Shown in pieces: positions 1 to 42,077 of a stretch of DNA of 42,077 nucleotides. A program made the translations under genes and the position numbers. Below the pieces are notes generated by a model, which saw nothing but the letters and a program-made list of their open reading frames with translations, had not been told where the DNA came from and did not search any database. The DNA comes from Bacteroides sp. Its GTDB lineage: Bacteria; Bacteroidota; Bacteroidia; Bacteroidales; Bacteroidaceae. Positions within the stretch are counted from its first letter, which is position 1. Every line of letters starts with the position of its first letter. The stretch is from the NCBI GenBank assembly GCA_015060735.1, contig SUXX01000015.1:1-42077 (forward strand). The letters are read 5' to 3'.

Positions 1-400
1 GAAGAACTTCCGGCAACTGCATCTTAGCCCAGAAATTGAACAAGTGCAAGCCCAAGCCCAACAATACGATGATACCCAAAACCAACATGTTTTGAGAAGC
101 CCATTCCACACCCTTCGGTGTAGCGTTGACAGCATAACGTTCGCTACCACGAGCAGCACGATTCTGCATGGTCAACCAGAAAGCGTACACAATATGAACC
201 ACTACCAAGAAACCAAGTCCGGCAGTAGCAACCAATGCATACCAGTTCGCACCCAAGAACGCACAAATCATGTTGTAAGCTTCTGCAGAGAAGATTGCAA
301 CAAGATTCATCGCCATGTGAAATGTCAGAAACAGGATAAGGGCGAGACCGGTAACGCTCATCACCACTTTCCTACCAATAGATGAATTACTTAACCACAT
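1..400 (-). CDS. sdhC: Succinate dehydrogenase/fumarate reductase cytochrome b subunit, 5' part (partial)
   Basis: This gene encodes the membrane anchor of the succinate:quinone oxidoreductase (fumarate reductase) of Bacteroidetes, which passes electrons between the menaquinone pool and the flavoprotein/iron-sulfur subunits. The minus strand reads MWLSNSSIGRKVVMSVTG and continues for 133 codons to the left edge without a stop. Visible are a first membrane segment with the TGLALILFLTFHM signature (its His is a likely haem ligand in the family), a second segment around ALVATAGLGFLVVVHIVYAFW, and the start of a third (MLVLGIIVLLGLGLHLF). The full family protein is roughly 220-230 residues, so the 3' end and the downstream sdhA/sdhB genes should lie outside the window. 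The ATG at 400 is chosen because it sits behind a good promoter at 471-502. Family assignment is by sequence recognition. Confidence 0.9.
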   Translation of the reverse strand, partial: MWLSNSSIGRKVVMSVTGLALILFLTFHMAMNLVAIFSAEAYNMICAFLGANWYALVATAGLGFLVVVHIVYAFWLTMQNRAARGSERYAVNATPKGVEWASQNMLVLGIIVLLGLGLHLFNFWAKMQLPEVL

Positions 401-470
401 AAATGATTGAATTTTAAATTATTTAATTGTTTGAACTAATATTTCAGATTTTTTCAGTGTGTTTCTCATG

Positions 471-502
471 CAAATGTAATTTTAATATTCCGATAATACA
501 AA
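471..502 (-). promoter_or_regulatory. Bacteroidetes-type promoter of sdhC
   Basis: On the minus strand TACATTTG (471-478) matches the -7 box TAnnTTTG, and TTTG (499-502) lies 20 bp upstream, the standard -33 box spacing. Transcription should start near 465, giving a leader of about 65 nt. Confidence 0.7.
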
Positions 503-583
503 CAATTAAGGAAATAATTCTCTAATAGAGAGCCTCTGACAAAGATTATCGGTCTTTTTTCAAACAATCAGGCAGAATATTCC

Positions 584-591
584 TAACTTTG
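584..591 (+). promoter_or_regulatory. -7 box of the PAP2 gene
   Basis: TAACTTTG matches TAnnTTTG 25 bp before the ATG at 616. The -33 region is only a T-rich stretch (557-561), so just the -7 element is convincing. It diverges from the sdhC promoter. Confidence 0.5.
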
Positions 592-615
592 CAACCGTAC
601 ACAATCTAAAAACTC

Positions 616-1209
616 ATGAATAAAAGAATCACATCACTGATAGTTTGCCTAATTATCTGTTGCCAACTATCGGCCCAAAATTGGGATATCAATACCGTAA
701 AGACCATCAATGATTGGGACATGCATGGCCTCAGCCGTGGCCTGTCACATAGCGGTATCATCCTGCCCGTCGGCATACCAACGGCCATGGGTATCTATGC
801 CTTGATAAAAAAAGACCAACCACTGTTGAAAAATGCCGTTTTCATCGGAACTACCGTCATTGAAGCACTCGGCGTAACATATGGATTGAAATATGCTTTC
901 GACCGCGAACGGCCTTTTGTGAAATACCCTGACAAGATTCACCCTATCAACCCGGAGGATAGCCCTTCTTTTCCCTCGGGACACACAGCTGCGGCCTTTT
1001 CTTTAGCCACTTCACTGAGCATCACCTACCCCAAGTGGTATGTTATTGCCCCATCAGCTGCCTGGGCTTGCGGAGTAGGCCTTGCCCGCATGAATCAAGG
1101 AGTACATTATCCGAGTGATGTACTGGCCGGAGCCGCCATCGGAGTAGGATGCGGATTTGCCAATATATATATCAATCGCTGGCTGAACAAGATTTTATTC
1201 AAAGAATAA
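616..1209 (+). CDS. PAP2 superfamily (type 2 phosphatidic acid phosphatase-like) protein
   Basis: This is a 197-residue membrane-associated phosphatase of the PAP2/vanadium haloperoxidase superfamily, acting on lipid phosphates or pyrophosphates on the periplasmic side. A signal peptide or first membrane helix occupies residues 1-20 (ending SAQ). The three catalytic motifs appear in order: KYAFDRERP (motif 1, K..RP), PSFPSGHTA (motif 2, PSGH) and ARMNQGVHYPSDVLAG (motif 3, R-x5-H-x3-D). The last region (ASAW.. to IYINRW) is hydrophobic. The substrate cannot be read from the sequence; undecaprenyl pyrophosphate recycling and lipid A dephosphorylation are both plausible. The gene stands alone, diverges from sdhC, and its stop codon runs directly into repeat array A. 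Confidence 0.88.
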   Translation: MNKRITSLIVCLIICCQLSAQNWDINTVKTINDWDMHGLSRGLSHSGIILPVGIPTAMGIYALIKKDQPLLKNAVFIGTTVIEALGVTYGLKYAFDRERPFVKYPDKIHPINPEDSPSFPSGHTAAAFSLATSLSITYPKWYVIAPSAAWACGVGLARMNQGVHYPSDVLAGAAIGVGCGFANIYINRWLNKILFKE

Positions 1210-1267
1210 AACGCGAAGACATATTACTATAAACGTGAAGGCGTTTTTTTAAAATGTCTTCACACAT
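1209..1267. repeat. Repeat array A: three 17-bp near-palindromic units
   Basis: Units are AAACGCGAAGACATATT (1209-1225), AAACGTGAAGGCGTTTT (1231-1247) and, inverted, AAAATGTCTTCACACAT (1251-1267). Start-to-start spacing is 22 and 20 bp. The first unit begins in the stop codon of the PAP2 gene. The second ends in seven T residues and could work as a weak terminator. The same unit recurs at 15338-15418, 23807-23910, 39144-39205 and 41874-41954. Confidence 0.7.
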
Positions 1268-1296
1268 AAATAAGCCCTTATAATAAAGCAATTACT

Positions 1297-2160
1297 ATGA
1301 GATTAACCGGAAGAAGAGAAAGTTCGAATGTAGACGACCGCCGACGTAAAGTCGGAGGAAAGAAAACGAGTATGGGCCTAGGAGGTTTGGCAATAGCAGC
1401 TTTGATCGTTTGGCTAATGGGCGGAAACCCACTCAGTGTATTAACACAAGCCGACTTAAGCAGTATAATAACCACACAAAACGGTGGGACCTATGAACCA
1501 ACGGCCGAAGAAGAAGCCTTAGCCAAGTTCTCTAGCCAAATCTTGGCAGGAACCGAAGATGTATGGACACAAGAATTCAGAAAAATGGGAAAGACCTACC
1601 AACCACCTAAGTTGGTATTATTCAGAGGAAGCGTACAGAGCGGGTGTGGAGGAGCCACTTCCTCTACCGGACCTTTTTATTGTTCAGCCGACCAAAGTGT
1701 CTACATCGACCTATCGTTTTTCAGTCAAATGAAGCAGCAATTAGGAGCCGATGGTGACTTTGCCTATGCCTACGTCATTGCCCACGAAGTAGGACATCAT
1801 GTACAATATCTACTAGGAATTCTTGACAACGCTCATCAACAAATGAGCCGGATGAGTGAAAAAGAAAGCAACCGGATGAGTGTACGTCTGGAGCTTCAAG
1901 CCGACTTTTTTGCCGGTATCTGGGCGTATCATGATAACCAAATGTTCAATTCCCTGGAAGATGGCGACATCGAAGAAGGCCTAAACGTAGCTTCCAAAAT
2001 TGGAGATGACTATTTACAAAAGCAAGCTCAAGGCTACACCGTACCTGATGCCTTCAATCACGGAACTTCGGCACAACGCGTCCGCTGGCTAAAGAAAGGA
2101 ATGCAAAGCGGTAATCTGAACGAAGGAGATACATTCAGCCCATCATACAACAACTTATAA
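1297..2160 (+). CDS. Neutral zinc metallopeptidase, YpfJ/KPN_02809 family
   Basis: This 287-residue protein belongs to the putative neutral zinc metallopeptidase family (YpfJ-like). The N-terminus is cytoplasmic and very basic (MRLTGRRESSNVDDRRRKVGGKK). One membrane helix follows at about 26-44, then a periplasmic catalytic domain. The zinc site is visible as AHEVGHHVQ (HExxH), with the downstream acidic ligand probably in the RLELQADFFAG helix (E-x3-D). The CGGATSSTGPFYCSADQSVYIDLSFF segment is a family hallmark. The natural substrate is unknown. The ATG at 1297 gives the normal basic N-terminus. The gene sits alone between repeat array A and a bidirectional terminator. Confidence 0.9.
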   Translation: MRLTGRRESSNVDDRRRKVGGKKTSMGLGGLAIAALIVWLMGGNPLSVLTQADLSSIITTQNGGTYEPTAEEEALAKFSSQILAGTEDVWTQEFRKMGKTYQPPKLVLFRGSVQSGCGGATSSTGPFYCSADQSVYIDLSFFSQMKQQLGADGDFAYAYVIAHEVGHHVQYLLGILDNAHQQMSRMSEKESNRMSVRLELQADFFAGIWAYHDNQMFNSLEDGDIEEGLNVASKIGDDYLQKQAQGYTVPDAFNHGTSAQRVRWLKKGMQSGNLNEGDTFSPSYNNL

Positions 2161-2167
2161 TCATATG

Positions 2168-2193
2168 ATAAGGGGCATCTCAATGCCCCTTAT
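2168..2193. terminator. Bidirectional terminator between convergent genes
   Basis: ATAAGGGGCA (2168-2177) pairs perfectly with TGCCCCTTAT (2184-2193) across a 6-nt loop. It lies in the 36-bp gap between the stop codons of the zinc peptidase (+) and the oxidoreductase (-), so it can serve both. Confidence 0.75.
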
Positions 2194-2196
2194 TCA

Positions 2197-3447
2197 TCAA
2201 AACAATATTGTTCGAGCTTCCTTACGACTACGTTCAGCCTCATAACAAATACGATGACTCTCCACAGAACGCTCAATCGAAGTAGCCAACCCTTCCCGGC
2301 CTTCCCAAAGGGCCTGCACAAAATCAGCTATCAAATTCAAATCAGCCCCAGCATGGAAAGGAGTGCCTGCAATGTCCGAAAAATCATAGATTTCTTCTTT
2401 TGCACCACGGAAGCGTTTCACACGAAGTGTCGTTTCATCTCCGTCTATTTCGCCTTCCGTCAAACAAATATGTGTTTCTCGATTATCCTTTAAAGTAAAC
2501 ACATCCATCGAAAAATTGATAGTAACCTCGCTCTCCATCTCCATGGAAACTATCTGATGATCGACCACATCATTGTCACAACAATAGACACAACGACCAT
2601 ACATTCCTTGATGAAGTTGTTCCTCAATCACCTCATCGATAGTTTTACCTTCCGGTACATCAAAATTCGAAATCCAATCACGACGGTTGCGATACAAATC
2701 AATGGCAGAAAAAGGGCATCGGCTTTCCACCGCACAATCCACACATCTTTCAGCAGAACCTTGAGGAGCATTGGAATGTTTAAACCAACGTAATGAACCG
2801 AAAGAAGTTAATTTACGACAACGAGTCTTTGTCAGCCATAAAAGGAAATCAATGTCATGGCAACATTTGGAAATCAACATCGGATTAGTTTTTGCTTCCT
2901 GACGCCACATTCCACGGACAAATCCATGCGTAGAACGATCCACCCCTACAGCCGAACGATGATTGATAGAAATGATATGCCCCAAATCACCCGAATCCAC
3001 CAATTCCTTAATCTTCACAAAATAAGGGTGATGACGAAGCACATGACAAACAGCCACAAGCACCCCTTTCTGCTTGGCTGCCTCACCAATAGCCACACAT
3101 TCTTCCAACGTTTGGGCTATCGGTTTTTCTAACATGACATGATACCCTGCCTGAATAGCCAACATTGCCGGTTCAAAATGCATATTCTCCGGTGTACAAA
3201 TCATCACGGCATCAGCCATTTTCGTTTGTTGAAAGAAAACCCGATAATCTGTGAAACATTGCGAATCGTTTAAGCCAAAACGGGCTGCTACCTTTCGGCG
3301 ACGGATATCATTCAACTCAACAACCCCGACAAGTTTAACCTTATCGGGATTCCTTCTTACATATTCCAAATATTTATTCGTCCGGTTACCGGCTCCTATC
3401 GCCACGATAGAAACCGGTTCCCGACCGACATTAACTTCTATACTCAT
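2197..3447 (-). CDS. Gfo/Idh/MocA-family oxidoreductase with a cysteine cluster
   Basis: This 416-residue NAD(P)-dependent sugar oxidoreductase is the last gene of the four-gene operon 2197-8910. A Rossmann domain is at residues 10-130 (AIGAGNR nucleotide loop; MLEKP with Lys108). The C-terminal domain carries the catalytic CCHDID (His197). It has no signal peptide, so it is cytoplasmic, unlike its paralog at 6285-7583. Residues 235-290 contain an insert with cysteines C235, C238, C244 and C286, C289, C290, which looks like a structural metal site. By family knowledge these enzymes oxidise or reduce a sugar hydroxyl, often C3. With DUF1080 partners, 3-keto-glycoside metabolism is the best inference. 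Only 3 bp separate its start from the stop of the upstream gene, so they are co-transcribed. Confidence 0.88.
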   Translation of the reverse strand: MSIEVNVGREPVSIVAIGAGNRTNKYLEYVRRNPDKVKLVGVVELNDIRRRKVAARFGLNDSQCFTDYRVFFQQTKMADAVMICTPENMHFEPAMLAIQAGYHVMLEKPIAQTLEECVAIGEAAKQKGVLVAVCHVLRHHPYFVKIKELVDSGDLGHIISINHRSAVGVDRSTHGFVRGMWRQEAKTNPMLISKCCHDIDFLLWLTKTRCRKLTSFGSLRWFKHSNAPQGSAERCVDCAVESRCPFSAIDLYRNRRDWISNFDVPEGKTIDEVIEEQLHQGMYGRCVYCCDNDVVDHQIVSMEMESEVTINFSMDVFTLKDNRETHICLTEGEIDGDETTLRVKRFRGAKEEIYDFSDIAGTPFHAGADLNLIADFVQALWEGREGLATSIERSVESHRICYEAERSRKEARTILF

Positions 3448-3450
3448 TAA

Positions 3451-6261
3451 TTACTTTTTACTCAAGTCTTTAATACGTACATTACGATATTTCAAACCTT
3501 CTCCATGGCCCAAGAATCCGATATGTCCCTTCTTGTTGAAAAGCCCCGGATGATTTTTCTTGTCTACAGTATATGGATTGGTCTTTGAACCATCTTTTGA
3601 CACATTGTGCCCCTTACATGCCTTGCGAATATTACCGTCCAAAATCACTTCACCATTTACAGTAACAGTAATACGATCACCTACGGCACGAATTTCTTCA
3701 ACATTCCATGTACCCAAAGCAGGGAACTTCACTCTCTTGGCCGGAATAATACCATATACCGAACCATGTTGCTGATATTCATGCAGATTCTTGTAAATAG
3801 GAGCATCATGATCCAACACTTGGATTTCCATTCCTTCGTAAGCGGCATCAACACCCATTGGAGTACGAATTCCAATACCGTTGTTCACACCTTCACGCAA
3901 GAAACAGAATTCAAAACGAAGTACGAAATCGCTGTATTCTTTAATAGTGTACAAGTTACCGCTACCTCCATATTGAGCTGATACATAGATGGTACCATCT
4001 TCTTGTGGAGCATAGTTGATAAAGTTACCAGTCCACTTATCCATCGAAACACCATCGAACAAAACTTCGAATCCTTCCTTTTGTTCTTCCGGAGAAAGTT
4101 CAAATTTAACACTTGACTTGCCCATTTCTGCTGGAAGCTTTTCCAACATAGCCTTCAAATCGTCAATGGCATAACCAGCATCAGCATCACCAGTCAATTC
4201 CTGATAACAACCAATTGCCTTTTCCAATGCCTTTCGAACTTCTTCACCACCCAAAGTATCCATATTCTTTGAAACAATCGTACGAACAGCAGCAGCAGCT
4301 TCTGTACGATTGCTCTTTTCTGAGCTATCCATGTATTTTTCAACAAGTGCCAAAGCCGGATAAACCTTCGTTTCACCCAACAAATAAATCAAGCGGTTTT
4401 GTAATTTAACATCCTTGGCTATTTCAAGTGCTTTGCTATACAATTGTACCTTACGAACAGCAGCATCCGATGATTGGTTTACCAAATCAGCATAACGCTT
4501 CAACGCAGTTTGAGCATTAGCAGGATCATTTTGTGCTATTTCATAAAGTGTGCCTACCATTTCTGCATTATTTACAGCCATCAACGCATCAAACGCTGCT
4601 TGCTTATAATCTCCTTTATAACCTTTCATCAATATAGCAATTGCTTTCGAATCACCAATCTGAGCCAATACAGGATAATATAAAGAAGGATTGGAAGATT
4701 TCTCCACAATAGGAGTTACAATAGCCAACTGTTCTGCCACAGGGAGAAAGGCTACCGCACTCTTCAATGCACGCTGAAGTTGAGGTACATGATTCTTATC
4801 GTTTTCAATCAATTGACTCAAACGAACAAAGTCTTTCTTTTGAGCTACACCGGCCAAAGCTTCAAACGCTGCTTCGCTCACCTTTTTGTCCGAAGAAGAC
4901 AATAATGCAAACACTTTATCTGTCGCTTCATCCATTCGACGGATAGAAGCAATCTGCAAAGCAGGAACCTGTGAAGCAGGTGAAGCGTCCAAAGCTTTCA
5001 GTATACCAGCATTTACTTTTCCATTAAAGGTAAGCAATGCAGCCTTAGCAGCATCTGCATGCTTTCCTTCCAACTGAGCAACCAAACCTTCCAAAGCAAT
5101 ATCACCACCAATCTTACCAGCAGCACCTATAGCAGCCAAAGCCACTTCGTCATTGGATGATTTCATAGAAGCAACAACTGTATTGATCTGAGAAACAGCA
5201 TGTTTAGTTCCCAACCAATTCAAAATATCAGCTTTCACAAGCTGTTCTTCTTTACCTTGCAAGACTTTGTTCAAAGACATATAAACGACATCATCAGCAA
5301 AAGGTTCTGAAAGACGCAATGCATTCACTCTGTATTCACGACAAGGATCCTTCATCGCAGCTATCAAATAAGGCATTGCTTTCTTTCCTTCTACTGCAAA
5401 GATAATCTGCAACGCTGCACCACGAATATTTGCCTTGTCTGTTGCTTTCAACAACTTTTTAGCTGCAGCAAGAGCTTCTTTTGGCTGATTTTTGTCAACC
5501 ATGTTCTTTAAAAGTCTTACATACGATGCTGTCACATCACTCGATTCCCAAGCATAATCAACAGCTTTGGCAGCAGTTCCCAACACCTTTACTGAAGAAG
5601 CTGTTCCTACAATACCTAAAGCATGATAAACTGCTTTTAATGTTTCACCCTCTGCTGTTTTTGCCCAATTCAGCAAAACAGGTTCAGCAGCAGCCATTTT
5701 TTTTGCACCTGCTGCATAGGCCAACACCTTACAAGGTTCTGCACTTTTCTGCATGAGGTTTAACAAAACATCTTCAGTTCCTGGTGTTGCTACCAGCCCG
5801 TTTACCGCCCATTCTCCCAAATAGTCATCTTTGATATACTTTACAAAGACCGGTGCATCCTCGGCTTTTGCACAACGCTGCAATAAAGTCAACAAAAATG
5901 CTTTATTCGGATTATCTGTACATTTATCAATGGCCAAAGCTAATCCTTTTCTAACATTAGCAGCTTCTGCGTCCCTGCCAGGAGCTGAGATATAAGCTAC
6001 TAAACCATTCAAGGCATATTCCATTACAGCATTCTTACCTTTATCAGCAGGAACCAACATAGCTGCAATTTCAGTTACGGCATCCGTTCCAACGCCGGCC
6101 AATTCGGCCATCACCTGATTATAGGTTTCCTGTTTAGGTGCAGGAAGTTGGGCCATTGCGTCAGCTATTACCGTTGCAGTTGTACGCTGACGACCGTCTT
6201 GTGCCATCATGCTCCATGGCAAAATCACCATAAGAGCCAATATCATAAATATTCTTTTCAT
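3451..6261 (-). CDS. HEAT-repeat protein with C-terminal DUF1080 (3-keto-disaccharide hydrolase) domain
   Basis: This 936-residue exported protein is the third operon gene. A signal peptide covers residues 1-20 (MKRIFMILALMVILPWSMMAQ). Residues of about 40-720 are alanine/leucine-rich helical repeats of HEAT/ARM type (for example ALEGLVAQLEGKHADAAKAALL), a scaffold that usually binds partners. The C-terminus (about 729-936) is a DUF1080/LamG-like beta-sandwich starting EGFEVLFDGVSMDKW, with YEGMEIQVLDHDAP and GHIGFLGHGEGLKYRNVRIKDL. DUF1080 (PF06439) is now called 3-keto-disaccharide hydrolase, because members cleave glycosides already oxidised at C3. HEAT plus DUF1080 in one chain suggests a docked periplasmic hydrolase, which is inference. 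Start: the ATG at 6261 gives a clean signal peptide. Confidence 0.88.
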   Translation of the reverse strand: MKRIFMILALMVILPWSMMAQDGRQRTTATVIADAMAQLPAPKQETYNQVMAELAGVGTDAVTEIAAMLVPADKGKNAVMEYALNGLVAYISAPGRDAEAANVRKGLALAIDKCTDNPNKAFLLTLLQRCAKAEDAPVFVKYIKDDYLGEWAVNGLVATPGTEDVLLNLMQKSAEPCKVLAYAAGAKKMAAAEPVLLNWAKTAEGETLKAVYHALGIVGTASSVKVLGTAAKAVDYAWESSDVTASYVRLLKNMVDKNQPKEALAAAKKLLKATDKANIRGAALQIIFAVEGKKAMPYLIAAMKDPCREYRVNALRLSEPFADDVVYMSLNKVLQGKEEQLVKADILNWLGTKHAVSQINTVVASMKSSNDEVALAAIGAAGKIGGDIALEGLVAQLEGKHADAAKAALLTFNGKVNAGILKALDASPASQVPALQIASIRRMDEATDKVFALLSSSDKKVSEAAFEALAGVAQKKDFVRLSQLIENDKNHVPQLQRALKSAVAFLPVAEQLAIVTPIVEKSSNPSLYYPVLAQIGDSKAIAILMKGYKGDYKQAAFDALMAVNNAEMVGTLYEIAQNDPANAQTALKRYADLVNQSSDAAVRKVQLYSKALEIAKDVKLQNRLIYLLGETKVYPALALVEKYMDSSEKSNRTEAAAAVRTIVSKNMDTLGGEEVRKALEKAIGCYQELTGDADAGYAIDDLKAMLEKLPAEMGKSSVKFELSPEEQKEGFEVLFDGVSMDKWTGNFINYAPQEDGTIYVSAQYGGSGNLYTIKEYSDFVLRFEFCFLREGVNNGIGIRTPMGVDAAYEGMEIQVLDHDAPIYKNLHEYQQHGSVYGIIPAKRVKFPALGTWNVEEIRAVGDRITVTVNGEVILDGNIRKACKGHNVSKDGSKTNPYTVDKKNHPGLFNKKGHIGFLGHGEGLKYRNVRIKDLSKK

Positions 6262-6284
6262 AATTCTATTTTTTCAGCGTTAGA

Positions 6285-7583
6285 TTATAACTTCCAAGGA
6301 CCTCTCATCGGTTGGTCAATCAATCGATTGGCTGCCTCATCATTGATAAATTGTTGTGCAACCGGGTCAAAGTGCAAGGTACGATTCAAACGAAGTGCAC
6401 ATAAGCCCATATTCACAATATTGGCACTACGATGTCCATTCATTTCGTTCAATGCAAACAATTCACGGTTCTTAATACACTTGATGAAATCTGTATTCTG
6501 AGGTTCCGGATCGGGTAACTCAGCAATAATACTCATAATATCCGGTGCGGGTTTGCCATCCAATTCACATTCAAATCCCTTGAAGACCTTACCCTTCGGC
6601 CCTTCGATATATGGTACTTTACCTGCACTTTCAAAGCCTTCGCCTTCCAGAATAATTTGACAACCATCTTCGTAAGTATAAGTAACCTTACGCCAAATAC
6701 CAATAGCATCCGGATGCTGTTGAGGTGCATCAACTTCTACTTTAATCGGATTGGTATTATCTTTACCCAAAATATACTGAACAGGGTCAATATAGTGTTG
6801 TCCCATATCACCCAATCCACCTCCATCATAATCCCAATATCCGCGGAAAGTTTGATGAACACGATGAGAATTGTAAGGCTTATAAGGTGCCGGACCTAAC
6901 CACATATCATAATCTAACTCTGCCGGCACTGGTTCAGGAGTGAGGTTTTCCTTACCAACCCAAAAGAATTTCCATGTAAAACCGGTAGCACCCGAAATTC
7001 GTACTTTTAAAGGCCAACCTAACAGACCGCTATCTACTAATTTCTTCAACGGTTCTACTTTTGTTCCTAAGCCATAAAAGTTATCTTCGAAACGGAACCA
7101 AGTATTCAAACGGAAAATTCGATTATTCTGTTTCACGGCCTCAACCACACGTTTACCTTCACCAATAGTACGCGTCATCGGTTTTTCACACCAAATATCT
7201 TTTCCAGCCTTAGCGGCTTCAATAGCCATTAATGCATGCCAATGAGGAGGTGTAGCAATATGTACTACATCCACATTCGGATCTTTAATTAAATCACGGA
7301 AATCATGATAAGTTTGTACCGTTTCTTTGAGTTTTGTTTTCGCTAAATCAACAGCTTTCTGTACATGGTTCTTATCAACATCACATACAGCCACCAAACG
7401 ACATCTTTCATCACTCGTAAAATGGTAACTACTTCTACCAATTCCACCAACTCCAATAATACCTTTAGTCAATTGATCACTCGGAGCAACATGATTAGGA
7501 CCACCCAGCACCTTACTTGGCACGATGGAAAAGAGAGCCAAACTACTTGCTCCCTTTAAAAAGTCTCTTCTGTTAATTCCCAT
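6285..7583 (-). CDS. Gfo/Idh/MocA-family oxidoreductase with Tat signal
   Basis: This 432-residue protein is the second operon gene. The N-terminus MGINRRDFLKGASSLALFSIVPSKVLGG is a twin-arginine signal (RRDFLK followed by a hydrophobic stretch), so it is exported folded with its nucleotide bound. The Rossmann fold follows (GIIGVGGIGRSSY; VAVCDVD; IATPPHWH; CEKP with the family Lys). The C-terminal substrate domain includes GGLGDMGQHYIDPVQYILG, holding the catalytic His region. Known relatives in gut Bacteroides with this layout oxidise glycosides at C3 in the periplasm using tightly bound NAD. Spacings of 34 bp to the gene before and 23 bp to the gene after indicate one transcript. The specific substrate cannot be read. 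Confidence 0.88.
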   Translation of the reverse strand: MGINRRDFLKGASSLALFSIVPSKVLGGPNHVAPSDQLTKGIIGVGGIGRSSYHFTSDERCRLVAVCDVDKNHVQKAVDLAKTKLKETVQTYHDFRDLIKDPNVDVVHIATPPHWHALMAIEAAKAGKDIWCEKPMTRTIGEGKRVVEAVKQNNRIFRLNTWFRFEDNFYGLGTKVEPLKKLVDSGLLGWPLKVRISGATGFTWKFFWVGKENLTPEPVPAELDYDMWLGPAPYKPYNSHRVHQTFRGYWDYDGGGLGDMGQHYIDPVQYILGKDNTNPIKVEVDAPQQHPDAIGIWRKVTYTYEDGCQIILEGEGFESAGKVPYIEGPKGKVFKGFECELDGKPAPDIMSIIAELPDPEPQNTDFIKCIKNRELFALNEMNGHRSANIVNMGLCALRLNRTLHFDPVAQQFINDEAANRLIDQPMRGPWKL

Positions 7584-7617
7584 AGTATATACTTTTTAAG
7601 AATCCTTTTTCCCTTTT

Positions 7618-8910
7618 TTATAATCTCACTAATTTCAGATTACGCCACAGTACCTTAATACCGCCACCATCATGAATTTGAAGAGCAATGCGTCCTTGAG
7701 CAGCACCAATCTTATCATCTGTAAAATCAGTCATCGCTTCGCCATTCAACCAAGTCTGTACATGATTTCCTACTACACGAATACGCAAGATATTCCAATC
7801 ACCCGGTTTCAAAATATTTTCCTTTTCATCGGGGATTTGAACGAGCCAACCACGACCATAAGATTCATAAATACCTGCTGTATCATTATTCTTTGGAGCA
7901 ACTTCACATTGCCATCCATGTACTTTTACAGGAGGTTCTACAAAGGAACGGAAGAATACACCAGAATTTCCATTAGCCAATTGCTTAAATTCAAGAGTCA
8001 AATCGAAGTCATTATAATAATCATTGGTAGCAAAGTAACCATACTCCTTATTCGGGCCACTTTCGCAAACCAACAAACCTTCTTCATTCACATACCATTT
8101 TTCAGTACCATAAGCAGTCCAACCCGTCAAATCTTTTCCGTTGAAAAGAACAATGTCCTCACCAGAAACTTTCTTAGGCAATTCCTTTATTTTAATATTG
8201 CGGAAAGAAGCCGGAGAGCCATGATCTTGTAAACAGATAACACCTCTACGTGCCAGGCCATATTCTGGAGCCATTTCCCACTTACCGCTATTTTTACGTT
8301 TGAACCAGTCTTCTGTCCAAGCTTCAAATTCCAAAATCTTATGACCATTCAAATAATGTTCTACATGACCATTATCAAATACGATACGTGAGTTATTCCA
8401 TTCCCCTTGTGGATTCACAAACATTGAATCTGGATTAGGCAAATACATGGCATAGTCAACACCCAATTTCTGCCATTCTTCCAACTTAGTCGGTGCATTT
8501 GTCTTTTCCCAACCTTCATTATCAATCAACTGATATTCAGGTCCAGTTACATAAGGAACCTTGAAATAAGGATCTTCCACTACATGGTAAAGCATACCAC
8601 TATTTCCACCATACGAAAGTTTCCAATCCCAATCCAAGATAAAATTGTCATATTGCTTTTCTGTAACGATATATCCAGACAAATCGCTACCGTCTCCATT
8701 GGCCTGAATACAACCATCCACTACATGCCACGGCTGAGTCAGTGTTGTACCATTGTAATCTCTCCAACCATTTAAGGTTTGTCCATCAAATAATAGTTCC
8801 CAACCGTCTGCAATTTCAGCTTCGGTTAACGTGTTGTGCTTTTGCACCGAACATGAAGTCATTGCCAACAATGTGCTGACAGCTACTCCCCAAAACATTG
8901 TTTTTTTCAT
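7618..8910 (-). CDS. Lipoprotein with two DUF1080 (3-keto-disaccharide hydrolase) domains
   Basis: This 430-residue protein is the first gene of the operon. It begins with a lipoprotein signal, MKKTMFWGVAVSTLLAMTSC, with Cys20 as the acylated residue, so it is membrane anchored. Two tandem DUF1080 domains follow. The first is at about 33-240 (DGWELLFDGQTLNGWRDY to GSPASFRNIKIKELPK). The second is at about 250-430 (GEDIVLFNGKDLTGWTAYG to GIKVLWRNLKLVRL). The repeated openings LFDG..LNGW and LFNG..LTGW and the closings FRNIKI and WRNLKL show an internal duplication. By family knowledge these domains cleave 3-keto-glycosides, possibly by elimination followed by hydration. Two domains could do two steps, or one may be only binding, which is inference. 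Confidence 0.88.
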   Translation of the reverse strand: MKKTMFWGVAVSTLLAMTSCSVQKHNTLTEAEIADGWELLFDGQTLNGWRDYNGTTLTQPWHVVDGCIQANGDGSDLSGYIVTEKQYDNFILDWDWKLSYGGNSGMLYHVVEDPYFKVPYVTGPEYQLIDNEGWEKTNAPTKLEEWQKLGVDYAMYLPNPDSMFVNPQGEWNNSRIVFDNGHVEHYLNGHKILEFEAWTEDWFKRKNSGKWEMAPEYGLARRGVICLQDHGSPASFRNIKIKELPKKVSGEDIVLFNGKDLTGWTAYGTEKWYVNEEGLLVCESGPNKEYGYFATNDYYNDFDLTLEFKQLANGNSGVFFRSFVEPPVKVHGWQCEVAPKNNDTAGIYESYGRGWLVQIPDEKENILKPGDWNILRIRVVGNHVQTWLNGEAMTDFTDDKIGAAQGRIALQIHDGGGIKVLWRNLKLVRL

Positions 8911-8959
8911 ATCTATTAAATTTTAAAGTTATTTTTTATTGTCTACAAAGGTCAATTTA

Positions 8960-8988
8960 CAAATTTATAAAAAATGTTTTTATCCAAA
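8960..8988 (-). promoter_or_regulatory. Promoter of the 3-keto-glycoside-type operon
   Basis: The minus strand has TAAATTTG (8960-8967) as -7 box and TTTG (8985-8988) upstream. The 17-bp spacer is shorter than the usual 19-21. The predicted start is near 8953, about 43 nt before the ATG at 8910. Confidence 0.45.
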
Positions 8989-9000
8989 CGAATAATTAAA

Positions 9001-9043
9001 GAAAAAATAGGCAAGTCGCCTCGAATAGAGACAACTTGCCTAT
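9001..9043 (-). terminator. Terminator after the S41 protease gene
   Basis: Arms ATAGGCAAGT (9007-9016) and ACTTGCCTAT (9034-9043) pair perfectly. The stem extends inward with two mismatches to a small loop. On the minus strand it is followed by a run of T, so it ends the operon that finishes at 9065. Confidence 0.75.
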
Positions 9044-9064
9044 CATAAACATCATCAAAACCTT

Positions 9065-10666
9065 CTAAGGAGTAAAAAGATCTCCTGCCTTTTGCAACAA
9101 CTCCAAAGCTTTCGCTACACTCTCGTTAGTTGCATTTATAGTATGATAATATTCATTCATATCCCATAAATCGCGTGCAACCAAAGCTTTCAGCTGTAAT
9201 TTCAACAAAGGAGCAGACTTTTTATATTGGTCTTCATGGAAAGTTATCCCAGCCTTCTCTCCTTCTTTAACCAGCATTGCCAGCATTTCTTCAGATAGTT
9301 CAAACCGCCGATAAAAATGGTCATAATCGTCATATTCCTCCAACCATTTCTGTCGATAGTTATCAATTAATTGATAATGAACTTTTAACAAAACACCCTT
9401 GTTTACTAATTGACTATGATATTTGGTATAACGTGTCGTATCTACCGGAACAAAACAATCAGGCATAATTCCGCCACCACCATAAACAGTGCGTCCCAAT
9501 TGATGTGTTTTGAATTTTAACGAATCAGGGAAATGGATGCTATCTGCACTCAACATTTCTCCACGGTTATATCGTTCTATCAAATCGGCATTGTATTGTT
9601 CGATACTCTCATAAGGTTTTTGAATACAACGCCCGGCAGGGGTATAATAACGAGCAACCGTCAATCGAATCATAGAGCCGTCCGGTAAGTCTATAGGACG
9701 TTGAACAAGACCTTTACCAAAAGTCCGACGACCAACAACCATACCTCTATCCCAATCTTGAACGGCTCCTGCTACAATTTCACTGGCCGACGCCGAAAAT
9801 TCATCCACCAAAACAACCAGACGCCCATGTTGATGACGTCCATTCCCCTTAGCCAAAAATTCTCTACGTGGACTTCTACGTCCTTCTGTATATACAATCA
9901 GTTCACCCTGCCTCAGAAATTCATTAGCTATATCTATGGCAGCATTCAAATATCCACCACCATTCCCTTGTAAATCAAGAATTAAATCCTGCATTCCCTG
10001 CCCTTTCAACGAAGCCAATGCTTCCATAAATTCGTCATGTGTCGTAGCTCCGAAACGATTGATTTTAATATAACCAATTTTAGAAGTAGCCATATATGAA
10101 GCATCCAAGCTATAAACCGGAATTTTATCGCGAATTATAACAAACGAAAGGAGTTCATCTACTCCTCGGCGTAACACTTTAACACTCACTTTAGTTCCTT
10201 TCGGGCCTTTCAAACGAGCCATCACATCGTCCGTACTCATCTTTACCCCAGCAATCAGCGTATCATTTACCATCACAATCCTATCGCCTGCTAAAATCCC
10301 CACTTTCTCTGAGGGGCCACCAGATACTGGCTGAATAACAAACAAAGTGTCTTCGGCCATATTGAATTGAATACCTATCCCATCAAAATTACCTTGTAAC
10401 GGTTCGTTCATCTTCTTTACCTCTTCCGCATTTGAGTAAGTTGAATGAGGATCGAGTTCTCCCAACATGCTAATAATGGCCTTTTCCACCAATTTATGCT
10501 CATCAGCTTGATCTACATATAAATTGGCTATCGCAAATTGAGCCATTTGAAGCTTACGCATAGGCGATACCGCGATTGAGTGTTCCTGTTCTGCCTGTGC
10601 TTGCAAGTCACAAATAGAAAAAAAGCAGGCAAGCAGGCCTGCTATTATACTTATTATTTTTCTCAT
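9065..10666 (-). CDS. S41-family C-terminal processing peptidase
   Basis: This 533-residue periplasmic serine protease of the CtpA/Tsp family cleaves near protein C-termini. It has a signal peptide (MRKIISIIAGLLACFFSICDLQAQ), an N-terminal helical region, a PDZ domain at about 95-170 (GIGIQFNM..GDRIVMVNDTLI) and an S41 catalytic core at about 195-350. The catalytic Ser293 is in DEFSASASEI and the Lys318 general base in RTFGKGLVQ, 25 residues apart as in E. coli Tsp. The ATG at 10666 is chosen over an in-frame TTG at 10672 because it gives a normal signal peptide. It lies 2 nt after the coaD stop, so the two are translationally linked. Last gene of the operon. Confidence 0.92.
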   Translation of the reverse strand: MRKIISIIAGLLACFFSICDLQAQAEQEHSIAVSPMRKLQMAQFAIANLYVDQADEHKLVEKAIISMLGELDPHSTYSNAEEVKKMNEPLQGNFDGIGIQFNMAEDTLFVIQPVSGGPSEKVGILAGDRIVMVNDTLIAGVKMSTDDVMARLKGPKGTKVSVKVLRRGVDELLSFVIIRDKIPVYSLDASYMATSKIGYIKINRFGATTHDEFMEALASLKGQGMQDLILDLQGNGGGYLNAAIDIANEFLRQGELIVYTEGRRSPRREFLAKGNGRHQHGRLVVLVDEFSASASEIVAGAVQDWDRGMVVGRRTFGKGLVQRPIDLPDGSMIRLTVARYYTPAGRCIQKPYESIEQYNADLIERYNRGEMLSADSIHFPDSLKFKTHQLGRTVYGGGGIMPDCFVPVDTTRYTKYHSQLVNKGVLLKVHYQLIDNYRQKWLEEYDDYDHFYRRFELSEEMLAMLVKEGEKAGITFHEDQYKKSAPLLKLQLKALVARDLWDMNEYYHTINATNESVAKALELLQKAGDLFTP

Positions 10667-10668
10667 AT

Positions 10669-11121
10669 TCAAAATTCCATTCCTTCTGGCAAGAACATAT
10701 TCACATCCTTACCATAATGTAATAACTCTCTAACCACACTTGAACTTACGGATGATAATTCCGGCTCAGTAAATAGGAATATGGTTTCAATTCCACTCAA
10801 CTGGCGATTAATATCAGCTATAACTTCTTCATATTCAAAGTCCTTCACCGTACGGATACCACGTACTATAAATGAGGCATTCTGTTGTTGAGCAAAATCT
10901 ACCGTTAATCCTTTATATGACATAACTTTTATCCGAGATTCTTTTTCATAAAGCTTCTGAATCATTGCCAATCGCTGCTCTATAGGGAAATAGGCTTGTT
11001 TACCTTCATTTATTCCAATGCCGATAATCAATTCATCCATAAACCTAAGAGTACGCCTTACAATCGAATCATGTCCTTTAGTGAATGGATCAAAACTTCC
11101 TGGAAAAATCGCTCGTCTCAT
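10669..11121 (-). CDS. coaD: Pantetheine-phosphate adenylyltransferase
   Basis: CoaD transfers AMP from ATP to 4'-phosphopantetheine, giving dephospho-CoA, the fourth step of coenzyme A synthesis, in the cytoplasm. The protein is 150 residues, close to the usual 155-160. The nucleotidyltransferase signature is visible as [10 protein letters not shown] (residues 8-17, TxGH motif). The C-terminal nucleotide-binding motif reads [11 protein letters not shown]. The internal [15 protein letters not shown] segment is also diagnostic. The ATG overlaps the parE stop codon (ATGA), and the next gene starts just after the coaD stop. Pairing with parE and an S41 protease is a familiar Bacteroidetes arrangement. 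Confidence 0.95.
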
Positions 11122-13025
11122 TCTTCTTTTGTTATGTCTTCTTCTACAACCAAATTGTCAATAATAAAGTTTTGTCTTTCCATGGTATTCTTACCCATGT
11201 AAAACTCCAATAATTCTTTCACTAAATCATCTTTACGTAGCCGGACTCTTTCCAGACGCATGTCCGCCCCTATAAAGTTCTTGAATTCATCGGGAGAAAT
11301 TTCACCCAACCCTTTGAATCGAGTTATCTCGGGATTAGGACCTAATTTTTCGATAGCTGCCAAACGCTCTTCGTCCGTATAACAATAGATGGTTTCATAT
11401 ACCCCTTTCTTGCGATTACGAACACGGAAAAGTGGAGTTTGCAAGATATAAACATGCCCTTTCTTTATCAAATCGGGAAAGAATTGCAAGAAGAAAGTTA
11501 TCATCAATAACCGGATATGCATACCATCTACATCTGCATCGGTTGCAACAATTACTTTGTTATATCGCAAACCTTCCATCCCATCTTCAATGTTCAATGC
11601 GGCTTGAAGAAGATTAAATTCTTCATTTTCATATACGACTTTTTTTGTCAAGCCATAAGAATTTAGAGGTTTCCCACGAAGGCTGAATACAGCTTGGGTA
11701 TTCACATCGCGGCTCTTGGTAATAGAACCACTTGCCGAATCCCCCTCAGTAATGAAGATACAAGTTTCCTCCTGTTTATTCCCTTTTACATCATTCAAAT
11801 GGAAACGGCAATCACGTAACTTTCGGTTATGCAAATTAGCCTTCTTCGCCCGTTCACGAGCCAATTTTGTCACACCGGCTATCGCTTTACGCTCTTTTTC
11901 TGACTCTTGAATCTTTTGTAGCATTGTTTCTGCCACAATCGGATTCTTATGCAGATAATTATCTACTTCTGTCTTGATGAAATCACCTACATATTTATTT
12001 ATAGTAGGGCCAGCCGATTTGTTTTCTTGCGGAATAGCTGGCCACATATTGTTAGAACCTAATTTCGTTTTTGTTTGGCTTTCAAACATAGGTTCTTCTA
12101 CATCCAAAGCTATGGCCGCTACAATACCATTTCGGATATCGGCGTATTCCTGATTCTTATTATAAAATTCTTTGATCGTGCGGGCAATATGTTCTTTTAA
12201 TGCACTTTGATGGGTACCTCCTTGGGTGGTGTGCTGACCATTCACAAAAGAATAGTATTCTTCGCCATATTGGTTGGTATGTGTAAAGGCTATCTCAATG
12301 TCTTCACCCTTCAAGTGCACAATGTCGTAAAGCCCTTCGGAAGTCATGTTATCCTTCAACAAATCTTCCAAGCCATGGCGGGAAAGAATCTTTTGTCCAT
12401 TATATATAAAGGTAAGCCCCGTATTCAAATAGGTATAGTTTCGAAGCAATGTCTCAACGAACTGATTCTGAAACTTATAATTCACGAAAAGCGTATCATC
12501 CGGCTCAAAGAAGATGGCAGTCCCGTTTTCTTCGGTACTATCTTCAGCGATATCGCTTATTAATTGCCCTCTTTCAAATGTGGCTCGACGCATCTTTCCG
12601 TCTCTGAAGCTAGCAACTTCAAAACGACTGCTTAGGGCATTGACCGCTTTCAAACCGACTCCATTCAAGCCTACACTTTTCTTAAATGCTTTCGAATCGT
12701 ATTTACCACCGGTATTCAACTTACTGACAGCTTCGATAAGCTTTCCTTGCGGAATGCCACGGCCGTAGTCACGGATACTTACCCGCAAATCATCTTCGAT
12801 AGTTACCTCAATCTTCTTACCCGCCCCCATCTTGAATTCATCGATACTGTTGTCCATAACTTCTTTCAACAGTACATAAATCCCATCGTCACTCTGCTGT
12901 CCATCGCCCAAACGACCGATGTACATACCCGAGCGGACACGAATATGCTCCATGTCATCCAGATGGCGAATGTTGTCGTCGGTATATTCTACGGTTGATT
13001 TTATCAGTTCGTTGTTTTCTTCCAT
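11118..13025 (-). CDS. parE: DNA topoisomerase IV subunit B
   Basis: This is the ATPase subunit of the type IIA topoisomerase that decatenates chromosomes. The GHKL ATPase domain is N-terminal ([26 protein letters not shown]). A transducer domain follows, then a TOPRIM domain with [10 protein letters not shown] and DADVDGMHI supplying the metal-binding acidic residues. EGDSASGS rather than EGDSAGGS, and the presence of coaD downstream, favour ParE over GyrB. The 635 residues match family length. It starts at ATG 13025, 21 bp after the preceding gene's stop, and its end overlaps coaD by 4 nt. parC is not in the window. Confidence 0.92.
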
Positions 13026-13046
13026 GGCATTTGTGGTGGTTATAAA

Positions 13047-14177
13047 TCAAATCTCTTTTTTATAGGCACGGCGACGCTTGTGTTGCACCGTCTTGAAGTA
13101 CTCCCATTGAGCTTGCACCTTATCATTTAACTCCAATTCCGGATTACTTTCGGCATATTCAAATCCGAGTTGTTGATAAACAGGAATCAAATCATAGAAT
13201 AGCAAGGCATTCACACCTTTATTTTGATATTCGGGTTTCACGGCTACCAACAACAAATCGAGCACCTTCGGGTATTTCTTCAAGAACAACGTCTTGGCCA
13301 GATGGAACCAACCGAAAGGCAACAATCTTCCTTTTGCCTTCTGAAGAGCCTCACTGAGCGAAGGCATCGAAATTCCTACCGCTACGACATTGTCTTCTGC
13401 ATCTACCACCAAAGTTACCATGCGAAGATCCAGGATAGGCAAGAACATCTTGATGTATTGTTGAATCTGTCGAGGAGACAGGGCTGAATAGCCATATAAT
13501 GGGCTATAAGCCTCGTTCATCAAATCGAAGATGGCTTGGCCGTATTTATTCACTTCCTTGGTCGATGTACACTTCACAATCTTCAAGCCATATTTACGCA
13601 TGATGATTTCGGAGATACGCTTATGCTTGTCGGGGATCGCATTGGGGATGTAAATTTTGAATTCCACCCAGTCGGCTTCTTTTTCAAAGCCCAACTTCTC
13701 CATGTGTTGCGGATAATAAGGGAAGTTATAAATGGTGGACATGGTGCTGAGCTGTTCGAACCCCTCTACCAACATGCCTTCTGCATCAAAATCAGTAAAC
13801 CCGAGCGGACCGACCATTTCGGTCATGCCTCGTTCTTTTCCCCATGCTTCCACTGCTTTGAACAGAGCATCGGAAACTTCCGGGTCGTTGACAAAATCAA
13901 CCCATCCGAAACGGACTTCTTTCTTGTTCCATGTTTCGTTGGCACGCTTGTTCAGTATCGCGGCAATACGTCCCACCAGCTTCCCGTCCTTGTATGCCAA
14001 GAAATAGTCGGCTTCACAAAATTCAAAGGCCGCATTCTTCTCCCGGCTGAAAGTGTTCAGCATATCATCGTACAAATCGGGCACGGAAAACGGGTTTTCT
14101 TTATAGAGTTCGTAATTGAATCGGATGAATTTTTTCAGTTCACTAGACGAACTAACTTTCTTAATCGTAATGGCCAT
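13047..14177 (-). CDS. GNAT-fold N-acetyltransferase-like protein, unknown substrate
   Basis: This is a 376-residue cytoplasmic protein related to the GNAT acyltransferase fold. A conserved N-terminal half (FIRFNYELYKENPFSVPDLYDDM..) precedes FLAYKDGKLVGRIAAILN and MVGPLGFTDFDAEGMLVEGFEQLSTMSTIYNFPYY. The C-terminal LLVAVKPEYQNKGVNALLFYDLI has the typical acetyl-CoA loop pattern (Q-x-x-G-x-x-A/N). Close relatives are common in Bacteroidetes and usually annotated as hypothetical or N-acetyltransferase. I cannot name the substrate. It lies 21 bp upstream of parE and is probably the first gene of the parE-coaD-protease operon. Confidence 0.7.
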   Translation of the reverse strand: MAITIKKVSSSSELKKFIRFNYELYKENPFSVPDLYDDMLNTFSREKNAAFEFCEADYFLAYKDGKLVGRIAAILNKRANETWNKKEVRFGWVDFVNDPEVSDALFKAVEAWGKERGMTEMVGPLGFTDFDAEGMLVEGFEQLSTMSTIYNFPYYPQHMEKLGFEKEADWVEFKIYIPNAIPDKHKRISEIIMRKYGLKIVKCTSTKEVNKYGQAIFDLMNEAYSPLYGYSALSPRQIQQYIKMFLPILDLRMVTLVVDAEDNVVAVGISMPSLSEALQKAKGRLLPFGWFHLAKTLFLKKYPKVLDLLLVAVKPEYQNKGVNALLFYDLIPVYQQLGFEYAESNPELELNDKVQAQWEYFKTVQHKRRRAYKKEI

Positions 14178-14204
14178 AGTATGTAGATTAAAATAATTCA
14201 GCGG

Positions 14205-14212
14205 TAAAGATA
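14205..14212 (-). promoter_or_regulatory. Possible -7 box for the GNAT-parE-coaD-S41 operon
   Basis: On the minus strand TATCTTTA differs from TAnnTTTG only at the last base and lies 28 bp before the ATG at 14177. No clear -33 box is seen. Confidence 0.35.
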
Positions 14213-14252
14213 AGAAAATTTAATTTGAATCATGTAAATGTTTCCCTTTTTC

Positions 14253-15212
14253 TTATTGTTGCGAAATCAGGAAAGCCGTATAAGCAACATAGCAGATAAC
14301 CAATAAGGCTCCTTCCCAACGGGTAATGGTGCGTTTCTTGAAGAACCATCCTACTATCCAGAAAAGGATAGCCGAGCCTATCAATACCGCCATATCGATA
14401 TTGTTAATCCCTCCCATAGGAAGCGGTGATATGGTGGCACTACATCCCAACACAAAGAAAATATTAAAGAGATTGCTCCCTATCACATTTCCCACGGCTA
14501 TCCCAGGATTCTTTTTCAAGGCAGCAGTTACGGATGTTGCCAGCTCTGGGAGGGAGGTACCACCTGCTACAATCGTCAGGCCGATAATGGATTCGCTGAC
14601 TCCTAACGAACTGGCAATGCCACTGGCTCCATCTACAAAAAGTTGTCCTCCATAAACCAAACCTGCCAAGCCACCCAATACGAACAGGACAGACTTGCCG
14701 ATGGACATTTCCTTGATTTTTTCTCCTTCGCCCTCATCGCCTCCATTACGAGCTATCGCGAATGTATATCGCAAGAATATCATGAAGAAACAAAGCATTA
14801 TCAACCCGTCGATACGACTGATTACATTACTCATCCTGCCATCCAGCAAAACATCGTTAGCACAAAAGAACAAGGCAAAGGATGCTAACACAACCAAAGG
14901 AATTTCCTTGCTCAATGTCCCCTCACCCACTTTAATGGGCATAACCAAGGCCGTGACTCCAATAATGGCCAATACATTAAAGATGTTACTACCCATCACA
15001 TTGCCGATGGCCATATCTGCACTTCCACCCAATGCCGCCATGACACTGATGACCAACTCAGGAGCAGAAGTTCCGAAAGCCACAATCGTAAGACCAATAA
15101 CGAGGTCGGAAATCCGGAAACGCTTCGCAATGGCTGCTGCACCATCCGTCAGCCCATTGGCTCCCAGCAAAATCAAAGCCAGGCCACCCACTAAAAAAAC
15201 AATGTCTAACAT
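14253..15212 (-). CDS. Calcium/sodium antiporter, YrbG family
   Basis: This is an inner-membrane cation exchanger of the CaCA superfamily, expected to move Ca2+ out against Na+ or H+. The 319-residue protein has about ten membrane helices in two homologous halves. Each half carries the alpha-repeat signature: IVAFGTSAPELVISV and GNVMGSNIFN in the first, IVAGGTSLPELATSV and GNVIGSNLFN in the second. A charged loop (RNGGDEGEGEKIKE) links them. The start is set at ATG 15212 (MLDIVFLVGG) rather than 17 codons upstream, because the promoter -7 box at 15252-15259 lies inside the longer reading frame. It is transcribed alone and diverges from the GH95 gene. Confidence 0.9.
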   Translation of the reverse strand: MLDIVFLVGGLALILLGANGLTDGAAAIAKRFRISDLVIGLTIVAFGTSAPELVISVMAALGGSADMAIGNVMGSNIFNVLAIIGVTALVMPIKVGEGTLSKEIPLVVLASFALFFCANDVLLDGRMSNVISRIDGLIMLCFFMIFLRYTFAIARNGGDEGEGEKIKEMSIGKSVLFVLGGLAGLVYGGQLFVDGASGIASSLGVSESIIGLTIVAGGTSLPELATSVTAALKKNPGIAVGNVIGSNLFNIFFVLGCSATISPLPMGGINNIDMAVLIGSAILFWIVGWFFKKRTITRWEGALLVICYVAYTAFLISQQ

Positions 15213-15251
15213 ATTTTTATAATGATTTTTCGTTTTCAGAGAATAATGACA

Positions 15252-15283
15252 CAAAGATAGCAAATTGAATCATGCTCGACAAA
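15252..15283 (-). promoter_or_regulatory. Promoter of the Ca/Na antiporter gene
   Basis: The minus strand has TATCTTTG (15252-15259) and TTTG (15280-15283) with exactly 20 bp between them, a full match to the Bacteroidetes consensus. The start is predicted near 15245, a leader of about 33 nt. Confidence 0.75.
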
Positions 15284-15315
15284 TCTTTCCTCCAAGTTTC
15301 TCCATATTTCGCCCA

Positions 15316-15418
15316 TTCCCCGAAGATGTTCTTTCAAAAACATAAAAGCGTTTCCACCGAAACGCGAAGACAAAATTAAAAAACGCCTTCGCATATCCAC
15401 AGATATGCCTACAAATCA
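15316..15418. repeat. Repeat array B: four clear and one degenerate 17-bp units
   Basis: Units: a degenerate one at 15316-15332 (CGAAGATGTT core); AAACATAAAAGCGTTTC (15338-15354, 13 of 17 to consensus); AAACGCGAAGACAAAAT (15360-15376); inverted AAAACGCCTTCGCATAT (15380-15396); inverted GATATGCCTACAAATCA (15402-15418). Spacings are 22, 22, 20 and 22 bp. The array fills the divergent gap between the antiporter and GH95 genes, just upstream of both promoters. Confidence 0.65.
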
Positions 15419-15428
15419 TCCTCCTTTT

Positions 15429-15459
15429 TTTGTCTTTCCAAAATAATTCCATATCTTGC
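15429..15459 (+). promoter_or_regulatory. Possible promoter of the GH95-SpmAB-GH2 operon
   Basis: TTTG (15429-15432) and TATCTTGC (15452-15459) are 19 bp apart. The -7 box is imperfect (TATCTTG, one T short), which fits a regulated glycan-use promoter. It sits 22 bp before the ATG at 15482. Confidence 0.35.
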
Positions 15460-15481
15460 ATAACTTTTAAATCGCTGACAT

Positions 15482-17896
15482 ATGAAAAAGCACTATTTCC
15501 CCCTTTTATTAGCAACCTGTGGCCTCATGAGCCTCTTGTCTTGCCAAAGTGAAACTAAAGACAAAAACTATACATTGTGGTATGACGAACCAGCCTCCAT
15601 TTGGGAAGAAGCACTCCCCATCGGGAATGGCCGATTAGGAGCTATGGTATTCGGTAATCCCTTCCATGAATGTATCCAAGTAAACGAGGAAAGCCTTTGG
15701 GCAGGCGAACCTCTCAACAGCAACAACCCCAAAGCTGCCCAAAATCTGGACAAAATCAGAGAACTGATTCTTGACCACAACTTCAGCCCGGCCTATCGTT
15801 TGTCGGCCGAAAGCATGGTAGGCACCCCACCCTGTGTACGGTCCTATCAGCCTTTGGGTAACATCCTGCTGGATTATGCCATTACGGACACCATCGGATA
15901 CAAACGCTCGTTGAATCTGAATGAAGGCATCAGCACTACCACATTTACCTCCAATGCCGCCCAATACAAACAAGAAGTATTCGTCTCGGCCACGGACAAT
16001 GTCATCGTCACTCACCTTTCCACCTCGCAAAAAGAAGGTTTGAACGTCCTTGTCCGCCTGGAAAGAGAGAAAGACATCCAATTGACCGTCCGTGACAATA
16101 CAATCCTGCTTGAAGGCCAGATTATAGACGAAGACGACCCTAAATCCGGCCCTGGCGGAAAACACATGAAGTTTGCGGCCAAACTACTCGTGTTGAATCA
16201 TGGAGGACAAATCATTGCCAAAGACGGTGGTTTATTCATTGATAAAGCCAACGAAGCGACCTTGCTTTTTACCGCCGCAACCGACTATAATTTGTCTAAG
16301 CTGAACTTCGACCGAAGCATTGACCCGATGGCTCTTTGCAATCAACTAATCAGCCAAGCATCCGACCAAGATTATCCCACCTTGCTAAACCGCCACATCC
16401 AGGATCATGCTTCGATATTCAATCGAGTATCCATCGACTTGGGAGAAACGCCCCAAGCCACATTACCTACCGACCAGCGATTGGAAGACTTCAAAGCCGG
16501 TGCTGACGACCCTGGTTTGATAGCTCTCTACTTTCAATACGGCCGATACCTGTTGATGAACAGTTCCCGATTCCCAGGAGTATTGCCGGCCAATCTACAA
16601 GGCGTATGGAACAAAGACATGGAAGCAGCTTGGAATTCAGATTTCCATACCAACATCAATCTGCAAATGAACTATTGGCCATCAGAAGTTTGTAACTTAT
16701 CCGAAACGACACTTCCATTGGTCAACTTCATGGAAAAACTACAAAAACCGGGAAGCGTAACCGCCAAAGAAATGTATAACGCACGTGGTTGGACAGTACA
16801 CCACCTGACCGACCCCTTCGGACGTACAGCCGTAATGGACGGTGTGTGGGGATGTTTCCCTATGGGAGGCCCATGGATGACATTCCCTCTTTTCGAGCAT
16901 TATTCGTTCACGAAAGATGTCCAATACTTAAAGGAAAAGGCCTATCCTATTCTGAAATCATCAGCTCAATTCGTGCTCGACTTTTTGATAAAAGATAAAA
17001 AAGGCCAATGGGTTACCGCCCCTTCCAATTCGCCGGAAAATGCTTACATCGACCCACTGACTGGTAAGTCGCAAGGATTGACCTATGCCTCAACCATGGA
17101 TATTCAGATTATCACTGAACTATTCAACAACTGCATCCTCTCTTCACAAATACTTCAACAAAACGAAGCGTTTGCCGACACCTTGAAGCAAGTCATGAAA
17201 GACCTTCCCCCTGTCAAAGTATCTCCTTCCTTGGGAGGTGTACAAGAATGGATTGAAGACTATAAAGAAGCAGACCCCGGACATCGACACATCTCCCACT
17301 TGCTGGGCTTGCATCCGGGTACCCAAATCACTCCTTCCACACCGGAGTTGTTTGCCGCAGCCCAAAAGACCATCGCTCTCAGATTATCAGCCGGCGGTGG
17401 ACATACCGGTTGGAGTCGTGCATGGATTATCAATTTCTACGCCCGATTGCTCGATGCCGAGAATGCATTGCATCACATCGGTGAACTTTTAAAGAAATCC
17501 ACACACAAGAATCTATTCGACGACCATCCTCCTTTCCAAATCGACGGAAACTTTGGAGGTACAGCAGGTATCGCCGAAATGCTTTTGCAAAGCCATGCCG
17601 AATACATTCACCTCTTGCCGGCTTTACCCAAGGCTTGGACAACCGGATCCATCAAAGGGCTAAAAGCAAGAGGCAACTTTGAAGTCTCTTGTTCCTGGAA
17701 AGAAAACAAACTACAATCAGCAACAATCACTTCCTTGGCGGGTGAAACGTGCCGATTGCGTACAGACATTCCTTTCAGCATCACAATCAATGGAAAGGAA
17801 ATATCCTCTACCTCAGTACAAGCAAGCGGACACACTTATTATGAAATCTGCATCCCGACACAAAAGGGAGATACATACACATTAAAGACCAATTAA
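15482..17896 (+). CDS. Glycoside hydrolase family 95 (alpha-L-fucosidase-type) lipoprotein
   Basis: This 804-residue inverting glycosidase most likely removes alpha-1,2-L-fucose (some family members act on alpha-L-galactose). A lipoprotein signal ([21 protein letters not shown], Cys21) anchors it. The N-terminal beta-sandwich begins [27 protein letters not shown]. The (alpha/alpha)6 barrel has [11 protein letters not shown] with Asn391 and Asn393, matching the paired catalytic Asn of GH95. It also has [25 protein letters not shown] (589 on, general acid Glu) and [17 protein letters not shown] with Asp688. All key residues are present and the length is normal. It leads an operon with the membrane protein 4 bp downstream and a GH2 enzyme. 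Host mucin or plant fucosides are likely sources, by inference. Confidence 0.92.
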
Positions 17897-17899
17897 ACT

Positions 17900-19132
17900 A
17901 TGGTACTCAATTATATTTGGATTGCTTTCTTCTTGATTGCTTTTATCGTAGCAACTTGTCGTTTGATTCTTTTCGGGGATACACAAGTCTTCCCCGAAAT
18001 CATCAATTCGACTTTCAGCTCTTCGAAAACAGCTTTCGAGATCTCGCTAGGACTGACCGGTGTCTTGTCTTTATGGCTAGGAATCATGAAAATCGGTGAA
18101 AAGGGAGGAGTTATCGCTTTCTTTGCTCGTATATTAAGCCCCATTTTCTGCAAGCTCTTTCCCGATATCCCCAAAGGTCATCCCGTAACCGGAAGTATAT
18201 TCATGAATCTGGCTGCTAATATGCTGGGATTGGACAATGCAGCTACCCCTCTAGGGCTAAAAGCCATGGAAGGCCTGCAAGAATTAAACCCGAAAAAAGA
18301 TACCGCCAGCAATCCCATGATTATGTTTTTGGTGTTGAACACTTCAGGGTTAACGCTTATTCCTATCAGCATCATGGTATATCGTGCCCAAATGGGAGCA
18401 GCCCAACCTACCGATGTGTTTGTACCTATTCTTTTGGCTACCTTTTTCTCTACTTTGGCTGGTATTATAGCTGTTAGCATCTACCAACGAATCAATCTGT
18501 TTAGCCGTACCCTTCTCCTCTTCCTAGGAGGCATGAGCTTAATCGTAGCAGGTATTATTTATGCATTAAGTACCTTGTCGCGTACAGAAATAGATACTTA
18601 CTCCACGACCGGTGCCAATGTATTCTTGTTTGTTATAATTATAGGCTTTATCCTTGCAGGAATCCAAAAAAAAGTAAACGTATACGATGCTTTTGTAGAA
18701 GGAGCTAAAGAGGGATTCAGCACAGCTGTCCGTATAATCCCTTATTTAATTGCCATTTTAGTTGCCATTGGTATATTCCGTGCCTCCGGAGCTATGGATT
18801 ATTTAATAGGAGGTATTGAAAGTGGAGTCAAACTTTGTGGTATCAATAGCGATTTCGTGGGCGGATTGCCTACCGCTATCATGAAACCTCTAAGCGGAAG
18901 CGGTGCCCGTGGTTTGATGGTCGATGCCATGACCACTTACGGAGCCGATTCCTTTGTGGGTCGCTTGGCTTGTATCTTCCAAGGTTCTACCGATACTACC
19001 TTTTATATATTAGCAGTTTATTTCGGTAGTGTGGGCATTGCTAAAACTCGTCACGCCGTACCTTGCGGATTAATAGCCGATGCAGTAGGCATTATCTCAG
19101 CCATCTTCATCTGCTATTTATTCTTCGGATAA
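17900..19132 (+). CDS. Fused SpmA/SpmB-like nucleoside-recognition (Gate) domain membrane protein
   Basis: This 410-residue integral membrane protein contains two Gate/nucleoside-recognition domains. The first (about 40-170) has FSSSKTAFEISLGLTGVLSLWLGIMKIGEKGG and NMLGLDNAATPLGLKAMEGLQELN, as in SpmA. The second (about 255-400) has FVEGAKEGFSTAVRIIPYLIAILVAIGIFRASGAMD and LSGSGARGLMVDAMTTYGADSFVGRLACIFQGSTDTTFYILAVYFGSVGI, as in SpmB. In spore formers SpmA and SpmB are separate and help dehydrate the spore core. Bacteroidetes carry this fused form without spores, and its substrate is unknown. It starts 4 bp after the GH95 stop and precedes GH2 by 35 bp, so it is probably co-transcribed with both. 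Confidence 0.85.
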   Translation: MVLNYIWIAFFLIAFIVATCRLILFGDTQVFPEIINSTFSSSKTAFEISLGLTGVLSLWLGIMKIGEKGGVIAFFARILSPIFCKLFPDIPKGHPVTGSIFMNLAANMLGLDNAATPLGLKAMEGLQELNPKKDTASNPMIMFLVLNTSGLTLIPISIMVYRAQMGAAQPTDVFVPILLATFFSTLAGIIAVSIYQRINLFSRTLLLFLGGMSLIVAGIIYALSTLSRTEIDTYSTTGANVFLFVIIIGFILAGIQKKVNVYDAFVEGAKEGFSTAVRIIPYLIAILVAIGIFRASGAMDYLIGGIESGVKLCGINSDFVGGLPTAIMKPLSGSGARGLMVDAMTTYGADSFVGRLACIFQGSTDTTFYILAVYFGSVGIAKTRHAVPCGLIADAVGIISAIFICYLFFG

Positions 19133-19167
19133 CAATATGTATTTTAATCATTTAATTAATCATACTC

Positions 19168-21045
19168 ATGAAAATCAAATCATTATTACTTCTCCTTGTC
19201 CTGACAATGTGGACAAGTGCACACGCAAAAGACCTGCCTCGTGCAGAGTATCCTCGCCCACAAATGGAACGACAAGCTTGGGTGAATCTGAATGGTGAAT
19301 GGACCTATACCCTCGATTTGGTGAAATCCGGTCACGAAAAGGGCTACTATCAAGGCAAACCATTCGATGGAAAAATCATTGTACCTTTCGCCCCTGAAAG
19401 CAAGCTATCAGGAGTGGAATATCTGGATTTTATCCCTTCCATCTGGTATCAACGCGAGATCTCTATCCCCACCGATTGGACAGGAAAGGATATCTTGCTA
19501 CACTTTGGTGCTGTATATTATGAATCCGAAGTTTACATTGATGGTAAATTCGCTAACCGTCACTTTGGTGGTTCTGACTCTTATTCAATAGACATTACCA
19601 AGTTTGTAAAACCCGGTAGTAAGCATTCACTCGTTGTTTGGGCCAAGAGCGACCTTCGCGACCGTATGCAATCGGCCGGAAAACAATCTACTCGCCAAGG
19701 TTCATTCGAATGTATGTACACCCGTACAACCGGCATCTGGCAAACCGTGTGGATGGAAGCCGTAGCTCCGACCGGTATCGCCAGTGTTAAATACACTACC
19801 GACATCGACCGTAACGAAGTATCCATGCAATTCACCATGCGACGCAATCTGAACGGCAACAAAATGCTCGTTAAAGTCTTGGATGGAAATAAAGTGGTAG
19901 CCAGCACTCAAGGAACCGTTGCTTCCGGCTCTATCATCAATCTGCCTATTAAGAAAGCGAAGTTATGGACTCCGGAATCTCCGAACCTCTACAACGTAGA
20001 ATTCACTCTACAAGACGCAAATGGAAAAGTGATAGACGAAGTGAAATCTTATTTCGGCATGCGTAAGATTCATACACAAGACAATAAGATTTATTTGAAC
20101 AACCAGCCTTATTACCAACGCTTGGTCCTTGACCAAGGTTTCTATCCTGATGGTATCTGGACAGCTCCTTCGGATGAAGCTTTGAAGAATGACATCCTGT
20201 TGTCAAAAGCAGCCGGTTTCAATGGTGCTCGCCTCCATCAAAAAGTTTTTGAAGAAAGATTCCACTATTGGGCTGATAAATTGGGTTACATCACTTGGGG
20301 AGAAGCACCTAGCTGGGGCCTGGATGCTAATGCGATAGAAGCAGCCCGCAACTTCATCGCTGAATGGAAGAATGTGGTGAACCGCGACATCAACCATCCT
20401 TCTATTGTTACCTGGACACCGTTCAACGAAGAATTCTGGCCTGACCAACGCCAATACCCTCGCTTCATCACAGATATTTATACCATGACCAAAGAAATGG
20501 ACCCGACACGTCCAATCAATACAGTCAGCGGTGGTCAGCACATCATCACTGATATTTGGACAGAACACCATTATGAACAAGACGCTGAAAAGCTCCGTAA
20601 AATCCTGTTCGAAAAAGCAGAAGGTAGTAAAGAGGCTGATATCTACACACGCGACCACGACATCCAAGAACGTCTGCGAGGCAATGTAGGCTTCAATCGA
20701 CCGGTTTTGAGCGATTCATACGAATATCCTGTTTACAAGAGCGACATCCCTTATATCCTGGACGAGTTCGGTGGTATCAAATGTATCGAAGCCAATCCTA
20801 TCAAAGATCCTAGCAAATCCTGGGGATACGGTAATTCGGCCGTTACCAAAGAAGATTTCTACAAGCGTCTGGAATCACAAGTACGCTTATTGATTGAAAA
20901 TAGCCAAAAGATTTGGGGATTCTGCTATACACAACTCACCGATGTAGAATTAGAACAAAACGGTATCTATTATTACGACCGTGGCACTAAATATGATATG
21001 GAACGTATTCGTGCCATCTTCCAAATGGAATTACCCCAAGAATAA
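19168..21045 (+). CDS. Glycoside hydrolase family 2 protein
   Basis: This 625-residue exported retaining glycosidase has a signal peptide (MKIKSLLLLLVLTMWTSAHA). A sugar-binding jelly-roll domain (about 25-200) contains WQTVWMEAV. An immunoglobulin-like domain (about 200-290) follows, then a TIM barrel. The acid/base Glu421 is in WTPFNEEFW and the nucleophile Glu533 in YILDEFGGIK. The family includes beta-galactosidases, beta-glucuronidases, beta-mannosidases and others, and the sequence alone does not decide between them. It is short for a five-domain LacZ, so it is the compact GH2 type. It is the third gene after GH95 and the SpmAB-like protein and ends at a strong terminator. The two glycosidases probably act on the same glycan, by inference. 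Confidence 0.88.
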   Translation: MKIKSLLLLLVLTMWTSAHAKDLPRAEYPRPQMERQAWVNLNGEWTYTLDLVKSGHEKGYYQGKPFDGKIIVPFAPESKLSGVEYLDFIPSIWYQREISIPTDWTGKDILLHFGAVYYESEVYIDGKFANRHFGGSDSYSIDITKFVKPGSKHSLVVWAKSDLRDRMQSAGKQSTRQGSFECMYTRTTGIWQTVWMEAVAPTGIASVKYTTDIDRNEVSMQFTMRRNLNGNKMLVKVLDGNKVVASTQGTVASGSIINLPIKKAKLWTPESPNLYNVEFTLQDANGKVIDEVKSYFGMRKIHTQDNKIYLNNQPYYQRLVLDQGFYPDGIWTAPSDEALKNDILLSKAAGFNGARLHQKVFEERFHYWADKLGYITWGEAPSWGLDANAIEAARNFIAEWKNVVNRDINHPSIVTWTPFNEEFWPDQRQYPRFITDIYTMTKEMDPTRPINTVSGGQHIITDIWTEHHYEQDAEKLRKILFEKAEGSKEADIYTRDHDIQERLRGNVGFNRPVLSDSYEYPVYKSDIPYILDEFGGIKCIEANPIKDPSKSWGYGNSAVTKEDFYKRLESQVRLLIENSQKIWGFCYTQLTDVELEQNGIYYYDRGTKYDMERIRAIFQMELPQE

Positions 21046-21053
21046 TTATCATT

Positions 21054-21091
21054 AAAAAAGAAGAGCGAGTTTTTACTCGCTCTTCTTTTTT
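21054..21091. terminator. Strong bidirectional terminator
   Basis: A perfect 17-bp stem, AAAAAAGAAGAGCGAGT (21054-21070) with ACTCGCTCTTCTTTTTT (21075-21091), has a TTTT loop. It ends in T runs on both strands and lies between the convergent GH2 and carboxypeptidase-regulatory-like genes. Its right arm touches the latter's stop codon. Confidence 0.9.
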
Positions 21092-22328
21092 AATATTGTT
21101 TCTTCAATTTCTTCACCGCTGATTCCAACGACTCTGTTGGCTCGATGATATTGTAATCTCTCCAGAAGTCCTCGTTCCAATATTCATCCACCTTGTCGTA
21201 AAAAATCTCTCCCTGCTTAAATGAATCTCTATACCTAATATTTTCTTCCGGCTGTTCTTCACGATTTACCATCACCATTTCCGTTGTCGTGGTATAGGTC
21301 GAAGCAAAAAGCTTTCTTTTCCAGTTGCATTTAAATCGAACTTCATTCCGCATATAATTCAGATAAGATTTACCGTCCTGTTGCCGATAAGTAACCAAGA
21401 AAGATACTCCCTGCAAATTGAATCGCAATCCGGCCGGTTTCTTTTTCAGGACAAATTGGGTAGCCTTATCCTTATCGGTCATGTCGAGTTCAAACTCAGC
21501 ACGGGTAATGGCAAGAGACTCTTGGTCAATGTACAGCGTTCCTCTATACAATGCAAACTCCAACACTACCCTCGGCTCAAAGCGAATGGCATATTGCATC
21601 CGGTCATCGATACTCACCGGGAGCAACATCGTGTAATGATATAAATGAATCGTAGCCGGGCTAAAGAACTCATCTCCGTTCTTTACAACATCCAAGAAAA
21701 CCGGAATGGTAGGACCACCCACAATCTTAACGGCCAAAGTATCGCTTTTTTTCTGACTAGCCAGCCGACGTCCTCTCAGGACTTGCACCCTATCATGAGC
21801 TACACTTTGATGCTTATAATTCGTTTTATATACATTCGATACTGCTTCGGAAATTCCGATATATCGGCGTCCCTTTTGGATGGTTTCTCGATAGAAAGAT
21901 GAAAACATATTCCGCTTGTCTGAATAATTTTGAGGAATCTTCATCACGGCCTGTTCCACCAATTCTCGAGGATCGCCTCCAAACACATTCAGTTCCTTCA
22001 ACAACATAGTGGAAGGAGACATCCATATGACCGGTTGCTTTTCTTGATTCATTAAATCCGAAACAGATACCCGAACATTGGAATAACCGATGTGGGAAAC
22101 AATCAGTCCTTTATGAATACCTTCTCCCGGAATCCGAAGAGAAAAGACCCCATCAGCATTACTCACCGTACCAATATTGCTACCAATCAAAACAATATTG
22201 ACATTTCCCAATTCCTTTCTGCTATCTTTATCCTTCACTATAGCAGAAACCACGACATCGCTCGTCTGAGCCAGCAAAATACCGGTCCAAAGCAATGCTA
22301 TCCAACCTAAAATCAAGAATCTTTTCAT
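21090..22328 (-). CDS. Exported protein with carboxypeptidase-regulatory-like (CarbopepD_reg_2) domain
   Basis: This 412-residue envelope protein has a signal peptide (MKRFLILGWIALLWTGILLAQ). A CarbopepD_reg_2 beta-sandwich follows at about 25-110 (VVVSAIVKDKDSRKELGNVNIVLIGSNIGTVSNADGVFSLRIP..GYSNVRVSV). The rest is Bacteroidetes-specific, with FSSFYRETIQKGRRYIGISEAVSNVYKTNY and later GTLYIDQESLAITRAEFEL. That pattern resembles the DUF5686-type proteins related to TonB-linked receptors, but no beta-barrel is visible here. Function is unknown. The start is set at ATG 22328 rather than seven codons upstream because a -7 box (22347-22354) falls within the longer frame. The gene is transcribed alone. 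Confidence 0.75.
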   Translation of the reverse strand: MKRFLILGWIALLWTGILLAQTSDVVVSAIVKDKDSRKELGNVNIVLIGSNIGTVSNADGVFSLRIPGEGIHKGLIVSHIGYSNVRVSVSDLMNQEKQPVIWMSPSTMLLKELNVFGGDPRELVEQAVMKIPQNYSDKRNMFSSFYRETIQKGRRYIGISEAVSNVYKTNYKHQSVAHDRVQVLRGRRLASQKKSDTLAVKIVGGPTIPVFLDVVKNGDEFFSPATIHLYHYTMLLPVSIDDRMQYAIRFEPRVVLEFALYRGTLYIDQESLAITRAEFELDMTDKDKATQFVLKKKPAGLRFNLQGVSFLVTYRQQDGKSYLNYMRNEVRFKCNWKRKLFASTYTTTTEMVMVNREEQPEENIRYRDSFKQGEIFYDKVDEYWNEDFWRDYNIIEPTESLESAVKKLKKQY

Positions 22329-22346
22329 AGCCGCATTGTTTGTAAA

Positions 22347-22378
22347 CAAAAATACACTTTCTTTCTCAAAAAAACAAG
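22347..22378 (-). promoter_or_regulatory. Promoter of the carboxypeptidase-regulatory-like gene
   Basis: The minus strand has TATTTTTG (22347-22354) and CTTG (22375-22378) at 20-bp spacing, one base off the -33 box. The leader would be about 12 nt, so it also fixes the start codon at 22328. Confidence 0.5.
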
Positions 22379-22480
22379 AAAAAAGGACATAGATATTAAC
22401 TCTTATTCCATATTTATCTACCCATAAAAGGTAAAAAATACCTGATTTGTTCTAAATATGGTTGAAATGGGGGCGTATCA

Positions 22481-23707
22481 TTACTTCTTTTTCAAGAAAG
22501 GCTGCTTGTTCAAATAAGTCAACGAACGCCAAAGCCATTCCAATGGGCCGTATTGGAAATGGTTCAGCCAAACCTTACATATTATCACTTGCAAAAGATA
22601 AATGGCCAAGCCCAACAAAAGGGATTCAGCCGGTTGGAAGGGCCCAAAGGTAGCTCCCCATGCCCACATCGCAAACAGGCAAGCACCGATGATGTTCTGA
22701 CTGACATAATTGGTCAGCCCCATCCTACCGTAAGGAGCCAGCCAATCCAACACATGTCCAACACCCTTCAACTGATATAACACAATGAATGCCATCGTTA
22801 TCACCGAGGATGCCAGCATCTGCTTCACATCAGTGAGTGTCTGCAGGGTCATCGAAGCCACAGAAGGTATTTCTCCTTCTTGCATCACATTCCAAATGGA
22901 TTCTTGAGGTGGGAATGAATCTATCAGGAAGTTGCATAAGCAAAGGAAGGCGGTAAATGTGCCCAATAATATCCAGTTACGACGCTTCTTCAGATGAACA
23001 GTCTCGAAGAAACGGATACGGCCTACCACCAAACCTAAAATAAAGATAGCCATCGTGACATATCCACGAGTCCGCTTCACAAACTGGAAATTCAACTTCC
23101 AAGCATTTGCCCGGGTCATGGTGTGTTCCAAAGACTCCACGTATGTCGTTTCGGTATTTCGTGGGCTTCCTGTATCTGCATCCACAAAAGCAATTTCCTG
23201 TACGGGAGTTCCCGTCAGTTCATTATAACCCATCATCACATATTGAGGAACACCGGTCAACAACAATACAGCAATCAAAATCAATACCCAATTCTTGAAA
23301 CGATTCAAAAAAAGCAGAATGACTCCAAAAAATGCATAAATGGAAAGAATATCTTGCGAATAAAAACAATTACCTAAGATGCCTATTCCGAACAAGATGA
23401 CCATTCGCCACAAGAAACGGCCTTCGAAACGTACTCCCTTTTGGGCAGCCCTATCCATTTGAATAAAGAAACTCATACCAAACAAGAATGCGAAGATGTT
23501 GATGAATTTCCCCGACAACATTGTCCGTACAAACCAATTTGCCCCTTCATTCCATCCGGACAGAAAAGGTTCATGTGCTCCATAAGGCTCTGCAGAACCA
23601 TAACTATAATGTTGGCTCATGTGCACCAACAACACTCCAAGAAGTGCGAAACCACGCAAGGCATCAATCACCGTAATGCGTCGGTTCAGAATAGTGTTTT
23701 CCTTCAT
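22481..23707 (-). CDS. DUF418 (YeiB-like) membrane protein, paralog 2
   Basis: This 408-residue integral membrane protein belongs to the DUF418/YeiB family. It opens with ITVIDALRGFALLGVLLVHMSQHY, the RG-x-A-L-x-G-x-x-x-V signature shared with other acyltransferase-like membrane families. About ten hydrophobic segments follow, and the DUF418 core ends YGPLEWLWRSLTYLNKQPFL. Function is unknown; transport or acyl transfer are guesses. The start is ATG 23707 rather than 29 codons upstream, because the -7 box at 23735-23742 lies in the longer frame. It is a clear paralog of the gene at 24224-25471; ends and membrane segments are nearly identical and a loop near residues 170-215 has diverged. Confidence 0.85.
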   Translation of the reverse strand: MKENTILNRRITVIDALRGFALLGVLLVHMSQHYSYGSAEPYGAHEPFLSGWNEGANWFVRTMLSGKFINIFAFLFGMSFFIQMDRAAQKGVRFEGRFLWRMVILFGIGILGNCFYSQDILSIYAFFGVILLFLNRFKNWVLILIAVLLLTGVPQYVMMGYNELTGTPVQEIAFVDADTGSPRNTETTYVESLEHTMTRANAWKLNFQFVKRTRGYVTMAIFILGLVVGRIRFFETVHLKKRRNWILLGTFTAFLCLCNFLIDSFPPQESIWNVMQEGEIPSVASMTLQTLTDVKQMLASSVITMAFIVLYQLKGVGHVLDWLAPYGRMGLTNYVSQNIIGACLFAMWAWGATFGPFQPAESLLLGLAIYLLQVIICKVWLNHFQYGPLEWLWRSLTYLNKQPFLKKK

Positions 23708-23734
23708 AATTTTAAGATTACATTTATTTAGGCA

Positions 23735-23742
23735 CAAAAATA
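23735..23742 (-). promoter_or_regulatory. -7 box of the second DUF418 gene
   Basis: On the minus strand TATTTTTG matches TAnnTTTG, 28 bp before the ATG at 23707. No good -33 box is seen, so activation may be needed. Confidence 0.45.
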
Positions 23743-23806
23743 AATAAATTTCTTTAAAATGAAAATATTTATTTACAGAAGATGAAATGTGCAAACATAA
23801 TCTTTT

Positions 23807-23910
23807 AAGACATCTTGAGCTTTTTCAAAAACATCAAGGCAAATAAAAAAAATGACAAGGCGTTTTGCCTAAAACCCCAAAGGGTTTTAATCCAAATGCC
23901 AAGTCATTTT
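23807..23910. repeat. Repeat array C: five 17-bp units at 21-22 bp steps
   Basis: Units: inverted AAGACATCTTGAGCTTT (23807-23823), AAACATCAAGGCAAATA (23829-23845), AAATGACAAGGCGTTTT (23850-23866), AAACCCCAAAGGGTTTT (23872-23888) and AAATGCCAAGTCATTTT (23894-23910). Steps are 22, 21, 22 and 22 bp. The fourth unit is a hairpin in which the inner pairs changed together. The outer units also pair with each other (AAAATGAC at 23849-23856 with GTCATTTT at 23903-23910), making a branched fold possible. Confidence 0.7.
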
Positions 23911-23921
23911 AAATCAAACAA

Positions 23922-23988
23922 AAATCTGCCACCGAATCATCGCAAAATATCAGCGACTTAAAAGGCCTGTTGCAGATGTGGCAGATTT
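23922..23988. repeat. 11-bp perfect inverted repeat with 45-bp spacer
   Basis: AAATCTGCCAC (23922-23932) is the exact reverse complement of GTGGCAGATTT (23978-23988). A further TGCAGAT precedes the right arm. The right arm ends 2 bp before the stop codon of the aldo/keto reductase remnant. It could be that lost gene's terminator or a regulator site. Confidence 0.45.
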
Positions 23989-23990
23989 AA

Positions 23991-24185
23991 TCAATCCACT
24001 TGTCTTGCAAAAACAAATCGTTCCAATTGTTCCAACGACATGTTATAGAATCGTTTCTCTTCATTCAGCGAACGCATTGTTGCCATATCTTCGTCGTCAA
24101 GAGAGAAGTCAAATATCGAGATATTTTCTTTTATCCATTCCGGATTGGTGTTGCCTGGGATGACCGAAAAACCTTCCTGGATATC
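23991..24185 (-). pseudogene. 3' remnant of an aldo/keto reductase gene
   Basis: The minus strand codes for DIQEGFSVIPGNTNPEWIKENISIFDFSL, continuing DDEDMATMRSLNEEKRFYNMS and QLERFVFARQVD, then TGA at 23991. This is the C-terminal tail of an NADP-dependent aldo/keto reductase of the diketogulonate reductase type: FSVIPGNTNP is the NADP-phosphate-binding loop and IFDFSLDDEDM the following helix. Upstream in frame there is an immediate stop (24186-24188) and no catalytic Asp, Tyr, Lys or His. Only about 64 of the usual 270-330 codons remain. The frame is otherwise undamaged, so the truncation looks recent. It lies 38 bp downstream of one DUF418 gene and upstream of its paralog. Confidence 0.8.
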
Positions 24186-24223
24186 TCATACGTAAATTAT
24201 TAATTATACTTTTCCCCTTCTCT

Positions 24224-25471
24224 TCAAACTTTCAAGAACGGTTGCTTCTTAAAGTAAGTCAACGAACGCCACAACCATTCTAACGGACCATATTGGAAAT
24301 AATTCAACCATACTTTACAAACAATCACTTGCACCAGATAAACGAGCAGGCCTAACAGCATAACTTCGGCTGCTTGCCAGGCCCCAAAAGTAGCTCCATA
24401 AGCCCACATAGCAAACAGGATGGCCCCGACAATACTCTGCGAGACATAATTGGTGAGACCCATACGTCCATAAGGGGCCAATTGACCTAGCACTCTATTG
24501 AAGCCTCGATATTGATACAGAACAATGAAAACCATAGCCAAAACCGCTGAAGAAAGAACCATACTGAAATCGGACAAGGCTTGGACAGTCAAGGCAGAAA
24601 CCGATGGCACTCCTCCGTTCTGCATTGAACGCCACAACGATTCCTGAGTAGGGAAAAGCGTAATCAGCCAATTAGATAAAAGTAAACCGGCAACAAAAAC
24701 ACCCAAAAGCTTCCAATTACGACGTTGCCTTATATGGACGGTTTCAAAAAAACGGGTGCGTCCAACAACCAACCCCAAGATGAAAATAGCCAATGTAATA
24801 TATCCTCGATTACCCCCGATAAACTGATAATTAAGCTTACCCATCGTTCCATCGGTCAAATTATCTTTCGCTACTTCCCAAAAGGTAGGTGTAGGACGTT
24901 CTTCAGGTGCTACCAATTGGCTGGGACGTTGCGGACGATTCTCTGACGATACCACTTGTTCTGTTGCCGGAGGAGCGGTCAATTGGTTATAACCAATCAT
25001 TATCCATCTGGGAGCACCTGCCAATAACAATACAGCAATCAAAATCAAAATCCAATTCTTAAAACGATTTAAGAACAGCATAATGATACCAAATACCGCA
25101 TAAATAGAAAGAATGTCGCCTGAATAAAAACTGGTGCCAAACAAACCTATGACGAATAAGAGAATCATTCTCCACAAAAAACGCCCTCCAAAGTTCACTC
25201 CTTTCTGGGCAGCCCTATCCATCTGAATAAAGAAACTCATGCCAAAAAGAAACGCAAAGATATTAATAAACCGTCCTAACATGACACTCCAAATCAACCA
25301 GGAAGCTGTTTCATCCCATTCAGCAAAAATTGCCTCGTGTGGTTCGAAAGGTCCCACCGAACGATAACTATAATGTTGGTTCATGTGTACCAATATCACT
25401 CCTAACAAAGCAAAACCACGTAAAGCATCAATCACCGTAATACGTGGTTTGGAAATCAAATTCTCTTTCAT
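24224..25471 (-). CDS. DUF418 (YeiB-like) membrane protein, paralog 1
   Basis: This 415-residue integral membrane protein opens with RITVIDALRGFALLGVILVHMNQHYSYR and ends YGPLEWLWRSLTYFKKQPFLKV, almost the same as the paralog at 22481-23707. About ten membrane segments are seen. A proline-rich periplasmic or cytoplasmic loop (VVSSENRPQRPSQLVAPEERPTP) is unlike the paralog. It starts 19 bp after the AraC regulator's stop, with no promoter or terminator between, so the two are one transcript. That suggests the regulator controls its own operon. Function is unknown. Confidence 0.85.
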   Translation of the reverse strand: MKENLISKPRITVIDALRGFALLGVILVHMNQHYSYRSVGPFEPHEAIFAEWDETASWLIWSVMLGRFINIFAFLFGMSFFIQMDRAAQKGVNFGGRFLWRMILLFVIGLFGTSFYSGDILSIYAVFGIIMLFLNRFKNWILILIAVLLLAGAPRWIMIGYNQLTAPPATEQVVSSENRPQRPSQLVAPEERPTPTFWEVAKDNLTDGTMGKLNYQFIGGNRGYITLAIFILGLVVGRTRFFETVHIRQRRNWKLLGVFVAGLLLSNWLITLFPTQESLWRSMQNGGVPSVSALTVQALSDFSMVLSSAVLAMVFIVLYQYRGFNRVLGQLAPYGRMGLTNYVSQSIVGAILFAMWAYGATFGAWQAAEVMLLGLLVYLVQVIVCKVWLNYFQYGPLEWLWRSLTYFKKQPFLKV

Positions 25472-25490
25472 GAATAATTACAAATAAATA

Positions 25491-26393
25491 TTAGTTATTT
25501 TTCTGCCGATATTCTTTTGGACTCATCCCCGTTGCTCGCTTGAACAGTCTGCTCAAATGATGAGGATACTTATACCCCAAAGCATATGCCACTTCGCTGA
25601 CATTCATGCGTTCATCTACTAATAAAAATTTGGCACGTTCAATCATATATCGTTGTATATATTCTTGAGCCGAACGCCCCGTCTCACGCTTTACCAAATC
25701 ACCAAAATAATTGGGAGAAAGATGTAGTTTTTCTGCAAACCAAGCCACCGTTGGTAGCCCAACTTGAGAGAAATCCGATGACACAAAATAATCGGTCAAC
25801 AATTTCTCAAACTTTCTCAATACATCGTGATTCACTTCTTCACGAGTAACGAACTGCCTATCATAAAAACGGATACAATGATTTAAAAGCAGTTCTATAT
25901 TGGAAGCGAGAATACGTTTGCTATGTTTATCGATTGGACATTCAAGCTCTTCCCGAATCTCTTTCATACAACCGATAATAATTTGTCGTTCACGTTCCGA
26001 GGTATGCAATGCCTCATTCGAAGCATAAGAGAAGAAAGAATAATCACGCATCTTACTTGCCAATAAAGTCCCCCTCAAGAGATCTGGATGAAACATCAGA
26101 ATCCATCCTTTGGCATTAGTAGTAACACCTCCATCGTCAGCACCTGCTATTTGTCCCGGAGCAACAAAGACAAGCGTACCTTCACGGTAATCGTATTGAC
26201 TTTGTCCATAAAGCAAAGCCCCACAATCCAGTTGCTTCAGGAATACACAATAAAATCCAAACCGTTTCAACGAGTGGCGTATCTCATTCAGTTCAGACAT
26301 GTCCACCACGCTTACTAACGGATGCAAAGTTTTTACTCCAAGATTTTCATTATAATCTTGTACCGAATCCATATTCAAAATTGTACCTTTCAT
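25491..26393 (-). CDS. AraC-family transcriptional regulator
   Basis: This is a 300-residue DNA-binding regulator. The N-terminal half (about 30-170) is a cupin-like effector domain (YGQSQYDYREGTLVFVAPGQIAG). The C-terminal 100 residues are the double helix-turn-helix of AraC/XylS: FAEKLHLSPNYFGDLVKRETGRSAQEYIQRYMIERAKFLL, then NVSEVAYALGYKYPHHLSRLFKRATGMSPKEYR. The GYKYPHHLSRLFKR recognition segment matches the family signature. It heads the operon with the DUF418 gene 19 bp downstream. The effector is unknown. In other bacteria such regulators often control an adjacent aldo/keto reductase, which fits the remnant found further downstream. Confidence 0.9.
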   Translation of the reverse strand: MKGTILNMDSVQDYNENLGVKTLHPLVSVVDMSELNEIRHSLKRFGFYCVFLKQLDCGALLYGQSQYDYREGTLVFVAPGQIAGADDGGVTTNAKGWILMFHPDLLRGTLLASKMRDYSFFSYASNEALHTSERERQIIIGCMKEIREELECPIDKHSKRILASNIELLLNHCIRFYDRQFVTREEVNHDVLRKFEKLLTDYFVSSDFSQVGLPTVAWFAEKLHLSPNYFGDLVKRETGRSAQEYIQRYMIERAKFLLVDERMNVSEVAYALGYKYPHHLSRLFKRATGMSPKEYRQKNN

Positions 26394-26548
26394 TTGCCAA
26401 CTATTTTATGGGCTAAAATAAGAACTCTATATTGCATAACCAAATCGTTACAAAAGAAAGCGTAATTCGGGTATAACATGCAGTAATTTATATGGGCACT
26501 ATTATTAAATAAAACAATTCTACACATGGCTATTCTAAAAATTAACCG

Positions 26549-26556
26549 TACTTTTG
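26549..26556 (+). promoter_or_regulatory. -7 box of ybeY
   Basis: TACTTTTG is an exact TAnnTTTG match, 17 bp before the ATG at 26574. It lies inside the upstream-extended reading frame (26526), so it argues for the downstream start. Confidence 0.5.
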
Positions 26557-26573
26557 TGAAAAACAAGAAGCAT

Positions 26574-26990
26574 ATGATTACCTACCAAACCGAAGACATC
26601 ACGATGCCTTCCATCAAGAAACGTGAAACAACCGAATGGGTGAAGCAAGTAGCTGCCGGCTATGGCAAGAAAGTGGGCGAAATAGCCTATATATTCTGCT
26701 CGGACGAGAAGATATTGGACGTAAACCGTCAATACTTGGAGCATGATTATTACACGGATATCATCACCTTCGACTATACCGAAGGGAACCGCATTTCGGG
26801 CGACCTCTTTATCAGCCTGGACACTGTGCGAACCAATGCCGAACAATTCAACCAACCTCATGAAAGGGAATTGCACCGCGTCATCATCCACGGCATCCTA
26901 CACCTTTGTGGCATCAACGACAAGGGACCGGGCGAACGAGAAATAATGGAAGCGGAAGAAAACAAGGCGTTGGCTTTGATTGGGCTTTAA
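26574..26990 (+). CDS. ybeY: Endoribonuclease YbeY (16S rRNA 3'-end maturation)
   Basis: YbeY is a metal-dependent RNase for 16S rRNA maturation and ribosome quality control. The 138-residue protein (MITYQTEDITMPSIKK..) has the core DIITFDY..ISGDLFISLDTVR and the zinc motif HGILHLCGIND. His106 and His110 are kept. The third ligand, His in E. coli (HGxLHLxGYDH), is Asp116 here (GINDKGPGE), as in other Bacteroidetes. A start 16 codons upstream (26526) is possible but would enclose the promoter box. It is followed by mnmG, which has its own promoter, and precedes it by 54 bp. Confidence 0.9.
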   Translation: MITYQTEDITMPSIKKRETTEWVKQVAAGYGKKVGEIAYIFCSDEKILDVNRQYLEHDYYTDIITFDYTEGNRISGDLFISLDTVRTNAEQFNQPHERELHRVIIHGILHLCGINDKGPGEREIMEAEENKALALIGL

Positions 26991-27013
26991 GAATGACATA
27001 TCAAACTTTTTAC

Positions 27014-27021
27014 TACTTTTG
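27014..27021 (+). promoter_or_regulatory. -7 box of mnmG
   Basis: TACTTTTG matches TAnnTTTG 23 bp before the ATG at 27045. No -33 TTTG is seen at the usual spacing. Confidence 0.45.
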
Positions 27022-27044
27022 CACTCAATAAAAAGATGTAATCA

Positions 27045-28916
27045 ATGGATTTTAAGTACGACGTTATTGTAATAGGTGCCGGTCATGCCGGATGCGAAGC
27101 TGCCGCAGCTTCTGCCAACTTGGGTTCGAAGACGTGTCTCATCACCATGGACATGAATAAAATCGGGCAAATGAGTTGTAACCCGGCCGTAGGTGGCATC
27201 GCAAAAGGGCAAATTGTAAGAGAGATTGATGCTCTGGGTGGATATATGGGGTTGGTGACCGACCGCACAGCCATCCAATTCCGAATGCTCAACCGTTCGA
27301 AAGGTCCCGCCATGTGGAGTCCCCGTGCCCAATGCGACCGAGGCAAATTCATCTGGGCCTGGCGTGAGATACTGGAAAACATCCCTAATCTACATATCTG
27401 GCAAGACACCGTGGAAGAGCTATTGGTGGAAGATGGCGAAGTAACCGGTGTAACCACCTGTTGGGGCGTAACCTTTCAAGCCAAATGCGTCATCTTAACA
27501 GCCGGTACATTCTTGAACGGATTAATGCACGTAGGTCGGAAAATGCTAGCCGGTGGCCGGTGTGCTGAACCTGCTTCTTATCATCTGACCGAATCCATCG
27601 CAAAACATGGTATCACTTTCGGCCGGATGAAAACTGGAACACCCGTCCGCATCGATGCAAGAAGTGTACATTTTGACCAAATGGAAGTACAAGACGGAGA
27701 AAATGACTTCCATCGTTTCTCCTTCATCAGCGAGCCTCGGAAGCTCAAACAATTGCAATGCTGGACGTGCTATACCAACGAAGCCTCACACGAAATACTC
27801 CGCAACGGATTAGCGGATTCTCCCCTTTACAACGGACAAATCCAAAGCGTAGGTCCCCGCTATTGCCCGAGCATTGAGACAAAGATTGTGACTTTCCCTG
27901 ATAAGCCACAACACCAGTTGTTCCTCGAACCGGAGGGAGAAAGCACCAATGAACTTTACCTGAACGGATTCTCTTCATCACTTCCGATGGACATCCAGAT
28001 AGCCGCCCTAAAGCAGATTCCGGCCTTCAAGGATTTGATAATTTACCGACCGGGATATGCCATCGAATACGATTACTTCGATCCTACCCAACTGAAGCAC
28101 ACTTTGGAAACGAAAGCCATCAAGAACCTCTTTATGGCCGGCCAAGTAAACGGCACAACGGGATACGAAGAAGCAGGCGGACAAGGTATCATTGCAGGTA
28201 TTAATGCACATATTAATTGTCACGGTGGTGAACCATTCGTCCTCGGCCGGGACGAAGCATACATCGGCGTACTCATCGATGACTTAGTAACCAAAGGTGT
28301 AGACGAGCCTTATCGTATGTTTACTTCTCGTGCCGAATACCGAATCCTGCTCCGCCAAGATGATGCAGACATGCGTCTGACTGAACGGGCTTATAAACTT
28401 GGATTGGTGAAACAAGACCGATACGATATGCTTGTCCGCAAAAGAGAAGCAGTGAACGGTATCATTGAATTTACAAGAAAATTCTCCATCAAGGCTGCAC
28501 TAATCAACGATGCTTTGGTGAAACTTGGCACAGCTCCCCTCACCCACGGATGCAAACTAATCGACCTGATTATTCGTCCGCAAATCACCATCGAAAGCAT
28601 TGCCGAATATATTCCATCCTTCAAAGCCATTCTCGACAAGATTACAGACCGTCGGGAAGAAATCATCGAAGCAGCCGAAGTACTCATCAAGTATCAAGGA
28701 TATATTGACCGTGAGCGAATGATTGCCGACAAGATTCATCGTCTGGAATCCATCCGCATCAAGGGACGCTTCGACTACAATTCGTTGAACTCCCTCTCGA
28801 CAGAAGCACGACAGAAACTCATCAAAATAGATCCGGAAACCCTGGCACAAGCCAGCCGAATCCCGGGCATCTCGCCGAGTGACATCAATGTCTTGCTAGT
28901 GCTTTTGGGTAGATAA
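27045..28916 (+). CDS. mnmG: tRNA uridine-5-carboxymethylaminomethyl(34) synthesis enzyme MnmG (GidA)
   Basis: MnmG works with MnmE (not in the window) to add the carboxymethylaminomethyl group to U34 of several tRNAs, using FAD, NADH and folate. The 623 residues match family length. The FAD-binding Rossmann motif is at the N-terminus (VIVIGAGHAGCEAAAASANLG), followed by GKMSCNPAVGG-like IGQMSCNPAVGGIAKGQIVREIDALGG and GPRYCPSIETKIVTFPDK. The C-terminal helical domain has YQGYIDRE and ends IPGISPSDINVLLVLLGR, the tRNA/MnmE-binding tail. The name gidA reflects frequent proximity to oriC, which agrees with the parS site 9 bp after this gene. Confidence 0.96.
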   Translation: MDFKYDVIVIGAGHAGCEAAAASANLGSKTCLITMDMNKIGQMSCNPAVGGIAKGQIVREIDALGGYMGLVTDRTAIQFRMLNRSKGPAMWSPRAQCDRGKFIWAWREILENIPNLHIWQDTVEELLVEDGEVTGVTTCWGVTFQAKCVILTAGTFLNGLMHVGRKMLAGGRCAEPASYHLTESIAKHGITFGRMKTGTPVRIDARSVHFDQMEVQDGENDFHRFSFISEPRKLKQLQCWTCYTNEASHEILRNGLADSPLYNGQIQSVGPRYCPSIETKIVTFPDKPQHQLFLEPEGESTNELYLNGFSSSLPMDIQIAALKQIPAFKDLIIYRPGYAIEYDYFDPTQLKHTLETKAIKNLFMAGQVNGTTGYEEAGGQGIIAGINAHINCHGGEPFVLGRDEAYIGVLIDDLVTKGVDEPYRMFTSRAEYRILLRQDDADMRLTERAYKLGLVKQDRYDMLVRKREAVNGIIEFTRKFSIKAALINDALVKLGTAPLTHGCKLIDLIIRPQITIESIAEYIPSFKAILDKITDRREEIIEAAEVLIKYQGYIDRERMIADKIHRLESIRIKGRFDYNSLNSLSTEARQKLIKIDPETLAQASRIPGISPSDINVLLVLLGR

Positions 28917-28924
28917 AAGACAAA

Positions 28925-28940
28925 TGTTCCACGTGAAACA
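28925..28940. promoter_or_regulatory. parS centromere site (ParB-binding)
   Basis: TGTTCCACGTGAAACA matches the bacterial parS consensus TGTTnCACGTGAAACA at every defined base (16 of 16 allowing the n). ParB loads here and, with ParA, moves origin regions apart. It lies between mnmG and apt. parA and parB are not in the window. Confidence 0.88.
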
Positions 28941-28974
28941 AACTGTTTAATACTTTAACGATAAATCATTGGTT

Positions 28975-29499
28975 ATGAGAAAAGAATTACTTTTAGCTAA
29001 TTTAAGAACCATCCCAGACTTCCCCATTCCGGGCATCTTGTTCTATGATGTTACAACCCTATTCAAAAGCACAGAATGCCTAAACGAAATGTTGGATACT
29101 TTGGTAGAGCAATACAAGGACAAAGGCATCACAAAAGTAGTAGGTATCGAATCAAGAGGCTTCATCTTAGGTGGTGCATTAGCTGCACGTTTAGGAGCCG
29201 GATTCGTCATGGCCAGAAAGCCAGGAAAGCTTCCTGCCGAAACCATCGAAGAAACCTACGCTAAGGAATATGGTACGGATTGTATCCAAATCCATAAGGA
29301 TGCGATTACAGAAGAAGATGTAGTCCTGTTGCACGACGATTTATTGGCTACTGGCGGAACAATGGCGGCTGCCTATCGTCTTGTACAGAAATGCGGTGCA
29401 AAGAAGTCATACGTAAACTTCATCATCGAATTGAACGAATTGAACGGAAGAAAGGCATTCCCAGAGGACGTAGATGTACAAACCTTATTGAACTTATAA
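28975..29499 (+). CDS. apt: Adenine phosphoribosyltransferase
   Basis: Apt makes AMP from adenine and PRPP in purine salvage. The 174 residues match the family. Visible are PDFPIPGILFYDVTTLF (substrate-side loop), GIESRGFILGGALAARLGAGF and the PRPP-binding motif VVLLHDDLLATGGTMAAA (usually VDDLLATGGT; His replaces the first variable residue). The ATG at 28975 is chosen over a TTG at 28969. The parS site lies 34 bp upstream. uvrC follows after a MITE-like repeat. Confidence 0.95.
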   Translation: MRKELLLANLRTIPDFPIPGILFYDVTTLFKSTECLNEMLDTLVEQYKDKGITKVVGIESRGFILGGALAARLGAGFVMARKPGKLPAETIEETYAKEYGTDCIQIHKDAITEEDVVLLHDDLLATGGTMAAAYRLVQKCGAKKSYVNFIIELNELNGRKAFPEDVDVQTLLNL

Positions 29500-29504
29500 A
29501 CAAA

Positions 29505-29607
29505 TGTCATCCAGAGTGAAGCGAAGAATCTGAATGTACAAAGTGGATGCAAACAGATTTTTCGGACAGTGTCCTCAACAACTCGTCTTCACTACGTTCA
29601 GATGACA
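29505..29607. mobile_element. MITE-like element with inverted copies of a widespread repeat word
   Basis: The element begins TGTCATCCAGAGTGAAGCGA (29505 on) and ends with the inverse TTCAGATGACA (29597-29607). Both ends are versions of the TGTCATyCTGAnCGAAGyGAAG word seen scattered in many bacterial genomes. Inside, GAAGAATCTG (29523-29532) pairs with CAGATTTTTC (29554-29563). At 103 bp it has no coding capacity and would move only with help in trans. Confidence 0.6.
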
Positions 29608-29620
29608 CGAAACATCATCA

Positions 29621-31441
29621 ATGAAACAGGAAGAAATTAACACCAACGATTACTTAAAAGGCATTGTTTTAAACCTGCCCGAGAGTCCAGGCATTTATCA
29701 ATATCTAAATGCTGAAGGAACGATTATCTACGTTGGAAAGGCTAAAAACTTGAAACGTAGAGTTTCTTCCTATTTCAATCGCGAACACCCAAATGGCAAG
29801 ACTAGAGTTCTGGTTAGTAAAATCGCAGATATACGATATATCATCGTAAAAACAGAAGAAGATGCCCTTTTACTGGAAAACAATCTCATCAAGAAGTACC
29901 GACCACGCTACAATGTCCTACTAAAAGATGATAAGACCTATCCTTCCATTTGTGTAAGTAATGAATATTTCCCCAGGGTTTTCAAAACACGAAACATCAT
30001 CCGTAACGGCTCATCGTACTATGGTCCATATAGTCACATTCCATCGATGAATGCATTGCTTGAACTTATCAAGAATCTATATCCTTTGCGTACATGTAAA
30101 CATGCACTAACCCCTGAAAATATACGTAACGGTAAATTCGAAGTTTGCTTGGAATACCATATTAAAAACTGCAAAGGTCCTTGCATTGGAAAACAAACTC
30201 ATGCAGATTATTTGAAAGACATCGATGAAATCAAACAAATTCTAAAGGGAGACACACAAATTGTCTGCGACTTATTAATGGATGAAATGCAGGCGTTAGC
30301 CATGGAGATGAAATTTGAAGAAGCACAACAAATAAAAGAAAAATATGACTTAATTGAAAGTTATCGCTCAAGGAGTGAAGTCGTAAGCCGAATCATACAC
30401 AATGTTGATGTATTTTCCATTGAAATGGACGAAAATTCAGCTTATATCAACTATCTGCACATCACCAATGGCTGCATCAACCAAGCATTTACTTTTGAAT
30501 ACAAGAAACGATTGAATGAGACAAGAGAAGAGCTGCTTCGACTAGGGATTATCGAGATGAGGGAACGGTATAAGAGCAAATCCCGCGAAATCATCGTTCC
30601 TTTTGAGCTTGATATGGAGTTAAACAATGTCACTTTCACCATTCCGCAACGAGGAGAAAAGAAACATTTGTTAGAACTTTCCATCATGAATGTAAAGCAA
30701 TATAAAGTAGACAGATTGAAGCAAGCAGATAAGCTGAATCCGGAACAAAAGAAGACCCGTATCCTAAAAGAAATACAAGAGCAATTGAAATTGCCCAAAA
30801 TCCCTGCACACATCGAGTGTTTTGACAATTCGAATATCCAAGGTTCAGATGCCGTAGCTGCTTGCGTAGTATTCAAAATGGGGAAACCAAGCAAAAAAGA
30901 TTACCGTAAGTTTAACATCAAAACAGTGGAAGGACCAAACGATTACGCCTCAATGAAAGAAGTAGTAAGACGCCGATATTCGCGTGCCATTGAAGAACAA
31001 TCTCCCCTACCCGACCTTATCATCACCGACGGTGGAAAGGGACAAATGGAAGTCGTACGCGAGGTCATCGAAGACGAGCTACACCTCAATATACCCATTG
31101 CCGGACTTGCCAAAGACAATAGACACCGTACATCGGAACTTTTATACGGATTCCCTCCAATGACCATCGGTGTAAAACAGAGCACCCCACTGTTTCACCT
31201 TCTGGAAAACATCCAAGACGAAGTACACCGATTTGCCATTACTTTTCACAGAGACAAACGAAGCAAGAGTCAGGTAGCTTCGGCATTGGACAACATCCCC
31301 GGCATCGGAGAAAAACGAAAAACTGCTCTACTTAAAGTTTTCAAAAGTGTATCTAGAATCAAGAAAGCCGGTTTAGAGGAAATAGCCAAAATCATAGGCA
31401 TGACAGCTGCTAAAAATTTAAAAGAAAAGCTGAAAGAATAA
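29621..31441 (+). CDS. uvrC: Excinuclease ABC subunit C
   Basis: UvrC makes both incisions in nucleotide excision repair after UvrA/UvrB find the damage. The protein has 606 residues. The GIY-YIG nuclease for the 3' cut is at about 20-100 (PGIYQYLNAEGTIIYVGKAKNL). A cysteine-rich stretch (CLEYHIKNCKGPCIG) and a UVR motif (about 200-240) follow. The RNase H-like 5' nuclease has IECFDNSNIQGSDAVAACVVF and DLIITDGGKGQ with its acidic residues. The C-terminus is a helix-hairpin-helix pair (NIPGIGEKRKTALLKVFKSVSRI). It starts 13 bp after the MITE-like element; no promoter stands out. Confidence 0.96.
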   Translation: MKQEEINTNDYLKGIVLNLPESPGIYQYLNAEGTIIYVGKAKNLKRRVSSYFNREHPNGKTRVLVSKIADIRYIIVKTEEDALLLENNLIKKYRPRYNVLLKDDKTYPSICVSNEYFPRVFKTRNIIRNGSSYYGPYSHIPSMNALLELIKNLYPLRTCKHALTPENIRNGKFEVCLEYHIKNCKGPCIGKQTHADYLKDIDEIKQILKGDTQIVCDLLMDEMQALAMEMKFEEAQQIKEKYDLIESYRSRSEVVSRIIHNVDVFSIEMDENSAYINYLHITNGCINQAFTFEYKKRLNETREELLRLGIIEMRERYKSKSREIIVPFELDMELNNVTFTIPQRGEKKHLLELSIMNVKQYKVDRLKQADKLNPEQKKTRILKEIQEQLKLPKIPAHIECFDNSNIQGSDAVAACVVFKMGKPSKKDYRKFNIKTVEGPNDYASMKEVVRRRYSRAIEEQSPLPDLIITDGGKGQMEVVREVIEDELHLNIPIAGLAKDNRHRTSELLYGFPPMTIGVKQSTPLFHLLENIQDEVHRFAITFHRDKRSKSQVASALDNIPGIGEKRKTALLKVFKSVSRIKKAGLEEIAKIIGMTAAKNLKEKLKE

Positions 31442-31452
31442 GGGATATTTCC

Positions 31453-31460
31453 TACCTTTG
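31453..31460 (+). promoter_or_regulatory. -7 box of dtd, giving a near-leaderless transcript
   Basis: TACCTTTG matches TAnnTTTG and ends only 7 nt before the ATG at 31468. A start 4-7 nt downstream leaves at most about three nt of leader. Confidence 0.45.
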
Positions 31461-31467
31461 TCCCATT

Positions 31468-31920
31468 ATGAGAACAGTTATCCAAAGAGTAAGCCACGCC
31501 TCAGTAACGATAGAAGGCGTTTGTAAATCGGCCATTAAAGAAGGCTTCATGATTCTTGTAGGCATTGAAGATGCTGATACACAAGAAGATGCAGATTGGC
31601 TTTGCAAGAAAATAGTCAACCTTAGAGTTTTTGACGATGAGAATGGAGTAATGAACAAATCTATCCTAGACATAGATGGTAACATTCTGGTTATCAGTCA
31701 ATTCACACTTCACGCATCTTACAAGAAAGGAAACCGACCTTCCTATATCCATGCCGCTAAACCCGACGTAGCCATTCCGCTTTACGAATATTTCTGCCAA
31801 GCATTAAGTGAGGCTATGGGCAAGAAAATAGGCACCGGTGAATTCGGGGCAGACATGAAAGTAGAATTGCTAAACAACGGGCCTGTCACAATCTGTATGG
31901 ACACTAAAAACAAAGAATAA
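31468..31920 (+). CDS. dtd: D-aminoacyl-tRNA deacylase
   Basis: Dtd hydrolyses D-amino acids (and glycine) wrongly attached to tRNA. The 150 residues match the family. Signatures seen are MRTVIQRVSHASVTIEG at the start, ISQFTLHASYKKGNRPSY with the catalytic Ser/Thr segment, and NNGPVTICMD, the cross-subunit Gly-cisPro motif (GP) that reads chirality. The stop codon abuts the ATG of the MazG-like gene, and deoC follows 5 bp after that, making an operon. Confidence 0.95.
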   Translation: MRTVIQRVSHASVTIEGVCKSAIKEGFMILVGIEDADTQEDADWLCKKIVNLRVFDDENGVMNKSILDIDGNILVISQFTLHASYKKGNRPSYIHAAKPDVAIPLYEYFCQALSEAMGKKIGTGEFGADMKVELLNNGPVTICMDTKNKE

Positions 31921-32241
31921 ATGACGTTAGAAGAAGCCCAAAAGCAAGTGGACGAATGGATCAAGACCTATGGAGTACGCTATTTCAGCGAACTGACCAA
32001 TACGGCTGTCCTAATGGAAGAAGTAGGCGAATTGGCACGCATCATGGCCAGGACCTATGGCGACCAATCCTTCAAAGCCGGTGAAAAGCATGATTTATCC
32101 GATGAAATGGCGGATGTTTTGTGGGTACTCATTTGCTTGGCCAACCAAACAGGGGTGAACCTAACAGAAGCCTTTCAACAGAATTTGGAGAAAAAGACCA
32201 AGAGAGACAAAGATAGACATAAGAATAACCCTAAACTGTAA
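31921..32241 (+). CDS. MazG-like nucleotide pyrophosphohydrolase
   Basis: This small (106-residue) all-alpha NTP pyrophosphohydrolase probably cleans up non-canonical nucleotides. The metal-binding motifs are LMEEVGELAR (E-E-x-x-E) and DEMADVLWVLICLAN (E-x-x-D), as in MazG/RS21-C6 proteins. The substrate is unknown. It starts at the base after the dtd stop and ends 5 bp before deoC. Confidence 0.85.
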   Translation: MTLEEAQKQVDEWIKTYGVRYFSELTNTAVLMEEVGELARIMARTYGDQSFKAGEKHDLSDEMADVLWVLICLANQTGVNLTEAFQQNLEKKTKRDKDRHKNNPKL

Positions 32242-32246
32242 CAATA

Positions 32247-33182
32247 ATGGAACATCAGCACGATTGTCATTGCGAACATGACCACGAATTCGAAGGCATG
32301 CAGAACAAATATTTACTCGCCCTCGGGAAATATAACACACGCCTTCGCGAAGACGAAATACGCGAAGCCGTAGATAATCTCATCAGTAAACACTTGGACG
32401 AGAACAATTGCCCGGAAGTGAAGAAGCTCCTCTTCAACTGCATGGATTTAACCACGTTGAAGTGTACTGATTCAGAAGAAAGCGTGATGAAATTTACTGA
32501 AAAAGTAAATACATTAGTTGACCAATATCCTGACCTTTTGCCCGTTGCAGCTATCTGTGTCTACCCTAATATGGCAGAAATTGTAAATGATACATTGGAA
32601 GCCGATGGTGTAAAAATAGCATGTGTCTCGGGCGGATTCCCCTCATCTCAAACCTTTATGGAAGTCAAGGTAGCCGAAACGGCCATGGCCATCCATTGTG
32701 GAGCAGATGAAATAGACATCGTTTTGCCGGTTGGCAAGTTCTTAGCCGGCGACTATGAAGGAATGTGCGATGAAATCGGCGAATTAAAAGAAGTCTGTGG
32801 CGACAAACCACTGAAAGTAATTCTTGAAACAGGAGTCTTATCTACGGCCAACAACATTAAAAAAGCGGCTCTGCTTGCCATGTATTCAGGAGCAGATTTC
32901 ATCAAGACTTCAACAGGAAAAGAAGCGATATCTGCGACTCCGGATGCTGCCTATGTGATGTGCGAAGCCATCAAAGAATATTATAAGGAAACAGGCCGTA
33001 AAGTCGGATTCAAAGCGGCCGGTGGAATTGGTACAGTAAAAAAAGCACTTGCCTACTATACCATTGTTAAAGAAGTGTTAGGCGAAGAATGGCTGAACAA
33101 TGAATGGTTCCGCCTAGGTGCAAGCAGCCTGACCAATCCTTTGCTCTCAGAAATCATTGGAGAGGAAATCAATATTTTCTAA
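32247..33182 (+). CDS. deoC: Deoxyribose-phosphate aldolase
   Basis: DeoC cleaves 2-deoxyribose-5-phosphate into acetaldehyde and glyceraldehyde-3-phosphate, the last step of deoxynucleoside breakdown. The 311-residue TIM barrel has the Schiff-base lysine Lys220 in GADFIKTSTGK and a second active-site lysine Lys256 in VGFKAAGGIG, with DEIDIVLPVG earlier. The first 13 residues carry five His and two Cys (H3, H5, C7, H8, C9, H11, H13), a possible metal-binding tail not needed for catalysis. It is the last gene of the dtd operon and is followed by a strong terminator. Confidence 0.95.
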   Translation: MEHQHDCHCEHDHEFEGMQNKYLLALGKYNTRLREDEIREAVDNLISKHLDENNCPEVKKLLFNCMDLTTLKCTDSEESVMKFTEKVNTLVDQYPDLLPVAAICVYPNMAEIVNDTLEADGVKIACVSGGFPSSQTFMEVKVAETAMAIHCGADEIDIVLPVGKFLAGDYEGMCDEIGELKEVCGDKPLKVILETGVLSTANNIKKAALLAMYSGADFIKTSTGKEAISATPDAAYVMCEAIKEYYKETGRKVGFKAAGGIGTVKKALAYYTIVKEVLGEEWLNNEWFRLGASSLTNPLLSEIIGEEINIF

Positions 33183-33187
33183 AATAG

Positions 33188-33225
33188 AAATTCCGGAAGT
33201 CTCAATAACTAGACTTCCGGAATTT
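33188..33225. terminator. Strong bidirectional terminator after deoC
   Basis: A perfect 15-bp stem, AAATTCCGGAAGTCT (33188-33202) with AGACTTCCGGAATTT (33211-33225), has an 8-nt loop. It lies 6 bp after the deoC stop. It may also serve the convergent minus-strand genes. Confidence 0.88.
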
Positions 33226-33237
33226 ATTACTCACATA

Positions 33238-33336
33238 TCACCAATCTTTCACAAAAGAATCGGTAATTTCAAACTCACTCGTCACATTTTCCTGCAAAAG
33301 AATACTCCATGGGAATACAATGTCTTGATGTTTCAT
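33238..33336 (-). CDS. Possible small protein, 32 residues, unknown
   Basis: The minus strand reads MKHQDIVFPWSILLQENVTS then EFEITDSFVKDW and a TGA stop. The composition is protein-like, with an acidic C-terminal half, but I recognise no family. It fills the gap between the deoC terminator and the polyprenyl synthase stop. No TAnnTTTG box precedes it; a read-through transcript would be needed. It could be chance. Confidence 0.3.
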   Translation of the reverse strand: MKHQDIVFPWSILLQENVTSEFEITDSFVKDW

Positions 33337-33345
33337 AGCTTTTCA

Positions 33346-33381
33346 TTTAAAGTTTTCTTTATTAACAATAAAAACTTTAAA
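33346..33381. repeat. A/T-rich 11-bp inverted repeat
   Basis: TTTAAAGTTTT (33346-33356) is the exact reverse complement of AAAACTTTAAA (33371-33381), with a 14-bp spacer. It lies 16 bp after the polyprenyl synthase stop and just before the possible 32-residue ORF. It may be a weak terminator or an operator. Confidence 0.45.
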
Positions 33382-33397
33382 ATGGTTCAACAAAAAG

Positions 33398-34372
33398 CTA
33401 TTTTTCCCGTTCAATAACGAAATCAACGTATACTTCCAAAGCAGTTCGCAAATCCAACGGCATATCTTCTGAAAGCAACAACAAAGCTTTATCGCGATAT
33501 TCCACCATTACTTTTGAAGCGTATTCAATTCCCTGATTTTCCTTAACCCATTGTACAAAAGCAGCGATTTCATCGTTATTAGCCTCCAGAGAACGAATCT
33601 TCAAAGCTAATTGTCTCATAGCATCATCCTGCAACGTATTCAAGACATATAAAGCGGGGAGTGTCAATTTGCCTTCCTGCATGTCATTACCGGTCGGTTT
33701 CCCTATTTCATCCGAAGAAAAATAATCAAAGATATCATCCTTTATCTGAAATGCAATGCCTATCATTTCGCCAAAAAGATAGGCTTTTTCTGCCATTTCA
33801 TCGGAAGAATGTACAGACAAAGCTCCAGCCTTAGCCGCCGCCGCAAACAAAGCTGCGGTCTTTTTCTTAATGACATCAAAATAAACACTTTCCGAAAAGT
33901 CCGAAGCACCGGTATTCGTCAATTGAATAACTTCACCTTCAGATAAGTTCTGCCCCAAACAAGAGACCAAATCAACCAAAGACAAACGACCTGTCAATGC
34001 TGAATGTTTCAAACTGGTTGCCAATAAATAATCGCCAACCAAAACAGACACCTTATTATCATAAAGGGCATTGACGGAAGCTCTACCACGACGTTTATCG
34101 CTTTCGTCCACTACATCGTCATGAATCAAGCTAGCCGTATGCAAAAGCTCTAAAGAAATGGCTGCATGATAAGTGGATTCTGCAATCTGACCAAAACATT
34201 TAGCGACCAGTAATGTCAAGATTGGACGCATCATCTTACCCTTCCGTTGCTTAACATAAGTCATAACCTCACTCAACAACGGATTGGAACTTTGAAGTGA
34301 ATCGTCAAACATCTGCTTGAACACCTCAAATTCATTATAAACAGGTAATTTTATTTGTTCTAATCTATCCAT
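33398..34372 (-). CDS. Polyprenyl (octaprenyl-type) diphosphate synthase
   Basis: This 324-residue trans-prenyltransferase extends farnesyl or geranylgeranyl diphosphate with isopentenyl units, probably for the menaquinone side chain. The two aspartate-rich motifs are LIHDDVVDESDKRRG (first DDxxD) and IKDDIFDYFSSDEIGKPTGNDMQEGKLTLPALY (second). GKMMRPIL supplies the substrate-binding basic residue region. The chain-length class cannot be read with certainty, so octaprenyl/IspB-like is by similarity. It diverges from polA, with separate -7 boxes in the 90-bp gap. Confidence 0.92.
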   Translation of the reverse strand: MDRLEQIKLPVYNEFEVFKQMFDDSLQSSNPLLSEVMTYVKQRKGKMMRPILTLLVAKCFGQIAESTYHAAISLELLHTASLIHDDVVDESDKRRGRASVNALYDNKVSVLVGDYLLATSLKHSALTGRLSLVDLVSCLGQNLSEGEVIQLTNTGASDFSESVYFDVIKKKTAALFAAAAKAGALSVHSSDEMAEKAYLFGEMIGIAFQIKDDIFDYFSSDEIGKPTGNDMQEGKLTLPALYVLNTLQDDAMRQLALKIRSLEANNDEIAAFVQWVKENQGIEYASKVMVEYRDKALLLLSEDMPLDLRTALEVYVDFVIEREK

Positions 34373-34388
34373 AACATTTTTACTGCCA

Positions 34389-34396
34389 CAAAAGTA
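34389..34396 (-). promoter_or_regulatory. -7 box of the polyprenyl synthase gene
   Basis: The minus strand has TACTTTTG, an exact TAnnTTTG match 16 bp before the ATG at 34372. No clear -33 box is visible. Confidence 0.5.
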
Positions 34397-34427
34397 GTAA
34401 TAAATCGCGGAATACCGTATTTTTTTG

Positions 34428-34435
34428 TACTTTTA
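34428..34435 (+). promoter_or_regulatory. Possible -7 box of polA
   Basis: TACTTTTA is one base off TAnnTTTG and 27 bp before the ATG at 34463. Confidence 0.35.
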
Positions 34436-34462
34436 CCATGAAAAAACAAAGATTTTTTAAGA

Positions 34463-37318
34463 ATGAACAAACTTTTTCTCTTAGATGCCTACGCATTAAT
34501 ATATCGTGCTTACTACGCACTCATCAAAAATCCCCGTATTAACTCCAAAGGTTTTAATACCTCAGCCGTATTGGGGTTTGTCAATACGCTGGAGGATGTG
34601 CTGAAAAAAGAAAATCCTACCCATATCGGAGTAGCCTTCGACCCTTCAGGCCCTACCTTCCGTCACGAGGCTTATGAGCAATACAAGGCACAACGCGAAG
34701 AGACACCTGAAGTCATCCGCTTATCTGTACCTATAATTAAAGATATCATCCGTGCCTATCGGATTCCCATTTTGGAAGTACCCGGCTATGAAGCCGATGA
34801 TGTCATAGGAACATTGGCTACCGAAGCAGGGAAACAAGGTATCAAAACATATATGATGACTCCGGACAAAGATTACGGACAGTTGGTCAGCGAAAATGTC
34901 TTTATGTATCGCCCCAAATATGGGGACAAAGAATTCGAGGTAATGGGCATCGAACAAGTGAAAGCAAAGTTCGACATCCAATCACCTTCCCAGGTTATTG
35001 ATATGCTTGGCTTGATGGGCGACTCATCCGACAACATCCCCGGCTGTCCGGGTGTTGGAGAAAAAACCGCACAAAAACTAATCAGCCAGTTTGGAAGTAT
35101 CGAAAACCTACTTGATCGCACAAGCGAATTGAAGGGAGCATTAAAGAATAAAATTGAGGCAAACAAGGAAATGATTGCCTTCTCCAAATTCTTGGCAACC
35201 ATCAAAACAGATGTACCCATCACACTACAGCTGGAAGAACTAAAAAGAGAGGAGCCCGATGAAACTGCCTTGAGAAAAATATTTGAAGAGATGGAATTCC
35301 GATCGCTCATCGAACGTGTGTTCAAACGGATAACCGACAAAGCTGAACAAGCCCAACCGGTTTCTGCATCTCCCAAAAAACAAGCAGATTTATTTGGAGG
35401 ACAACTTTCACTATTTGACATGTCAAACGAAGAAAAGCCCCAAAATCAAGGTGATTTGTTTGCAGAATTCTCGGACAAGGAGCAAGGCGATTCAAATTTT
35501 TCGATTCTCGCGAGCTTAAAAACAACCACTCACGACTACCAACTCATTGATACAGAAGAAAAAAGAAAGGATTTTATTCAAATTATCAAGACAAAGAAAT
35601 TTCTCAGCCTAGATACTGAAACCACCGGAACCAATCCAATCACTGCAGAATTGGTCGGAATCAGTTTCAGCTATGCAGAAAGTCAAGCTTTTTATATCCC
35701 CTTCCCCACACAAAGAGAGGAAGCCTTAAAAATTGTAAACGAACTAAAGGAAGTTCTCGAAAATAAAGAAACAACCAAGATTGGGCAAAACATCAAATAC
35801 GACATGTTGGTCCTTTCAAACTATGGTATTGAATTAAAAGGACCGATGTTTGATACCATGATTGCCCATTACGTGCTTCAGCCGGAACTCCGACACAACA
35901 TGGACTACCTGGCCGAAATTTACTTGCATTATCGGACGATTCCTATTGAAGCACTTATTGGCACGAAGGGAAAGAAACAAGGCAACATGCGTGACCTCTC
36001 TCCCGAAGCCGTATATGAATATGCCTGCGAAGATGCAGACATTACACTCCGACTAAAGCATGTCCTGGAAAAGGAATTGAAAGAACAAGGCGTAGAAAAA
36101 TTATTCTATGAAATAGAAATGCCTTTAGTTCCTGTCCTGGCACATATGGAGAAAAATGGAGTTTGCCTAAATACAGACACATTGAAAGAAAGTTCACGTT
36201 ACTTCACCACTCGCATGAAAGAGATTGAAGAAGTAATCTATCAACTTGCAGGTACTACCTTCAACATCGCTTCCCCCAAACAAGTAGGCGAAATCTTATT
36301 CGACCATCTAAAAATCGTAGGAAAAGCCAAAAAGACAAAAACAGGCCAATACGTAACCAGTGAAGAAGTATTGGAAAGTCTGCGTAACAAACATGAAATT
36401 GTTGGAAAGATATTGGAGCATCGCGGGTTAAAGAAACTTTTGAGCACATATATCGATGCACTTCCCCAATTGGTTAATCCGGAAACGGGGAAAATACATA
36501 CTTCTTTCAACCAAACCGTAACCGCTACAGGACGATTAAGTTCAAGCAACCCGAACTTACAGAATATCCCGATACGCAATGAAGACGGCAAGGAAATCCG
36601 GAAAGCATTTGTCCCGGAAGATGGTTGCTTATTCTTCTCGGCCGACTATTCACAAATCGAACTCCGCATCATGGCACATCTCAGTGGAGATACGAACATG
36701 ATAGAAGCCTTCCGCGAAGGCGATGATATTCATGCATCCACAGCAGCAAAAGTTTTCAAGACAAGCATCGAAAATGTTAGCCGTGAACAACGAAGCAAGG
36801 CTAAAACCGCCAATTTCGGTATTATATATGGTATAAGCGTATTTGGATTGGCCGAACGGATGAATGTTCCCCGAAGTGAAGCAAAGGAACTCATTGACGG
36901 GTATTTCCAAACCTATCCTCAGGTGAAAGAGTACATGGATCAAAGTATTGAACGTGCCCGAGAAAAAGGATATATCGAAACCATATTCGGAAGAAAACGT
37001 TTCTTGCCCGACATCCATTCACACAATGCAGTTGTAAGGGGATATGCTGAACGAAACGCCATCAATGCACCTATCCAAGGAAGTGCAGCAGACATCATCA
37101 AGGTAGCAATGACGCGGATTTATCAACGGTTTCAGAACGAGAACATCCGTTCAAAGATGATTCTTCAAGTACACGATGAATTGAATTTCAGCGTTTACCC
37201 CGAGGAAAAAGAGAAAGTACAACAAATTGTTATCGAAGAAATGGAACAAGCCTATTCCATGCAAGTGCCGTTAAAAGCAGATTGCGGTTGGGGTAAGAAT
37301 TGGCTGGAAGCCCATTAA
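34463..37318 (+). CDS. polA: DNA polymerase I
   Basis: PolA removes RNA primers and fills repair gaps. The 951-residue protein has all three domains. The 5'-3' exonuclease/flap domain is at about 1-290 (LLDAYALIYRAYYAL; GYEADDVIGTLA; GDSSDNIPGCPGVGEKTA). The 3'-5' exonuclease is at about 375-560 with active-site DTET (Asp384, Glu386), so proofreading looks intact. The family-A polymerase domain has motif A YSQIELRIMAHLSGD, motif B RSKAKTANFGIIYGIS and motif C QVHDELNF. The linker at 300-340 carries three clamp-binding-like words: QADLF (307-311), QLSLF (314-318) and QGDLF (329-333). It is a single-gene unit. Confidence 0.96.
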   Translation: MNKLFLLDAYALIYRAYYALIKNPRINSKGFNTSAVLGFVNTLEDVLKKENPTHIGVAFDPSGPTFRHEAYEQYKAQREETPEVIRLSVPIIKDIIRAYRIPILEVPGYEADDVIGTLATEAGKQGIKTYMMTPDKDYGQLVSENVFMYRPKYGDKEFEVMGIEQVKAKFDIQSPSQVIDMLGLMGDSSDNIPGCPGVGEKTAQKLISQFGSIENLLDRTSELKGALKNKIEANKEMIAFSKFLATIKTDVPITLQLEELKREEPDETALRKIFEEMEFRSLIERVFKRITDKAEQAQPVSASPKKQADLFGGQLSLFDMSNEEKPQNQGDLFAEFSDKEQGDSNFSILASLKTTTHDYQLIDTEEKRKDFIQIIKTKKFLSLDTETTGTNPITAELVGISFSYAESQAFYIPFPTQREEALKIVNELKEVLENKETTKIGQNIKYDMLVLSNYGIELKGPMFDTMIAHYVLQPELRHNMDYLAEIYLHYRTIPIEALIGTKGKKQGNMRDLSPEAVYEYACEDADITLRLKHVLEKELKEQGVEKLFYEIEMPLVPVLAHMEKNGVCLNTDTLKESSRYFTTRMKEIEEVIYQLAGTTFNIASPKQVGEILFDHLKIVGKAKKTKTGQYVTSEEVLESLRNKHEIVGKILEHRGLKKLLSTYIDALPQLVNPETGKIHTSFNQTVTATGRLSSSNPNLQNIPIRNEDGKEIRKAFVPEDGCLFFSADYSQIELRIMAHLSGDTNMIEAFREGDDIHASTAAKVFKTSIENVSREQRSKAKTANFGIIYGISVFGLAERMNVPRSEAKELIDGYFQTYPQVKEYMDQSIERAREKGYIETIFGRKRFLPDIHSHNAVVRGYAERNAINAPIQGSAADIIKVAMTRIYQRFQNENIRSKMILQVHDELNFSVYPEEKEKVQQIVIEEMEQAYSMQVPLKADCGWGKNWLEAH

Positions 37319-37439
37319 AGAATAATAATCTGAAAGAGGTTTAACCCGATTCAAAAAGAGCAAGAAAGCTTGTTAATGACATTTTTGAAAAAAAACATCA
37401 TTTTTTTCGCAAATTGTTATGCCGTTTCATTTATTTTCG

Positions 37440-37447
37440 TATATTTG
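37440..37447 (+). promoter_or_regulatory. -7 box of the DUF3836 gene
   Basis: TATATTTG matches TAnnTTTG 48 bp before the ATG at 37496. A TTG at 37414-37416 could be a loose -33 element. The 5' leader would be about 42 nt. Confidence 0.55.
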
Positions 37448-37495
37448 TAGTGTCATTAAGAGACAAAAGCAAGTAACAATTTAAAACGAAAGGCT

Positions 37496-37894
37496 ATGAA
37501 AACACAAAACCTCTTTAAAGCAATGCTTTTATTGGCAATGGTATTCATTGCTAATACAACTGTGATGGTTGCTAACGACAACGACCCGGATAAAAACAAT
37601 TTTATCCGCAATGTAGAAGAAGTGGATGGGCTTATTATGAGCGAAACCATCTTTAAAATGGAGAGTGGTATGCTTACCAACTACATGAAACATACCTATA
37701 AATACGATGCCGACAAACAACGTATCGAAGACGAAATACAAAAATGGAATGCCGTCAGCAATAGCTGGGATAATGACATGCGTCTCCAATATAGCTATAA
37801 TGACAATAGCATAACCACTGAGTATTACAAATGGAACAAAAAGAAAAAAACATATGTGATTGTCCCTGAAATGACTATCACGATGGACAAATAA
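37496..37894 (+). CDS. DUF3836-type small exported protein
   Basis: This 132-residue exported protein has a signal peptide (MKTQNLFKAMLLLAMVFIANTTVMVA). The mature part has DUF3836 features: HTYKYDADKQRIEDEIQKWNAVSNSWDNDMRLQYSYNDNSITTEYYKWNKKKKTYV. These YxYD and W-rich repeats resemble short Rhs-like or YD-type strands. Such genes are common and often multicopy in Bacteroides and Prevotella, but their role is unknown. It has its own promoter and terminator. Confidence 0.75.
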   Translation: MKTQNLFKAMLLLAMVFIANTTVMVANDNDPDKNNFIRNVEEVDGLIMSETIFKMESGMLTNYMKHTYKYDADKQRIEDEIQKWNAVSNSWDNDMRLQYSYNDNSITTEYYKWNKKKKTYVIVPEMTITMDK

Positions 37895-37917
37895 AAAATC
37901 ATTTTCTCTCTAAAAGG

Positions 37918-37947
37918 AAAAGGGCAACCGCGAGGCTGTCCTTTTTT
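37918..37947 (+). terminator. Terminator after the DUF3836 gene
   Basis: AAAAGGGCAACC (37918-37929) pairs with GGCTGTCCTTTT (37934-37945), with one mismatch and one G-U pair, across a GCGA tetraloop. It ends in a T run. Confidence 0.8.
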
Positions 37948-37982
37948 ATTTCTCATTTACTGAAAGAATGAAAAAGAATAAG

Positions 37983-37990
37983 TATCTTTG
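37983..37990 (+). promoter_or_regulatory. -7 box of ychF
   Basis: TATCTTTG matches TAnnTTTG 38 bp before the ATG at 38029. The leader would be about 32 nt. Confidence 0.55.
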
Positions 37991-38028
37991 CACCCGAATA
38001 ATCAGGTAATAATCAAAAACAAATAAAT

Positions 38029-39132
38029 ATGGCATTAAAAGCTGGTATTGTAGGCCTTCCTAACGTGGGAAAATCTACTCTATTCAATTGTCTGTCTAGT
38101 GCAAAAGCACAGAGTGCGAACTATCCTTTCTGTACCATCGATGCCCAGCAAGGACAAATCTCCGTACCCGATGAAAGACTGAACAAACTCGCCGAATTGG
38201 TAAAGCCGGGACGCATCGTTCCCGCCACTTGCGACATTGTAGACATCGCAGGACTCGTAAAAGGTGCCAGCCAAGGCGAAGGCTTGGGCAACCAGTTCTT
38301 GGGAAATATCCGTGAAACCGATGCAATCATTCATGTATTGCGTTGCTTCGACAATGATAATATCGTCCACGTGGATGGCTCTGTAAACCCTGTTCGCGAC
38401 AAGGAAATCATCGATGCAGAACTTCAGTTGAAGGACCTCGAAACCGTGGAAAACCGTATCAAGCGTGTGGAAAAACAAGCCCGTGTGGGTGGCGACAAGC
38501 AAGCCAAAATCGAATACGATGTCTTGGTAGCTTATCGGGATGTTCTCCTCCAAGGCAAGTCGGCACGTACCGTGACCTTCGAAACCGAAGACGAACAGGC
38601 TGCTGCCAAAGGACTTTTCCTCCTCACTACCAAGCCGGTACTTTATGTATGTAATGTAGACGACACCTCAGCTGCTAACGGAAATCCTTACGTGGAAGCC
38701 GTTCGCGAAGCCATCAAGGACGAAGAAGCTGAACTCTTGATTATCAGTGCACAGACAGAAGCTGACATCGCCGAATTGGAAAGCTACGAAGAAAAACAGA
38801 TGTTCCTGGAAGACATGGGGTTGAAGGAGTCGGGGTGCGACCGCCTCATCAAGGCTATCTACAAGCTTTTGAACCTCGAAACCTTCATCACCGCCGGTGA
38901 AATGGAAGTCAAGGCTTGGACATATCGTAAGGGTTGGAAGGCTCCTCAATGTGCCGGTGTCATCCATACGGACTTCGAGAAGGGCTTTATCCGTGCCGAA
39001 GTCATCAAGTACGACGACTACATCAAGTATGGCTCGGAAGCAGCCGTGAAGGAAGCCGGAAAGATGGGTGTGGAAGGCAAGGAATATGTCGTTCAGGACG
39101 GCGACATCATGCACTTCCGATTCAATGTATAA
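38029..39132 (+). CDS. ychF: Redox-regulated ATPase YchF (Obg-like GTPase family)
   Basis: YchF is a universally conserved P-loop NTPase that prefers ATP, binds ribosomes and affects stress responses. The 367 residues match family length. The G1 loop is GLPNVGKSTLFN, switch I NYPFCTI, G3 DIAGLVKGAS. The NKXD motif is replaced by NVDD (CNVDDTS), as is usual in YchF and the reason for ATP preference. A coiled-coil insert (about 130-200) and a C-terminal TGS domain (ITAGEMEVKAWTYRKGWKAPQCAGVIHTDFEKGFIRAEV) complete it. It converges with mutS across repeat array D. Confidence 0.96.
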   Translation: MALKAGIVGLPNVGKSTLFNCLSSAKAQSANYPFCTIDAQQGQISVPDERLNKLAELVKPGRIVPATCDIVDIAGLVKGASQGEGLGNQFLGNIRETDAIIHVLRCFDNDNIVHVDGSVNPVRDKEIIDAELQLKDLETVENRIKRVEKQARVGGDKQAKIEYDVLVAYRDVLLQGKSARTVTFETEDEQAAAKGLFLLTTKPVLYVCNVDDTSAANGNPYVEAVREAIKDEEAELLIISAQTEADIAELESYEEKQMFLEDMGLKESGCDRLIKAIYKLLNLETFITAGEMEVKAWTYRKGWKAPQCAGVIHTDFEKGFIRAEVIKYDDYIKYGSEAAVKEAGKMGVEGKEYVVQDGDIMHFRFNV

Positions 39133-39143
39133 TCATCAAATTA

Positions 39144-39205
39144 AAAACGCCTTGACGTTTGACATCAAACGCCAAGGCGTTTTGCTTTAAACGTCAAGGC
39201 ATTTT
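39144..39205. repeat. Repeat array D: three 17-bp units, also a likely bidirectional terminator
   Basis: Units: inverted AAAACGCCTTGACGTTT (39144-39160), AAACGCCAAGGCGTTTT (39167-39183) and AAACGTCAAGGCATTTT (39189-39205). Steps are 23 and 22 bp. The first two pair with each other as an 11-bp perfect outer stem and a 6-bp inner stem, with an A-C mismatch between, around an ACAT loop. T runs follow on both strands. The array fills the 71-bp gap between the convergent ychF and mutS, and the last unit overlaps the mutS stop codon. Confidence 0.75.
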
Positions 39206-41819
39206 ATTTCCCCCTCACAATCTTCTTGATGTCATTCAATTTATTCAAAGCTTCAAGCGGTGTAAGATTGTTCACATCCAGATTCAGGATTTCATCCCGT
39301 ACCTGACAAAGGACAGGGTCATCCAACTGGAAGAAACTGAGCTGCATTCCATCGCGTTTAGAGGCAATTTCGGCCGTGGGCTTGGATGAAATGCCTTGTT
39401 GGCGATTGTCCGTCTCCAACTGGTTCAAAATGGTATTAGCACGCTTCACAATGCTCTTGGGCATACCTGCCAACTTCGCCACGTGGATACCGAACGAATG
39501 TTCACTTCCTCCCCTTTCGAGCTTACGAAGGAAGATAACCTTGCCATCCACTTCCTTCACCGACACATTGTAATTCTTGATACGTTTGAACGACTTCTCC
39601 ATCTCGTTCAGCTCGTGATAGTGGGTGGCAAAAAGCGTGCGGGCTTTCGCCTTGGGATGCTCATGGATGTGCTCTACAATGGCCCAAGCGATGGAGATAC
39701 CGTCGTAAGTGGAAGTGCCTCGTCCCAATTCATCGAAGAGAACCAAACTCCGTGGCGAAAGATTGTTCAGAATATCGGCAGCCTCGTTCATTTCCACCAT
39801 GAAGGTCGATTCGCCCAACGAAATGTTGTCGCTTGCCCCTACACGGGTGAAAATCTTGTCTACCAAGCCGATACGGGCACTTTCGGCCGGCACAAAACAA
39901 CCGATTTGAGCCAAGAGGGTAATGAGTGCCGTCTGACGGAGCAAAGCCGACTTACCCGCCATGTTCGGTCCTGTGATGATGATGATTTGTTGGTTATCGG
40001 CATCCAGGAGGACGTCGTTGGCGATGTACTTCTCTCCTACCGGTAATTGCTTCTCGATGACCGGATGGCGACCCTGACGGATGTCTATCACATCGCTGTC
40101 CTCGATGACCGGACGGATGTACTTGTTCTCTCTCGCCACATTGGCAAAGGCCAAGAGGCAATCCAGACGGGCGATTTGAGTGGCATTGATTTGGATGGCT
40201 GGAATGTATTCCGCCAAGTCCATCACCAAATCATTGTATAACCTGGTTTCGAGCGAAAGAATCTTGTCCTCGGCACCGAGAATCTTTTCTTCGTATTCCT
40301 TCAGTTCTTGCGTAATGTAGCGTTCGGCATTGACCAATGTCTGCTTGCGAATCCATTCAGCAGGCACCTTATCCTTATGAGTATTACGCACTTCAATGTA
40401 ATAACCGAACACGTTATTGTAAGCAATCTTCAAGCTTGGAATCTCCGTGCGTTCGCTTTCGCGTTGTTGCATCTGGAGGAGGTAATCCTTGCCCGAATAG
40501 GCTATTTGACGAAGTTCATCCAGCTCCGCATTGATGCCATCGGCTATCACCCCACCCTTGTTGACCAACAAAGGAGGGTCGTTCTTTATTTCTCGGGCAA
40601 TGCGGTTACGGATACTTTCACACAAGTTCAAGTGCTCGCCAATGCGTCGGAGGCTTTCGTTTTCGGCATTGAGACAAGCATTCTTAATCGGTTCGATGGC
40701 TTGAAGAGCCACTTTGAGTTGTACCACCTCACGAGGCGATATTCTCCCTACGGCAGCCTTGGAAACGATACGCTCCAAGTCACCTATCAGATGAAGCTTC
40801 TCTTCGATAAAGTCCTTGAAATCAGGTTCCCGGAAGAAGAATTCCACTACATCGAGGCGTTCGTTGATGGGCTTTTCGCCCTTCAACGGGAAGACCACCC
40901 AACGCTTCAACAAACGGGCTCCCATCGGGCTGATAGTCTTGTCAATCACCCCCAAAAGGCTACTTCCTCCATCGTTCATGCTTCCAAGAAGTTCCAGGCT
41001 TCGCACCGTGAATTTATCCAAACGCACATAGCGGTCTTCCTCGATGCGAGAAAGCGAAGTGATGTGGCCGATTTGGTAATGTTGCGTCATCTCCAAGTAT
41101 TGAAGAATGGCACCCGATGCCACTACCCCATTCTTGAGATGCTCCACACCGAAGCCCTTCAAGTTCTTGGTTTCGAAGTGCTTCAAGAGCTTCTCACGGG
41201 AAGATGTTTCGTTGAATACCCAATCTTCCAATTCAAACGTAAAGAACTTGCTTCCGAAATTCCCTTCGAACATACCTCGTTTGCCACGTTCAAAGAGCAC
41301 TTCCTTCGGGGCGAAATTGTTCAAGAGTTTGTCAATATAATCAAACGGTCCTTCGGCGGTCAGGAACTCCCCTGTCGAGATGTCGAGAAAAGCCACACCA
41401 CACGATGACTTGCCGAAATGGACAGCTGCCAGGAAGTTGTTTTCCTTATAAGACAGGACATTATCATTGATGGCTACCCCCGGTGTCACCAATTCCGTGA
41501 TGCCTCGCTTTACCAACTTCTTGGTAAGCTTCGGGTCTTCCAACTGGTCGCAGATAGCCACACGCTTCCCTGCCCGAATCAACTTCGGCAAATACGTATC
41601 AAGGGCATGGAAAGGAAAGCCTGCCATTTCCACATGCTTGGCTTGTCCGTTGGCACGTTTGGTAAGCGTAATCCCCAGGATATTGGCCGCCGTAATGGCA
41701 TCTTCCGAATAGGTTTCATAGAAGTCACCACACCGGAAAAGCATCACCGCATCGGGATGTTTCTCTTTCAACTCGAAGTATTGCTTCATCATGGGGGTCA
41801 TTACGACATCTTTTGCCAC
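39204..41819 (-). CDS. mutS: DNA mismatch repair protein MutS
   Basis: MutS recognises mismatches and recruits MutL. The 871-residue protein starts with the mismatch-binding domain (CGDFYETY, whose F-Y-E contacts the mispair). A connector, lever and clamp follow, then the ATPase domain with Walker [15 protein letters not shown], Walker [17 protein letters not shown] and the FATHYHEL signature. At the C-terminus QLSFF (826-830) is a beta-clamp-binding-like word. The start is a GTG at 41819; a purine-rich AAAGGA lies 8 nt upstream. An ATG six codons in is the alternative. The promoter at 41863-41897 lies in repeat array E. Confidence 0.96.
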
Positions 41820-41862
41820 GGTCTTGTTCCTTTCTTTTATGATGGGTTATTTTATCGGGTAG

Positions 41863-41897
41863 CAAAGATAAGAAAAGGCAAAGACATTTTAGACAAA
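41863..41897 (-). promoter_or_regulatory. Promoter of mutS
   Basis: The minus strand has TATCTTTG (41863-41870) and TTTG (41894-41897), a 23-bp spacer. The -33 element lies inside a repeat unit of array E. The leader would be about 35 nt. Confidence 0.5.
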
Positions 41898-41954
41898 ACG
41901 CCTTCACCTTTTTCAAATATGCCTTCGTGTTTTTTTTAATTCGCCTTCGCGTAT
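41874..41954. repeat. Repeat array E: four 17-bp units
   Basis: Units: AAAGGCAAAGACATTTT (41874-41890), inverted AAAACGCCTTCACCTTT (41895-41911), inverted AATATGCCTTCGTGTTT (41916-41932) and inverted AATTCGCCTTCGCGTAT (41938-41954). Steps are 21, 21 and 22 bp. It lies between the mutS promoter and the tRNA-Gln terminator, and the first two units overlap the mutS promoter spacer and -33 box. Confidence 0.7.
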
Positions 41955-41960
41955 TAAACG

Positions 41961-41991
41961 AAAAACCCCCACAACTTTCGTTGCAGAGGTT
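41961..41991 (-). terminator. Terminator of tRNA-Gln
   Basis: On the minus strand AACCTCTGCAAC pairs with GTTGTGGGGGTT (three G-U pairs allowed) around a GAAA tetraloop and runs into a T stretch. It begins 8 nt after the tRNA 3' end. Confidence 0.75.
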
Positions 41992-41999
41992 CTTCCTCG

Positions 42000-42070
42000 T
42001 TGGACTACCAGGATTCGAACCTGGACAAACAGAACCAAAACCTGTTGTGCTACCATTACACCATAGTCCA
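42000..42070 (-). tRNA. tRNA-Gln (anticodon TTG)
   Basis: A 71-nt cloverleaf is readable on the minus strand. The acceptor stem TGGACTA pairs with TAGTCCA, with A as discriminator base. The D arm is GTGT/GCAC with GG in the loop. The anticodon arm is ACAGG-TTTTGGT-TCTGT with anticodon TTG. The T arm is CCAGG-TTCGAAT-CCTGG. CCA is not encoded. A terminator follows at 41961-41991. Other tRNAs could lie upstream beyond the right edge. Confidence 0.95.
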
Positions 42071-42077
42071 ATCATTA

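Follow-up and report, generated by a model that had tools for sequence, protein, structure and literature searches.

Dispersed 22-bp-phased intergenic arrays in Phocaeicola as candidate protein-binding boundary elements

We found that short intergenic arrays in the window, the whole 42,077-nucleotide stretch of DNA analysed here, belong to a family of sites held in a fixed 22-bp phase and dispersed over genomes of the genus Phocaeicola. Our leading reading, a tentative one given slightly less than even weight, is that the arrays are phase-locked sites for a putative dimeric DNA-binding protein at transcription-unit boundaries, and that their outer units act as bidirectional terminators. The frame, the phase, the pattern of constraint, the location bias, the outer hairpins and the absence of a Y1 transposase (21/22 array-rich genomes) were all computed from the sequences.

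The constant part of the unit is AAACG-N6-CGTTT, with half-sites alternating every 11 bp around a 6-bp core that is variable and largely genome-specific; several different cores stand side by side in one array, and units occur in both orientations. The initial annotation had described a 17-bp unit, AAACGCC-AA-GGCGTTT-like, repeated every ~22 bp. The repeat length holds and the AAACG and CGTTT ends are constant, but the core varies and the period is better given as 22 = 2 × 11 bp of alternating half-sites. Across the 232 arrays of the loci analysed, 740 of 782 steps measured 22 bp, with 36 of 21 bp, three of 23 bp and three of 20 bp, as counted by an array finder that admits only 20–23-bp steps. 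In a test free of this finder, which covered 600 kb from a relative, every one of the 33 pairs of exact AAACGN6CGTTT sites with a distance of 1–50 bp was separated by 22 or 44 bp. In 600 kb from G007, one of two related species (G007 and G023) compared below, like half-sites recurred at 22, 44, 66 and 88 bp and opposite half-sites at 11, 33 and 55 bp. Reversed sequence yielded no arrays with our first matrix and six with a stricter, end-only matrix, versus 162 unique real arrays. Constant half-sites, fixed phase and spacers free in sequence are the features expected of a phased protein array, and the earlier suggestion that spacing outweighs orientation is supported; judged from sequence, the inner units are most consistent with a phased protein-binding site, also proposed earlier.

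In the window, four arrays were called by the unit matrix with step chaining. Array A (1209–1267; two full units at 1209 and 1231 and a weaker third) begins at the stop codon that closes an undecaprenyl-diphosphatase-like gene (616–1209, +; an assignment scoring under the families' curated cut-offs), and a YpfJ-type zinc metallopeptidase gene (1297–2160, +) lies 3' of it. Array C (23808–23909; clear units at 23850, 23872 and 23894, with two weaker ones ahead of these) lies between two genes, both on the − strand, whose DUF418-like assignment is below the curated cut-off. Array D (39145–39204), three units at steps of exactly 22 bp, fills nearly the whole gap between convergent ychF (38029–39132, +, stop at 39132; TIGR00092, 489.4 bits), at whose 3' side it sits, and mutS (39204–41819, −, low end at 39204; NF003810, 1034.6 bits), which is the 3' neighbour of array D and the 5' neighbour of array E. 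Array E (41874–41954; four units at steps of 22, 21 and 22 bp, three with the end-only matrix) lies between mutS and the upstream tRNA-Gln gene (41999–42070, −). The end-only matrix called the identical four arrays, with fewer units in three, and called none in 20 dinucleotide-shuffled windows at the same threshold. A fifth array in the initial annotation, B (15316–15418), was called by neither matrix: its phase is roughly kept and its sequence decayed, leaving, within 15338–15418, one full unit at 15338, a fair one at 15381 and fragments in 22/21-bp phase (matrix scores of 15.1 and 9.0 for these two units; below 0 at 15316, 15360 and 15403), with divergent genes on either side, a calcium/sodium antiporter (−) and a large ORF (+). 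The start-to-start steps reported earlier were correct within 1 bp, and the accompanying statement that all copies lie outside genes was true for most: a crude ORF caller placed 10 of 232 arrays within an ORF >150 aa.

The window's genome held 113 near-matches to one unit (58 + 55) in 2.45 Mb, and the reversed control held none. Of 61 Phocaeicola genomes, 39 had matches to a sequence model of the arrays, 22 of them at least 60; the remaining 22 had no match, so the function of the arrays is dispensable or replaceable. The genome scan that the initial annotation had proposed thus revealed more units than expected, and a spacing peak at 22 bp, in this genome and its relatives, and the claim of a phased array family survives it. 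A source gene next to the longest arrays (in G362, with 15 and 11 units; also one region each in G746 and G542) was considered and rejected, since by eye their neighbours shared no gene.

Arrays favoured 3' ends and convergent junctions. Those of G007 and G023 lay in 37 convergent, 60 tandem and 14 divergent gaps, compared with 26, 80 and 52, respectively, for array-free gaps sampled from G007 (convergent excess, p = 0.002; divergent deficit, p = 1.6 × 10^-4). In a divergent gap neither gene needs a terminator; arrays in such gaps were nevertheless conserved between species at several loci (L244/L279, L221/L163), and 10 of the 14 divergent cases were flanked on both sides by ORFs of at least 150 aa.

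These divergent arrays speak against the rival that survives best, which we regard as rather unlikely: that the arrays are bidirectional intrinsic terminators only, RNA hairpins and T tracts lengthened by duplication, with no protein. This rival accounts for the 3' location and for the array ends, which A/T tracts adjoin and where outer unit pairs were more stable than inner pairs (ΔG −13.9/−14.0 versus −10.6; 157 arrays, p = 4 × 10^-14), with the highest hairpin stability in convergent gaps. The arrangement typical of intrinsic terminators, a stable hairpin and then a T tract where a gene ends, was present: of 120 3' ends bearing an array, 88% had a terminator-like hairpin and T tract (E ≤ −8) running through it, and other terminators there were rare (4% ahead of the array, 7% beyond it); of 117 array-free 3' ends, 39% had such a hairpin and tract. 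Outer pairs were also the best paired in most sets; inner neighbours, however, paired worse than chance. On the sense strand, A.C mismatches exceeded G.U pairs (278 versus 198, p = 3 × 10^-4), the opposite of what is expected for a selected sense RNA hairpin, and no longer T tract was found on the sense side (37 versus 31; T8 versus A8, p = 0.40), so neither test indicated RNA-level selection on that strand. When whole arrays were folded, the sense MFE did not improve on that of arrays whose units had been permuted and flipped (p = 0.82); the antisense MFE was slightly better (p = 0.005). Outer hairpins and tracts of divergent arrays did not differ from the rest (p = 0.81 and p = 0.26), and these ends therefore belong to the element rather than to its place. 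The terminator idea of the initial annotation is partly right, given the better outer hairpins, the T/A tracts beside them and their frequent position at 3' ends. A known RNA family was discarded, as no array matched Rfam at gathering score: tRNA was the window's only match, and the loci gave seven weak matches in five loci, none near its gathering score.

Comparison of 37 orthologous arrays in G007 and G023 revealed per-site differences of 0.028 in the frame (a figure bearing the mark of unit recognition that relied partly on the frame), 0.14–0.18 in the core and 0.355 in the spacer (279/786 sites). If hairpins alone mattered, inner units should not be constrained as much as outer ones, yet frame differences affected 27/980 inner and 21/740 outer sites (core, 105/588 and 63/444). 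Spacing was likewise fixed, with spacer length altered in 2 of 116 steps (array flanks had 0.021 indel events per site, ~0.47 per 22 bp), whereas the loop of a terminator should tolerate ±1. Among 325 frame deviations, 303 were uncompensated within the unit and 30 were compensated by a neighbouring unit (~21 for random units); 201 were CG-step transitions, after which G.U pairing would still be possible in one of the RNA strands. The other 124 showed neighbour compensation in 8 cases versus 1.7 expected at random, a small excess indicating that pairing has some bearing on the frame and favouring the terminator-only reading, as do coordinated double changes in adjacent units (for example, L137/L149). 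The frame is preserved mostly as sequence rather than as a pairing stem, and an RNA-only hairpin chain is weakened by the mostly uncompensated changes, the fixed spacing and the A.C excess. Fast whole-unit turnover could also account for a clean frame and phase, under weaker selection than these figures imply; a comparison of concerted evolution over 13 locus pairs, from which nine were dropped as not clearly sharing a 3' end, gave a mixed result in the clearly matched sets (L031/L131/L160 and L033/L119/L156). Palindromic Bacteroidetes RNA candidates have been predicted as terminators (PMC8040213); these resemble our arrays in having a hairpin beside a T tract past stop codons, but the arrays are multi-unit, phase-locked and two-sided with constrained inner units.

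For the favoured protein-bound arrays, we infer a protein, its cooperative binding, termination and insulation. The frame recurs with different cores in two further genera of the same family, and in a single genome from another family, which speaks for this reading. A putative Bacteroidales dimer would read the half-site AAACG in alternating orientation every 11 bp, each 16-bp unit would be one dyad, and neighbouring dimers would lie 22 bp apart. At transcription-unit boundaries, mainly past stop codons and between convergent genes, the arrays would form boundaries in both directions, at which transcription is stopped or insulated, and the outermost unit pairs might contribute a hairpin and an outward T tract per side, making both ends intrinsic terminators.

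An extragenic mobile repeat of the REP/BIME type, dispersed by some enzyme and without dedicated function, is an improbable explanation. Its attractions are the patchy number of matches within the genus (none to >100 per genome), the largely genome-specific cores, the extragenic, 3'-biased location and one aligned case (L280/L295) in which the array is absent from the relative; extragenic imperfect palindromes in high-copy, regularly spaced arrays are indeed what we observed. Frame and phase are under constraint, however, and 48 of 57 G023 arrays have a same-place partner in G007. A RAYT-type transposase domain (Y1_Tnp, PF01797) occurred in 6 of 61 genomes, among them four of the 22 without model matches and only one, G062 (two copies), of the 22 with at least 60; with 21 of 22 array-rich genomes lacking it and G062 the exception, we discarded RAYT/REP mobilisation, and the earlier candidate of a REP-like family, in the usual sense, is not supported. 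Flanks 4–24 nt out showed no complementarity (z = −0.6, 162 arrays), which also removes a MITE with terminal repeats or a stem closing around the array. Only two stretches of a viral collection held the two-unit pattern, which counts against mobility and led us to discard a phage origin. REP/BIMEs with RAYT (PMC2817692) are extragenic short palindromes for which functions in termination and in the binding of proteins have been suggested, and share high copy, arrays and alternating orientation with ours; the arrays differ in their fixed 22-bp phase, spacers free in sequence, largely genome-specific core in a constant frame, lack of RAYT in 21/22 rich genomes and lack of a GTAG tag at the unit end. 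The palindrome ends are AAAC/GTTT, with neither a GTAG nor a CGTC tag there. CGTC-tagged REPs, reported in five phyla including Bacteroidetes (PMC3733652), are likewise short palindromes with no dedicated transposase, but they are mainly head-to-head dimers with CCA-like tails rather than tandem 22-bp arrays, and the CGTC that many of our units contain is internal and not constant.

Very improbable is a tyrosine-type recombinase site with AAACG/CGTTT inverted arms and a 6-bp crossover core, at which exchange between equal-core units would shuffle 22-bp modules and homogenise cores. Inverted arms that are conserved on either side of a variable 6-bp centre, largely genome-specific cores, units facing both ways and unequal unit number in 24 of 37 orthologous arrays (six versus one at L269/L302) would suit it, but the arms are just 5 bp, 11-bp arms would make neighbouring sites overlap, different cores coexist within one array, and dispersed sites would rearrange chromosomes, yet the order around orthologous arrays was preserved in the 3-kb loci compared. 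CRISPR was discarded, as it had been earlier, since the spacers are 6 bp rather than unique ~30-bp sequences and the units vary.

Plasmid iterons and ParR/parC-type arrays have phased repeats of ~11 or 22 bp bound by dimers; unlike these, the present arrays are genome-dispersed and, at the loci read, tied to no single rep or par gene. BrickBuilt of Porphyromonas gingivalis, a 23-nt tandem repeat likewise dispersed in a Bacteroidales genome, is a minisatellite within a MITE that has terminal inverted repeats (PMC4596501); our arrays show no such repeats, and its consensus, AGAYCATARTATCCTCTCRTRTG, is unrelated to the array unit. Among the open-access papers listed by our literature searches, no description of the array family was found.

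To our knowledge, few chromosome-organising or termination factors have been described for gut Bacteroidales; the fixed 22-bp phase, the inner-unit constraint and the gene-end and convergent bias point to a candidate DNA-binding boundary factor. The arrays could serve as two-way insulators for Bacteroides engineering and may exemplify tiny dispersed bacterial sites acquiring genome-specific cores. Possible, if doubtful, is a conserved Bacteroidales nucleoprotein boundary system in which, across genera, one protein family would read AAACG every 11 bp where transcription units end, and genome-specific cores, homogenised in each genome, would make up a constant-frame, variable-core code that marks the boundaries of genes.

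A palindromic word recurs in five gaps of the window, which the initial annotation took as five arrays. A unit matrix combined with step chaining called four of them (1209-1267, 23808-23909, 39145-39204 and 41874-41954), and a second, end-only matrix called the identical four while finding no arrays in 20 dinucleotide-shuffled windows. The fifth gap, 15316-15418, holds one full unit, one fair unit and in-phase fragments, which a decayed array explains best. The array at 39145-39204 fills nearly the whole gap between the ychF and mutS stops. The array at 23808-23909 is flanked by two adjacent DUF418 (YeiB-like) paralogues (22481-25471; matches below the curated cut-off). Several arrays of the window's genome (window 23923-23943; loci L003, L005, L011, L015, L017 and L019) adjoin another dispersed repeat, which has AATCTGCCAC / GTGGCAGATT-like ends and is perhaps a mobile element in its own right. 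At two loci, L009 and L026, a hairpin, AAGACCTTGAAG...TCAAGGTCTT, lies just beyond the array, followed in L009 by repeated TCTAGCATGA motifs and in L026 soon by the contig end.

The layout is constant: AAACG, a core of six variable bases, CGTTT and a six-base spacer, so that half-site orientation alternates every 11 bp. Across 600 kb from G007, which with G023 makes up a pair of related species, AAACG-to-CGTTT offsets peak at 11, 33 and 55 on both sides. For half-sites of like orientation the peaks fall at 22, 44, 66 and 88, plus a minor one at 21. Exact-frame unit pairs up to 50 bp apart are spaced by 22 or 44 bp in 33 of 33 cases. Across 232 arrays, called by a finder that accepts only steps of 20-23 bp, 740 of 782 start-to-start steps are 22 bp (21 in 36, 23 in 3 and 20 in 3); on reversed sequence the finder returned 6 arrays versus 162 unique real ones. 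Unit number is typical of the genome: 4 units in 26/26 arrays of Candidatus Phocaeicola excrementigallinarum, 4-5 in 52/61 of G007 and 5-6 in 52/57 of G023. Leading cores vary between the sets: CCTTGA in P. excrementigallinarum (54/116), CAAGTG in G007 and G023 together (70/249) and CCAAGG in the window's own genome (23/79, with CCTTGA second at 16). The first spacer base is A in 0-9% of cases in either reading direction.

The window's own genome, 81% complete at 2.45 Mb in 96 contigs, bore out the predicted excess of units: allowing at most 2 mismatches, the 16-mer AAACGCCAAGGCGTTT gave 58 + 55 matches versus 0 for the reversed pattern, although its near-palindromy means that some places are counted on both strands. 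A scan of named species genomes, which may omit records very near the window's genome, found the two-unit pattern in 40 stretches of five genomes: P. excrementigallinarum, uncultured Bacteroides sp. (SI.B36) and three ruminant-gut Bacteroidaceae MAGs. At one compared locus (L058 versus L172), G008, which belongs to the window's genus, is 100% identical to P. excrementigallinarum over 3082 bp, and for this reason we treat the genus as Phocaeicola. A less strict pattern, AAACGN6CGTTT-N6-AAACGN6CGTTT, occurs in 24 of 61 genus genomes, and read backwards has 0 matches in the same 61. R1, a model of 4-unit arrays that uses sequence alone, matches 39/61 at E<=0.001; counting both strands, at least 60 matches are listed in 22 genomes, 1-25 in 17 and none in 22. 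In an order-wide sample of 393 genomes the two-unit pattern was found only in the window's genome and in G362, from another family; a family-wide sample of 399 yielded 18, of which 13 belong to the window's genus and five to two other genera. These five have different cores (for example, TACCTC in G746 and CAGGCT in G542), and G746 carries 5-unit and 7-unit arrays in 22-bp phase.

G007 and G023 have 37 arrays in common by owner gene, with owner proteins 95% identical. Frame differences affect 21/740 sites in outer units and 27/980 in inner units, core differences 63/444 and 105/588, and spacer differences 279/786. Frame and core rates exclude unit pairs with more than 5 differing positions, and the spacer rate pairs with more than 4; the figure for the frame is a minimum, because divergent pairs are excluded and units are recognised by their frame. 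Spacer length changed in 2 of 116 consecutive steps; the 60-nt flanks contain 80 indel events over 3744 aligned sites, around 0.47 per 22 bp. The half-site offsets and the exact-frame pair spacing support the phase independently. Frame deviations number 325 among 839 units (mixed group 'oth' excluded); 303 of them lack compensation inside the unit, and neighbouring units compensate 30, versus about 21 for random units. On balance, the frame resembles a sequence recognised in duplex DNA more than it does a stem. Two cautions apply: C-to-T or G-to-A changes at the two CG steps make up 201 of the 325 and would still allow G.U pairing in one of the two RNA strands, and neighbours compensate 8 of the remaining 124 versus 1.7 expected. 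The CG-step transitions have a CpG-like decay pattern.

Gene context, assigned with a simple ORF finder, places G007 and G023 arrays in 60 tandem, 37 convergent and 14 divergent gaps, compared with 80, 26 and 52 among sampled array-free G007 gaps of at least 100 bp (p=0.002 for the excess in convergent gaps and p=1.6e-4 for the deficit in divergent ones). Arrays in tandem gaps lie a median of 46.5 nt beyond the upstream stop and 121.5 nt before the next start, closer to the stop in 44/60. Against a permutation null, pairing tends to be stronger between outer units (pairs 1:2 and n-1:n) and weaker between inner ones; single tests span z=3.1 to -2.7, with several of the outer pairs flat. Folding energies are -13.9 and -14.0 for outer pairs versus -10.6 for inner pairs (157 arrays of at least 4 units, 'oth' excluded; p=4e-14), and outer pairs are most stable in convergent gaps (-15.4 versus -13.1 in tandem gaps, p=8e-4). 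At 120 array-bearing 3' ends, a hairpin plus T tract (E<=-8) runs through the array in 88%, precedes it in 4% (partly a length effect, the stretch before the array being short) and falls in the following 80 nt in 7%; at array-free 3' ends of G007, from a different genome set, it occurs within 110 nt in 39% of 117, and at 5' controls in 20% of 143. However, several observations speak against the arrays being terminators alone. A.C mismatches exceed G.U on the sense strand (278 versus 198), T tracts showed no sense bias at the arrays tested, and constraint is as strong on inner as on outer units. Divergent-gap arrays have equally good ends, and some are conserved between species (L244/L279 and L221/L163), although a few other divergent calls rest on doubtful ORFs. 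These misfits led us to a two-part reading, in which the phased array would be bound by a putative protein and its ends might also terminate.

The called unit number differs in 24 of the 37 orthologous arrays. Of the 57 G023 arrays, 48 correspond in position to a G007 array, 5 were unplaced and 4 lie opposite G007 sequence without a called array. Three of these four were aligned: six units face one at the identical spot (L269/L302), an array with about 60 nt of flank is absent from G007 (L280/L295), and the third (L265/L301) says nothing on array loss, the G007 side having a CRISPR-like array (about 47-nt repeat with unique spacers, near 6742 of G007:C1:2550001-2560000). Adjacent identical units are uncommon in five sets (7/109, 3/92, 2/109, 1/54 and 12/133), arguing against simple tandem duplication as the main source of units. 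P. excrementigallinarum arrays share 3/22 sites with G007 or G023 and at most 1/16 with the window's genome. At two closely checked shared sites (L031/L131/L160 and L033/L119/L156), mean core distance is 2.9-3.3 of 10 sites, versus 3.0-3.4 for random arrays of the two sets and 1.9-2.1 within the first set. Nearest-unit distances from L031 (0.50 to L160, 1.50 to L131) are below the random value of about 1.95; L033 is not closer (2.00 versus 1.66). Genome-specific cores thus suggest concerted evolution, for which the two shared sites give a mixed result and no proof.

By place, palindromy and array form, REP/BIME elements are the nearest known kind. Y1_Tnp, the RAYT-type transposase domain, was found in 6/61 genus genomes, including 1/22 array-rich (G062) and 4/22 array-free ones, and the units examined lack the REP/BIME tag described in PMC2817692 and PMC3733652. 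BrickBuilt elements have their own different consensus and terminal repeats, unlike the arrays, and Rfam has no match for the family. A published survey reports palindromic Bacteroidetes candidates predicted as terminators (PMC8040213). The family is placed among extragenic palindromic repeats, and its most probable role is that of a putative phased nucleoprotein boundary; the main support for the boundary is the fixed phase together with the constrained inner units.

On the 4.03-Mb G007 contig C1, arrays are denser in the chromosome half around the GC-skew terminus (guesses 1.75-1.95 Mb), with 40-43 of 59 array positions among the matches listed (p=0.009-0.0006 by terminus guess); a plain uniformity test on these 59 positions was not significant (p=0.17). 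Arrays reach 11-15 units in G362 and one viral-labelled contig (L311 8018-8341, L312 8254-8487 and L309 11525-11782), and a variant unit, AAAGGAACGTTCCTTT, occurs in L311 and L309 with the phase kept.
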